A DNA stretch of 64,000 nt from contig OX031056.1 in NCBI GenBank assembly GCA_943736015.1, positions 67,545,277 through 67,609,276 on the forward strand, read 5' to 3'. The notes under the pieces are model-generated. The model searched no databases. It was not told the origin of the DNA and saw only the letters and a list, made by a program, of their open reading frames with translations. This document shows, in pieces, positions 1-64,000 of this stretch. Position 1 is the first letter of the stretch; each line of letters begins with the position of its first letter. The position numbers and the translations under genes were made by a program. The DNA comes from Tridacna crocea. Taxonomy: Eukaryota; Mollusca; Bivalvia; Cardiida; Cardiidae.

Positions 1-102
1 AGAAAATGCTGATAACCAGCATTTTCTCCTATTCCCACAATGTTTTCTAAAGGCTTCTTCCTCAGGGTCGTCAAAAGTAGGGATTGCGTTGTAATGGGTT
101 AA
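1..102 (-). repeat. TTAA hairpin MITE, cut by window start
   Basis: Second half of the element: GCTGATAACCAGC centre, right stem, and terminal GTAATGGGTTAA. Confidence 0.85.
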
Positions 103-111
103 TCTGGAAGA

Positions 112-344
112 TTAAATTCTTTACCACATTACAAAAATGTAGAAATTTTCCAGATTGAAAGCAATTTCTGAGGAATATTTAAATGTTGCTGAAATAGTTA
201 AATTCTTTCATAGCATAGAAATCATTGTTGGAAAAGGAGAAAATGTTGGTTACCAGCATTTCCTCCTTTTCTCACAATGTTTTCAGAAGCATTTTTCTTC
301 TGGGTCAATCATGATAACTCATCATTGTGTAGTAAAAAGGTTAA
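112..344 (-). repeat. TTAA hairpin MITE, diverged
   Basis: Bounded by TTAA at both ends. Stems around GTTGGTTACCAGC are imperfect. Confidence 0.75.
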
Positions 345-470
345 CACAGTACTAAACAATCCTGTGTTCTTAATTCCAAAAGATAAATGCTGAAAACTGT
401 GGAAAACTGTGTGGAAAAAGGAGAGAACCCATAGCACTGTCTGTCAACCACTAATCAAACAATCCTGTGT

Positions 471-699
471 TTAACTCATTTCCAAACAACAATATTTTAG
501 GCTGGTCCAAATTGAAAGCGTTTGCAGACCACGAAATAAAAGTGACTGAAAATTTGAAATTTGTTTTGTGAAGGGTAGAAAACATTGTGGGAAATAGAGA
601 AAAAGCTGTTTACCAGCATTTTCTCCTTTTCCTATAACGTTTTCTAAAGGATTCTTTCCCAGGGGCGTCAAAAGTAGGGATTGTGTGGTAATGGGTTAA
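471..699 (-). repeat. TTAA hairpin MITE
   Basis: Near-consensus outer regions. One stem carries AATAGAGAAAAAGCTG, giving a weaker hairpin. Its right half is part of the duplicated block 599-1193. Confidence 0.88.
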
Positions 700-1193
700 C
701 CAACTTTTAAAGAGGAAGTCTGTTGAACATATAGTTGGTTAAGGAAGAAAATGATGGTAATCAACTTTTGTTTCCTTTTTGTACATAGTTTTTATACGTT
801 TTTTTCCCCCTTCCAATTTCCAAATTCAATTTGTCCTTCGCAAAATGCTTTATATAGTATTTGCTAAGGCAACTATAGCCATGAAAAATGTTTTAAAGAT
901 TAAGCTATAGAAGGTATAGATGATAGTATGGTAATATTGCATTTTATACTGGCTTTTGTTTGTCTTTCATTAGCTGTTTCTTTATAACGGTTCTTATTAC
1001 TAGTACTTGCTTTCATTGGTCTTTCAATTACTTTATAATAACAGTTCCTTATGATCATACTTCAAAAAGCTCTTAGTCTATGTAGATGTCAAGATTTTTC
1101 ATTGTTAGAAACAAACTTCATTCACTATTTTAAATGGACATATCACTTTGTCTGGTATTTTCACTGAGGATAGATTATTCAGAATTATCATTG
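599..1193 (+). repeat. 595-bp duplicated block, copy 1
   Basis: Same length as 2716-3310 and without a difference that I could see. It starts in the middle of a hairpin MITE and continues through non-repetitive AT-rich sequence. Confidence 0.9.
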
Positions 1194-1335
1194 AGTATGA
1201 TATACTTCATATTATTGAGTATAAATTGTACTTAGTATCGATTGTTACATCCTATTGAGGATATAATACAAGGGTGACAACCTACGTCATAGCAGAGGTG
1301 TCGGAATAGCTGCCATTTTGTGTCCAAAGTGCATA

Positions 1336-1504
1336 TTAACTCATTACCAAACAACAATATTTTACTCTTGTCCTAATCGAAAGCATTTGCAGACGACAAA
1401 ATAAAAGTGACTGAAAATTTGAAATTTGTTTTGTGAAGGGTAGAAAACATTGTGGGAAAAGGAGAAAATGCATCAAAAGTAGGGATTGTGTGGTAATGGG
1501 TTAA
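1336..1504 (-). repeat. TTAA hairpin MITE with stem deletion
   Basis: TTAA-bounded. The left stem GGGAAAAGGAGAAAATGC runs straight into the CATCAAAAGTAGGG flank, so the second stem is deleted. Confidence 0.85.
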
Positions 1505-2103
1505 TTACTTTAAAAAGATATCTGTATCTAAAATTTACTTAGAATACCTACTTCATCTAGTGACGGTAAATATATTTGTCTTATTCGTGAAATCAAAATG
1601 CAATGAAACAATGTTGTAGCTCTAAACACTTCAACACAATTATTCTTAATGGCATTGTATACAACATCTATTTTTAAATTGCACATGTGTCATTGACTTT
1701 GAAAATTGTGTGGAGGTAATTGCAAAATCAATGAAAGTAATGAACGAAATATTAATGTATACTAACGAAGAAAGTTGTCAGGTACCATATGCACTACTTT
1801 GTTTGGACAGATCTGCAATAACAATAATGTACAAGCTGAAAAACTTACCTTTTTAAAACGAAAATGACGGATTTAAAATGTCTCCAATGACGTATGCTAT
1901 GACAAAGGTTGTTACCCCTGTAATACGCTGTTTCTTCCACCAAGCATTTTCATCGAGTAGATGTGTAGATTTTTCATATCACTGTGGGTAGATAAATCCA
2001 TCAGGTTACTGCTCGCAGATAGTTTCATTTGTCATTACATGTTGATTACCTCATTATTTCACTGAGCATAATTTGTTCTAGTTTTGAGTTAAGAATAAGT
2101 TGT
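1505..2103. other. AT-rich intergenic stretch, nothing recognised
   Basis: No coding frame, clear repeat or RNA gene was seen. Confidence 0.5.
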
Positions 2104-2332
2104 TTAACTCTTTACCAAACAACAAAATTTTAGACTGGTTCAAATTGAAAGCATTTGCAGACGACAAAATGAAAGTGACTGAAAATTTGAAATTTGTTTT
2201 GTGAAGGGTAGAAAACATTGTGGGAAAAGGAGAAAATGCTGATTTCCAGCATTTTGTCCTTTTCCCACATTGTTTTCAAAAGGCTTTTATCTCAGGGTCG
2301 TAAAAACCAGCGATTGTTTGGGAAAGGGTTAA
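2104..2332 (-). repeat. TTAA hairpin MITE
   Basis: Ends in TTTGGGAAAGGGTTAA. The terminal TTAA is shared with the next copy in opposite orientation. Confidence 0.9.
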
Positions 2333-2557
2333 CCCATTACCACACAATCCCTACTTTTGACGCCCCTGAGAAAGAAGGCTCTAGAAAACATTGTGGGAAA
2401 AGGAGAAAATGCTGGTAAACAGCATTTTCTCCTTTTCCCACAATGTTTTCTACCCTTCACAAAACAAATTTCAAATTTTCAGTCACTTTTATTTTGTTGT
2501 CTGCGAATGCTTTTAATTTGGACCAGTCTAAAATATTGTCGTTTGGTAATGAGTTAA
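2329..2557 (+). repeat. TTAA hairpin MITE, near-consensus reference copy
   Basis: About 225 bases between TTAA duplications. The 5' end is CCCATTACCACACAATCC and the 3' end GTCGTTTGGTAATGAG. The centre is a palindrome of about 66 bases running from GAAAACATTGTGGG to CCCACAATGTTTTC around GCTGGTAA/ACAGC. Between stem and 3' end lies a conserved unpaired arm (TTTCAGTCACTTTTATTTTG, then CTTTCAATTTGGACCAGTC in other copies). There is no open frame of transposase size. The TTAA duplication and CCC start fit a piggyBac-type non-autonomous element; that assignment is inference. Confidence 0.9.
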
Positions 2558-2570
2558 AAGTGTTTACTGA

Positions 2571-2713
2571 GGAAAGATTGCTGCATCATTAACTCGGCAA
2601 AGAATACACTGTCCTTTCACTGAGCATAGACTTTAGTGAATTTATGGAGCATATTTTCATTCTTTATCTGAGCATTGGTTGTGCTATCTTTTCTCAGAGG
2701 ATTTTACTGAGCA
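2571..2713 (+). repeat. 143-bp duplicated block, copy 1
   Basis: Repeated at 3310-3452. The two copies bracket the second copy of the 595-bp block. Confidence 0.88.
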
Positions 2714-2715
2714 TA

Positions 2716-3310
2716 GAAAAAGCTGTTTACCAGCATTTTCTCCTTTTCCTATAACGTTTTCTAAAGGATTCTTTCCCAGGGGCGTCAAAAGTAGGGATTG
2801 TGTGGTAATGGGTTAACCAACTTTTAAAGAGGAAGTCTGTTGAACATATAGTTGGTTAAGGAAGAAAATGATGGTAATCAACTTTTGTTTCCTTTTTGTA
2901 CATAGTTTTTATACGTTTTTTTCCCCCTTCCAATTTCCAAATTCAATTTGTCCTTCGCAAAATGCTTTATATAGTATTTGCTAAGGCAACTATAGCCATG
3001 AAAAATGTTTTAAAGATTAAGCTATAGAAGGTATAGATGATAGTATGGTAATATTGCATTTTATACTGGCTTTTGTTTGTCTTTCATTAGCTGTTTCTTT
3101 ATAACGGTTCTTATTACTAGTACTTGCTTTCATTGGTCTTTCAATTACTTTATAATAACAGTTCCTTATGATCATACTTCAAAAAGCTCTTAGTCTATGT
3201 AGATGTCAAGATTTTTCATTGTTAGAAACAAACTTCATTCACTATTTTAAATGGACATATCACTTTGTCTGGTATTTTCACTGAGGATAGATTATTCAGA
3301 ATTATCATTG
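2716..3310 (+). repeat. 595-bp duplicated block, copy 2
   Basis: Appears identical to 599-1193. Its first 100 bases are the right half of a hairpin MITE ending in TTAA at 2813-2816. Confidence 0.9.
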
Positions 3311-3452
3311 GAAAGATTGCTGCATCATTAACTCGGCAAAGAATACACTGTCCTTTCACTGAGCATAGACTTTAGTGAATTTATGGAGCATATTTTCATT
3401 CTTTATCTGAGCATTGGTTGTGCTATCTTTTCTCAGAGGATTTTACTGAGCA
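3310..3452 (+). repeat. 143-bp duplicated block, copy 2
   Basis: Matches 2571-2713; it contains the CACTGAGCATAGACTTTAGTG unit of the following array. Confidence 0.88.
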
Positions 3453-3660
3453 GAATCCTTTCACTGAGCATAGACTTTTTAGTGAATTTATGGAACATAG
3501 TTTCATGCTTTATCTGAGCATTGGTTGTACCATCTTTTTGCAGAGGATTTCACTTAGCAGAGTCCTTTCACTGAGCATAGACCTTTTAGTGAATTTATGG
3601 AACATAGTTTCATGCTTTATCTGAGCATAGTTGTGCTATCTTTTCGTAGGGGATTGAATA
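3340..3660 (+). repeat. Short tandem array, ~110-bp units
   Basis: Three units share TTTCACTGAGCATAGACT, GTGAATTTATGGA and CTTTATCTGAGCAT. Short ORFs here are products of the array. Confidence 0.75.
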
Positions 3661-4050
3661 TTTTATCTAGAGCTTAACAAAGATTCTTCCATTTTATCAC
3701 TGAGCATTGATATTTAAGGGACTTTGCTGAGCAAAGCTTTGCAAAAATTGTTTTGCCTCTTCATTGGGCATAGACTTGGAGACATGTGTATGTATTTTCA
3801 TTTAGCATGGATAAGTAATCAATTACTAAGTATTTTCACAGAAATATAGAATCTGACATGAGTTGGCTGTTGAGATGTTTTCTAAAGGCTTCTTTCTGAG
3901 GAGCGTCAAAAGTAGGGAATGTGTGGTAATGGATTAAAGCATTGAAAAAAAAGAGATAGTTTGATTTGGGGTATTTCATTTCCCAGAATGTTTTGAAAAG
4001 CTCTCTTCTTTTTGGTTGCGAAAGCATGCCACTGTTTAGTACTGTGTACT

Positions 4051-4421
4051 TTAATCCTTTACCAAACAATCCCTGGTTTTCATGAAGGAGGAAGCCTTCT
4101 CAAAACGTTGTAGGAAAAGGAGAACATTCTAGTAACCAGCATTTTCTCCTTTTCCCATAATGTTTTCTACTCTTCTAACATGAAGTTTCAACCTTTGAGG
4201 CACATTTATTTTGTTGTCTTCAAATGCTGTCAATTTGGACAAGTCTAAAATTTTGTTGTTGAGCTTGCAGACAATAATGTTAAATGTGATAAAAGCAGCA
4301 GACATTTTCCCAGTTGTGGGAAAAGCAGAAATTGCGAACAATCTCATCTGTTCCCAAAGTGTTTTCAAAAGACTTGTACTGCAGGCATTCAAAAATATGG
4401 TTTTGTTTGGAGAGGGTTTAA
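4051..4421. repeat. Compound hairpin MITE, two fused copies
   Basis: A plus-orientation copy runs into a reversed copy at about 4250, so both outer ends carry the CCCTGGTTTT-type flank and only the first central hairpin is intact. Confidence 0.75.
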
Positions 4422-4621
4422 TATTTTATGAACAGTCTGGACAATTGTAATATAGACCCGGAAAAAGATGGCTTTTGAAAAGAATGTTAGAAAAGGAGTA
4501 CATTTTGGTAATCAGCATTTTCTCCTTTTCCAACCATGCTATCTATATAATTTTAAAGACAAGATCCATTAGTTGTACCCATTTTAGTTTGTCCTCTGAA
4601 AATGTTTTCAATACGAGTGAG

Positions 4622-4856
4622 TTAACCCTTTACCAAACAACCCCTGGTTTTTACGGCCCTGAGATACATGTAGAAGCTTTTTGAAAACATTGATGGAAAA
4701 GGAGAAAATGCTGGTAACCAGCATTTTCTCCTTTTCCCACAATGTTTTCCACCATGCTGGAAACAAATATCAATTTTTGGGTTAGGTTTATTTTGTCGTC
4801 TGCAAGTGCCCTCAATTTGGACTGGTCCAAAATTTTGTCGTTTGGGAAAGGGTTAA
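4622..4856 (+). repeat. TTAA hairpin MITE
   Basis: Starts CCCTTTACCAAACAACCCC and ends GTTTGGGAAAGGG. The stem is almost perfect around GCTGGTAACCAGC. Confidence 0.9.
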
Positions 4857-4870
4857 AGAAATTGTCATCT

Positions 4871-5082
4871 GGTAACCCTTCAACAAACAACATAATGGTA
4901 GATTTGTCTGAATTGAAAGTACTTGCATGCAGATGATTAAATGTACTTTAACTGATGGAATTTTGGGTAGAAAATGTGGAGCGACAAGGAAGAAATGCAG
5001 GCCACCAGGTTTTTCTTACAATGTTTTCCTAATGCTTCTTCCCCGGGGTAATTAAACCTAGGATAGTGTAGTAAAGGGTTAA
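4871..5082 (-). repeat. TTAA hairpin MITE, diverged
   Basis: Right terminal TAGTAAAGGGTTAA is clear; the central palindrome has decayed. Confidence 0.6.
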
Positions 5083-5360
5083 AACATTTAAACATTTTCA
5101 GAATATGTAATACTGTCAGTGCATTATAGCCTCTTCATGATATATACTCAGAATACATGTATGTCCCTGCTTGGAACTTAGAACTGTACCCAGAAATGTA
5201 TAGGCCGTACAATCATGTGCTTTTGTTTTGTTATGATTTAAAATGGGTTTGAAACTATTCTTTTTCACAGAGCTCTGTTGCATTGAAATTACATGAAACT
5301 TTGTTGTTAAGGAGAAATTGATTTTTTCTGTATCAGTAAGAATAGATTTGTAGCTCAAAT

Positions 5361-5569
5361 GGCAGAAGGCCAGCAGGCTTATGTCATGGCCTGGTGCCTG
5401 TTGTGGATGCGTATGTATGTCTGTTCATGCGTTTTCTTTCAAACTTCTTCTCTGAAACTACCCATCCAAATCTGATGGCAACCAGCATTTTCTCCTTTTC
5501 CCATAATGCTTTCTAAAGGCTTCTTTCTCTGGGTCGTCAAAAGTAGGGATTGTGTGGTTACGGGTTAAT
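5361..5569. repeat. HINE 5' fragment fused to half a hairpin MITE
   Basis: AAGGCCAGCAGGCTTATGTC at 5366 matches the 5' hairpin end of the element at 23901. From about 5477 it switches to the second half of a hairpin MITE ending at TTAA 5566-5569. Confidence 0.65.
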
Positions 5570-6440
5570 GCAATCATTTTAGCCTTGTTTTTTTTTCTTC
5601 AAATATTTGTAGCCTTGATGATCCAAAAAATTTTTATCATGTTGTAAAAAGTAAATCAAAATTTTTGAATGAATGAGTAGTGTGTCAGTTTCTTGAATAA
5701 ATGACTTGTGAATAATGTAGGGAAAGGAGCTATTGCTTTGTATGAAGGATTACCCTTATTCACTAAGACCCTTTTTAGCTTTCCATAATCCCCTTCCTTT
5801 TTATATCAGTTTTCTCCAGTATATTGTCATCTTTCACTTTTTGGCATAGATGTTTCTATATAAAATGTATAGTAATCGGCAGTTGTTAGCTTTTTGTCAG
5901 CTTTTTGTCCTTGTTATTTTATATTTACAGCTGAGTTATTGAAAGTCTGTAAAAATATTCAATCAAAAACTTTTGAGCCAAAATAGCTTTGTTAGAAAAG
6001 GAGCAATGTTTCTTACTTATAATCAGTAGTATTCCTTATGTTGATATAATATTTTCATTGCCTTCTATAGTATGTACTTTGTATGATTGATTGTCATGTA
6101 GAACTTGCCTAACAGAAGCTTGAACAGTACTTGGTAGAGATTTGTACAGAAAGAAGATAGGCATATCTCACAAAATATCAGGCATTGTGTATCCACAATC
6201 TGGCAGCACATCTGGAATTATTCATGGAAGAGTTATGGTTATAATATATAAACAATTTTCTCTTTTATTGTGGCTGTCTCCGCTTCTCTCAGCTCCTCTC
6301 TGGAAGGATTGAATATTGTAGGAGATTCACTTGAAAACACTTTTGTAAAAATTTTAATCAAAGTCAGAGGTTTCCATTTACTATGACTATCTCCACTTCT
6401 CTCAGCCTTTATGATCTGTTTTAACCGAGCAATCTGGTTT
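5570..6440. other. AT-rich stretch, nothing recognised
   Basis: No coding frame or clear repeat structure was seen. Confidence 0.45.
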
Positions 6441-6667
6441 TTAACCCTTTCCCAAACGACATATTCTAGACTCTTCCAAACTCAAAGAGTTTGCAGACGA
6501 CAATTTCAAATTTGATAAAAATGACAAAAAGTTCTCCAAATGGTTAGGAAACACTGTGGGAAAAGGAGGAATTGCTCGTTACGAGCAATTTCTCCTTTTC
6601 CCACATTGTTTTCAAAAGACTTGTACCGCAGACACGTAAAAACAAGGGCTTGTTTGGGAAAGGGTTA
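6441..6667 (-). repeat. TTAA hairpin MITE, CGTTACG-loop subfamily
   Basis: Ends are CCCTTTCCCAAACGAC and GTTTGGGAAAGGG. The apex is GCTCGTTACGAGC instead of GCTGGTAACCAGC; the stem AGGAGGAATTGC still pairs with GCAATTTCTCCT apart from one base. Confidence 0.9.
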
Positions 6668-6844
6668 AAGATGCTTCAGAAGAAGGTTTTTGAAAGCATT
6701 GGTGGAAAAAGAGAACACACTGTTAACCAGCACTTCTTTTCTGTGATGTTATCAGCTATCTCTAAGACAGAAATCAACCTTTGAGTTACATTGAGTTTGA
6801 CATCTGTAGATGTTTTCTTTTTTTGTTGGAGTCTAAAATAGAGT

Positions 6845-6992
6845 TTATTTCATCATCTTGTGGTTAATTTGGGGAAATATTTGTCGAAAAAGGGAAAGGT
6901 CCGCAAAAATAACAAGTGCCGTAAGGCACAATTTGTTTTCGCTGACCTTTCCATTTTGAGGCAAATATTTCCCACAAGCTGATGAAATGAAT
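6845..6992. repeat. Unrelated foldback element, ~148 bp
   Basis: Imperfect inverted arms (ATTTCATCATCTTGTGG with CCACAAGCTGATGAAAT; GGGAAATATTTG with CAAATATTTCCC) surround the inner palindrome GTGCCGTAAGGCAC. No family recognised. Confidence 0.65.
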
Positions 6993-7579
6993 TATATATT
7001 ATATTTCGTCTGATTATTTTGTCAACAAATGCCACTTTTAAAACTAGTGATCTCAAGTCATTTAACCAATTCAGTCAATTTTTAGCAAAGTAGAACAAAA
7101 AAAGTTGTTCCAGCTTTTCGGCAGGAGGAAAATATTCACTGACTGGGAAATAATTCCTCCCAGCTTAAATTACGCCATTTCTTTACCCATAACATTTCTA
7201 AAAATAGACACATGAAATGTAATATATTTTGTAATTGGTAAAGAGTTAAGGTTCAATACATATAAACACTCTTTTTCTTTGACATATATTTTCAGTGCAG
7301 TTTATTGGCTCTTTTGATTCCAATTACTTGTATGGCACATTTATTTATATGACAGTTGCGCAATACAGGGCCATGATGGCCCTCTTGTTGCAACAGGGTG
7401 CCAGCAGCTGAATATTTTCTTTGACAGAACAGATGACAAGAAAGTAAAGCAGCATGTAAGAAAGTAACGCAAAGGGGACAGTAATCACTTGCCGTTCATT
7501 GGATGATGAATTATTTTGTGATAACATAATTGTATTCACATTGTATAGAAGCATATGTTGTTGATTGAGAATTATTTTC

Positions 7580-7799
7580 TTAACTCATTACCAAACGACA
7601 ATATTATAGACTTGTCCAAATTGAAAGCATTTGCAGACGACAAAATAAAAGTGACTGAAAAATTAGAATTTGGTTTGTGAAGGGTAGAAAACATTGTGGA
7701 AAATGCTGGTTACCAGCATTTTCTTCTTTTCCCACAATGTTTTCTAAAGGCTTCTTTCTCAGGGGCGTCAAAAGTGGGGATTGTGTGGTAATGGGTTAA
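7580..7799 (-). repeat. TTAA hairpin MITE, shortened left stem
   Basis: TTAA-bounded. The left stem has lost the GGAAAAGGAG segment, leaving ATTGTGGAAAATGCTGG. Confidence 0.88.
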
Positions 7800-8077
7800 T
7801 GGATAGAAATTTCATCTATGCTAAATGTGCCAGGTTTTAGGAACTTGCAATGTTTTAAATCAATGTTTATATATTACGAACTATAATCATTTGTGTTCAA
7901 TTCATATTTTGTGTCACATAAGGATTAATTTAGAGAAATTTATGTATTCATTGTCACTATTCCTATGTAACGTAGGCGTTTTTTTTTTTTTGAAAAACTT
8001 TTTTATATTCAGTCTATTGTATAAAGGTCATATAATGGCTGGCAAAACTCAAAAAGGGGCATTCTGACATTGGCGCA

Positions 8078-8135
8078 AAGTGTTGTCTCGGATCAGCCTG
8101 TGCAATCTGCACAGGCAAATCCGAGACAACACTTT
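8078..8135. repeat. Short hairpin, GTGTTGTCTCGGAT family
   Basis: Arms AAAGTGTTGTCTCGGAT and ATCCGAGACAACACTTT plus GCCTGTGCA/TGCACAGGC form a near-perfect 58-base hairpin. Confidence 0.75.
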
Positions 8136-8602
8136 CTGTTTTTATGTTATTTTCTGTTTTGTGCAAGTGTACTGCAGCACAAAATACAAAAAAAGTTGTA
8201 AAGTGTAGTATCAGATCAGCCTGCACGGACTGCATAGAAAAAATCAGTAAGGATCAAAGAATGAAATTCTTTAATTATACCATGCAAAAACTTTGTTAGT
8301 AGGGGTATATAGGACTCCCTGTCAGTTGGTCGGTCTGTTGCTTTTTTGGTCCACTCTATTTCTCCGTAACTACTGGACAAAATTTGGTCAAACTTCATGG
8401 GAACTTTCAATATGAAGTCGAAATGTGCATATTATAATTTGGTTTGGTTGAATGAGTTTTGAAGGAGTAATGGCCATTTCATGATTTCATTCTCTGCTTT
8501 ATATCTCAATAACTACTGGACAGGTTTCAGTCGAGCTTCATAGGCATTTTCAGTATGAAGTCAAGATATGCATATTATAATTTGGTTATGGTTTAATGTT
8601 TT

Positions 8603-8831
8603 TTAACCCATTACCACACAATCCCTACTTTTGACGCCCCTGAGAAAGAAGCCTTTTGAAAACACTGTGGGAAAAGGAGAAAATGCTGGTAACCAGCATT
8701 TTCTCCTTTTTCCACAGTGTTTTCTACCCTTCCCAGAACAAATTTCAATTTCTCAGTCACCTTTATTTTGTCGTCTGCAAATGCTTTCAATTTGGACTAG
8801 TCTAAAATATTGTCGTGTGGTAATGAGTTAA
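8603..8831 (+). repeat. TTAA hairpin MITE
   Basis: Near-consensus. The stem uses ACACTGTGG, and the right arm shows CCACAGTGTT, so the pairing is kept. Confidence 0.9.
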
Positions 8832-9042
8832 AGGAGTCATTGCCCTTTTAATGAGTATTTTTGTCTGCTCTATTTCCCAATATCTATGGGGTGAATTTCA
8901 GTCAAACTTCATGGGAAGTTTCAATATGAAGTCAAGATGTGCATATTATAATTTTGTTACGGTTGAAAGATTTTCAAAAGAGTTATGGCCCTTTCATGAT
9001 TTTTTTTGTCTTACCTATTTTTCAGTTACTACTTTACATATT

Positions 9043-10574
9043 TATACCCCCCAAAACTCTGTTTGGGGGGTATATAGGAGTTAGCTTGTCGGTCGGTCTG
9101 TCGGTCGGTCCGTCCGTCCGTCCGTCGGTCTGTAGCTTTTTGTCCGCTCTATTTCTCATAAACTACTGGACGAATTTTATTCAAACTTCACAGGTAAACT
9201 CAGTATCAAGCAGAGATGTGCATATAAAATGTTGGTTATGGTTCATTGATTTTTCACTGAGTTATGGCCCTTTTGTGAAATTTCTTGTCCGCTCTTTTTC
9301 TCATCAACTATTGGACAGATTTGGTTCAAACTACACAAATAGACTCAGTATAAAGCAGAGATGTGCATATCCTATTTTGGTTATGGTTTATTTAGGTTTC
9401 ATGGAGTTATGGCCCTTTGATGATTCTGGACAAATTTCTTTTTCATACTTGAATTTCGTCCGGAGCATATCTCCAAAACTATACTAGCTAGGCTTATGAA
9501 ATTTCATGGGTGGATAGATCTCATCGAGCGGGAGTGCAGTGCGCAGGAATCATAACTCTTGCTAGCTTAATTTTTGAGTTATTGCCCTTTGTTGGTTTCT
9601 TATACTTGAATTTTGTCCGGAGCGTATCTCCAAAACTGTACTAGCTAGCATTATGAAATTTCATGGGTGGATAGATCTCACCAAGGAGGAGTGCAGTGCA
9701 CAGGAATTATAACTCCTGCTTCCTTAATTTTTGAGTTATTGCCCTTTGTCGTTTTTAATACTTGAATTTTGTCCGGAGCGTATCTCCAAAACTATACTAG
9801 CTAGGGTTATGAAATTTCATGGGTGGATAGATCTCATCAAGGGGGAGTGCAGTGCTTAGGAATCATAACTTTTGCTCCCTTAATTTTTGAGTTATTGCCC
9901 TTTGTCGTTTTTCATACTTGAATTTTGTCCGGAGCGTATCCCCAAATTATACTAGCTAGGGTTATGAAATTTCATGGATGGATAGACCTCATCAAGGGGG
10001 AGTGCAGTGCACAGGAATCATAACTCTTGCTTGCTTAATTTTTGAGTTATTGCCCTTTTTCGTTTTTCATACTTGAATATGGTCCGGTGAATATCTCCAA
10101 AACTATACTAGCTAGGGTTATGAAATTTCATGGGTGGATAGATCTCATCAAGGGGGAGTGCAGTGCTTAGGAATCATAACTTTTGCTCCCTTTATTTTTG
10201 AGTTATTGCCCTTTGTTGTTTTTCATACTTGAATTTTGTCTGGAGCGTATCCCCAAAACTATACTAGCTTGGGTTATGAAATTTCATGGATGGATAGATC
10301 TCATCAAGGGGGAGTGCAGTGCACAGGAATCATAACTCTTGCTAGCTTAATTTTTGAGTTATTGCCCTTTGTCGTTTTTCATACTTGAATTTGGTCCGGT
10401 GCATGCCCCAGTTTAACAACTTGGGGGGGTAAGACGGGCGTATCTTGCAACAATTTGCTGGTCATGTTCAACTCTTACTTTTGTACTCAACAATTCTGCA
10501 TTCTGTGACAAAGACCTGTTTGGTGGCAAGGGGCTGGTGGGGGGTATGATCACGTTAAGTGATAGCTCTAGTTT
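9043..10574 (+). mobile_element. HINE-like (Helentron-associated) element with tandem core
   Basis: Terminal hairpin ATACCCCCCAAAACTC/GTTTGGGGGGTAT, then a GTCG/GTCC microsatellite (9087-9126), then about six ~145-bp direct repeats (9510-10400) each with TCCAAAACTATACTAGCTAG and GGGGGAGTGCAGTGC. It ends near GTGATAGCTCTAGTTTA. This layout matches the pearl/HINE elements described from bivalves. There is no Rep/helicase frame, so it is non-autonomous. The 182-residue frame at 8939-9487 crosses the 5' end and is not a gene. Confidence 0.65.
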
Positions 10575-10868
10575 AGTCAAACTTCATATGAAGTATCAAA
10601 ATTAAGTCAAGATAATTTGGTTACAGTTGGATGATTTTCAAAGGAGATATGGCCCATTCATGATTTTTTTTGTCTGCTCTGTTTCTCAGTAAATACTAAA
10701 CAGATTTCAGTCAAACTTAATAGGAAGTTTAAGCAAGATGTGCTTATTATACTTTGGTTACTTTTGAATGCTTTTTATAAAGGAGTTATGGCCCTTTCAT
10801 GAATATTTTATATCTAGTCTATATCTCAACATCTACAGCATGGATTTCAGTCAAACTTCATGGGAAGT

Positions 10869-11097
10869 TTAACCCTTTACTCCATAGATACTCATTTCTA
10901 CACATTGCTTGTAGGAGCCTTTGGAAAACATTGAGGCAAAAGGTGAAATTGCTCGTGACGAGCAATTTCAACTTTTGTCACAATGCTTTCTATGCTGTCA
11001 GAAGGTGTCATATGCACATAAGAAACAGCTTCATCCTTGCTTTTATTTAGGGTCAATAAGAGATACCATAGAAATGCCTCATGGGGTAAAGGGTTAA
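10869..11097. repeat. TTAA hairpin MITE, CGTGACG-loop subfamily
   Basis: Distinct flanks (CCCTTTACTCCATAGATACT and TGGGGTAAAGGG) with stem GCAAAAGGTGAAATTGC and apex GCTCGTGACGAGC. A sister copy lies at 45768-45987. Confidence 0.85.
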
Positions 11098-11612
11098 GTA
11101 TGAAGCAGAGATGGGCATATTGAAAATTTTGATACTGTTGAATGATTTTCAAAGATGTAATAGCCCTTTCATGATTCTTTTGTCTGCTCTTTCTCAATAA
11201 TTACAGGACAGATTTCATTCAAACTTCATAGGAAGTCAAAATGTGCCTATTATAATTTTTGGCATTTCTGTGACAAAAAATTATTTCTTGGCAGGTAAAC
11301 TCTTACTTTTGTACTAAACCATTCTGCATTCATGCGACATGGAGCTGTTTTGTGTCAAGAAGCTGGTGGGAGTGGGGGTGGGGGACAGGTATTATCATGT
11401 TAGTGATAGCTCTAGTTTTGACTGGTAAGCAAACAGTATGGTGGACCAATTAAATTTATGAGCAAATAAAAAATTATGAGAAGTCAATTCATCTGTCATA
11501 ACAGTGCTTTCACAAAGGTCCCATGTTGTAGGACATAAACCATAGATTTAACATATTTAGATATGATCACATGTGTTCAATTTCAAAGTCATGTGTTGTG
11601 CCACATTGAAAT

Positions 11613-11827
11613 TTAATCCTTTCCCAAACGACAAATTTTGGACTCTTCCAAACTGAAAGACAATTTAGATTTTGAGAAAATGGCAGAAAGTTCCGTAAAA
11701 GGATAGAAAACACTGTGGGAAAAGGAGAAATTGCTCGTTACGAGCAATTTCTCCTTTTCCCACAGTGTTTTCAAAAGACTTTTACTACAGACACGTAAAA
11801 ACCAGGGCTTGTTTGGGAAAGGGTTAA
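11613..11827 (-). repeat. TTAA hairpin MITE, CGTTACG-loop subfamily
   Basis: Central palindrome from AAAACACTGTGGGAAAAGGA through GCTCGTTACGAGC and back appears perfect. Confidence 0.92.
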
Positions 11828-12124
11828 CAGATATAATTTATATTTGGTGAATGGCATTTAGAATATTAGGATTACCAAATTTGAATTTACTTTACCAAAC
11901 AGAAGCTTGTTATTGCTAGCACAAGTACCACCCCTCAATGTTAATGAGTTACGCTTTTAGGGTGATGTTTAGGTACTTATCTTAGCTGAGGTTGAAGCCT
12001 TTGAACCATGCACAGTGAAAAAGGGTGTTTTAATGCATATATAAACATTTTAGATTCATGCCAGCTTGCGCAGTGCGTGCAGGCTTCATCAAACCATTTT
12101 GCTTTTGATAAATTTTCAGTATGT

Positions 12125-13860
12125 TTAACCCTTTCCCAAACAAGGCCTTATTTTTAGGTACAGTGGATTCCACTTAATCGCAACCCTGTTTATCGGGATT
12201 TTCGGTTATTTGCAAGACTTGGTCCAGCACCGATCCATTTCCTATCTAGACAACGTAAATTTCAACGCTTAATGGGGATCCCGTAAATAGAACATTTCGG
12301 TTTTTTGCAACGAACAATTAGCACATGATTCGAAATTCTAGTGTTTATTAGCAATTCCGTGGGATAAGACAGCGAAAAATTTCAATCTGTCCGGGAAAAA
12401 AAAAGGTTACTCAAAAAGATAACAGTCGAATTTCAATGCGTACAGAGAATCGCAGTTTAAAAACCAATGTAGCAGTATACAAACGACGAGTCCGACATGA
12501 TCCGTTTTCATAATTTAATCATTAAAGATAAAAATTCTTGGCGTATTTTATGTTATTCTTTTCATTTAAGAAAGTGTAATAACGGTTACAAAACATCTGC
12601 AAATGGCCGACATTCTAAATATGGAGCTTCACTGGTTGCCGATTTTCAAACTATTGGACGGTTTCTCGAGATTTCGGGTACCAGGCTGTTCATCCACCAC
12701 CAAGAGCACTGATTAATAAAATGGTAATTTTAGGGCCGGAAAAATGGCGAAAAGATGACTACATGTACTTAAATCTTGTCTTGGTATAACTCGGGAAAAA
12801 AACAAACGAACATAGACGTTCTATGATCAGACTACACATTCTGTGCAGTCCGATCTTTATCTACGCTCCCCGAAAGCAACTGCAGACGAATTCGGCACTT
12901 TACCCGTTACAAGAAAGACCGATCAAAATAACCTATCACCGATCAGATAATTACACACGGGGGGGAAAAAAAACTTAATTGTTTGTTAGTGTCTCGTCGA
13001 TAATCCAATTTGTGACAAACAATTTGACTACAGGCGTGAAAGTAAGGTGTACCGAATGTAAACTGTGAAAAACACAGAAAACCGTTTCTTATCTCGGTCT
13101 GCTTTGAATGGTATGGCCTATTTTGATGCGTTAAAATAGAATCGTCTGGACGGCAATCAGTCTATGACGTCAACCAAAATTTACCCACCCATCAACCTAA
13201 CAGGTGGCGAGTCGGGGTTTATACAGGTGCACAGCACACAATCATGTTGCGTAAGAATGTACATGTACACATGGAGTAAATGTTAGATAACCGGAAACTG
13301 GAGATATGCGTCGAAACCTGTGTTGACAAAAAAATTGTGTTGAATTTTATGTCAAACGAAGCACCACCATGGCTAACACCCAGGATCGTTTCTGGTGCTT
13401 TGTGCACTTGATAGCCTAGGTAAATAAGCAAACAAACGATTTTTTAAAACTTGTTTGAAATACATATATTTAAAAAAATTATGAACATTAATCAAATGAT
13501 CGGGATGCAAGAGCTGAACGTCTGTCAATAGAACGAAACGATCGTCTGCAACTCTGGTTTGACTTCCGGTCTGAAAAGAGCCATCGGATTATCGGGCCGA
13601 CCGCTTATTCGCAATATTTTCTCTGACAAATAGGACTTGCAAATAAGCGGAATCTACTGTATCTGCAGTACAAGTCTTTTGAAAACACTGCTGGGAAAAG
13701 GAGAAATTGCTCGTAATGAGCAATTTCTTCTTTTCCCACAGTGTTTTCAACCACTTTAGAGAAATTGCGGCCATTTCCATAAACTTTTTTTAAAAATTGT
13801 CGTCTGCAAACTCTTTCAGTTTGCGTGGGTCTAAAATTTGTAGTTTTGGAAAGGGTTTAA
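12125..13860 (+). repeat. TTAA hairpin MITE split by a Tigger-like insertion
   Basis: Left part 12125-12160 (CCCTTTCCCAAACAAGGCC) and right part 13660-13860 (hairpin with GCTCGTAATGAGC, end GAAAGGGTTTAA) rejoin into one normal CGTTACG-type copy once the insert and one TA are removed. Confidence 0.88.
12161..13659. mobile_element. Tigger/pogo-like non-autonomous DNA transposon
   Basis: Terminal inverted repeats CAGTGGATTCCACTTA and its counterpart CAGTAGATTCCGCTTA (reverse strand) are flanked by TA on both sides (12159-12160, 13660-13661). Length 1499. The CAGTGGAnnCC-type terminus and TA duplication are typical of pogo/Tigger elements of the Tc1/mariner group. No transposase motif was visible in its short frames. 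GC is higher than in the surroundings. Confidence 0.85.
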
Positions 13861-14084
13861 CTCTTTACTAAATGACAAAATTTTAGACTCGTCCAAATTG
13901 AAAGCATTTGAAGACAACAAAATAAAAGTGACTGAAAAATTGAAATATGTTTTGGGAAGAGAAAAAACATTGTGGGAAAAGGAGAAAATGCCGGTTACCA
14001 GCATTTTCTCCTTATCCCTCAATGTTTTCAGAAGGCTTCTTTTTCCAAGGTCATTAAAAGTCGGGATTGTGTAGTAAAGAGTTT
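13857..14084 (-). repeat. TTAA hairpin MITE
   Basis: Shares TTAA with the preceding copy. The right end has mutated to AAAGAGTTTAG. The apex GCCGGTTACCAGC has one mismatch. Confidence 0.85.
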
Positions 14085-14439
14085 AGGATCATTCTTCTTA
14101 TATTAGGAGTTGGTCAGACAAAATGGATTTGAATGATTCCAATTACAGTACAACCTTTATTCAGAGACCACTCAAGGGAAGTACTGAAATTGGTCTCTTA
14201 TAGGAAGTAGTCTTGAAATACAGGTTATATTAGGTTAATGTAAGAAGGGTTGTTGTATCAGAAGAGCGGTCTCTTAAAGCAGGTGGTCTCTTAATACAGG
14301 TGGTCTCTAACAGGTTTAACTGTATGTAATAATTTGCGTGCTATAGTGTATCACGGAGATGCATGGAAGCCTCTTTTGCCAGGGCATGGCTTATTACCAG
14401 TGAAATGACGGATGCCTTGGTGTTTTTGCCTTCGTATCA

Positions 14440-14612
14440 GGAAAAAATAAAAGTGACAGAAAATTTGAAATTCATTTTGTGAAGAGTAGAAAGCATTGTG
14501 GAAAAAAAGGAGAAAATGCTGGTTACCAGCATTTTCTCCTTTTCCCACTATATTTTCTAAAGGCTTCTTTCTTAGGGTCGTCAAAAGTAGGGATTGTGTG
14601 GTAATGGGTTAA
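14440..14612 (-). repeat. TTAA hairpin MITE, 5' truncated
   Basis: Left ~60 bases are missing; the right end is intact (GTAATGGGTTAA). Confidence 0.85.
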
Positions 14613-14859
14613 GTCCCTTTTTATGGAGCATGGCTCTTATCACTGATTCATAACATCCATTTGGTCTTGCAACCTACTGTCCTTGGACAAGCTAAAAATG
14701 AACCAAAAGCAAAATGTGTCGACACCGATTAGCCTGCACAAACCGGGCATGCTGACCTTAGCCGAAAATTCATTGAACCCCCATTTCATAGAGAATGGGT
14801 CAATTAATATGAGAAATCATTGAAAATGGAAGCTGTAGACGATGGAATGTTTTCCTAAC

Positions 14860-15270
14860 TGTTCCGGGTTTTAATGACCGGATGGAACGGTTGTTTTTTG
14901 AAAACATTGCAGGAAAATCTTCTTTTTTTCCCCTTACCCACTAGCTATTAGATCCATGCATATTTCATTTGTCTACCAATGTGAAGAATTAGGGAAAGTT
15001 GAAAATTTTGTCAACTTGGATAGAGTTATAATCTCAATACCTCCTAAAACAAATATTTCAAATATTTGGTGTGCAAAGATCTTAAAACATTTAAGGAAAA
15101 GAAGCAGGTTCGATGAAAGGTGTTTAAAATGAAAGCAGTTTCAGACGCCGCATTAGATATGAGATAAATGAGTAAATGTAAAAAACGAAAGAAAACATTG
15201 TGGGATAAGGAGAAAAAGCTGGTTCCCAGCATTTTCCCCTTTTTCCACACTGTTTTTAAAAGCCCTTATC
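14860..15270. repeat. Two decayed hairpin MITE remnants
   Basis: GTTTTTTGAAAACATTGCAGG near 14890 and the stem GAAAACATTGTGGGATAAGG near 15190, with apex GCTGGTTCCCAGC. Boundaries are lost. Confidence 0.55.
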
Positions 15271-15456
15271 AATGGATAAGTTTGTTAAGGTGTTTTAAGT
15301 GAATCATATCGAGGTGATGTAATGTCTGTATAAGTGTAGTGTAGACCCTGTTATGCTTTCATGCCGTGTTGTGACAATCAATTCTACTTTAATCATTAAA
15401 TCACGGAAACGGAAATTGTTCGTTTTTCTTTTTTCTTCTGATTTCTTCTCTTTTTT

Positions 15457-16790
15457 AGCTCACCTGAGCACAACGTGCTCAAGGGGAGCTTTTAGGGTCA
15501 CTGGGTGTCCGTCGTTCGTTGTCAACAATTCTTTAAACATCAACTCCTCCTAAACCGCTGGGCCAATTTGGACCAAACTTGGCAGGAATGTTCCTTGGGA
15601 GGTCCTCTTTAAAAATTGTTCACAGAATTTGATTCCGTCAAAAACTCTGGTTGCCATGGCAACCAAATGGAATTTTTTAGCAAATTCTTTAAAAATCTTC
15701 TCCTCTGAAACCGCTAGTCGGATTTTGAAATAATTTCACAGATATGTTCCTTGTGTGACCCTTTTCAAAAATTGTTCGTGAAATTTTGATCCATCAAAAA
15801 TTGTGGCTCTGGTGAATGGGGGCTACTTGCGCTATATAGAAGTGAAGGAATTCTTAAAAAATCTTCTTCTCTGAAACCGCTGGTCAGATTTTAAAATAAT
15901 TTCACAGATATGTTCCTTGGGTGACCCTTTTCAAAAATTGTTCGTGAAATTTTGATCTGTCAAAAAATGTGGCTCTGATAAATGGGGGCTACTTGCACTA
16001 TACAGCAATGAAGGAATTCTTAAAAAATCTTCTTCTCTGAAACCGCTGGTCAGATTTTGAAATAATTTCGCAGAATTGTTCCTTGGGTGACCCTTTTCAA
16101 AAAATGTTCGCAAAATTTTGATCCGCCAAGAAACATGGCTCTGGTGAATGGGGGCTACTTGCACTATAGGGAAATGAGGAAATTCTTAAAAATTTTTCTT
16201 CTCTGAAACCGCTGGTCAGATTTTGAAATAATTTCTCAGGGATGTTCCTTGGGTGACCCTTTTCAAAAATTGTTCACAAAATTTTGATCCGTCAAGAAAC
16301 ATGGCTCTGGTGAATGGGGGCTACTTGCACTATATGGAAATGAAGAAATTCTTAAAAATTCTTCTTCTCTGAAACGGCTGGACAGATTTTGAAATGACTT
16401 CACAGAGATGATCATTGGGTGACCTTTTTCAAACACTGTTCACAAAATTTTGATCGGTCAAGAAACAGGGCTCTGGTGAATGGGGGCTACTTGCACTATA
16501 TGGAAATGAAGAAATTCTTGAAAATTCTTTTTCTCTGAAACCCCTTGTCAGATTTTAAAATAATTTGACACAGATGTTCCTTGGGTGATCCTTGCTCTTG
16601 TGAATGGTAGCTACTTGCACTATATGGACATGATGAAATTCTTGAAAATTCTCTTTCTCTGAAACCCCTGGTCAGGTTTTAAAAGAAATTTTCCGAAATG
16701 TTCCTTGGAAGACCCTTTTCAAAATTTGTTTGTAAATTTTGATCCATTCAGAAACATGGCTCTCGTGGATGGGGGATACTTGCTCTTATA
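15457..16790 (+). mobile_element. HINE-like element, plus orientation, 3' end missing
   Basis: Begins with the hairpin AGCTCACCTGAGCACAACGT then GCTCAAGGGGAGCTTTT. Continues GTGTCCGTCGTTCGTT, then about seven ~175-bp direct repeats carrying CTCTGGTGAATGGGGGCTAC and TCTTCTCTGAAACCGCTGG. The ORFs at 15353, 15931 and 16705 are shadows of these repeats. The GGGCCATCTTGGCCC end found in sister copies is absent. Confidence 0.7.
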
Positions 16791-16919
16791 CAGTCTAACG
16801 TACAAGCCCAAAACCGTCCTCAAATTTGAGGACAGCGGTACTTTTGGAAACTGTTATGTTAATAGCCTGATTATCACCATAATGGCCATTAAATGTCTTG
16901 GTCAGCCCCGTATCTAAAC

Positions 16920-18210
16920 AATCCGGTTTCTGACCCTCATCCCTTGGGAGATTTTTGAAGATAAGATGAACAACTCTGGGGCTAGGCATTACTGCATGAC
17001 AGACCCTTTTTCATCTGTAAAACTTATCTCAGTTTTAAAACTTTTTAAAGTTGGAAAAAGAAAGATAAACAAGACCAGGATGGAATAAAAATTATAAAGT
17101 AAATATAGCACTTTTTACATGTTTCATGTAGAATAAAAAAAAACAGAGGTTGAAAATGTGGTTTGCTAGAGAAATTAGTTTGTTTTACACCAAAATGTTT
17201 CCTGCAGACTGTTCTTCCAAAATCATAGGACTGAAAGCGCTGAAAAGATTTTTTTTTCAAAAGTTACTTTTGAAAAATAGGAAGTTTTGAAAAGATGCAT
17301 GCTTTATAGATCATCTTCTTTTAAAAACCTTTTCCCTGCAATCCTCGAGAGGCAACAGTGTTGTGCCATGTGCCACACAGAAACTTATTGTAAATGATTG
17401 TTGTGATGAATTTGGGTAATATGGCATCTAATGCAGTCTCACTCAATCATAGATTATTTTATTTTTGCTGCATTTTGTGTACCACTGAAAAAAAGTTACA
17501 AAATATAACTTTATCTGTAAGTGTAAATATATTTGGCAGCTACATTTTGGAAAAAAAGGAGCCAATCTACTTGTCAATCTATTGGATAGTCCCCTTGCAA
17601 TCAAAAGAACTGTTTTTATCAGATCAATTGTGATGCCACTGCAATTATTTAAATGCAACCTTGCATTATCAACATTGTGTTGTTTTGATGCTGTGCAAAA
17701 CTCACAAAACTTTATAAAATTCTGACTCAATGTCTGATGTAAAAGTGGGTGGATAAAGGGCTTTGTGGTCAAAAGGAAAGACCACTGTTCTTTTCATAAA
17801 TTTTTCATTCTTTACTGATAGTTCGCCTACTACCACCTTGCTTGATTTAATGGTGAATCATTATTGAAGTTTGGTTAGACTAGGAACGCTGAAATGCTCC
17901 CTTGGAACTAGTGAAAAACAAGTTAAAAAGTTTGTGTTTACTAAAGAGCCCTTTTTTTAAAACCAAAAAATCTGATTTGACCAAACTCAGGATACATATT
18001 TTGTTAGTTAAGCTTCAAAAGCAATGCTCATTGCCTAAAAATCTAGATTATTAAGTGTGTATAATCTCAGGAAACCTCATTAATTTTGTACAAGGAGTTG
18101 AAACTAGAGGCGCTTGAGCGCCTGTATCGCTCCACAGGCCTGATTTTTCTGTACAGGTGAAGGGAAGTTTTTTACAATTACCATTCATTCCTGCATTTTA
18201 GGTCACTAAA
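16920..18210. other. AT-rich stretch without a recognised gene
   Basis: Several short frames (17045-17260, 17394-17633, 17443-17772) lack splice context or conserved motifs. Nothing firmly assignable. Confidence 0.4.
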
Positions 18211-18211
18211 G

Positions 18212-19812
18212 AAAACAAGAGGGCCAAGATGGCCCTGGATCGCTCACCTGAATTTTTGAGATGACCATAGTCTATTTTTTTTTTTAGGTATTCAAACATT
18301 GGAACCAAATTTATAATTTTGCCAAGCAATTTTCAAAAGGTCACCTGTAAAAATCATTTCAAAATCTGACCATCAGTTTCAAAAAGAAGAGTTTTTAAGA
18401 ATTCTTCATTTCTGTATAAGAGCAAGTAGCCCCCATCCATGAGAGCCATGTTTCTTGATGGATTAAAATTTACAAACAAGTTTTGAAAAGGGTCACCCAA
18501 GTAACATCTCTCTGAAATAATTTCAAAATCTGACCAGGGGTTTCAGAGAAAGAGAATTTTAAAGAATTTCATCATGTCCATATAGTGCAAGTAGCCCCCA
18601 TTCACAAGACCATGTTTCTTGATGCATCAAAATTATATGTACAGCTTTTGGAAAGGGTCCCACAAGGAATATCTCTGTCAAATTATTTTAAAATCTGACC
18701 ACAGGTTTCAGAGAAGAAGAATTTTCAAGAATTTCTTCATTTCCATATAGTGCAAGTAGCCCCCATTCACTAGAGCCATGTTTCTTGGCCAATCAAAATT
18801 TTGCGAACAATTTTAGAAAAGGGTCACCCAAGGAACAAGTCTGTGAAATTATTTCAAAATCTGTCCAGCCATTTCAGAGAAGAAGAATTTTCAAGAATTT
18901 CTTCATTTCTATATAGTGCAAGTAGCCCCCATTCACCAGAGCCATGTTTCTTGACCAATCAAAATTTCGCTAACAATTTTTGAAAAGGGTCACCCAAGGA
19001 ACAAGTCTGTGAAATTATTTCAAAATCTAACCAGCGGTTTCTGAGAAGAAGAATTTTTAAGAATTTCTTCATTTCTGTATAGTGCAAGAAGCCCCCATTC
19101 ACCAGAGCCATGTTTCTTGACAGATCAAAATTTCGCGAACAATTTTTGAAAAGGGTCATCCAAGGAACATCTCTGTGAAATTTTTTTAAAATCTGACCAG
19201 CAGTTTCAGAGAAGAAGAATTTTTAAGAATTTCTTCATTTCTGTACAGTGCAAGAAGCCCCCATTCACCAGAGCCATGTTTCTTGATGGATCAAAATTTC
19301 ATGAACAATTTTTGAAAAGGGTCACCTAAGGAACATCTGTGTGAAATTATTTTAAAATCTGGCCAGCGGTTTCAGAGAAGAAGAATTTTTAAGAATTTCA
19401 TCATTTCTGTATAGTGCAAGAAGCCCCCATTCACCAGAGCCATATTTCTTGACGGATCAAAATTTCGCGAACAATTTTTGAAAAGGGTCACCCAAGGAAC
19501 GTCTGTGTGAAATTATTTTAAAATCTGGCCAGCGGTTTCAGAGAAGAAGATTTTTAAAGAATTTGCTAAAAAATTCCATTTCGTTGCCATGGCAACCAGA
19601 GTTTTTGACGGAATCAAATTCTGTGAACAATTTTTAAAGAGGACCTCCCAAGGAACATTCCAGCCAAGTTTGGTCCAAATCCGCCCAGCGGTTTAGGAGG
19701 AGTTGATGTTTAAAGAATTGTTGACGACGCACTGACGGACGACGCACGACGGACGACGGACACCGGGTGATCCTAAAAGCTCCCCTTGAGCACGTTGTGC
19801 TCAGGTAAGCTA
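18212..19812 (-). mobile_element. Complete HINE-like element, minus orientation
   Basis: Inverted relative to 15457. On the minus strand it starts at 19812 with CCTGAGCACAACGTGCTC, passes a GTCCGTCGTC-rich stretch and about seven ~175-bp repeats, and ends at 18212 with AGGGCCATCTTGGCCCTC, TTGTTTT. No protein domain seen. Confidence 0.75.
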
Positions 19813-19814
19813 AA

Positions 19815-20050
19815 AAGCTATGAAAATCATTGTGAGAAAAGAAGAAAATAAAAGTTACCTGCATTTTCTTAGTTTGACACAATAATTTCTACCCTTTTTG
19901 ATACAAGTTTTACTAATTTGAAGATTTATTATGTTGTCTGCAACATCTTTCAATTATGGCCAGTTATAAAAATTTTGTCTTCTAGTTTAGTTAACTCATT
20001 ACCAAATCACAACATTCTATGGTTGTCCAAATGGAAAGCATTTGTAGATG
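19815..20050. repeat. Decayed hairpin MITE plus 5' part of another
   Basis: Remnant stem GAAAATCATTGTGAGAAAAG at 19823 and a new copy starting TTAACTCATTACCAAATCAC at 19991, which is cut off at 20050 by the next element. Confidence 0.6.
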
Positions 20051-21496
20051 AAACTAGAAGGCCCTGAAGGGCCTGAATATGCTCTACTGGCAGAGAGTTT
20101 GCTTTCAAATAAAGCATACATAGGAATTCATTACGCAAAAATACAAAATAAATTGACATTTTCAACTCAAAATGGCTACTTTTCCATTACTGTTGGTTGA
20201 ATTTTTTCGAACTCAACAGGGTTAAAAAGCTATAGATGGGATAAACAAGCTGCAAAATTCATAAAATCTGATCACAAATAAATACTTTATCATGTAAACA
20301 GGCAATGAAATTGTTCAATTTGAAAAGACTACTTTTCCCATACTGTTTGTCAGATTTTTTTCAAAATTGATAGGATTAAAGCTTTTGATGAGATTAACAA
20401 ACTCTGCAAGTTTCACGGAAGTCTGACCAAAAATGAAGACTTAATTGCGTAAACAAGAAATGAAAGTTTTCAACTTGAAATGGCTACTTTTCCCATACTC
20501 TTTGTTGAAATTTTTTAAAAATCAATAGGGTAGAAGCTACTGATAAGATAAACAAACTCTGCAAGTTTCATGGAAATCTGACCTAAAATAAAGACTTTAT
20601 TGCTTAAACAAGAAATGTAAATTTCAAACTTGAAATGGCTACTTTTCCCATACTGTATGTCAGATTTTTTTCAAAATCACTAGGGTCAAAGCTATTGATG
20701 AGATAAATAAACTGTGCGAGTTTCACGAAAATCTGACAACAAATGAAGACTTTATCGCGTAAACAAGAATTGGAGATTTTCAACTTGAAATGGCTACTTT
20801 TCCCATACTGTTTGTCGGATTTTTCTCAAAATCAATAAGGTTGAAGCTATTGATGAGATAAACAAACTGTGCAAGTTTCACGAAAATCTGACAACAAATG
20901 AAGACTTTATCGCGTAAACAAAAATTGGAAATTTTCAAATTGAAATGGCTACTTTTCCAACATTGTTTGTTGGATTTTTCTCAAAATCAATAGGGTTGAA
21001 GCTATTGATGAGATTAACAAACTGTGCGAGTTTCATGAAAATCTGATGACAAATGAAGACTTTATCGCGTAAACAAGAATTGGAAATTTTCAAATTGAAA
21101 TGGCTACTTTTCCCTTACTGTTTGTCGGATTTTTCTCAAAATCAATAGAGTTGAAGCTATTGATGAGATAAACAAACTGTGCAAGTTTCACGAAAATCTG
21201 ACGACAAATGAAGACTTTATCGCGTAAACAAGAATTGGAAATTTTCAACTTGAAATGGCTACTTTTCCAATATTGTTTGTTGGATTTTTCTCAAAATCAA
21301 TAGGGTTGAAGCTATTGATGAGATAAACAAACTGTGCAAGTTTCACGAAAATCTGACAACAAATGCAGACTTTATCGCGTAAACAAGAAAAAGACTAACG
21401 GACGGACGGACGGACAGACGGACAGACAGACGGACGGAGGGACGACGGAAACCCCGCCATGACATAAGCTCTGCTGGCTGAAAGCCAGTAGAGCTA
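20051..21496 (-). mobile_element. HINE-like element with ~157-bp repeats
   Basis: Ends are CTAGAAGGCCCTGAAGGGCC (20054) and the hairpin CTGGCTGAAAGCCAG (21476). A GACG/GACA microsatellite lies at 21397-21440. About eight direct repeats contain GAAATGGCTACTTTTCC and GAAGACTTTATCGCGTAAAC. Orientation is inferred from the GCTTATGTC end shared with 23901. Confidence 0.72.
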
Positions 21497-21622
21497 AAAA
21501 TACTAGTTTTTCTCTTTAAACATAATTAAATGGTTTGAAAAAAATTAAAGCATTAACAGTCAAGGCAACTTTTCATAACCCCAGACCTTGGAGCATCATG
21601 ACTGAAAAGTATTTTTTCTCAG

Positions 21623-21828
21623 TGTTTAATATTCCTCAAAGGAGCCAGCTTGACTCCTTCAATCTGTTTATAGAAGGAAGCAGTTTTGACCCATACTATT
21701 CTTCCAGTGATATGATTAGGTCAATGCAAGTTACTGATGCCCTCTGGGTTGAGCACTTGTTGGATCAGTTTGGTACTGCTGATGAAAACAGCCAAGTGCT
21801 GCTTTATTTTAAGGAGAGCAGAGACTAG
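21623..21828 (+). CDS. Probable last exon of an unrecognised gene
   Basis: An acceptor-like tract (TATTTTTTCTCAG) precedes an open frame starting VFNIPQRSQLDSFNLFIEGS and ending LLDQFGTADENSQVLLYFKE-SRD-stop. Composition is protein-like (balanced, amphipathic, no repeat), unlike the MITE-derived frames around it. The frame stays open upstream to 21535, but the acceptor suggests a splice. I do not recognise the family. An AATAAA lies near 22914. Upstream exons were not found, so this could also be a decayed gene fragment. Confidence 0.4.
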
Positions 21829-21829
21829 A

Positions 21830-23240
21830 TCATGCAGAGGCTACAGTTTTGCTTTGGTTCTTATTATTCAGAATATTTCTTTTTGTCATGTGAGAGGAGT
21901 TTTAGTTCTAGTAAGTTACATGCAGAAAGAGTTTAAATAATCACTTAAAGCTAAATAGTATGTGTTGAACTGATCCCTTGAAAAACATCATTTTAGAAGC
22001 CACAGTCTGTTCTCTATCAAAATGAAACTGTTGCATCTGGAATGATATTTTTCCAGAAATCAGACCTTGTGACAGTGTTTTAATACCACATCACGCAGAT
22101 TTGGTTACTGCATTGTGATCGACAGTTAAATTCTGGTAACTTTATTCGGTAATTTGGATTTTATCACGTTTGGCTGACTCCAGTGAAGAATATTTCTATT
22201 GCAAAGGGACTCCTGGCTCTGTGGTGCATTGCCAAGCGACACTACTAATAGACTAGGACCACAGGCAGGGATCAAACCTAGACTTCTTTATTTCAAATTG
22301 AATGTCCAAACCACTGGGCTATAGATAGTCCCCTTACACTACAAAGATGATCAGACCTATCCAAACTGAAAATTTTTGCAAAGTAAAAAAACTTGTGGGA
22401 CTATAATGTCTCTGTATTGTATATTCTCTGCAGACTGATCTTGACCAATTCTGGCCATAAAAGCAACTATAAATGGAAGTTCCAAAATGACATGTAGAAG
22501 GGTATGTAATTTTATAGGCTTATTTTAATTATCACCACATGTTTCCAACTTTTTAAAACCCTGAAGAAAAAAGCTTTTTTTGAAAAAAATGTAACTAGTG
22601 GTTTGTCCTTTTTCCTCAATGTTACATTTTCTACCCTATCAAAGACAAATTTCCTAATTTGATTTACTTTTAAATTGTTGTCTTACAATTTGGACAAGTC
22701 TTTTTCTTTTTTTAGAAAGTGGGCTTGTATGTAAGACTGTATAGTAAACAGTTCACTCAGAATTTTTTTTATATACATTGTATATTTAATTTTTTCTAGA
22801 TTTACTTTGCTCTTTGACAATAATCATACATTAAGATGCATGACAAAAATGCATTTTGGTACATGCACATTTCCTTTAGTCTCCAAAACTTGTGCAAAAA
22901 GTCCCTAACTTAATAAAAGCAAACTTCGAGAAAGTTCGTGATACATAGATTGATACATTCTACCAGCACATAATCCTCTAACTAAGGAAGTTGAAACATG
23001 TTCAGAATTGTTCCCTGGAAGTGGACACAGATTTGCAGCGCTATAAATGCGAGATTTTCCTGGGCTTATCAGTTTTAGGATCAAGTTTCACACAATGACC
23101 CAGAGAACAGACTTTCTGGTCAGACCAGTTGGGACTAATTACATGTAATAAATTATCCTGTCTTATCAGGGTGCTTGACAAGGTAACTGTTCTACTAGAA
23201 TCTGGGATTTTCAGAGAAAGTGGGCTTGTACGTAGGACTG
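21830..23240. other. Non-coding stretch with a degenerate SINE and MITE
   Basis: Possible 3' UTR of the exon ending at 21828 (AATAAA near 22914). A tRNA-like SINE remnant is at 22205-22330, and a decayed hairpin MITE at about 22550-22710. Confidence 0.4.
22205..22330 (-). repeat. tRNA-derived SINE remnant
   Basis: On the minus strand TAGCCCAGTGGT resembles an A box and GGTTTGATCCC a B box, about 40 bases apart. Confidence 0.55.
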
Positions 23241-23443
23241 TATACAGAAATGAAGAATTCTTAAAAATTCTTCTTTTTGAAACTGATGGTCAGATTTCAA
23301 AATGAATTTTACAGGTGATCTTTTGAAAATTGCTTAGCAAAATTACAAATTTGGTTCCAGTGTTTCAATACCAAAAAAAAAATAGGCTATGGTCATCTAA
23401 AAAATTCAGGTGAGCGATCCAGGGCCATCTTGGCCCTCTTGTT
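23240..23443 (+). mobile_element. HINE-like 3' fragment
   Basis: Last core repeat plus the terminal AGGTGAGCGATCCAGGGCCA and TCTTGGCCCTCTTGTT, the same end as the 18212 element. Confidence 0.7.
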
Positions 23444-23462
23444 AACCCTTATACTGCTGAGT

Positions 23463-23690
23463 TAAGTTGTTACCAGACAAAATTTTGCATAGGAAAAAAA
23501 ATTGAAAGCATTAAAATTTTACAGACGACAAATTTAATGTGGCTGAAATTGTGGCAGTTGACTTTTATAGAATAGAAAACATTGCAGGAAAAGGAGAAAT
23601 ACTGGTTACCAGCATTTTCTCCTTTTCCTACAATGTTTTCAAAAGTCTTCTTTCTCAAAGTTGTTTAAAGTCTGGATTGGTTAGTAAAGG
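23463..23690 (-). repeat. TTAA hairpin MITE, diverged
   Basis: Stem ATTGCAGGAAAAGGAGAAAT pairs with ATTTTCTCCTTTTCCTACAAT; the apex is CTGGTTACCAG. The outer ends have decayed. Confidence 0.7.
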
Positions 23691-23900
23691 ATGGAATGAA
23701 ACTTTCCAGCCAATACCAAAAACTGAAAAATTATAATTTCTTATTTTTTCCTGGGGGGAAAATTTTGTTGGACTGTGTAGATCCAAGATGCTGCTGCACC
23801 CTCTGTGCCGTCTGATCTTAATCTATACTGACTACAAAAGCGTTCTCAGTCGCTCCTAGCAGCCTATAAGCTACATTTAGATTGACACTGTTTTTTCTTG

Positions 23901-25547
23901 TTAAGTCTGCTGGCCAAAGGCCAGCGAGCTTATGTCATGGCCCGGTGTCTGTCGTCCGTCCTTGCGTGCGTTAACTTTTATTTCAAATATCTTCTCTGAA
24001 ACTACCCATTCAATTTTAATGAAACTTCATAGAATTGATCCTTCCATGGTCTTCTTCAGAATTTCTTTACGGAATTTTGTGAAAGAATTTGATTCCTTCA
24101 AAAATCTGGTTGCCATGGCAACAAAACTGAAAAATATTGAAAATCTTCTTGTCTAAAAGTATAAATCCTTGGGCTACCAAATTTGGCAAGTAGCTTTATC
24201 TAGTGGACCTCTACCAAGGTCCTTCAAATTATAGCCTTGGAGTCACAATTGGCCTTGCTCTGGGGATCACATGTTTTATATGGGCTTATGAAGGGAAAAT
24301 TTCAAAATCTTTCTGGTAGGGCCTAGGGCTACCAAATTTGGTATGTAGCTTTACCTAGTGGGCATCTATCAAGAGTGCCCAAAATTATAGCCCTGGGATT
24401 AAATTTGGTCCGTCCACAGGGTTCACATGGACTTATACAGGGAAAACTTTAAAAAATATTCTTGTACCTATCCATGAGGCCTAGGACTACCAAATTTAGC
24501 ATGTAGCTATACCTAGTGGACCTGTACCAAGTTTCTTCAAACTATAGCCCTGGGGTAAAAATTGGCCCACCCTGGGGGTCACAAGTTTTATAAAGGCTTA
24601 TATAGGGAAACATTAAAACTCTTCTGGTACCTAGCCAAAGGGCCTAGGCTACTAAATTAGGCATGTATCTTTATCAAGAGGGCATCTACTATGCATGCCC
24701 AAATTATAGCCCTGGAATCAAATTTGGCCTGGCCCCGGGAGATCACAAGTTTGCATGGGCTTATATTTGGAAAACTTTAAAAATCAACTTGTACCTTGCC
24801 ATAAGGCCTAGTACTACCAAATATTGCATGTAGCTTTATCTAGTGGGCCTCTGTCAATAGGGCCCAAATTATAGCCTTGGGGTCAGGTTTGTCCCCACAA
24901 CAGGGTTCACATGTTTTGCATTGGCGTTTGTGGTGAAAACTTGATAAATCTACTGGTTACTAACCGTAATAAGACCTGGGGCTACTAAATTTAACTCTTT
25001 ACCACACAAGAAAATTTTAGACTGGTCCAAATTCAAAGCATTTGCAGACAACAAAATGAAGGTGACTGAAAAATTGAAATTAGTTCTGGGAAGGGTAGAA
25101 AACACTGTGGGAAAAGGAGAAAATGCTGGTTACCAGCATTTTCTCCTTTTCCCACAATGTTTTCTGAAGGTTTCTTTCTCAGGAGCATCAAAAGTAGGGA
25201 TTGTGTGGTAATGGGTTAAACCCTGTCTCAAAGGTCTTGTGTTTTAGAGGGCCTTTTATTGAGTGAACCTTGAGAATCTTATTGTGTATACCCACACATT
25301 CTAGACCTGTATTATTTGGTATACGGCTTTATCCTGTGGTCCTCCCCCAGGATTCAAGTAATTGTATAGCTTTGTGGTCAAAATTGGCTTTACCCAGGTC
25401 ATAACTTTCATGTAGGATTTTATAGAAAAAAATTGTATGTCTTCAAGCTTGAAACCAACTGACCAAGTATTTTAATGTTTGGCTAGTTTTGTTTTTACTT
25501 ATTAGCCAGTGGAGTGATAAAGGGCCATCATTGCCCTCTTGTTTTTT
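23901..25547 (+). mobile_element. HINE-like element
   Basis: 5' hairpin CTGGCCAAAGGCCAG, then GTCGTCCGTCCTTGCGTGCG, then about eight degenerate ~160-bp repeats containing GGCCTAGGGCTACCAAATT and TAGCTTTATCTAGTGG. Ends AAAGGGCCATCATTGCCCTC, TTGTTTT. A hairpin MITE has inserted at 24991. Confidence 0.7.
24991..25219 (-). repeat. TTAA hairpin MITE inside a HINE
   Basis: Clean insertion: the host reads CTACTAAAT-TTAA...TTAA-ACCCTG. The stem is near-perfect. Confidence 0.9.
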
Positions 25548-26105
25548 AGCTCACCTGGTGCTCAAGGTAAGCTTTTGTGATCGCCCAATGTATGTCGTAC
25601 GACATGGGTCATCTACAATTATTTCTTTAAACATAATCTCCTCTTGGCCAATGTTGATGAAACTTGGCAGGGATGTTTCTTGGGTAAAGCCCTACCAAAG
25701 TTATTTAACCCATTACCACTCAATCCCTACTTTTGACGCCCTGGGGAAGGAAGCCTGTAGAAAACATCGTGGGAAAAGGGGAAAATGCTGGTAATTAGCA
25801 TTTTCTCCTTGTCCCACAATGTTTTCTACCCTTCATAAAACAATTTTCAAATTTTTAGTCGTTTTTTTTTGTCGTCTGCAATTCCTTTCAATTTTGACAA
25901 ACCTAAAATTTAGTCGTTTGGTAATGGGTTAAGACGTTGAATTCCAGCTAAAACTCAGGCTGCTATGGCAACCAAAAGAAAACAAATAGCAAAATCTTTT
26001 TCTCTGGAACTAGAAAGGGTAGAGTTTTGATATTTGGTGTAGCATCTCCTAGTGGACCTCTACAAAGTTTGTTCATATGATGCCCCTATGGGCCAAAACT
26101 TGCCC
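25548..26105 (+). mobile_element. HINE-like 5' fragment
   Basis: AGCTCACCTGGTGCTCAAGG directly abuts the end of the previous element. Interrupted by the MITE at 25705; the core is cut short near the SINE at 26110. Confidence 0.6.
25705..25932 (+). repeat. TTAA hairpin MITE inside a HINE
   Basis: TTAA at both ends. The apex GCTGGTAATTAGC has two mismatches. Confidence 0.88.
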
Positions 26106-26109
26106 CAAC

Positions 26110-26650
26110 CCTGGGTCACAAAGTCAAAAATAGGAACAAAGAATGAATAAATGAATGAATAGTGTTTTATGGCCCGTCGACAACTTAGGTCATATTGGGC
26201 GCACTTACCTAGTAAACAATAATGTGAGGTGAAAATAACATACATGTGCAACAACATAAGACAAACATGATAAATGAGGAATGGACGAAACACAAAATGA
26301 TGCCCCTTTTGTCGCCTTTTACGACATGCATGCTGTCACTTTTGTTCCGCCAGATGAAATGGCAGATGTGACGATCGCGGGACTGCAGTGGTTTATTCTT
26401 ATACCCCCGATTAAACCACACGGGGTCCCACAGGCCAACTGATTCCCATTCCAAACCCTATTTACATCAAGAAAAAAAATATAGGATTTGGAATAAGAAC
26501 TACCCAGCCTGCTGCAATCCTACGAATTACGAGGAAAGCAGCCGTTTGTCTCTAATTTTAGTCGCCTTCTACGACATGCCATAGAGAAAGGCCGAGGTCC
26601 TATTCTATAAAGTAAAAAACCCCTGGGACCCCACGGGGAAGGAACAAAGA
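26110..26650 (-). repeat. SINE-like dispersed repeat, possibly two copies
   Basis: On the minus strand GGGGTCCCAGGGG and, ~60 bases on, GGCATGTCGTAGAAGGCGAC occur at the high-coordinate end. A second GTCGTAAAAGGCGAC lies near 26320, with GGGACCCCGTGTGG about 26420. The paired GTCGTA-AGGCGAC motif suggests two tandem copies of one family; family name uncertain. Confidence 0.5.
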
Positions 26651-26926
26651 AGTAAAACTAAAAAAACTAGAACTGAATCTGTAACAGTTTACCTTACAAT
26701 ACCAGTATTTATTGATGACAAAATGCTTAATGCAGATATTGAAAGAGAAGAAGAAAACATAATGCTGATAAAAGTTTTCTTCTCTTTTTCTCACAGTGTT
26801 TTCTAATCTTTTAGTTCATTCTTACATTTGAGCCAGCATTTTTTTTTTTTGGTTGACTGAAAAATGTTAAACAAAAATAAATCAAGAAATATATTGCCTT
26901 GTAGATCTAAACATTTTTCAATCATT

Positions 26927-27161
26927 ATAACTCTTTACCAAATGACAAAATTCTGGACTAGTCCAAATTGAAAGCATTTGCAGGGATGGCAAAATAAATG
27001 TGAATCAAAAATGTGAATCAAAAATTAAAATTTCATTAGGAAAGCATAGAAAACATTGTAGGAAAAGGAGAAAATGCCAGCATTTTCTCCTCCCACAATG
27101 TTTTTAAAGGCTTTCTTTTTCAGGGTCGTTAAAAGTCCGGATTGTGCTGTAAAGAATTAAT
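26927..27161 (-). repeat. TTAA hairpin MITE, shortened stem
   Basis: The apex is reduced to ATGCCAGCAT; the right stem has lost CTTTTC. Confidence 0.75.
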
Positions 27162-27446
27162 CCTTTCCCATATAATACTTTAATATTCACAACCTGTAGA
27201 AAAAAAGCTTTCTGGAAGCAATGTGAGAAAAGTATAAAATGCTTCTTACTAGTTTTTTGTTCTTTTTCTGGAAGGAGATTTTGACTGGCTTTAAGATTTG
27301 AGTAAGGGGATAATGACCACCCTTGCAAAACCGTGAAGGGGCTTTTGACCTCCTTACCTGTTTTGGGGTTAGGGTATAATGACTAGAGGGGCTACAAACT
27401 GTTTACCATTCCGTGAAAGGGGATGAAGCCCCAGATGGTATTGGTC

Positions 27447-27655
27447 TTAAGTCTTTACAAAATGACAAAAATCTAGACTTGTCCAAATTGAAAGTATTTG
27501 CAGACAACAATTAAAATGAACTTATATGTGATTGAAAGGGTAGAAAACATTGAAGGAAAAAAGAGAAAATGCTGGTTACCAGCATTTTCTTCCTTTTCCT
27601 ACAATGTTTTCAGGAGGCTTCTTCTTAGGGTCAGGATTGTGTGGTAAAGGGTTAA
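27447..27655 (-). repeat. TTAA hairpin MITE
   Basis: TTAA at both ends; stem GAAGGAAAAAAGAG opposite CTTCCTTTTCCT. Confidence 0.82.
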
Positions 27656-28039
27656 TATAAAAGGAAAGATCTTCAACTCATCTTCTAACATATATATTTT
27701 TTTTTTATTAATCATTTTTTATTTATCTATTCATTCTTTTTTTTCTAAATTTCAAGGCACTTCATGTATTTTTATTCAAGTAACAAACATTTATTTGAAC
27801 ATTGCTATGTAAAATGGGGTGCTAATACATCCGCAAAATGAAATAATAACACAAGTCAATCAGCACAGACCATGCCAGCTGACCTGATAAAAACTTTTCC
27901 CTATGTGAAAGCTTTCTACACGTTTAAACACCATTCTATTTCATGATTAAGTCTGAATGGAAAATTACTAGACTAAAAATATTTATGGAATGATTATAAT
28001 GTGATGATATGCTTGGCATGGGTCCCAGAGATCATTAAC

Positions 28040-28262
28040 AGTTTACTGTGCAATTCTGACTTTTAATGCCCCCAAGAAAGAAGCCTTTTGAAAACGTTGT
28101 GGGAAAAGGAGAAAATGCTGGTAACCAGCATTTTCTCCTTTTCCCACAATGTTTTCTACCTTATCAAAGCAAATTTGCACAATTGGAGCCACACTGAAAC
28201 TGTTTTCTACAAACGCTTTCAATTTGGACAAAGCTAAAATTTTGTTGTGTGGTAAAGGATTA
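28040..28262 (+). repeat. TTAA hairpin MITE downstream of TSEN54
   Basis: Perfect core palindrome; the left TTAA has mutated (TTTACTGTGC), the right end is GTAAAGGATTAA. Confidence 0.85.
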
Positions 28263-28351
28263 AGTCTGACTGGAATGGAAGATTATTAAACAAAACATAC
28301 TTTTATATCTCCATGATTTGCTTGACACAATGCATTTCAGAGATCATTATT

Positions 28352-28580
28352 TTAACCCATTACCACACAATCCCTACTTTTAACACCCCTGAAAAAGAAG
28401 CCTTTTGAAAACACTGTGGGAAAAGGAGAAAATGCTGGTAACCAGCATTTTCTCCTTTTCCCACAGTGTTTTCTACCCTTCCCAGAACAAATTTCAAATT
28501 TTCAGTCACCCTTATTTTGTCGTCTGCAAATGCTTTCAATTTGGACCAGTCTAAATTTTTCTTGTGAAGTAAAGGGTTCA
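28352..28580 (+). repeat. TTAA hairpin MITE in the TSEN54 3' flank
   Basis: Near-consensus; the right end has mutated to AAAGGGTTCAA. Confidence 0.88.
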
Positions 28581-28725
28581 AGAGGTCAGCTCATATATAG
28601 AGAGCATCAAGGACAGGCTCCATCATTTAACCTATATTAAAGATACCATCTGCAAATGCTTTCAGTTTGGACAAATCTATGATTTACTTGTGTAGTATAG
28701 ACTTAAATATAAATGGAAAACAATT

Positions 28726-28882
28726 TTATCCCATGGTGATATCAAGAGGTAGGTGAAAGTCTGTAATACTGTAAAATGCGATATTTCCTGTCTCGACAAC
28801 AGCCCAGTTTAGGGGTACTTCATCTTCTAGGTAACACTTCATAGATCTTATATCTGACAACTCTGGCATTGGATCACTGCAT
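28726..28882 (-). CDS. TSEN54: TSEN54 exon 9, stop codon
   Basis: Acceptor AATTTCAG, stop TAA at 28726-28728. Encodes CSDPMPELSDIRSMKCYLED, EVPLNWAVVETGNIAFYSIT and DFHLPLDITMG, matching the family C-terminus (VPLxxAxVxxGxIxFYSxxDFxLP). No canonical polyadenylation hexamer was seen directly downstream. Confidence 0.93.
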
Positions 28883-31800
28883 CTGAAATTGAAAGATTAG
28901 GAAGAATTGACACTTGCCTGCCAAGCATCTCTTACCTGGTATTGCTTGTAGTGCAGTTCAAGATCAGACATCTTATAGTATTCCATCATATTTATGCCCC
29001 CGCAAAACGAATGTTTTTGGGGGTATACTGGAATCAGCCTGTCTGTCCATGTATCCGTCCATGTGTCTGTGTGTACGAGTGTCCGTCTGTGTACAAAATA
29101 CTAGTAATTTTGTGTAGCAAACTCAACCTACAGTTTTCCTTCATTTGTTTTGAAACTTTGCATATATACTGATCATATATTGAAGATTTGCAAGACACAA
29201 TTTTCAAGTGTCAACTCCTCCCGGTTGAGGAATTATCTGCCCTTGAACTTGACATTTTTTTCTGTGAACGCGCTAGCAGGGGTATTAAATCACATTCAGT
29301 GACAGGCTGACAGCTCTAGTTTTTTATGTATTGCAGCTAATCACTTATGAAAACAGAGTGACAACATAACTTTTCCATATATTCACAAATCATTCATGCT
29401 GATACTTCCTATTTATAAGGACATTTTCAAGGATGATGGCTGTGGATATTCCTTTGGGAGGAAATGTATGAGTAGAACAGTGCTGAGCCTAGGATCAAAG
29501 TCAGTAGCATACAAGGCTCGAAACCTAGGGATTATTGGTTCGACACATTTCCTTCCAAGGATTGATGACAGTCATATTCCTCCCTTTCTCACAGTTGATC
29601 ACTGTTTCCACAAGGGTTACATGGGAAGGAAGACAGTGGCTACGAAAGAATATCGTACAAAGTAATGGTTAACCCGTTACCAGTTACCACACAATTCCTA
29701 CTTTTGACGACACTGAGAAATAAGCCTTTAAAAAAACAGAATTTTCTCCTTTTCCAACAATGTTTTCTACCCTTCACAAAACAAATTTTAAATTTTCAGT
29801 TACATTTATCATCTGCAAATGCTTTCGATTTGGACAAACCTAAAATTTTGTCGTTTGGTAATGAGTTAACTCTTTACCACACAATCCCGAATTTGAACAA
29901 CCCTGAGAAAGAAAGCTTTTGGAAACATTATGGGAAAAGAAGAAAAATGCTGGTAACCAGCATTTTCTCCTTTTCCCACAATGTTTTCTACCCTTCCCAA
30001 ATCAAATTTCATTTTTTGATTCAGATTTATAGTGTTGTCTGCAAATCCTTTCATCTAAAGAGTTAAAGCAACTCAAGGAAAGCAGGAAAAGGTGCACTAG
30101 CCACTGATATATAACTAATGTAATGTTGAAATCAGTGTTACATGCCATACATGCATAAATACACTCAATTGAACAGTAGAAAGCCAACTCAACTCTTTAC
30201 CAAGCGACAAACTTTAAGGCTGGTCCAAATTCAAAACACTTACAGACTACAAAAAAAAATGTATCTCAAAAATTGAAATTTGTTTCCAGCAGGGTAGAAA
30301 ACATTGTGGGAAAAAGGAGAAAATGCTGGTAACCAGCATTTTCTCCTTTTCCCACAATGTTTTTCAAGAGGCTTCCATCTCAGGGTCGTAAAAGACCAGG
30401 ATTGTTTGGTAAAGGGTTAAAACAGAAGATAGGTATTAGATCAAAGCAAAAGTTAAACTTACTTTGCCACAACCACTCTGTGATCTGGTATACCAGGGGC
30501 TGACTTCCTAAACTTTACATCGGGTTTATACACATCGAAATGGGGCAATGTTTTTGGTGCCTGTCCACTGCTAGAAAAGATTTATCTATTTGGCAATTTA
30601 ACCCTTCACCACATGACAAAATTTTAGATCTGTCAAAATTAAAAGCATTTGTAGATAACAGTTTTAATGTGGCTCATATGAAAAGATTTTTCTTTGATAG
30701 GGAAGAAAACATTATGAGAAAAGAGGAAAATGCTGGTAATCAGCATTTTCTCCTTTTCCTACAATGTTTTCAGAAGGCGTTAAAAGTAGTCATTGTGTGG
30801 AAAAGGGTTAATCCTGTCTCCTTCACAATCCCAAAGAATACCAACCCTTACAGTGAAAGGCTCTGAAAACATTGCGGTAGAAGGTCTGAAGGTGAAAATG
30901 CCTTTAACATGCATTTTTTCCTTTTCTCAAAATATTTTCCAACTCCTTTTTTGGTGACATGTGCTAAATCCTTTTTTTCAAATCATGCAAAGCTTAAGAT
31001 AAACAAATCAGGTTTTGAAGCACCAGATACTCTCTTGCGCGAATTATTTTCTACATTATACACAACAATATCTATTAGTTTCTAATGTAGTCATTATTCA
31101 AGTCTATGATAATTGTAAAGCTGCTGGATATGGTCCTAATACAATAAAGCGCACGACAAAAATCTGTCCCATAAACCTTAATGTTTCGTTCTTCGGCAAG
31201 TTGTACGGATTCAAAATTTGATCGTTGCAGTGATGGACTTGAGCCAGTAACTTCAGAGTGAATAATGCGTACATGTATGACACTTGATTCAGAGTTCAGG
31301 GCTCATATTCACCAACCATTCTTAAAGGTGGGTACTTAGAACTTTCACATGACACCAAATCAAAAAATATCTGTATCACTGAACTTTATATGAAAAAACA
31401 ATACCAATCATCAATAATTAAGAATCATAAAATAAGCAAAAAAAATTTTTTTGATGTATTCCCTTAAAAGGCTACGTAGCCTCTTAAGCTATTTTTAGAT
31501 TTCGCGCCAAATATAAAAAAATGCATTGTGGGAATGTTAAGTGACTGGCACTGACGCTTAAATTCCGTTACATAACAAACATGTAATTATTTTTCATAAT
31601 ATCTTCTTCGGATGCTATGTTTGAAGCTTCTTCTGTGTATTTCTGGTATGTAAATGAGCGAGCTGTTCATGTAAAAATAGAACGTGTTTCCCGTCGATGT
31701 CGACCTTGGCCGTAGTAAATCTCTAATTTCTCATGTTGTCAGATGGTTTTTGACTACTGGGGTTGAATGAATGACGATTATAAGGTTTTGGGAGTATAAG

Positions 31801-34800
31801 GATGATATTTTTATATTTGTGTAAAATTTTCGTCCAAAATTCTGAAGGGCCACCTTTAACCCATTACCACACAATCCCTACTTTTGACGCCCCTGAGAAA
31901 GAAGCCTTTAGAAAACATTGTGGGAAAAGGAGAAAATGCTGGTATCCAGCATTTTCTCCTTTCCCACAATGTTTTCTACCCTTCGGAAAACAATTTCAAA
32001 TTTTCAGTGACTTTTATTTTGTCGTCTGCAAATGCTTTCAATTTGGACCAGTCTAAAATATTGTCGTTTGGTAATGAGTTAAGGTAGTAGACCAGTAATA
32101 CTTCTAGTGCAACATGGAATAAAATTTCTTGAAAGTTGATAAATACAGATTTATACAGATACCTGTATAATACTTTTGCACATTTTTAACCAACCAGAAC
32201 TTCCTTTGATGTCTGTCCTGAAATTTTTTGTTGATACTTTTGTTAGATTCCAGAATAAAAAGAGGTAATTATTATCTCCCTTTGTAATGAGAATGCAGTG
32301 GTTTTAGATTAGTAAATGATAATTCTAAAAAGGGTAAAAAGTGGCTCGGTTAAAGTAGTACATGTACAGTAATACTCATTCTTAATCAAAGTAAATTTTG
32401 TAGGATAATAATATAGGAACATTCTTTGTCTTATTCTCCAGAATTTTCTATATTTGAAAGTAACAGAACTTCTGATTGGCTAAACGATTCAGTTTAGCCA
32501 ATCAGAAGTCCTGTTATTTACAAATCTAGAAAATTAAGGAGAATAAGAAAGACTTAGAATATTTTCAAGAATGGTTGGTGAATGCAGACCCTGGTCATAT
32601 TCAGTTCCGTAAATTTTCTAAAATACCTCTTGTCTTCGTACATCAGAACACTTTTGAAAACCTTGTGGCTAAAGAAGAAACTGCTTGCAACGACTAAATT
32701 GACCTTTGGCCTTTTTCCAAGTTTGCTGTTTCAAATTCAGTACATACATTTTCAACATATCAACTCTTTACCGAACGACAAAATTTTTGGCATGTCCAAA
32801 TTGAAAGCATTTGCAGACGACAAAATAAAAGAGACTGAAATTTTAAAATTTGTTTTGTGAAGGGTAGAAAACATTGTGGGAAAAGGAGAAAATGCTGGTT
32901 GAAATTTGTTGTGTGAAGGGTAGAAAACATTGTGGGAAAAGGAGAAAATGCTGGTTACAAGCATTTTCTCCTTTTCCCACAATGCTTTCAAAAGGCTTCT
33001 TTCTCAAGGTCGTGAAAAATAGGGATTGTTTGGTGAAGGGTTAAATAAAATGGAAGCTACCACAGTACTCACCTTTCAGAACTAGAAGATTCTTCCTTTA
33101 TAATGTGCAACTGTTCCAAAACTGCACCTGAAATAAGCAATGTAACACTGGTTTAACAATGCTGGGACAGACAGCTTCGAAAAACATTGAGAAAAACTGG
33201 TCACCAGCATTTTATCTTTCAAGTAATAGTGTTCCCTTATTTTTGGTTTGTTTGTTTGAATGGTGTTTTACACCACTTTCAACATTATTTCAGTCATGTC
33301 ACTGTGACAGCTCACATATTCATGTTTTCCTGGGATTCACCAGTAATAGGCTAGGGAACTGAAGCATCTTGCCCAAAGACACTCCTGTGAAAAACCCAGT
33401 CCCTTATGCTATTCATGCAGTTCACAAATTTCATGAAAATCTTTTATTAACTCCTTGTAATACCATGCTGTCCCTTATTTTACAGATGCGGATAAATAAG
33501 CCTTTATCCTGACTTTTAACGACCCTACAATAAAAACCTTTTGAAAACATTGTGGCAAAAGGAGAATATGGTGGTACCCAGCATTTTCTCCTTTTCCCAC
33601 AATGTTTTCCACCCTGCTGGAAACAATTTCCATTTTTGAGTTTTGTTTATTTTTTGTCTGCAAGTTCTTTTAATTTGTACTAGTCCAAAATTTTGTCATC
33701 TGGTAAAGAGTTAAGAAGATTGAGGGAAAATGGGGTGATTCTGGTAACACACATTTTACCCTTTTCCCACTAGGTTTTTCTATCCTGGAAAAGACAAAAT
33801 TTCAGTTTTTAAGTCACATTTATTTTGTTGTCTGAATCAAGACATGTGATTACCTGTATTGCTACAGGCGTTTTTCTAACATACCTGTAGATACTGCTAG
33901 CTCTGGTTTAACCAATGGTTCAACATTTTTAAACAGATGTGGAAACTCTGTTCTTCTTTTCTTTTCAGTTCTTCTTCTCTTCATTTCTAGTTTATATTCC
34001 TGCCAGTTCTTGCAAGATTTTATATCTGTCTTATATCCTACTCCCATAAATGGATTTGAAAATTTCAAGTTCTCATTTGTGTCTGTTTCTTCCTTTCTGT
34101 TCTTCCTTTTTTCTTTCTTCCGATTTATACTACTCACTCTGTCAAATTGATACCTCTCACACTTTGTTTCCATGTTATCTGGAGTTTGATCTTTATGTGG
34201 CTGTTCTAGCACAATAACTGAAGCATCAACACCAAAATCTGGGAAAATTATGTCATCGAAATTCCATAAGGAATATCTAACCTCAGTAGTTTGTTTTGCC
34301 TTTTCAATTGCCCCGTTTTCTGTTTTATCACTAGCTAGCTCCACATCAAGTCCTCCTGAACTGTCATCTGTTTGTTTTGAATGGTTTTCCTTTGTCATGT
34401 ACAATTTAAAACCTCCGTCATCAGTTTTTGGTTTTACAGTATCTCCTTCACAAGTACTTGTTTTGTCAATTTCATCAAGACCAGGTACATCAGACTTATC
34501 ATCTAGTTCCTCTGCATATTTGTTTCTATCTTCTAATCTCATTTCAGTTTTATCATTTTGTGCATCCATCCCCTCAGCATTACCACTTGTCTTATGAATA
34601 TCTGAATCTATCTCCATGTCTTCCACTAATTCAGCTGTGTTATTTTCATGATCAAAGGCATTGCTTTGAGCTTCAGGTAAGCTGACATCACTTGAAGAAC
34701 GGTCTTTGGATCTTTTTTCAGCATACTTTTTTCTCTGTAGAGACTTCCTCTCTCTCCTAGAGAGAGCTTTGTCTAAACCAATCTGTTGTTCATACTTTGT

Positions 34801-37800
34801 TAGTTTCAATCTATGTATAAAGAAAAATAGAAAATAAAAAACAAATTATGGCAGACATCTTGACCCTTCACCATATAGCAAAATCTTAGTCCAGTCCAAA
34901 TGTAAAGCATTTGCATATGACAATATCAGTGTAGCTTAACCCTTTCCCAAACAATCCCTGGTTTTTATGTGTCAGGAATAGAAGCCTTTTGAAAACATTG
35001 TGGGAAAAGGAGAAAATGCTGGTAACCAGCATTTTCTCCTTTTCCCACAATGTTTTCTACCCTATCATATAGAAAAATCATCTATTTAGCAACTGTTAAG
35101 TTGTCATCTGCAGAATGTTTTCAGTTTGGTGTGGTCCAAAATTTGCCGTTTGGGAAAGGGTTAAGTGATGTGATATTAGTTTGATAGGGTGGGAAACATT
35201 GTAGGGAAAAGGGAGAAAAAGAGAAAATGCTCATTACTAGCATTTCTCCTATTTCCACAATGTTTTCAAATGGCTTCTTTCCCAGGGTTGTTAAAACCTC
35301 GCATTGTGAGGCAAGTCAACAAATGATCAAACGATTTGTTCATACAAAAATTAATCTATTATTTGGCAAACAATCACAATGTTTACTTCTGGCAGCCATT
35401 GAACCTTTAATGGAGTCTTAAATACAGAATGTCTCCACAATTAAATAATTCAAAATGACAATAAAGGCCAAATGTAAACAAAGTGGATGTTTAAATGCAT
35501 TTTGAATCTTTATCATACAGTTGAAAAGTATGGAAATAATTATGAAGATGGCAATCTGTCATTGTACAGTCAGTCCAAGTGGTAGTTGCTGACAGAGAAA
35601 TTAAATTCAAAACTGGGTTAAAACCTGCCAGGTAGCTGTGATTGTTTACTTTTTGCCTGCTTTTAAGATTTTTTTTTTCTGCTATTGACTAACACATGGT
35701 CTCTCTGACCACACAACAACAGCCTGTCGTCTCCACAACATTTTCCATACTTGTTAATGGTATGATTTAAATTTAGATGTATTAATTATGACACCTGCTT
35801 TAACTCACTACCAAATGACAAAATTTTGGACGAGTCCAAACTGAAAGCATTTGCAGAAAACAAAATAGATGTGAATCAAAAATTAAAATTTTATTTGGAA
35901 TGGGTAGAAAACTTTGTGGAATAAGAAAATGCTGGTTATCAGCATTTTCTCCTTTTCTCACAACGTTTTTTTTTAAAGGTGTTCTTTTTCAGGGTCGTTA
36001 GAAGTCGGGATTGTGTGGTAAAGAGTTAATACTTTGGCCTTTCCTAGGCCTTTAAGTTAAAACTACATATTTACCTCCCTTGATGGCGCAATACCACATA
36101 ACCGATCCGCCTGAGGTGGGCAAACACTTGGTAATACTCTAATGTGATATCTTTATCCAGAAACAGCATATAGCCCTCATAGATGCTGAGTGGAAGCCCA
36201 TAGTACCATACTTCAATCACATTCTAAAATACAATGATCATGTCACTAAACACAATATACTGTTTTTCTCTCAACCCAAGAAGAAGCAATGCAACCCTTT
36301 ATCAATGTCTTGACTTTTAACGACCCTGTGACAGGAGGAGGGCATTTGAAAACAATGTGGGAAAAGGAGAAAATGCTGGTGACCAGCATTTTCTCTTTTT
36401 CCCACAATGTTTGCTACTCCTCAAAAAATAACTATGTCTTTTGAGTCACAATGATTTTGTGGTCTTTGAATGCTTACAATTTGAACAAGTCTTAAATTTT
36501 GTCGTTCTTGGGGAGTTAATAAAACAGCAAGGAATCCTTTTTGGAAAGTGAAAAGAAATGAGAGGTTTGCAGTGCCAGAGCTGTGCATGAAACGCTCTAA
36601 GAGGCTCATCAGTAAAACTGGATACAATCCAGAACACTTACCAAAATTCAAATCATAAGAATCACATGCACAACTACACATCCTAGAGATCATTGTGAGA
36701 AAAGGTGAAAATGCTTTAAACAGATAATTTGTGGTAAGTTTGAACTTATCCAAATGAAAACTGTAGGAGTTGCAGACACATTAAATTGCTAGCAGATGGA
36801 CAAACGGACGGACAAACAACAGGGGCAATAACATAATACAACCCTTTGGGCACATTAAAATAAGAAGTTCATAATAACATATCTTTCAATCACATTTGCT
36901 GAGCCCCGCTAGCTCAGTGGGTAGTGGACTTGAGGACAGGGGGTTGTGAGTTCAATCCCTGGCTCAGCCAATTTCTTTCCGAGGATTGATGATAGTCATT
37001 GCAATAGGATTCATTTCTCTCACTGCTGATTGTTGTTTCAACGATGATTATGTGGGAAAGCAGCCAATGGCTTGGAAAGAATACTGTGCAAAGTACCAGT
37101 AATAGAAACTCCAGGAAAGCATGGGTAGGTGCACTGGTGCAACGATATAATTGAAATAATGTTGAAAACGGCGTTAAAGGCCATACAATCAAACAATCAA
37201 TCATTGACTCACATTAATTTTCTTTTACGTCTTCACCAAATGAACATATCTCTCAAGGGTCCAAATTGAAAGCATTTTGAGACAATGGTCAAAACTCAAA
37301 ATAATTGGATTTCTTTCTCTAAAAAGAAGAAATCAAAGTACTGATAGTACTGAAGGCCAGGAAATTGAGGATACAAAACAATACAAGAGGTCAATTTTAA
37401 TTAATACAAACAGGTAGACGGACAGGGATACAAGCGGATTCCACTAAGCCCCTGGAATTCTTGGTTTTAACAGGAAATTTTGAACTGATACTAGAAAGCA
37501 CCAGCCAGAAACTAATTAAGCCAGAGCTAGGCATGTGCTCACAGTTGTGGGGTGCTTGATAATGGCTTAGAATACTTAGTAATTTGTCGTGCATGTAAAC
37601 AATACCAAGTCAAAATTGAACTATTTAATCGGTGCAATACCAACTTTGATTATCTAAATTTTCTGAGACAGGTGATGTCTTGTAGTCCTGAATGACGTTA
37701 TTTTTTACATTTATGAGGCAAGAACATATTTATTTTTATTGATTTCAATGAAAATACATGTAAGATAGATATCAATGTAAAATGTAATGAATAATAAAGA

Positions 37801-40800
37801 TTGGAGTGATATGGCAGTTGGTCATGTTGTCTCTACCTTCCACAAGTCGACGAAATTTCGAACTGGTCATATTTGAAGGAAGTTGTAGATGAAAATCCAA
37901 AGTAGTTCTTCGTGTATATTGAAAAGTAAGATTTTGGGGAAATTGGGAGGAATTGCTTGTTACAAGCAAATTCTCTTTTAGCCAGAATATTTTCTTAATA
38001 AAATACTGTGAAAAGGTTGGATTGTTTTGGGAAAACGATTAGGCTCGGTTTACCTATTTTACTTGCCTATTTTACGGACAAGTCACGGTGACTTGAGCTT
38101 CGATACTTATATCTACATAATATAAAAAGACGTTAATCCTAATTCATAATCGTTTGTCCAAGGACAACTTGTGTCAAGCCCGTGAACACTTGACTCTCAA
38201 GCTTGACCTAGACCCTGGACCTGAATAAATGTTTCAACGGGAACTTCATTTCATGATGGAGAACAATGCATTATGCTAATTTATAACGGAATCTATCCAA
38301 AACTGTAGGAGTTATGGTTCGGACGAAACACTGGCCTTCAATGTGGCCTTGATCTTCAACCTACTTCAACAGATATTTCAAATGGCACATTTATTCGTGA
38401 TGAAGGTCAATTGTGCCAAATTATTTTGAAATCCATCCACAATAGTAGAAGTTATGAACCGGAAATATTCGGATGCACACAAGCCCTAGTGAACACTAGA
38501 AATATGTGTGTCAGAGACACTGATGCCCCTGCTAAATGGTATTGGTCACAGGTATGTCATATGACACTTGTAGAGAGAGAGAAATAAAAAAAAAATACAT
38601 TAAATGACAAGCGAACGACTACAGAAAAAAATCATAAGCATTTATTTGGTTTCAAATCAAAGTCAATCAAAGACATTTTTTTAGAATCACACAGGTGTAA
38701 TCTATTTGTGACAGGTGTAAAAGGTGTGAAATACATCCTATCAACGTGAAATAGGCAGTATAAACAATGACAAAACTACCAAATAACTCTTGGATAAAGG
38801 TAACTAATGTACATACTAAAGACAACGAACTTTCAAAAATATTCTTATAGACAACTTGATTAACGATATGGATGAAATTTGATATTGGGGTCGATTTTTC
38901 TAAAAATCTTATTTGGGGACGATTTCACCAAAGAAATCGTTTCCAGGGGACGATTTCTCCGCAGCGATAAACATAACACGGGCCAAGCAGTTTGGGGACG
39001 ATTTCTCCAGGGGCCTATTTCTCCAGCATTCCGCTGAAGTACCCTAGATTTAGTCGATATACATAAGAAAATGTGATAAACATAACACGGGCCAATATTT
39101 TATATGTAGTTTGCTTTATTTACAATCGCATTTTAGCGGAGACGCGTTTTGTGACACATGTTCAAATGTCAACACAACATTATACACAAATTCCGAGCAG
39201 AGTTGTCGTTCGTTACTCTCACCATACATGAATGTGAATGATCCGAAGTGCAAGAGAGAGCGTTATAGATATTAACCGTATATAGCGCGTAAGAATACAC
39301 AACTGTCGGATAAAGCTAAGTTTATTAGGTTACGCCTTTATTAGGTCAGTGTTAATGACAAAAACGGGATAAAAGACACATACTCGTCAGTTATTAAAGG
39401 GTCGTAATACCCTTGCAATTCCATGGCATTTTGCAGATGAAAGCTTTGAGGATAGGAAAGCATTTACACCGTGTGATAAGCAATCTCTGTATTTACTTGG
39501 GAAACTAGTTGTTTTGGCGGACTCAGCGATATAGAGTGGACACACCGTCCAACATTTTTGTCTGAATAGGCAGCTTACGATCCCTATAGGCAAGGGAATC
39601 CCTTGAGAGGGATTCCCTGGCCTAAAAATGAATCCTGTATTTGATAAGGTACAAAAAATTGTCGGAAAACAAGAAAATGCTGCTAACCAGCATTCTACTT
39701 TTCCCGCAATGTTTTCAAAAGCCTTCTCTTACAGGGGTAATTCAAACTTGGGATTGTGTGTTAAAGAGTTGAACTAGGCTATGATGACAGTTGGTTCAGT
39801 GAGTAAAGCTGCCAGCAGTTGGTTGTAAGATGAGGATAGACAACAATGATTATTTACTCACGGTTTCAATGAGAAACAAAGCTTCTTCAGGGTACAGCCA
39901 TTTCCTCTTGCTATCAACAAACCCCATGTGCTCCCAAAAGTTTCTCTAAAAAGTTAATACATATGGACCATGTTCTGAGAAAAGGGGGTTTAATGCATCT
40001 GCAAAAAGTTTTGATCCATATCAACCTGCACAGGCCGCACAAGCTAACATGGATCAAAACCTTTTGCCACTTCGTAAATTTTGTGCATTTCCAAGGACTG
40101 CTCTACATCATGGTTCAGATGGCTGTCAGACTAAATAGATTTTTTCTGTATTCATAAAAATGTTATGAGTTGCTTTGTATACTGCATCACAGAGATGCAT
40201 GCACCCTTCTTTCAACAGAGCATGGTTCATATACATGTATTTCAAACACAGTGTACAGGCAATTTTTAAGACAAACCGTAAGCAACAGCATTTTCTAACA
40301 GCTAATTGTTGCAAGTGCATGGCATGTGAAACTGCTCAGGATGGAAGACTGTAGCTGATGATTTGTACTGGGGCTCTATGGCTGGGTCTCTATGGTGTCT
40401 TCCCAAGGACACTCATAATAAAGACCCAGTGCCTAAGGCAAGGATCGAACCCACAACCTGGTTTATTCATTGATCATACTGACGAAACAAAGGCTTAACC
40501 CTTTGCCGCTTAATACAGACTATTAAAATCCTGGGGAAAACTCCGTTTTGAAAACATTGTGGGAAAAAGAGAAAATGCTGTTAACCCATTACCACACAAT
40601 CCCTACTTTTGACGCCCCTGAAAAAGAAGCCTTTAGAAAACATTGTGGGAAAAGGAGAAAATGCTGGTAACCAGCATTTTCTCCTTTTCCCACAAAGTTT
40701 TCTAACCTTCCCAACACAAATTTCAAATTTTCAGTCACTTATATTTTGTTGTCTGCAAATGCTTTTGATTGGGACAAGCTTAAAATTTTGTCTATTGGTA

Positions 40801-43800
40801 ATGAGTTAAACAGCATTTTCTCCTTTTCCCACTATTTTTTCTATCAGATCAAAGTAAATCTGCAATCACTTGACCCACACTGAAATTGTCCTATTCAAAT
40901 ACTTCAACTTAGACAATTTTGTGGTCAAGTAAAGGGTTAACAGATGACAAAAAATAAATTGGACCCAAAAATTAATTTTGGGTCAAAGAAATGAAATAAA
41001 TTGAGTTATCATTAATTAAATAGAATACAAGGAACAACAGCTTGCAGCAGATGAACGCTCCTTTTCCATCATTGTTCTCAAAATTGGTCCATTGAAAGGA
41101 TGCCAGATTTTGTCTATACCCTTTACTACACAAGCTTGTGTTTTTTCAGGATCCTAGTTAAATTGGCTTATGAAACATTGTGGGAAAAGAATACATGTTG
41201 TAATTAGCATTTTCTCCTTCTATCACAATGTATTCTTCCTCCCCCCTCCTAAAAAAAAAATTAGCTGCATCTTTTAATTCATCTGGGAAACTTTTAAATT
41301 TAGACAAGTCAAAAATTTTGCCATTTAGTAAAAAGTTTACCCTTTACCAGAATGTCCTGCAATTTTAAGACACTAGATTAGACAACTTTTAAAAACATTG
41401 TGACAAAAATAGAAAATACAGATGACCAGTGTTTTATCCTTTTCCCACAGTATTAACCACCTCTTCAAACACTAAATTTCATCACTAGTGCCTCATTTAG
41501 TTGTCACCTTCAAATGCTTTAAATTTGGACAACTTTAAAATTTTGTTATCTAGAATAGAAATAAGGTAGAAACGGGTCAACTCTTACCATCTCTTTCTGG
41601 AACTCCACCAGCCTTCTTTCTGGGTTCCATTCACCTTTCACAAGATCACCACTGAAAAAAAATTCAGAGGCCATGCTTACAACTTCATATCCAGTTCAGT
41701 TTGTGCTCAACTTAAACTCTCACTAGTGCTTCAGCCAGTGAGAAAATTTGAAAATAAAAAAAAAAAAAAACCTAAGTCTGAAGAAAGTAAGAAATTAGAG
41801 GCTATAACTTATATTAAAACATTTACTTTATTACGCAATGGCAGGACCCCTCCACCCCTTCCCCAACCTTCCACCACCATCATTACCACCCCATTTTTGG
41901 ATCCTCCGGGCTGTAATTTGAAGAAACTTGGTAGAAGTCTAATAAAGAATTTTAAGAGCCTAATGATTATTGTTATTGTTTGCTATTCACTGTTGAAGGC
42001 ACTCCACTCTAGTTGTGTATATGTTCTTAGTATCCTTTCTTTGTTTGTTCACAGATGATGCAACTGTCTTTCTTCGATATTCTGTATCTTTGAAATAAAT
42101 GCAAGATTGAAAAAGGACAAGGCCTTATTCATTTATGTAAGACAAAGCTTCATGCAAACTTTGATAGTCCTGGGCCATGTGGTATCAGTCCTGAAGATTT
42201 TCAAAGTTTTCACTATTTTATGGTTTTCTTGCCATGACAATCAGTCGAATTCCTTTAAAGGTGGCCCTTCAGACTTTGGGATGAAAATTTTACAAAAATA
42301 CAAAAATTTCATCCTTATATTCCAAAAGCCTTTTAATTTTAATTCATAAAACCTCAGTAGTGGAAAACCATCCGACAACAAGAGAAATTAGAGATTTACT
42401 ACGGCTCAGGTCGACACCGATGGGAAACATTGTCTATTTTTAGATTAGCAACTTGCTCATTTACATACCGGAAGTACACAGACAATGCTTCAAACATAGC
42501 GTCCAAAGAAGACATTATGGAAAATAATTACATGTTTGTTATGCAATTTAAGAGTCATTAGTCATGTGCCAGTCACTTAACATTCCTACAATGTTTTTTT
42601 TTTAAACATTTTTTGTGCGAAATCTAAAAATACCTTACGAGGCTAAGTAGCCTTTTAAGGGATTACCACCAGAAATTTTTTTTTGCCAATTGTATGATTC
42701 TTAATTATTAATGATTTGTATTTTTTTTTCGTATAAATTTCAGTTGTATATACATTTTTTAATTTGGATAGATGTGAAAAATCTAAATACCTGCCTTTAA
42801 GAACCTCTAAAAAGGACTATGGCATGATTATTTCTGTGAAGTTTCACAAAGTTGGACAGGTAGATTCCGAGAACATGTTTCAAATAAAAGTTACAGCATG
42901 CACGAACAGATAGCCATGCAACGGACAGGTGTTGACAAGCATTTTCTCCTTTTCCCACAATGTTTTCCACTGCTGTTAATAGGTAACAGGACGTTTCGCC
43001 CCCAAGACATTTCCCCCCTGGTCGTTTCCCCCCTGGTCGTTTCGCCTCTATTTTTCACCCCTAGTCGTTTCGCCCCCGGACCCTAGTCGTTTCGCCCCCA
43101 GACCATTTCCTCCCCTAGTCGTTTCGCCCCCAGGATAATTTAAAGAGAGAAAGAGAGAAGCAGAGAGACAATGAGCATCTTAAGAGAATAATGGTTCAAA
43201 GATTCTTGAATGATAGTGTATATTAAGAATTATAACATTAATTCAAATCATAATTTTCTGAAAAAAAAAGAAGAAGAAGAAAGAAAATATATATACATGT
43301 TTACCGATGTAAGTGTATTTGATAGTCTTTTGATACAATAAACTGAAGTATTAAGGTTTTTCATCGATACCGTTGATCACCTTGTTTATTTGGTTGAGTT
43401 ATTAATCACGCAATGTTTTTCGCGCAATGAATGTGACTAACGCTGAGGTGTGAAAATGCATGCTTTATGCAAAATTAAACTTCTTTAGTTATATCTGCTA
43501 GACTTTTTTTACCCAAAAAGTAATATGACAAACATGACAAGAAAAAACTAGACTGAATTACATACTAGTACATATACTGATATAACTACTGTTGTATAGT
43601 TATGTGATAGAATCATCATATCCAAAGGAAAAGTGAATGTCCGTCGATAATTAATATACACATGTATATATAAGAAAGCCAATCCTAGATTAAGGTTAAA
43701 ATTCAGAACAAAAAAAAAAAAATGGGGAAAAGAATCATTTAGAACTGTATCTCCTTTTGTCACGATGCTGATCACCTACGTATAGCAGACAAAGATGATG

Positions 43801-46800
43801 CACCACATGACGCCGACCTGATCTCGGTCTTTACCTCTCTTTCACCTTTTAGGTTATCTTTCAAAAGATTAATGACATCCAGAATTGTTTTCTGCTTGAA
43901 AGAGTCCACCGTGTTGCTGGTCAAACGGCTGTCACTTGCCATCATAATCCTATCTGGCCCAATTATAAAGTCGTTAATGATGTATTATGCAATATCTGTC
44001 AATTTGACTTTGCTACTGTGAAGTAGCTTAATTGATTACGTAATCCTTTGTCAAATCATACAATACTTTCAATATTGTCTGCACCATTTTTTTTTTTCAT
44101 CAAAAGGTATAGATGCGTTTATATATCTTTAGGTAGAAATACAAATGTGTAAAGAGATTTCACTGTCTTGATTTATCATTTATACTTCTGAGGTTTTTCG
44201 GAAAAAGGGTTGATATTATACAGAAAAGTTGTGAACTTCAATCCAGATTGCGTCCTTCTGTCCGTCTCTCCGTTTGTCTGAGGCCATTTCTCCACAACTC
44301 CTGGACTAAATTGGATGAAATTTCACATATGAAGGATATTGCGCCGATGTATATTTCTCGGTTTTCCAATTTGACGCTGTGTCATGGAAAAAGGGGGTTT
44401 CTTGTAAAAAAAAAAAAAAAAAAAATCCAATTTCTACTAATAACTCCGTGTTTATGAAAAGTTTCAACATGTGCCCCCCCTTTTTTTACTCTATGCCAAA
44501 CCATGTTACGGAAAAAGGGTGCTTAATGTCTGATAAGTCGTTGCCCTTATTGCCCTTAGTAAATTGAAAATTGGCAAATTTATCATGGCTGTTTGGCAGA
44601 CGGGACCAAACACAAGTAGCCTGTTTCACCCCACCCTCCTCTCCTGTGACAAAATATTCACCGACAGCCTTCACTTTCCTAAACAGAGACCTGTTAGGGG
44701 AGTACAATCCGTCTACGATGGCTCTTGTTTTACTCTTTATTATTTTCAAATAACACAAAAAGGGGAGGTGTTTTGGTAAAATGCAATAACCGTTGATAGT
44801 CTGGTACTTGATAGAAATCAATTTAAAACAATGTGGAAGAAAGGTAATTGCTGGTTACCAGTATTTACTCCTCTTTTCATTGAATTAGGTCTACTATTCA
44901 GACACTAACATCACAATTTGGCAACTCTTGATACTTCCTTTTTTTTTCTATCAGTAACCGAAAAATTGGCCGTTGTAAAGCTAGGGTGATAAGTTTCTTT
45001 CATGAATAGAAGCTTTTTGCTTTCTTTTTAATGTAACAATTTTTACCCTTTTACCACACGAATAAGAATTCTTTTTGATAAGGGTCTCATTGTCTAAATT
45101 ATGCAAATGCCAAACAAAAAAATTCATATTGTGTTTCTTAACATTGTCCTGCTTTTAAAATTTATAAAAGTTCTAAGGTGCAATTCAGCTTTTCTTGAAC
45201 AGGGGGCGAAACGACTAGGGGGGAAACCACCAGGGGGGCGAAACGACTATGGGGGGCGAAACGACCAGGGGGGAAACGACCTGGGGGGAAACGTCTTGGG
45301 GGCGAAACGACTAGGGGAGGAAATGGTTTTGGGGCGAAACGTCCCGGAACCCTGTTAATACACAAGATTCTCTGGTGAAGGGCTAAATCTTTTCCACATG
45401 ATGAAAATGAAGACTTGCTCAGATTGAAAGCATTTGCATATAATTATGACAATTTAACTCTTTACCACATGAAAAAATTGTGGACTAGTCCAAAATGTAT
45501 AATCTAAGTATAGCTCAAAATTAAAAATTTGTCTTGTGAAAGGTAGAAAACATTGTGGGAAAAGGAGAAAATACTGGTTACCAGTATTTTCTCCTTTTCC
45601 TACAATGTCTATAAAAGGATTCTTTCTCAGGGTCATTAGACGTCTGGATTGTGTGGTAAAGAGTTAAATGCGGAGATAAATTTGCCTTTTATAGGGTAAA
45701 AAACACTGTAGGAACAGTAGAAAAGGCTAGTTACCAGCATTTTCTCCTTTTCCCACAATTTTGTCCACAGCTCCATAGATACTCATTTTTATGCATTACT
45801 TTTAGGAGCCTTTGGAAAACATTGTGGCAAAAGGTGAAATTGCTCGTAACAAGCAATTTCACCTTTTGTCACAATGTTTTCTATGCTGTCAAAAGCTGTC
45901 ATATACACATAAGAAACAGCTTCAACCTTGCTGTTATTTAGAGTCAATTAGAGATACCATAGAAATGCCTTATGGCGTAAAGGGTTAAAACAAAGGATTG
46001 TTTGATAAATGTTAAAAGAGTGTACATGGTCTGTATTCATAAACCAATCTTAACCCTCTACCAAAAAACAAAATTTTACACTGGTCCAAGTTGAAAGCAC
46101 TTACAGACGACGCAATAAATTTAACTCAAAAACTGATATTTGTTTCCAGCAGGGTAGAAAACACTGTGGGAAAAGGAGAAAATGCTGGTTACCAGCATTT
46201 TCTCCTTTTCCCTCAATTTTTTTAAAAGGCTTCTATCTTTGGGTAAAATAAAACAGGAATTGTTTGGTAAAGGGTTAAGGACATTCTTTATCTAAATCTT
46301 CATGATTTTTTATACTATGAAAGTAACAGAACCTCTGATTGGCTAAACCAAATGGTTTGGCCAATCAGAGGTTCTGTTACTTTCACATGGTCAAAATTCT
46401 AGAGAATACGGTTGTTAAAACAAGGGATGTTGAAACAAAGAATGTGCTTAAGAACGGTTGGTGAATTCAGGCCCATGAATCTCTATTGCTTAGGATTAAG
46501 AATGATACCTTCTCTGGACTCTTGGTTCTGACAGCACTTGATGCCTCTCTGAATTGACATTCTCTAGCTTCTTTCCCTGGAGCCAGCTTCCATCTGGCAT
46601 GTAATCCTTGTCTCCACCTTTCTGTGGAATAGTCTTATCCAGTCCTAGTCTGTACTTGAACAAATCTGCAGAACTGTGGAATGGGAACAAAAAATAGTGA
46701 ATCCTTTACCAAACAACAAAATTCAACTCTTTACTACACAACAGGGACTAAGCTAGCCTCCAAAATTAAGGAGAAGTGACTTCTCCTTCCAGCAGAATTA

Positions 46801-49080
46801 GGGAGAAGTTTGGAAACTTAGGGAGAGGTGACAGAAGTTGAAAATAGCTGTTAGTGTAATACTGTTGTATATGCCATTGCAGTTATAACAGTTATACACT
46901 GACTGTTAATGCAATTATGCTTACAATTATTGTAAACAACAAAATTTAAGACTTTTCGATGATACAGATTATTGAGATACCATATAAGGATGGAAATATT
47001 GTGAGAAAAGGAGAAATTATTTGTTATAGGCAATTTCTCCATTTCCCACAATGTTGTCATGAATGATATATTCTTCTGGGGTGTCAAAACAAGGGATTGT
47101 GAACATGGGGTTGACATCCATTTAGAACAGGTAGCCTAAAAGAAGACAATTTTCTTTTTTTTTTTAAATATTAAAGAACAAAAAATCCCTTTGGCTATAA
47201 GTTGCTATTTGAGATTTAGAAATTGGCACATGATTACATCGGTGTCACTGTATTAAAATTTTCTCAGGAATATTTAAGTTGAAAATTGTAGCATTTTGTA
47301 AAAACCTGGGACTGCTCGGTCAGCCGTTCAAAATTGTACTTTCAACAATATTTGCCAGCGTCTTAACCCATTACCACTCAATCCCTACTTTTGATGCCCC
47401 TGAGAAGGAAGCCTTTTGAAAACCCTGTGGGAAAAGGAGAAAATGCTGGTAACCAGCATTTTCTCCTTTTCCCACAGTGTTTTCTACCCTTCGCAGAACA
47501 AATTTCAATTTTTCAGTCACTTTTATTTTGTCGTCTGCAAACGCTTTCAATTTGGACCAATCTAAATTTTTCTCGTGTGGTAATGGGTTAAACAAGTTAG
47601 AATCTATAGATCTATCATAATTTCGGTTTGTTCAAGATGAAAAAATTTCTACGAAAAAATTACAGCGTACTTGGACCACATTCAGCATATCTTTTGTAGT
47701 TTGTCGTTATCCCGGGCCGTTCATGTCCGTGTGCATATGTGTTATCCACCTTATATTCGCGACACACAGAACAATCCCAAAGTCCATTTTCATCGCAAAT
47801 GTACCTATCAAAACTGTCTTGATTGAGATTTTTCTTAAATTTCTCTTTCGGAGTCTGTGTATTTTCCGAGTCCAACTCAACTTTTAAATTTTCTCTTCGC
47901 TGAATTCTACTCAGCAAGAAAAATCAAACCCGCTTTGAGTTTGTTGCAACATTTAAATATTATCAACTAAAATTATTCGACCGTTATCCATTCATTATAT
48001 ATTTATATTATAGCGAAAATGGACAGCGATCTCCCCTCTTTATGTCGGACCTCGAACCTTTCTTTGAATTTGGGCACTACCAAGTTTATTTGTCACGTGC
48101 CAGTTGAAAGCGTCTACCAGTATGACATGCGCCTGATCCAAGTTACTGACAGATTACATATTCGGTGTGTATATGTCAAGTACCCTACCAAATTGCTACT
48201 TCACGGAATCAATTAACATACTGCGACTTATCAATTACTGGATTAACAACAGGTGACAGTCAGAAGATAACAAATTGTCTTGGCACGCTTCACACCCGTA
48301 AGTTAATTGTCATAATTGCCTCTCTGCACGTCGGCGACTTTTACGATTTGAAACCCATACCCGGGAAAAAACAGGGCGACTTGAACTTCGCTTTTCTAGA
48401 CAGATAGGGAGAAGTGAGAAGATTTTAGGGCGAAATTATCGCTCTAGTCGCCCTTAGCGTAGTCCCTGCACAACAAAATTTTTCAAAGCCCCTTCAGATG
48501 ACAAATCAAAGGCAACTCAAATGATGAATCTTGTCTTTAAATGAATAGGAAACATGGTGGGAAAAGGAGAAAATGCTGGAAATACTTAGGGTTGTTTTCA
48601 CCATATGACATAATTTTAGACTGGTCCGAGTTACAGGCATTTGCAGACAACAAACTAAATGTGGCTTTTTAACTCTTTCCCAAACAATCCCTGGTTTTTA
48701 CGAGCCTGAAAAAGGCTTTTGAAAACCTTGTGAGAAAAGAAATGCTGGTAACACGCGTTTTCTCCTTTTCTAAAATGTTTTCTTCTGTCCCAGAACAAAT
48801 TTCAATTTTAGAGCCACGTTAATTTTGTCATCTGCAAATGCTTTCAATTTGGACCAGTCTAAAATTTTGTTGTTTGTTAGAGTTTAGGTGATAACATCTG
48901 TCTTTATAAATGTAGAAAACACAGAGGAAAAAGGAGGCTATGCTATTACCAATATTTTTCTCCTTTTCCCACAATGTTTTCAAAGGATCCTTTCCCCAAG
49001 GTCACGAAATCTTGGTTTCGAAGAGGTTTAATGCCCCTTCCGTTTAATTTTTTTTAAAAAGTTTAGATTTACCTTAACAT
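28726..49080 (-). CDS. TSEN54: TSEN54-like tRNA-splicing endonuclease subunit, whole gene (nine exons)
   Basis: Joining 49073-49080, 46509-46673, 41588-41651, 39862-39945, 36075-36223, 33885-34810, 33073-33127, 30463-30570 and 28726-28882 (minus strand) gives 1716 bases: 571 residues plus stop, with every splice phase compatible. The N-terminal part (about residues 4-155) has the Sen54 signature: SADLFKYR, KDYMPDGSW, GEWNPERRLVEF, NFWEHMGF, WLYPEEALFLIE, LPLSIYEGYMLF and YYQVFAHLRRIGYVV. Residues ~170-460 are a charged, low-complexity linker with basic nuclear-localisation-like clusters. The C-terminus (FDVYKPD, FRKSAPGIPDHRV, then VPLNWAVVETGNIAFYSI) matches the endonuclease-like fold of the family. 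TSEN54 is known as a structural partner of TSEN2, TSEN34 and TSEN15 in the nuclear complex that cuts introns from pre-tRNA. Length is close to human TSEN54 (526). The introns, 1.4-4.7 kb, are packed with transposons. Confidence 0.93.
28993..29323 (+). mobile_element. Short HINE-like element
   Basis: Hairpin ATGCCCCCGCAAAACGAATG then TTTTTGGGGGTAT, a GTCTGTCCATGTATCCGTCC stretch, and the 3' end GACAGCTCTAGTTTTTTA like that at 10574. Internal repeats are lost. Lies in the last TSEN54 intron. Confidence 0.65.
29484..29665 (+). repeat. tRNA-derived SINE, partial
   Basis: B-box-like GGTTCGACAC, then AGGATTGATGACAGTCAT and GAAAGAATATCGTACAAAGT, the same body as the complete SINE at 36901. Confidence 0.6.
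29669..29869 (+). repeat. TTAA hairpin MITE, left stem deleted
   Basis: Left flank joins AAAAAAACAGAATTTTCTCC, so only the right stem remains. Shares TTAA with the next copy. Confidence 0.85.
29866..30066 (+). repeat. TTAA hairpin MITE, 3' arm shortened
   Basis: Right arm stops at CCTTTCATCTAAAGAGTTAA, lacking the GGACCAGTCTAAAAT segment. Confidence 0.85.
30190..30420 (-). repeat. TTAA hairpin MITE
   Basis: In the last TSEN54 intron, 43 bases from the exon 8 donor. The core palindrome is near-perfect. Confidence 0.88.
30463..30570 (-). CDS. TSEN54: TSEN54 exon 8
   Basis: Acceptor TTTTCTAG, donor AAA|GTAAGT. Encodes SGQAPKTLPHFDVYKPDVKF then RKSAPGIPDHRVVVA. This is the family's FDVYxxD...FRKxxPGxP motif that begins the C-terminal endonuclease-like domain. 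Confidence 0.93.
30598..30811 (-). repeat. TTAA hairpin MITE
   Basis: Begins 28 bases from the exon 8 acceptor side. Stem ATTATGAGAAAAGAGG is diverged. Confidence 0.82.
31326..31855 (+). mobile_element. TTAA-flanked ~530-bp element (AGGTGG ends)
   Basis: Terminal inverted AGGTGGGTAC / GGGCCACCT between TTAA 31322-31325 and 31856-31859. Internal palindrome AAGGCTACGTAGCCTC. Non-coding. A copy in the other orientation is at 42259-42796. AGG termini with TTAA could suit Kolobok or piggyBac; unresolved. Confidence 0.75.
31856..32082 (+). repeat. TTAA hairpin MITE abutting another TTAA element
   Basis: Begins at the right TTAA of the previous element and ends GTAATGAGTTAA. The left stem reads GGTATCCAGC. 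Confidence 0.9.
32456..32525. repeat. Palindrome with inverted CCAAT boxes
   Basis: GTAACAGAACTTCTGATTGG pairs with CCAATCAGAAGTCCTGTTA. The same palindrome family occurs at 46318-46386. Confidence 0.75.
32758..33044 (-). repeat. TTAA hairpin MITE with duplicated left stem
   Basis: The block GAAATTTGTTTTGTGAAGGG through GAGAAAATGCTGGTT occurs twice in tandem, followed by a single right stem, so two left stems compete for it. Confidence 0.88.
33073..33127 (-). CDS. TSEN54: TSEN54 exon 7
   Basis: Fifty-five bases, acceptor AAATAAGC...TTATTTCAG, donor AAAG|GTGAGT. Encodes (G)AVLEQLHIIKEESSSSE(S). The LEQLHII part resembles the VLQHISVLQ helix of vertebrate TSEN54. Both phases fit exons 6 and 8. 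Confidence 0.88.
33238..33410 (-). repeat. SINE-like repeat remnant
   Basis: GGTGTTTTACACCACTTTCAAC and TCCTGGGATTCACCAGTAAT resemble the reversed 3' body of the SINE at 36901. Confidence 0.5.
33505..33840 (+). repeat. TTAA hairpin MITE plus a partial second copy
   Basis: First copy ends at TTAA 33711-33714 with GTAAAGAG; its stem has GTGGTACCCAGC. From 33715 a partial copy (ATTCTGGTAACACACATTTT) reaches within 45 bases of TSEN54 exon 6. Confidence 0.75.
33885..34810 (-). CDS. TSEN54: TSEN54 exon 6, long linker exon
   Basis: A 926-base exon. It starts LKLTKYEQQIGLDKAL, whose YExQxxLD part corresponds to the YERQLNLD region of vertebrate TSEN54. A long Asp/Glu/Lys/Ser-rich, probably disordered linker follows. 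Near the end come YSLWNFDDIIFPDFG and NWQEYKLEMKRRRTEKKRR, both with counterparts in the vertebrate protein. Basic clusters (SRRERKSLQRKKYAEKR, KEKRKNRKEE) could act as nuclear localisation signals. The TTG at 34807-34809 is an internal Leu, not a start: an acceptor (TTTATACATAG) precedes it in phase. Confidence 0.92.
34862..34939 (-). repeat. Partial hairpin MITE
   Basis: CCCTTCACCATATAGCAAAAT and GTAAAGCATTTGCATATGAC form the left arm only; it is followed directly by a complete copy. Confidence 0.65.
34936..35164 (+). repeat. TTAA hairpin MITE
   Basis: CCCTTTCCCAAACAATCCC to GTTTGGGAAAGGG; perfect core. Confidence 0.92.
35165..35315 (-). repeat. Partial hairpin MITE
   Basis: Right half, apex GCTCATTACTAGC, end decayed (GTGAGGCAAG). 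Confidence 0.65.
35800..36029 (-). repeat. TTAA hairpin MITE beside TSEN54 exon 5
   Basis: TTAA-bounded; ends 45 bases from the exon 5 donor. The stem is degraded (TTTGTGGAATAAGAAAATGC). Confidence 0.85.
36075..36223 (-). CDS. TSEN54: TSEN54 exon 5
   Basis: Acceptor GTATTTTAG, donor GAG|GTAAAT. Encodes NVIEVWYYGLPLSIYEGYML and then YYQVFAHLRRIGYVVLRHQG. Ends in phase 2, with Arg completed by the first base of exon 6. Confidence 0.94.
36292..36519 (+). repeat. TTAA hairpin MITE, diverged
   Basis: Core stem GGGAAAAGGAGAAAATGCTG is intact; the ends have decayed except for TTAA at 36516. Confidence 0.75.
36901..37204 (+). repeat. tRNA-derived SINE, full length
   Basis: tRNA-like head with A box TAGCTCAGTGG and B box GAGTTCAATCCC and a CCA-like end, then a ~230-bp body (TTTCCGAGGATTGATGATAG, AAGAATACTGTGCAAAGTAC). 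Ends in AATCAAACAATCAATCA repeats. Not a functional tRNA gene: the body continues and the stems pair poorly. Confidence 0.8.
37205..39630. other. Hairpin-poor intronic stretch (TSEN54 intron 4)
   Basis: Mostly unrecognised sequence. It holds a cluster of GGGGACGATTTCTCC-like motifs (38900-39030) and a small hairpin, AGGGAATCCCTTGAGAGGGA at 39602. Short ORFs (37397, 37772, 39387) show no motif. Confidence 0.4.
39635..39771 (-). repeat. Partial hairpin MITE beside TSEN54 exon 4
   Basis: Apex GCTGCTAACCAGC; right end GTTAAAGAGTT. The left arm is missing. Confidence 0.7.
39862..39945 (-). CDS. TSEN54: TSEN54 exon 4
   Basis: Acceptor CTTTTTAG, donor ACC|GTGAGT. Twenty-eight codons: RNFWEHMGFVDSKRKWLYPE then EALFLIET, the most conserved stretch of the N-terminal domain. 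Confidence 0.94.
39966..40240. repeat. MITE with GATCAAAAC hairpin
   Basis: Outer inverted ends ACCATGTTCTGAGAAAAG and CAACAGAGCATGGTTC. Inner hairpin AAAAGTTTTGATCCATATCA paired with CATGGATCAAAACCTTTT (40002-40066). A sister copy lies at about 53443-53690. Confidence 0.6.
40365..40480 (-). repeat. SINE-like fragment
   Basis: Minus strand has the B-box-like GGGTTCGATCC, then CACTGGGTCTTTATTATG; the head is incomplete. Confidence 0.5.
40495..40940 (+). repeat. TTAA hairpin MITE carrying another copy at its apex
   Basis: Outer copy reads GAGAAAATGCTG-TTAA, then the inserted copy, then TTAA-CAGCATTTTCTCC. The outer ends are TTAA 40495-40498 and AAAGGGTTAA 40937-40940. Confidence 0.88.
40581..40809 (+). 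repeat. Inner TTAA hairpin MITE
   Basis: Near-consensus younger copy (CCCATTACCACACAATCC to TTGGTAATGAG) inserted exactly at the loop TTAA of the older copy, with TTAA duplicated. Confidence 0.93.
41110..41560. repeat. Two decayed hairpin MITEs
   Basis: Stem remnants GAAACATTGTGGGAAAAGAA (41173) and AAAACATTGTGACAAAAATA (41390), with CCCTTTACCAGAATG between them. They stop about 30 bases short of exon 3. Confidence 0.6.
41588..41651 (-). CDS. TSEN54: TSEN54 exon 3
   Basis: Acceptor TTTTTTTTCAG, donor ATG|GTAAGA. Encodes GDLVKGEWNPERRLVEFQKE plus M, matching the conserved W-x-P-E segment of Sen54. Ends in phase 0. Confidence 0.93.
42259..42796 (-). mobile_element. TTAA-flanked ~538-bp element, second copy
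   Basis: Inverted relative to 31326-31855. Flanked by TTAA 42255-42258 and 42797-42800, with AGGTGGCCC and CCTGCCT ends. The shared interior includes ACGGCTCAGGTCGACACCGA and CTTTTAAGGGATTACC. Confidence 0.75.
42925..45385. repeat. Hairpin MITE remnant split by a 2.37 kb insertion
   Basis: Left piece has GCATTTTCTCCTTTTCCCAC and TGTTTTCCACTG; the right piece CACAAGATTCTCTGGTGAAG is the matching far end. Confidence 0.65.
42982..45351. mobile_element. Mutator-like or foldback element with arrayed TIRs
   Basis: Termini GGTAACAGGACGTTTCGCC and, reversed, GGTTCCGGGACGTTTCGCC are flanked by an exact 9-bp duplication CTGTTAATA (42973-42981, 45352-45360). Each ~150-bp inverted end is an array of a ~15-bp unit, roughly GGTCGTTTCGCCCCC. 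The 2 kb interior is AT-rich with no transposase-like frame. The 9-bp duplication and long TIRs fit the Mutator superfamily; that is inference. Confidence 0.72.
45454..45667 (-). repeat. TTAA hairpin MITE
   Basis: Apex ATACTGGTTACCAGTAT: one base pair in the stem has changed on both sides, keeping it paired. Confidence 0.87.
45680..45987. repeat. Partial hairpin MITE and CGTAACAAG-loop copy
   Basis: From 45768, sister of 10869: CTCCATAGATACTCATTTTT, stem GGCAAAAGGTGAAATTGCTC, end GTAAAGGGTTAA. Before it is the right half of an ordinary copy. Confidence 0.78.
46050..46278 (-). repeat. TTAA hairpin MITE
   Basis: Inserted at AAACCAATC-TTAA of the foldback element; near-perfect stem. Confidence 0.9.
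46318..46386. repeat. Palindrome with inverted CCAAT boxes
   Basis: AAAGTAACAGAACCTCTGAT with its reverse complement around GGTTT; ~31-base arms with one or two mismatches. Confidence 0.8.
46509..46673 (-). CDS. TSEN54: TSEN54 exon 2
   Basis: Acceptor TTCCCATTCCACAG, donor AAG|GTATCA. Encodes SADLFKYRLGLDKTIPQKGG, then DKDYMPDGSW, and ends EPRVQR, the start of the Sen54 N-terminal domain. Begins after two bases of the preceding codon and ends two bases into a Ser codon completed in exon 3. Confidence 0.93.
47363..47591 (+). repeat. TTAA hairpin MITE inside the hAT-like element
   Basis: CCCATTACCACTCAATCCC to GTGGTAATGGG; near-perfect core with CCCTGTGGG. Confidence 0.9.
47660..47917 (-). 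pseudogene. Fragment of hAT-type zinc-finger protein
   Basis: 85 codons ending KRYAECGPSTL-stop. The WxCxVCxxY pattern with a following GH-x-R resembles the finger that precedes DUF4371/hAT transposases. It lacks any catalytic part and is truncated by the element end. Confidence 0.5.
48669..49030 (+). repeat. TTAA hairpin MITE and a decayed follower
   Basis: First copy 48669-48888 (CTCTTTCCCAAACAATCCC; right end mutated to TTAGAGTTTAG). The second, to 49030, keeps only stem traces. Both lie at the 5' edge of TSEN54 intron 1. Confidence 0.72.
49073..49080 (-). CDS. TSEN54: TSEN54 exon 1, candidate 8-base coding start
   Basis: ATGTTAAG followed by a good donor (AAG|GTAAAT). It ends in phase 2, exactly what exon 2 needs, giving MLSSADLF. 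With it the total CDS is divisible by three. A preceding ATG at about 49117 opens an overlapping reading frame in the other phase, which would be an upstream ORF; so this start is inferred, not proven. No other phase-2 donor after an ATG was found between 48.5 and 51.6 kb. Confidence 0.45.
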
Positions 49081-49271
49081 TTTCAGCGGTAGTTTTCAAT
49101 GGAAATTCCTTTGTCATGTTCCCCAGGCAGAGTCTACGTAATTATGTATTGGAATCAAACACTGAAATTGAAAATATTTTGATACTGAGAAACTTAAGTA
49201 AATGAACTATACACAACTCTTTCAAATGAAATAGAGAGCAGTCTAAATAATTATCGTCGTAATTTTTTTAA

Positions 49272-49490
49272 GACTATACCACACAACGCGGACTTTTAAT
49301 GACCCTGGGAAAGAAGACTTTTGAAAACACTGTGGGATAAAGGAGAAAATGCTGGTAACCATTTTCTCACGTTTTCTACTCTTCACAAAACAAATTTCAA
49401 ATTTTCAGTAGATCCAACTTTTATTTTGTCGTCTGAAAATGCCTTCAATTTGGACAAGTCTAAAATTTTGTTGTTTGGTAATGAGTTTGG
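49272..49490 (+). repeat. TTAA hairpin MITE, stem deletion
   Basis: GCTGGTAACCATTTTCTCAC joins early, removing part of the right stem. Confidence 0.78.
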
Positions 49491-50145
49491 TCGTGTTATT
49501 TTCAGTGTTAATATTTAAACAAGAGACTCTGACAAGTCTAAAGCAAAAAAGAGGTTTATCTTCAATGATATCCGAAAAACTGACACGTCCGAATACATCT
49601 ACAGTTCAATCCAACGAGATTAACTAGGCAAAAAGCGCGCCTACAGCAAAGACAATAGTCAGAAGTTTACTGTCCTATTAAATTTCACATTTCTACATCG
49701 AAACAGAACAGCATGACCGGACAGTACAGTTTTCTAACTTGATAAAAGTTACAACATAGTCGGCTTTTCCTACATCACAAGCAGTTAAAATATAGAGGGG
49801 TGTGGTCAAGCAGCGAGACGTGGATACATAAACCCCGCCTTCTAATGACCTAAATCTGGCAATATGACTCCTTAAGTTTAGATCTAGAAAAAGTTGTTCA
49901 GGTGGTACACTTAAAATCCTCAAAAGAAGAACGGCAACAGATGATAGACCAGCAGTGCAAAGTAAGACTCCCTTGGGAGAACAGCATAGCATTTTTTTCC
50001 TTTTCACATACATGTATGTTTTCCATCCAGACAAAATGTCAATCTACCTTTACGTAGACTCAAGCCCCACCGCCCCACCCACACACAGACAAATTCTGAT
50101 TTCATGGCATACCTCAATAATATTTCACTCTATTCAATCATATAG

Positions 50146-50287
50146 TGCACCGCCGTGAAAGAAGCCTTTGGGAAACATTGGTAACCAGCATTTTCTTCTT
50201 TTCCGACAATGTTTTCTAAATCTGCCCCAGCAATACGCGCTTTGAATTTGAACCAGTCTAAAATTTTATCGTTTGGTACCGAGTTAA
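50146..50287 (+). repeat. Partial hairpin MITE
   Basis: Left stem lost (AACATTGGTAACCAGC); right end TTTGGTACCGAGTTAA. Confidence 0.72.
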
Positions 50288-50374
50288 ATGAAATGTTGAC
50301 GCCAATAGTGAAAACACAAATTATGCTTTTTCAAACTTATTATTTGTTAACAAATATTTCCACATTGGACAGTG

Positions 50375-50430
50375 AGATACAAGATCAGACTGCAAGCTTT
50401 GTGCAGTCTGATCTTGATCTTCACTTTCTG
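50375..50430. repeat. Short palindrome, GATCAGACTGCA family
   Basis: AAGATCAGACTGCAAGC pairs with GCAGTCTGATCTT. Relatives at 50797-50850, 51065-51125, 12820-12865 and 23775-23830. Confidence 0.65.
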
Positions 50431-50465
50431 CTAGGTCAGTGAATCGCGCTGAACAGCCCAAGTCT

Positions 50466-50693
50466 GAACCCATTACCACACAATCCCTACTTTTGACGCC
50501 CCTGAGAAAGAAGCCTTTTGAAAACACTGTAGGAAAAGGAGAAAATGCTGGTAACCAGCATTTTCTCCTTTTCCCACAGTGTTTTCTACCCTTCCCAAAA
50601 CAAATTTCAGTTTTTCAGTCACCTTTATTTTGTCGTCTGCAAATGCTTTCAATTTGAACCAGTCTAAAATTTTGTCGTGTGGTAAAGAGTTAA
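50466..50693 (+). repeat. TTAA hairpin MITE
   Basis: Near-consensus; stem ACACTGTAGG opposite CCCACAGTGT, one mismatch. Confidence 0.9.
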
Positions 50694-51427
50694 CCCTCAT
50701 CCTGCTATATAACTAAAATTATAATTTTATATTAATAACCTAAATATTGCTGTTTCGAACTTAGGTTTTGGGGGATGACATCTCCTTATTGGACAGTGTA
50801 GATCAAAGATCAGACTGTACGTTCTGTGCAGTCTGATCTTGATCTACTCAGTCCCAAAGGGTCAGCTAGTCGCATTTCTAAGCGGGCAAAGGGTTACAAC
50901 AGTGACAAGTAACAGGATTGTTGTATTAGGATGAGATTGGAGCAGTGAATCAAGGAAATCCAAGATCACCTTGCACTTTCCTTGCAGTCTGATCTCTTTC
51001 TGAGGAACTTTCTCTCAGTTTTGCTGAATAAATTTGCCCCCAAAAGTCCCACTATGTAAGACAATGTGGATCCAAGATCAGACCGCATGCTATTGCATGT
51101 TCATTGCAGACTGATCCAAATCTATATAGACTACGATGCCTGTAAAACTCACAGGATCACACGAAGCAGCCACAGGTTTAAATTTTGACCTTTTCTATGT
51201 TCAAAGAGCAATTTAAAAACTACATTAGTAAATTTATGTAAATACAATTTTAGTATGTCAACACTGATAGGATAGATAGCTGGCAAAATTGCTGATGCTG
51301 AATGAAGTACAGGCTTTCTCATTTGCTGAGATGAAATATTTTAACCAATCACAAAGCCTGGGTTTTCACATGTACTAGACTGGTCTGTATCAGTAAGTAA
51401 TTTAGCCTGAGCTGTGAAACACTACAC

Positions 51428-51644
51428 TGACACAATCTGGTGTCCCTTTGACATAAAAATTTTGGACTTGACCAAAGTGAAAACTATTGCAGACGACAAA
51501 TTAAAAGGAGCTCATATTCATAATATTCTGTTTTTAATAGGAAAGAAAACTTTGTGGCTACCAGCATTTTCTTCTTTTCCTGCAGTATTTTCCAAAACCG
51601 TCTTCAGGGTTCTTAAAACTCAGAATTTTGTTATACAGGGTTAA
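51428..51644 (-). repeat. Diverged hairpin MITE ending 16 bp before the oxidase start codon
   Basis: Left arm AAAATTTTGGACTTGACC, GCAGACGACAAATTAAAAG; right stem GCTACCAGCATTTTCTTC; end ATACAGGGTTAA at 51641. The left stem is shortened. Confidence 0.75.
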
Positions 51645-51659
51645 AGCTATGATAGGAAA

Positions 51660-51771
51660 ATGACCGAGCTGGATGTGGTAATAGTTGGAGCAGGTATATC
51701 TGGGCTGGCTGCAGCAAGGTACCTCCTGTCAAAGGACTCGGACCTGAAGATAGTTGTCCTGGAAGCAAAGG
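51660..51771 (+). CDS. Monoamine oxidase exon 1
   Basis: MTELDVVIVGAGISGLAAAR then YLLSKDSDLKIVVLEAK, donor AAAGG|GTAAGT, phase 1. The start ATG directly precedes the FAD Rossmann strand, as usual in the family. A four-codon upstream ORF (ATG at 51649) ends with a TGA that overlaps the start as ATGA. A possible acceptor (GTTATACAG|GG) just upstream would fit a 5' UTR intron. Confidence 0.92.
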
Positions 51772-54700
51772 GTAAGTCATTATCATCTCAACCATATCTA
51801 ACATATAGATCTAGCTGTGTTGCAACTTTACCCTTTTTCCATTGGAAAATTTGACTTATCCCACAATACCACACAGTCCCTACTTTTGACGAACCTCAGG
51901 GAAAGAACCCTCTAGAAACATTGTGGGAAAAGGAGAAAATGCTGGTAACCAGCATTTTCTCCTTTTCCCACAATATTTTCTACCTTTTACAAAACAAATT
52001 TCAAATTTTCAGTCTCTTTTATTTTGTCGTCTGCAAATGCTTTTGATTTGGACGTTTGGTAAATGAGTAATATCTTATAATGATCACAGCAGACGGCTTT
52101 CAGAACACTGCTGGAAAAGGGGCATTTAATACACGCCATTGCACTTTGTCCCACAATACTGATAGTATTATTCTGATGTTTTTGTTTTATTTCTTTCAGC
52201 ACCAAATAGATAAAGTTGACCTCTTTGGACAGCTCTAAATACAATCCAGTGAAACTTGAAAAAGATTTTGACTGTATAGGCATGACTACACAAGTGGATG
52301 GCATAGATCATTCTGTGCAGTCTGCAGTCTAATCTTGATCTCTGTCATCCACTACTTTCAGTCTGAAGGTGTCTGCTCTGATGCTATTTTTGTTACTGGT
52401 CTTCGCATTCATGTGAATGCGAAGACCAGTAACAAAAATAGCATCGGAGCAAACACCTTCAGACTGAAGGTATGCCATCCAGAAAAGTCACTGTTTTCAC
52501 CAGTTGAGCTGAAAGGTTAACTTTTTTCCAATAGATAATGTTTTACACTTGCCATTTTGTAAGCATTTGCAGAAGACAAAATTTATGTGGTTCTGACAGT
52601 TAGAAATTTTCATTAACTCTTTACCACACAATCCCGACTTTTAAAGACCCTCAGAAAAAAGCCTTTTGAAAACACTATGGGAAAAGGAGAAAATGCTTGT
52701 AACCAGCATTTTCTCCTTTTTTTCACAGTGTTTCCTACCTTTCCCAAACCAAATTTTCATTTTTTCAGTCAACTTTTATTTTGTTGTCTGCAAATGCCAT
52801 CAATTCGGACCAGTCTAAAATTTTCTCGTGTGGTAAAGAGTTAAAAGGGTAGAGTAAAAGCATTGTGGAAAGAGGAAAAAAAAAATGCTGGTAACCAGTA
52901 TATTCTTATTTTCTTCATTTTGCCTCTCCTGTCTTTCAGCAACATGTCATTCAGTGTCTGCACATACTTTTTTGATTTGGGCAGTGCAAAATGTTGTTGT
53001 AATCCTTAGAAAAAAATTGTATTAGGAAAGTTAGAAAACATTATGGGAAAAGGAGAAAATGCTGGTTAACAGCATTTCCTTCTATTCCCACAATGTTTTC
53101 AAGGCTTTTTTTCTCAGGGACATCAAAAATCGGCATTGTGTGGTTAAAGTTTAATTAGGGAAACTGTCTAGACCTCATCTAGGTCTGAAGGAGACGGGAA
53201 TATATAGAAATGCTCATCAACTCTTTACCACATAATCCCGACTTTTAACAACCCTGAGAAAGAGGCCTTATAAAACATTGTGGAAAAAGGAGAAAATGCT
53301 GGTAACCAGCATTTTCTCCTTTTTCCACAATGTTTTCTTCCCTTCTCAAAACAAGTTTCAAATTTTCAGTGGCTTTCAGTTTGCACCAGTATAAAGTTTT
53401 GTTGTTTGGTAAAGAGTTTTTAGCTACAAGTGTATCATGCTCTGGCAGAAAGGGGGCTTAATGCATCTCAATATATAACAAACATTACCTAATTATGAAT
53501 CTGTAAAATCTGCTTCTTCGACTCACCAAGTGAATCATGAGATTAAATTAACCTTTGACAGGCAGAAAATTTATAGATAGCGAAAAGTTTTGATCCATGT
53601 CAGCCTGAGCGAGCTGCGCATGCTGACATGGGTCAATATTTTTCACGAATGCATGAAGCCCCCTCTTCACAGAGCATGGCTCACACATAATACAAAATGC
53701 TTTGATTTTGGACTGGTTCAGATTTTTTTATTTAAATTGTAAATGGTGAAAACATTGCAGTAATGGAGAAAATGCTGGTTACCAGCTGTTACCAGCATTT
53801 CTTCGTTTTCTACAGTATTATCTACCCTTTTTCAGATAAACCTAGTCATTTGGACTATTCTGTTATTTGTTGGTCTGCAAAATGCAGGCTGATCTAACTT
53901 CATTCTATAATTGTTAATAATGGAAATCAGCTGTACTTTGTATACATGTTTATACAGATAGAGTTGGAGGAAGAACATTGACTGTTGATCTAAAATCATC
54001 CACAGGAACTGACAGATGGGATCTAGGAGCGCAGTGGGTCGGCGGGTATGATTTCTTAATACCTTTACTGCACAATTGGGCTTTTAACAACCCTGAGAAA
54101 GAAGCTTTTTGAAAACATTGTGGGAAAAGGAGAAAATGCTGGTAACCAGCATTTTCTCCTTTTCCCACAGTGTTTTTTACCCTTCCCAAATCAAATTTCA
54201 ATTTTTCAGTAACTTTTACTTTGTCATCTGCAATTTGGACCAGTCTTTAATTTTCTCATGTGGTATAGAGGTAACCTCTTTTGTGCTTATACTGGAGTAA
54301 ATCCTCAATATGGATAAAAAATAAGTGAGGAAAAAAAGATACTCACAGATTATAAAGCAAAAACCCCAAATATTGAGTGCTGCATAAACCCAACGGTCAA
54401 CCAACACCTTTAGTCTAAAACTTGGGCCCAAGTAATTGCAATTTTATGGGTGCTCTGAATGACAATGTTTCAACAGAGCAGACATAGAGCATCTTGTTGC
54501 AGTCTGATGTTGATCTGCACTCGCCACAGAGTCAACTTTTGTTGTGAAAGATGCTTTGAGGGAAAAATGACATTTGAACTAGACTACCTTATCTAACAAA
54601 ATATCAAAAAACGCTTGTAGATTAGACTACTTATGGGCCCAGGTTCATTCTGGAGCACATTTTTGTACCATACAAGCATGGATTTCATCTGTGGCATATT

Positions 54701-57700
54701 AACTCTTTAACCTTTTACTATACAATGCCGATTTTTGACGCCCCTGGAAAAGAAGCCTTTTGAAAACATTGTGGGAAAAGGACAAAATGCTGATAACCAG
54801 TATTTTCTCCTTTTCCCACAATGTTTTCTACTCTATCAAAGAAAGATTACACCTTTTGAACCACACTGAAAGCGTCACCTGTAAATGCTTTCAATTTGGA
54901 CAAGGCTTAAATTTTGTCATCTGGTAAAGGGTTAACTCATTACCAAATGACAATATTTTAGGCTTGTCCAAATGGGAAGCACTTGCAGAGGACAGTTTCC
55001 AGCAGAGTAGATTGTGGTTACCAGCAGTTTCCCCTTGTCCCGAAATGTTTTCAAAAGGCTTCTATCTCAGGGTTGTAAAAGTCACAGATTGTTTGGTGAA
55101 GGGCTAACCCATTACCAAACAACAATATTTTAGACTGGTCCAAATTGAAAGCATTTGCTGACGACAAAATAAAAGTGACTGAAAATTTGAAATTTGTTTT
55201 GTGAAGGGTAGAAAATACTGTGGGAAAAGGAGAAACTGCTGGTTACCAGCAGTTTCTCCTTTTCCCGAAACGTTTTCAAAAGGCTTCTATCTCAGGGTTG
55301 TAAAAATCAGGGATTGTTTGGTGAAGGGTGAAGCAAACAATGAAATTTTAGACATGACCAATTTAAACCTTGTAGCAGACAACAAATTAAATAATATGTA
55401 TATCTTATATCATGATTTCTGTCTATGATAAGGTAGAAAACATTGTTGGAAAGGGAGAAAATACTGGTTTCTAGCATTTTCTGCTTTTCCCCCAGTATTT
55501 TCTAAAGCCTTCTCTTTCGGGGTCATTAATCCGTATTGTATAGTGTTTTCAGCATTTTTTCAATTATTGTGGCAACCAGTGCATTTATCCATGCTTTCCT
55601 AGAATGTCTTTTAGCAGTACCCCACACAACATTCTTTCCAAGCCACTGGCTGCTTTCCCACTTAGCCATCATTGAGCGGTGAATGAGGAATGAATTCTGT
55701 TGCAATGACTATCACCAATCCTCGGAAAGAAATTGGCCGAGCTGGGGATCGAACCCGGGACCCCCAGTTCTCAGGTCCTGTATTCTACCAACCGAGCTAT
55801 CTGGGCTCGGCTCAGGGTCATTAACCCATTAACCCATTACCACACAATCCCTACTTTTGACGCCCCTTATAAAGAAACCTTTAGAAAACATTGTGGGAAA
55901 AGGAGAAAATGCTGGTAACCAGCATTTTCTCCTTTTCCCACAATGTTTTCTTCCCTTCCCAAAACAAATTTTGTCGTATGGTAATGAGTTAACTCTTTAC
56001 CACACAATCCCGAATTTTAACGACCTGGTGTAGAAGTCTTTTGAAAACATCATGGGAAAAGGAGAAAATGATGGAAACCAGCATTTTCTCCTTTTCCCAC
56101 AATGTTTTCTACCCTGTCACATAGAGAAATCATCAGTTTAGCTACATTCAATAATTATGTCGTCTGCAAAAGCTTTGAATTTGGTCTAGTCCAGAATTTT
56201 GTTGTTTGGTAAAGAGTTAAAAGTAATGGATTGTGTAAAGCTCTAGTTATACCAGTATTCATATTCTTGCTCCCTTGATTACTCAAGATTTCGGGCTATT
56301 TTGCAGGTCACAAAGACACATTATGACGTTAATCAACGAGCTAGGGCTCGAGACCCATAAACAGTATCTTAAGGGAAGAAAGTTTGTCCAGATTGGAAAA
56401 GATTATTCTATCAGATCCTATACATCAGATATCCCAACATTATCTGTTCTTGGATTATTGGACCTTGATAGAACCATGAAGAAGGTAAATGAACGTAATC
56501 TGGCAAAAATGGGCTTAAGTCTTTACCCAACGACGAAATTTTAGACTGTCTCAAATTAAGAGCACTTGCAGAGGACAAAATAAATTTAACTCAAAAATCA
56601 AAATTTGTTTCCAGCAGGGTAGAGAACATTGTGTGAAAAGGAGAAAATGCTGGTTACCAGCATTTTCTCCTTTTCCCACAATGTTTTCAAAAGGCTTCTA
56701 TCTTAGGGTCGTAAAAACCAGTGATTGTTTGGTAAAGGGTTGATGCATCTCGGTGATTCATGATACTAAGGAAGTCATCACATGAATCTGATCAGCAATA
56801 TCCATTTTCTATAGCAAGAGACAGAATTTTGAGGTGCATTGCTGTATTGACATGCAGGAAATTGCCAAGTACGTATCAAAAAGTTTCGACTCAGGTCAGC
56901 CTGCATGGTACTTCACAGGCTGACCTGAGTTGAAACTTTTTGCAGATCTATGCATTTGAGTCCCCATTTTTATAAAAAAAATGTATGCTGGATTAGTTTG
57001 ATATAGAGAAATGAAAAATAATTTACCATAATGTTATCTTTACATATATATATATATATATATAGGATCTGACATGAGTTGATATTCAGATAAAATTTTA
57101 TTAAACGAGTCTAGGGAATTTGTTATTAAGTGAGCCTTTGGCAAGCTTAATAACATTTTTTTCTTGACGAGTTTAATAAAATTTTTATCACATACGCCAA
57201 CAAAATGTCAGATTCTTTTTATCACATAACATGATTTCACAGGTCATAGATCTAAAGATGCAAAACCATCTAAAGATACACACTCTGTAGTATCTGTCAT
57301 AAACCCATTCACTTTTTTGATATACATACAAAACGACGTCAAAAGTGACGTCACACAATTGTGATATTACACATGTTTAAGATAAGAAAATTCATAATGG
57401 GTATATTACACTGAAAACAAGAGAGGTTATGTGATAAAGAAATATACACATATTAAATTTTTCTATATGTTAAGCACTTGTATATGTGTGTCCATACATG
57501 ATCTGGTGCAATAATTACTTGATGGATCAAGCAAGGATTAAGAAATCAAAAAAAGAAGTAATAACAACAATGACAATGAAAACTTAGCTTCCTGGGCCCA
57601 ACCATGGAAAAAAAATGTGACTAGACTGGTTATCCACACATTTTCATCTAAATTTTGTTCAACTCGGTCTCTTTACCAAACGATGAAGTGGTCCAATTTG

Positions 57701-60700
57701 AAAGCACTTAAGTCTTGCAGACAACAATATAAACGGAATTCAAAAATTGAAATTTGTTTCTAGCAGGGTTAAAAACATTGTGGGAAAAGGAGAAAATGCT
57801 GGTTACCAGAATGTTTTCAGAAGGCTTCTATCTCAGGGTCTTAAAAACCAGGGATTGTTTGGTAAAGGGTTAATTTTGCTCAGAATACTTGATTCAGTAA
57901 GACCTGAGAAGTACTGGTAATACGCGTTAATGTGAGTCAGAAACTACATTATGCTTTGGAATACAATGCTATGTAGCCTTTTGTCACAAAACTTAGAGAG
58001 TTTGTCTTGATTAAAGTTGCTTTGGGTTAAAATTAGGTCATGGGATCATTCTATGTAATGAAAGCATCTAGTACCATGAAATCCATCTTTCTTTACCAAG
58101 TATGAGTTTTATGTTGACATTTTTATTTCAGTTAAGCAATTCAGGAAAGACAACATTCTCTTCTTGTTTTATTTTGCCTTTATATACAGGTAGATAGGCT
58201 GGCTGCTGAGATTGATACAGAGCAGCCATTTTCATGTGAAAGAGCCAGTGAGTGGGATGGGATGACTTTGGAAACATTTCTAAAACAGTCTATGTGGATT
58301 GCAGGTTAGCTAATCACCTTCTCTTTTATTAATCGTTTTACAAAAAATAACAAGTTTTAACAACCTTGAGAAAGAAATTTTTAGTACCAGCATTTTCCCC
58401 TTTTCCCACATTGTTTCCTACCCTACTGAAAAAATTTCAATTTTTGAATTACGTTTATCTTGTCGTCTGCAAGTGCTTTCATTTTGGACCAGTCTAAAGA
58501 GTTAAACCAGTCCGGAGATAGTTGTATACATGATCTATACATATAATGCATTAACATGACCCATGCTCTTGCAAAAGGGGCTTTAACTCAGTACCATACA
58601 ACAATATTTCAGGCTTGTCCAAATTGAAAGCATTTGCAGACGACAAATTAAAAGTGACTGAAAATTTGAAATTTGTTTTGTGAAGGGTAGAAAACATTGT
58701 GGGAAAAGGAGAAAATGCTGGTTACCAGCATTTTCTCCTTTTCCCACAATGTTTTCTAAAGGCTTCTTTCTCAGGGACGGCAAAAGTAGGGATTGTGTGG
58801 TAATGGGTTAATACATCTCTGTGGTGTATTACACCAAGTACAAGTCATTTTATAACAATAACAAAAATCATTTTGTCTAAATAAATTAAGAAGATGAGTG
58901 AGTGTAAGAATGATTTTGATTGGATGTAGGATGGATGAGGATCATGGGAAGTATGGGATTTGGAGAGGCAGATTTTAGGATGAGAGAGACAGAAATTAGT
59001 TTGGCTTTGAAGAATTTAGACCTATTTTAGAATTTTTGGATAAATTAAATTAGAAAATGAAATTTTGAAAACGAAACTTCTGACTTGACTTATTGTGTGA
59101 ATTTCCAATAATTATATTGAAAAAAAAATATAGACAATGACTATACAATAACAGATTATCATCGTCACAATTATTTGCATATTTTTCAATGATATTATTT
59201 ATATTTAAATGCATTTTAACACTCACTTTATTTACTTTTGGCAGCTATTGTCACTATAAACTTGTTACCTTCTGAAATAATTTACTACAGATTACATTGA
59301 AAATATCCATCTGAAAAAAGGGATGATTAATATGATTAGAAAATGAGCTCAGTTTGAGTATTTTCTCAGAAGGACACACTCTTTTCCCAAGTGATCTGTT
59401 GAAACATAACTGACATCTACATTGTGGAAATATGTAAAATGGAATCTGTCCTGTCTTTATCTATATACAGAAGCGAGGGAATTGTTCACATTGGCCATCC
59501 GAGGAGTGATTGGTGTTGAAGTATCCCAGATATCCTTGCTGTTTTTCCTGACGTATGTCCAATCTGCTGGAGGTCTCTCCAAGCTGATAGAAAGTACTGA
59601 TGATGCAGCGCAGGAAGCTACTATTAAGGTTTTCCTTTAAGCTTTTACCCCACAATTCTGACTTTTAATGACCCTTAGTGAAAACCCTCTTGAAAACATT
59701 GTTGGAAAAGGAAAACAAAATCCTGGTAACGGGCATTTTTCCTTTTTCCCCAGATCTCTTACTGAAAAATCCAACTGTTTAAAACTTAAAGTGACTTGCT
59801 GTCTACAGTAAATAATTTTCATTTGGCAAAGTCTAAAGTTTTGTGGTTTAATAATGATTTAAACAGCAGACCTCTCAATTTTAGAACCATCTACCGTGAC
59901 AGCATTTACAGGGGTTTTAAAAGTTGGGATTGTGTGGTAAAGGGTTAAAGCAGGGACCCTTGTCATGTTGAAAGCTGCAAAATCTTTCAAAATTTCTTAT
60001 TATTTTACATTTAAACAGGGGGGCACCCAACAGATTTCCAAAATCATAGCAGGAGAGCTTGGAGATTCCAGAGTCCATCTGAATGAGCCTGTGACGTCTA
60101 TAAATCAAGAGAATGAGACTGTCACTGTGCAAACAGAAGAAAACAAGACCTACACATCGAGGAAAGTTATTTTAGCCATTCCACCTTCTCAGATTGGTGA
60201 GTTTGTACTAGAATTTTTGTAATATTAATGAGTTAAGCCTTTACCACACAATGACCACTTTTAATGACCCTGGGAAAGAAGCCGTTTGACAACATTGTGG
60301 GAAACAGAGAAAATGCTGGTAACCAGCATTTTCTCCATTTCCCATGATGTTTTCTACTCATCAAAGAAAAATTACACCATTTGAGCCACAGTGAAATTGT
60401 TGTCTGCAAAATGCTCTCAATTTGGACAAGGCTAAAATTTTGTTTCTCAGGTAAAGGGTTACGACTAATAGTTTTGTAATATTGGTGAGTCCACTACTAA
60501 ACTTTTTGTAATATTGGTGGGTTTAGTACTAGACTTTTTGTCATTTTGGTGAGTTTAACATAACACTTTTTGTAATATTTATGAGTTTAGCACCAGATTT
60601 TTGTAACATTAGTGAGCTAACCCTATAGTTTTGTTATATTGGTGAGTTTAGCACCAGACATTTTGTAATATTAGTGAGTTAACCAATAGTTTGTCATGTT

Positions 60701-63579
60701 GGTGAGTTAAGCAACAGATTTTTTGGTAATATTAGTGAGTTTTGCACCAGACTTTTTGTAATATTAGTGAGTAAACACAATAGTTTTGCAATATACATGA
60801 GTTTAGCTCAAGACTTTTTGTAACATTAATGAGTTAAGCCAATAGTTTTGTTATATTGGTGTGTTTAGCAACAGATTTTTTGTAATATTAGTGAGTTTTG
60901 CACCAGACATTTTGTAATATTAGTGAGTTAACCCAATAGTTTTGTTATATTGGTGAGTTTAGCAACAGTTTTTTTTGTAATACTAGTGAGTTCTGCACCA
61001 GATTTTTTTGTAATATTAGTGAGTTAACCCAATAGTTTTGTTATATTGGTAAGTTTAGCACCAGACTTTTTGTAATATCAGTGAGTTAACACAATAGTTT
61101 TGCAATATACATGAGTGTAGCTCCAGACTTTTTGTAATATTAGTGAGTTAACCCAGTAGTTTTGTTATATTGGTGAGTTTAGTTTTGTTATATTGGTGAA
61201 TTTAGCAACAGATTTTTTTTGTAACATTAGTGAGTTTAGCAGCAGACTTTTTGTAATATTAGTGAGTTTAGCACAAGAAGTTTTGTAATATTAGTGAGTT
61301 TAGCACCAGCATTTTTGTAATATTAGTGAGTTAACCCAATAGTTTTGTTATATTGGTGAGTTTAGCACCAGACTTTTTGTAATTTTGTGAATTGTGATAC
61401 CAATATGAAACAATTCTGGGCTTCAATGACCCTGATGAAGAAGCCTTTTGTTTTGAAAACAGTGAGAAGAAAGAATGCTGGTAACCTGCATTTCATTCCT
61501 TTTCCCACAATGCTTTCTGTCCTTTCAAAGATTGTTATCATCACTTGGACTGAAGATAATTTGTAGTCTGCAAAGGCTTTCAATTTCTAAAATTTGATTG
61601 TTTGGTAAAATTAATACTGACAATTTTTTTTTTTTTTTTTATCTTTTTCAAGAATATGTTGGAAAAAAAGAAAGAAATGAACAGGGCATAAGGCTTAACC
61701 CTTTACCACTCAACAAGATTTTAGACATGTCCGAATTGAAAGCATTTGCTGATGACAGTTTCAATGTGGCATATAATGAAATAATTTTTCTTTGATAGGG
61801 TAGTAAACATTGTGGGAAAAGGAGAAAATGCTGGAAACCAGCATTTTCTCCTTTTCCCACAATGTTTTCCACCCTTCACACATCAAATTCCAAATTTTCA
61901 GTCCCTTTTCTTTTGTCATCTGCAAATGCTTTCACTTTGGACAAGCCTAAAATATTGTCGTTTGGTCATGAGTTAAGTACCTGCAGACAATGAATATCTT
62001 TTGGAGCAACCACCATGGAAGTATTGTTTTAAAGCCATTTTTTATGGTGATGAGCTTGTTTTGCACAGTGTTTTTCCACTTACATGTACATTACTTAAAT
62101 AATAAACCTTGATTGATATTGATTTTAAATTTACCATCTGAAAATATTTTCAACTTCAATTTCATTCACCCTCTTTCTGTTCTTAAAGGGCATATCAGAT
62201 TCACTCCGAGACTTCCCACAACAAATAGAGAACTATATCGGCGAATGCCCATGGGTGACTATGTTAAGGTTATAGTGACGTACAAAGAGGTTTGTCATTA
62301 TATATCATTCATTCTATGTGGAAAGGTGATTTAACTCTTAACCACATGACAAAAATATGGACTTGTCCAAATTGAAAGCATTTGCAGACAACAATGTAAG
62401 CATGGCTCAAATGATGGAATTTGTGTTTGATAGGGTAGAAAACATTGTGGGAATTGATAGTTGTCTGGCCAAGGCTAGCCAATGATAAACAACTAGGTTG
62501 TGAGAATTGATAGTTGTCTGGCCAAGGCTAGACAATGAAAAACAACTAGGTTGTGAGAATTGATAATTGTCTATCCAAGGGTAGACAGTGAAAAACAACT
62601 AGGTTGTGAGAATTAATAATTGTCTGGCCAAGGCTAGACAGTGATAAACAACTAGTTGTGAGAAATGATATTTGTCTGGCAACAGCTGGACAATGATAAA
62701 CAACTAGGTTGTGATAATGTATAATTGTCTGGCCAAGGCTAGACAAAAAAAACAACTAGGTTGTGAGAATTGATAATTGTCTTGCAGAGGCTAGACAGTG
62801 ATAAACAACTAGGTTGTGAGAATGGATAATTGTCTGGCCAAGGCTAGACAATGAAAAACAACTAGGTTGTGAGAAATGATAATTGTCTGGCCGAGGCTAG
62901 ACAAAAATAAACAACTTGTTCTGAGAATTGATAATCAGGCCAAGGCTAGACAATGAAAAACAACAAGGTTGTGAGAATTGATAATTGTCTGACCAAGGCT
63001 GGACAATGAAAAACAACAAGGTTGTGAGAATTTATAATTGTCTGGCCAAGGCTGGACAATGATAATCAACTAGGTTGTGAGAATTGATTATTGTCTGGCC
63101 AAGGCTGGACAACGATAAACAACTACGTTCTGAGAATTGATAATGGTCTGGCCACGGCTGGACAACGATAAACAACTAGGTTGTGAGAATTGATAATTGT
63201 CTGGCCAGGGCTGGACAACGATAAACTACTAGGTTGTGAGAATTGATAATTGTCTGGCCACGGCTAGACAATAATTAACTACTAGGTTGTGAGAATTAAT
63301 AATTGTCTGGCCAAGGCTAGACAATAAGCAGTTCTTCCAACCTGGTTAGATACTGTTGATATGCACAACACTATTTACATGTTCTCTATACTTCACCAGG
63401 CGTTTTGGAGAACCGATGGCAACTCAGGTGAAGTGGTAACCAATGGAGGTTCAAGCCCCTCATCTACCTGTACTTCGGGACCGTTATGTTTGGTGTTCGA
63501 TAAAACTTCAGCCAATGGAAGTCCTGCTCTTGTGGCCTTTCTGGGAGGTAGTCAGGCAATAGAATGGAGACTCATGGAG
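51660..63579 (+). CDS. Flavin monoamine oxidase, 5' eight exons (3' end outside window)
   Basis: Exons 51660-51771, 53958-54045, 56307-56484, 58190-58304, 59471-59628, 60019-60196, 62189-62289 and 63400-63579 join in phase to 1110 bases (370 residues). The N-terminus VVIVGAGISGLAAARYLL is a Rossmann GxGxxG (G10, G12, G15) with the ribose-binding Glu35, followed by DRVGGRT (38-44) and LGAQWVGG. Internal motifs match the MAO/PF01593 fold: ELGLETHKQY, SEWDGMTLETFL, DDAAQEATIKGG, SRKVILAIPPSQIG, YRRMPMGDYVKVIVTYKEAF. Members oxidise primary or secondary amines with FAD, releasing aldehyde, ammonia and hydrogen peroxide. Vertebrate MAOs are ~527 residues, so about 150 residues are missing, including the SGGC-type segment where MAO binds FAD covalently. 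Whether the flavin here is covalent and whether there is a membrane anchor therefore cannot be judged. Substrate is unknown. Confidence 0.92.
51858..52070 (+). repeat. Hairpin MITE in oxidase intron 1
   Basis: Core palindrome intact; both terminal TTAA are lost (end GTTTGGTAAATGAGTAAT). Confidence 0.83.
52357..52472. repeat. Long near-perfect hairpin, ~57-base arms
   Basis: TTCAGTCTGAAGGTGTCTGC... TTCGCATTCA is followed at once by its reverse complement, with two or three mismatches and almost no loop. Outer traces GTGGATGGCATA (52292) and TATGCCATCCA (52471) suggest a larger foldback element of ~195 bp. Confidence 0.88.
52613..52844 (+). repeat. TTAA hairpin MITE
   Basis: CTCTTTACCACACAATCCC to GTGGTAAAGAG; right stem extended by a T run. 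Confidence 0.88.
53005..53155 (-). repeat. Partial hairpin MITE
   Basis: Apex GCTGGTTAACAGC contains TTAA; end GTGTGGTTAAAGTTTAA. Confidence 0.72.
53218..53418 (+). repeat. Hairpin MITE, shortened 3' arm
   Basis: Perfect stem AACATTGTGGAAAAAGGAG; the right arm lacks GTCTGCAAATGC. Confidence 0.8.
53443..53690. repeat. MITE with GATCCATGTCAG hairpin
   Basis: Ends ATCATGCTCTGGCAG and CACAGAGCATGGCTC; inner arms AAAGTTTTGATCCATGTCAG and CTGACATGGGTCAATATTTTT (53580-53640). Sister of 39966. Confidence 0.6.
53958..54045 (+). CDS. Monoamine oxidase exon 2
   Basis: Acceptor GTTTATACAG, donor GGCGG|GTATGA. Encodes DRVGGRTLTVDLKSSTGTDR then WDLGAQWVGG, the second FAD-contacting motif. Ends in phase 2. 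Confidence 0.93.
54058..54270 (+). repeat. Hairpin MITE right after oxidase exon 2
   Basis: Starts 13 bases after the exon 2 donor. TTAA ends are lost; core perfect except at one position. Confidence 0.83.
54707..55332. repeat. Three hairpin MITEs in a row
   Basis: 54707-54935 (+), 54932-55108 (-, stem-deleted) and 55105-55332 (-) share their boundary tetranucleotides (TTAA; then CTAA). Confidence 0.85.
55340..55545 (-). repeat. Diverged hairpin MITE
   Basis: Stem AACATTGTTGGAAAGGGAG; apex CTGGTTTCTAGC; right end GTATTGTATAGTG. Confidence 0.65.
55556..55810 (-). repeat. tRNA-derived SINE, full length
   Basis: Minus strand: head with TAGCTCGGTTGGTAGA (A box) and GGGTTCGATCCCC (B box), ending CTCGGCCA, then the body TTTCTTTCCGAGGATTGGTG as at 36901. 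The tRNA-like part is better preserved here; a functional tRNA is unlikely because the SINE body follows. Confidence 0.82.
55829..55992 (+). repeat. TTAA hairpin MITE lacking the 3' arm
   Basis: Perfect core, then AAAACAAATTTTGTCGTATG joins directly, deleting ~65 bases. Confidence 0.88.
55989..56220 (+). repeat. TTAA hairpin MITE upstream of oxidase exon 3
   Basis: Shares TTAA with the previous copy; apex GATGGAAACCAGC is diverged. Confidence 0.87.
56307..56484 (+). CDS. Monoamine oxidase exon 3
   Basis: Acceptor TATTTTGCAG, donor AAG|GTAAAT. Encodes SQRHIMTLINELGLETHKQY and onward to LDLDRTMKK. The ELGLETxK segment is shared with animal MAOs. A hairpin element begins about 30 bases after the donor. 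Confidence 0.92.
56515..56743 (-). repeat. TTAA hairpin MITE 30 bp after oxidase exon 3
   Basis: TTAA left; right end AAAGGGTTGA. Perfect inner stem around GCTGGTTACCAGC. Confidence 0.88.
56877..56941. repeat. Short hairpin, GTTTCGACTCAGGTCAGCC family
   Basis: CAGGTCAGCCTG / CAGGCTGACCTG inner stem with AAAAGTTTCGACT / AGTTGAAACTTTT outer stem. Confidence 0.75.
57035..57435. repeat. (TA)n followed by a foldback element with CRE-like sites
   Basis: TA run at 57043-57064. AAAATTTTATTAAACGAGTC and GACGAGTTTAATAAAATTTT form an inverted pair, and TATCACATAACATG with GGTTATGTGATAAA an outer pair. Two TGACGTCA-like octamers (ACGTCAAAAGTGACGTCAC) lie at about 57335. Confidence 0.55.
57668..57873 (-). 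repeat. Hairpin MITE, right stem deleted
   Basis: GCTGGTTACCAGAATGTTTTC joins the apex to the distal flank; TTAA at 57870. Confidence 0.82.
58190..58304 (+). CDS. Monoamine oxidase exon 4
   Basis: Acceptor TTTATATACAG, donor GCAG|GTTAGC. Encodes VDRLAAEIDTEQPFSCERAS then EWDGMTLETFLKQSMWIA. EWDxMTxxxxL is a family signature. Confidence 0.92.
58348..58505 (+). repeat. Hairpin MITE, left stem deleted
   Basis: AATTTTTAGTACCAGCATTTTC joins the flank to the right stem; ends GTCTAAAGAGTTAA. Confidence 0.78.
58583..58811 (-). repeat. TTAA hairpin MITE, near-consensus
   Basis: CTCAGTACCATACAACAAT to GTGTGGTAATGGG; the core palindrome appears perfect. Confidence 0.93.
58812..59470. other. Intron 4 of the oxidase, nothing recognised
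   Basis: AT-rich; no repeat or coding frame assigned. Confidence 0.45.
59471..59628 (+). CDS. Monoamine oxidase exon 5
   Basis: Acceptor CTATATACAG, donor AAG|GTTTTC. Encodes EARELFTLAIRGVIGVEVSQ, ISLLFFLTYVQSAGG and DDAAQEATIK, the helical substrate-domain segment of MAO. Confidence 0.91.
59637..59947. repeat. Compound hairpin MITE between oxidase exons 5 and 6
   Basis: Begins nine bases after the exon 5 end (TTAA 59637) and ends at TTAA 59944. A plus copy is fused to the end of a minus copy. Confidence 0.72.
60019..60196 (+). CDS. Monoamine oxidase exon 6
   Basis: Acceptor ATTTAAACAG, donor ATTG|GTGAGT. Starts GGTQQISKIIAGELGDSRVH and ends SRKVILAIPPSQIG: the GG-x-xQ turn and the conserved V-I-x-A-I-P-P strand that returns to the FAD. 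Confidence 0.93.
60233..60465 (+). repeat. Hairpin MITE after oxidase exon 6
   Basis: Starts GCCTTTACCACACAATGACC; stem GGGAAACAGAGAAAATGC has a mismatch; end AAAGGGTTACG. Confidence 0.83.
60466..61385 (+). repeat. Minisatellite in oxidase intron 6
   Basis: About 25 copies of a ~35-bp unit, roughly TTTTTGTAATATTAGTGAG plus TTTAGCACCAGAC. Two variants alternate in places (TTTAGCACCAGAC and TTAACCCAATAG), giving a ~70-bp higher-order unit. Confidence 0.9.
61393..61615 (+). repeat. Diverged hairpin MITE
   Basis: GAAACAATTCTGGGCTTCAA, stem remnants, and end GTTTGGTAAAATTAA. Confidence 0.65.
61695..61975. repeat. Fully palindromic hairpin MITE
   Basis: Both halves are the same half of the element: left arm ATTTTAGACATGTCCGAATT and right arm with GGACAAGCCTAAAATATTG. 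The foldback therefore spans the whole 281 bases between TTAA sites. Confidence 0.85.
62189..62289 (+). CDS. Monoamine oxidase exon 7
   Basis: Acceptor TGTTCTTAAAG, donor GAG|GTTTGT. Encodes HIRFTPRLPTTNRELYRRMP then MGDYVKVIVTYKE, matching I-x-F-x-P-x-L-P and the MG-x-x-x-K-x-x-x-Y substrate-domain strand. Confidence 0.92.
62332..62453 (-). repeat. Left half of a hairpin MITE, cut by a minisatellite
   Basis: TTAACTCTTAACCACATGAC to GAAAACATTGTGGGAA, where it changes directly into the array. Confidence 0.8.
62448..63328 (+). repeat. 53-bp minisatellite in oxidase intron 7
   Basis: About 16 copies of GGTTGTGAGAATTGATAATT, GTCTGGCCAAGGCTAGACAA, TGATAAACAACTA. Each unit contains a small inverted repeat (TTGTCTGGCC / GGCTAGACAA). 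It ends about 70 bases before exon 8. Confidence 0.93.
63400..63579 (+). CDS. Monoamine oxidase exon 8 (last in window)
   Basis: Acceptor TACTTCACCAG, donor GAG|GTAAGT. Begins AFWRTDGNSGEVVTNGGSSP and ends GFx-like ALVAFLGGSQAIEWRLME. The FW-R and cage-forming segment are as in the family. It carries a Ser/Thr-rich loop (SSPSSTCTSGP) relative to vertebrate MAO. Confidence 0.9.
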
Positions 63580-63617
63580 GTAAGTATGTTTAAGCGTTTA
63601 TCAAACCATCTCAAATT

Positions 63618-63795
63618 TATTAACTGCCTGAAAGATGCCTTTGGAAAACGCTGTAAATAAAGCAGAAAATGTTGGAACAACCAGCATTTTCTCCCTTTAC
63701 CTCAATGCGTTCTATCCTTCCAAACACAAATTAAGATTTTTTAGTCATATTTATTTTGTTGTCTGGAAATGGGCCTTCAATTTGGACACATTTAA
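63618..63795 (+). repeat. Diverged hairpin MITE
   Basis: Starts 40 bases after the exon 8 donor; GGAAAACGCTGTAAATAAAG stem, apex GTTGGAACAACCAGC. Confidence 0.68.
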
Positions 63796-64000
63796 CTCTT
63801 TACCACCGAATCCAGACTCTTAACAACCCTGAGAGAGAAGCTTTTTGAAAACATTGTAGGAAAAAGAGAAAATGCTGGTAACCAGCATTAGCTCCTTTTC
63901 CCACAATGTTTTCTACCCTATCAAATACAAATTCCACCACTTGAGCCATGTTTAAATTGTTGTCTGCAAATGCTTTCAATTTGGACAAGTCTATATTTTT
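63792..64000 (+). repeat. TTAA hairpin MITE, cut by window end
   Basis: CTCTTTACCACCGAATCC, near-perfect stem around GCTGGTAACCAGC, then the 3' arm up to GGACAAGTCTATATTTTT. Confidence 0.88.

Follow-up and report, generated by a model that had tools for sequence, protein, structure and literature searches.

The genome of Tridacna crocea contains hundreds of thousands of copies of a MITE that belongs to the piggyBac superfamily, lacks a transposase of its own and carries a long central palindrome. The best explanation, to which a probability of about 0.6 is assigned, is that the transposase of rare partner elements moves this MITE and that the palindrome is selected in cis for amplification. 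The family was followed from a 64,000-bp stretch of contig OX031056.1 (the window).

To delimit the family, an nhmmer profile made from 42 full-length window copies was run against the window. It yielded 107 non-overlapping pieces (from 197 raw matches), many of them fragments and 47 of them near full length. These pieces cover 18,453 bp (28.8% of the window), and the profile found nothing in five control sequences simulated from the window by a first-order Markov model. Adding family-specific profiles left the number of pieces at 107 and brought coverage to 29.1%, with 58 pieces on the plus strand and 49 on the minus strand. The original prediction, that at least 60 copies of one family lie in these 64 kb in both orientations, was thus borne out. 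Two pieces (2715–2816 and 2828–2968) lie within an exact 596-bp duplication (598–1193 and 2715–3310, ∼2.1 kb apart), which takes in part of a MITE copy.

The element had been described as a TTAA-bounded unit of ∼230 bp with a ∼66-base palindrome. It proved to be ∼229 bp long with both TTAAs counted (26 of the 42 full-length window copies keep the two of them), and its palindrome measures 67 bases, i.e. two 33-base arms plus one central base. In the consensus of family A (229 bp, TTAA at both ends) the arms are perfect and occupy positions 56–88 and 90–122. Pairing in individual copies is less complete: at least 30 of the 33 positions pair in 23 of 65 window palindromes, and all 33 in five. Families A, B1 and B2 (229, 228 and 229 bp) are short, homogeneous and non-coding, the longest stop-free stretch in their consensuses being 60–74 aa in six frames. 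The label 'foldback MITE' fits in part: this is a MITE with a long palindrome, but 'foldback' is loose for an element that carries its palindrome inside and, like piggyBac elements, has short terminal repeats. In Foldback (FB-type) elements the palindrome is formed by long terminal inverted repeats; here it lies at 56–122 of 229, and the terminal repeats are short and separate, so membership of that group was rejected.

The listed copies, whose coordinates come mostly from the nhmmer family profile, and the gene that hosts several of them are:

471–699 (−): full-length copy, family A
2104–2332 (−): full-length copy, family A, the left member of two head-to-head copies
2329–2557 (+): full-length copy, family A, profile seed, sharing a TTAA with its left neighbour (2104–2332)
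4622–4856 (+): full-length copy, family A
4873–5082 (−): full-length copy, diverged
6441–6668 (−): full-length copy, family B1, with the TTGCTCGT core
7580–7799 (−): full-length copy, family A
8603–8831 (+): full-length copy, family A, used for RNA folding
10869–11097 (+): full-length copy, family B2
11613–11827 (−): full-length copy, family B1, palindrome pairing 33/33
13857–14083 (−): full-length copy, family A
24991–25219 (−): full-length copy, family A
25705–25932 (+): full-length copy, family A
26928–27159 (−): full-length copy
27447–27655 (−): full-length copy
28036–28263 (+): full-length copy
28352–28579 (+): full-length copy, family A, of the lineage with the T>C/A>G pair, palindrome pairing 33/33
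30189–30420 (−): full-length copy
30598–30811 (−): full-length copy
31856–32082 (+): full-length copy with 96% identity to the family consensus
34936–35164 (+): full-length copy, palindrome pairing 33/33
35800–36029 (−): full-length copy
36293–36518 (+): full-length copy
40581–40809 (+): full-length copy, family A
45454–45667 (−): full-length copy
45771–45988 (+): family B2 copy, covering the model from position 12 onwards (family-specific profile)
46050–46278 (−): full-length copy
47363–47591 (+): full-length copy, family A
49269–49487 (+): full-length copy
50467–50693 (+): full-length copy, family A
51,645–63,657 (+): amine-oxidase gene, eight exon-like reading frames (PF01593 match)
52613–52844 (+): full-length copy, amine-oxidase gene intron
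53218–53418 (+): near full-length copy, same amine-oxidase intron as 52613–52844
54707–54935 (+): full-length copy, amine-oxidase gene intron
55105–55331 (−): full-length copy, amine-oxidase intron, core with one pair changed symmetrically from A-T to C-G
55829–55975 (+): 5′ part of a copy, palindrome pairing 33/33
55989–56220 (+): full-length copy, amine-oxidase gene intron
56515–56742 (−): full-length copy, amine-oxidase gene intron
57669–57873 (−): near full-length copy, amine-oxidase gene intron
58583–58811 (−): full-length copy, amine-oxidase intron, palindrome equal to the 69-base reference
59638–59862 (+): full-length copy, making up most of a 304-bp interval between amine-oxidase exon frames
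60233–60461 (+): full-length copy, amine-oxidase gene intron
63792–63999 (+): copy truncated by the window end

Copies had been predicted in nearly every intron of two genes. For the amine-oxidase gene, the pieces of which, joined by hand, match PF01593 with an E value of 2.6e-46, this holds for all seven intervals between the exon-like frames (1 to 8 copies per interval). The second proposed gene, a 327-aa frame at 33862–34845 on the minus strand, gave no Pfam match. The window also contains other repeats. Tandem arrays with 155–166-bp units are found at 9439–10404, 15682–16593, 18351–19564, 20150–21390 and 24174–24880, some of them inside longer repeats with inverted ends (e.g. the pair at ∼15.5 and 19.8 kb). 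A second foldback repeat, unrelated to the MITE, lies at 32429–32548 and 46291–46408; the two copies are ∼80% alike and each is its own inverted repeat. Another palindromic repeat (6872–6973) has a single copy in the window. The units of a 32/62-bp minisatellite (60467–61390) hold GTGAGTTAAC, reminiscent of the MITE end, and a 53-bp tandem array (62445–63325) occupies part of the last interval between amine-oxidase frames.

To measure abundance, 1,048,827,098 bp in 31 contigs were searched. A 19-base end pattern, allowing up to two mismatches, was found 494,687 and 496,787 times on the two strands (991,474 in all), while the reversed pattern used as a control gave 222 + 212 = 434. A 24-base stem arm (up to two mismatches) rendered 472,020 and 469,913 matches by strand, an intact palindrome scoring once on each. 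Palindrome cores were present at 198,302 places (35-base core pattern with five free positions), and the A-type 5′ end (34 bases, up to three mismatches) gave 76,096 and 76,162. A 25-base core had no exact match in a viral contig collection. Ten 4-kb loci elsewhere, hand-picked out of random draws, contained 39 pieces (0.975 per kb) covering 17.0% of their bases, with 0–40% per locus; resampling these loci gave 0.55–1.40 pieces per kb and 9–25% of bases. Extrapolation from the ten hand-picked loci puts the genome total roughly between half a million and 1.5 million pieces. The window, with coverage of 5% to 53% by 4-kb bin, is ∼1.7 times as dense as the ten loci (107 pieces per 64 kb versus 39 per 40 kb). 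Loci around piggyBac transposases were poorer in the MITE (9.5% of bases), as were eight loci near one end of the window's contig (5.3%). The window is therefore denser than average, but not unique, and the family is found genome-wide; the objection raised in advance, that this window might not be typical, does not hold.

The assignment to piggyBac rests on the insertion site, the ends and the partner elements. In one site pair the insertion was precise: a MITE occupies positions 844–1070 of locus L031, inside a young piggyBac copy, while locus L033, 98.7% identical over 2,234 bp, has a single TTAA at the insertion point. The family consensuses start with TTAACCCTTT. All three (A, B1 and B2) have CCCT at the 5′ end, and B1 and B2 have it at the 3′ end too, where the A consensus has CTCT; many A copies have CCCA. 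The piggyBac terminal motif has been given as CC[C/T]T (PMC2872659), and the partner element E024 (see below) has CTCT at both ends. By inspection, the first 18 bases of A recur at its 3′ end with few differences, a terminal inverted repeat in the 12–19 bp range.

Candidate partners were sought among the 118 genome-wide matches to PF13843 (DDE_Tnp_1_7), 30 loci being examined. Some of these have inverted-repeat ends within 1.5 kb and belong to other piggyBac groups. Extension of four loci led to two long elements: E024 (L051+L024+L052; 6,376 bp, perfect 14-base inverted repeats inside the TTAA) and E026 (L049+L026+L050; 7,217 bp, inverted repeats matching at 11 of 14 bases), with PF13843 E values of 4.4e-89 and 2.8e-88, respectively. 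The first 40 bases of the MITE 5′ end match E024 at 34 positions and E026 at 30; eight ends from four other piggyBac groups, used as a control, matched at only 15–22. At the 3′ end the values were 19 and 18 of 40, with little similarity past the terminal repeat. The MITE therefore kept the 5′ end and the terminal repeats of a partner, its interior being of other origin. A subterminal unit that is tandem in E024 and E026 is single in the MITE (by eye). The partners' tandem array occurs 11 times in the genome, at nine places, and each of the nine has a PF13843 match within ∼10 kb. MITE copies are nested within both partners (6.4 and 7.2 kb). For B2, the loci examined contained no convincing B2 end outside B2-like copies.

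The role of the palindrome was analysed through its mutations. The window and the ten loci supplied 52 full-length A-type copies, in which the palindrome had diverged from the consensus by 6.3%, the flanks by 18.3% and 16.7%, and the ends by 10.3% and 15.4%; the palindrome was less diverged than the 3′ flank in 44 copies and more diverged in seven. Kimura distances to the consensus ranged from 0.041 to 0.455 (median 0.133), indicating a prolonged amplification rather than a single burst. Variants were then sorted by frequency in 68 copies, having removed five loci as near-duplicates of L026 and all copies more than 22% diverged. Singletons were as common per cell in the palindrome (1.22%) as in the flanks (0.97% and 1.15%). 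Variants present in 2–3 copies amounted to 1.8% in the palindrome and 2.9% in each flank, and those in at least four copies to 2.2% versus 11.8% and 10.8%, i.e. ∼5 times rarer in the palindrome. Counted as distinct variants, there were 54 singletons and 15 shared by at least four copies over the 67 palindrome sites, versus 92 and 105 over 126 flank sites (Fisher P = 5e-6, shared variants being non-independent events whose number is inflated by subfamily structure). New mutations thus strike the palindrome normally, but their carriers seldom found lineages, as selection on amplification predicts. Protection after insertion predicts fewer singletons in the palindrome, and no such deficit was seen.

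It could be argued that the palindrome has no function, being inherited from a founder and seeming conserved through search bias or few master copies. Every search did begin from the window profile, sampling was small and the family sets were chosen by their cores. A set ascertained by ends only was therefore compared. Among 70 pairs of end patterns spaced 60–600 bp, 60 fell in the 210–239 bp bins and 68 had a recognisable arm; 62 measured 190–245 bp, and the 55 of these less than 22% diverged were used. The contrast was the same: singletons made up 1.33% in the palindrome and 1.1% and 1.5% in the flanks, and shared variants 1.8% versus 10.0% and 8.5% (P = 2.6e-4). Few masters would have limited the flanks too, yet these hold 105 shared variants against 15 in the palindrome (126 versus 67 sites). 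A palindrome without function is thus very improbable.

Only two palindrome variants were present in at least eight copies, T>C (15 copies) and A>G (17 copies); they are partners of one pair and occur together in 12 copies. Symmetry is not absolute, since 13 of the 15 shared palindrome variants of family A are entirely or almost one-sided. For the comparison of sister families, consensuses for A, B1 and B2 were made from 20 places each, chosen by exact cores (19, 19 and 20 of them aligned over a long stretch); core conservation within each set is thus by construction. A and B1 have their ends in common and resemble each other in the 5′ flank (0.68) and the 3′ flank (0.61), values reached by none of 60 shuffles. 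A and B2 agree at 57 of 67 palindrome positions (0.85), while their 3′ flanks agree at 36 of 89 (0.40), a chance level reached by eight of 60 shuffles, and their 5′ flanks at 0.49, just above the best shuffle (0.47). The arms pair perfectly in the A and B1 consensuses and with one mismatch in 33 in B2. All three pairs differing between A and B1 are compensated; A and B2 differ by four compensated pairs and one uncompensated (pair 14 of B2). When equal numbers of changes were placed at random, none of 100,000 trials was as extreme in either comparison with A. The events are few, five paired (pairs 9, 15, 22, 27 and 32 of the consensuses) and one unpaired, and the between-family comparison is by construction solely in the choice of the three cores, which were seen as symmetric in the window and then searched for as symmetric patterns.

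Paired changes might also arise by arm-to-arm correction, in which one arm is rewritten from the other by replication slippage or hairpin-templated repair and symmetry is a by-product of DNA mechanics that brings the element no gain. Consistent with this, a genome-wide search for cores with both members of a pair changed gave an excess of symmetric ones: 36 of the 50 listed (94 in all) for pair 27 (expected 0.365, P = 4e-7) and 32 of the 50 listed (426 in all) for pair 32 (expected 0.488, P = 0.02), the expectations being taken from the control's base choices in the listed rows, counted by eye. Paired complementary changes also numbered 111 in 132 copies, against a shuffle mean of 50, an excess partly due to subfamily structure. 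However, the 94 doubles at pair 27 were no commoner than those at two non-partner control positions (116 and 93), so correction of standing copies is rare. Slight arm-to-arm correction or minor symmetric lineages exist, but are not the main effect. Correction would in addition leave unexplained both the failure of one-sided variants to spread and the lower divergence of the palindrome (6.3% versus 16.7–18.3%), and as a full account it is unlikely. Given how weak the single-copy symmetric doubles are, the argument for selection rests on lineage-level variants.

A different proposal is that the hairpin acts as RNA: a read-through stem would be diced or edited, and the RNA selected because it shields the element from silencing or is used by the host. 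As anticipated for a transcribed copy, the element at 8603–8831 has a very stable predicted hairpin (−87.2 kcal/mol, z −11.8). The presence of copies in every amine-oxidase interval agrees with this proposal, as does the sole unpaired family change (pair 14 of B2), which fits a G-U pair on one strand. Against it, copies lie in both orientations, Rfam at its gathering threshold gave no match within the window, and the stem gains private changes at the flank rate after insertion, so resident copies show no sign of RNA use. Selection on the RNA is quite improbable.

The preferred reading remains a piggyBac MITE with a cis-acting palindrome. The transposase of the rare long elements of the L024/L026 clade would move the MITE by cut-and-paste into TTAA, as suggested by the 5′ end common to MITE and partners. 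The palindrome would not be neutral filler: one-sided changes arise at the usual rate but seldom found large lineages, and the lineages with a changed palindrome have had both arms altered to match. The failure of one-sided variants and the paired changes between lineages thus point to selection at the level of element amplification. From the variant spectra and the paired changes, we infer that the palindrome acts in cis, raising transposition or the copying that follows it, while inserted copies appear to decay unprotected. Its likeliest role may be to dock a DNA-binding partner that acts as a dimer (e.g. pairs of cysteine-rich domains) or to form a DNA hairpin in replication. A dimer site would favour symmetric changes, yet 67 bp would be long for one dimer, and the partners appear to lack the sequence: in the MITE-masked partners the best counterpart matched 15 of 20 bases, versus 13–14 in one shuffled copy of each, so direct binding of the transposase to the palindrome is unsupported by sequence. 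The ends of piggyBac and piggyBat contain palindromes to which C-terminal cysteine-rich domains are described as binding in pairs (PMC11707139). The L024 and L026 proteins likewise end in a Cys/His-rich stretch (by eye), although no zinc-finger Pfam model matched the partner proteins; the piggyBac palindromes are short (19 bp) and near the ends, whereas that of the MITE is 67 bp long and central.

A piggyBac MITE with an interior conserved across families is a kind of element already known from corals (PMC2872659). The CMITE families of Acropora are described there as duplicating TTAA and ending in piggyBac-type sequence (CCCTTT...); resemblance to their partner piggyBac is confined to the vicinity of the ends, and between families the interior is better conserved than the terminal repeats. 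A and B2 likewise have a conserved interior, with 57/67 in the palindrome versus 36/89 in the 3′ flank. CMITEs are ∼100 bp long, with ∼1,600 copies estimated in A. millepora, while the present element has 229 bp and hundreds of thousands of copies. Its conserved core, 67 bp long, is palindromic and shows paired changes; no mention of a palindrome was seen in the CMITE description (PMC2872659). Elements of the Kolobok superfamily also duplicate TTAA; a Kolobok origin was rejected since their termini are given as 5′-RR/YY-3′ (PMC9587614) and those of the MITE are 5′-CCC or 5′-CTC. The BogoMITE of Blepharisma similarly combines few autonomous copies with very many MITEs and nested insertions, but belongs to the Pogo family, duplicates TAA/TTA and is reported at ∼8,000 copies (PMC9942856). 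Four core strings searched as text in the literature gave one unrelated zebrafish paper. A limited search on palindromic piggyBac MITEs and very-high-copy MITEs listed no description of this element, which does not prove absence; within that limited set, the scale, the palindromic core and the variant spectrum are without counterpart.

These observations bear on an old question, why explosive spread is limited to a few MITEs. In a single genome, hundreds of thousands of copies stand beside candidate partners at about nine places, and the mutation spectrum points to a candidate cis-acting cause. More tentatively, and with the odds somewhat against it, the palindrome may be a portable amplification module, common to A/B1 and B2, that evolves only symmetrically in spreading lineages and allowed this group of elements to fill much of the 1-Gb genome. 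Were this so, a non-autonomous transposon would contain a site at which selection acts on dimer symmetry or on the structure of the DNA, and the palindrome would be a cis-amplifier with a role comparable to that of the enhancing internal sequences proposed for other MITEs (PMC2872659). In T. crocea itself, long near-perfect hairpins are very numerous in introns and elsewhere in non-coding DNA, which is relevant to work on small RNAs, editing and genome assembly.
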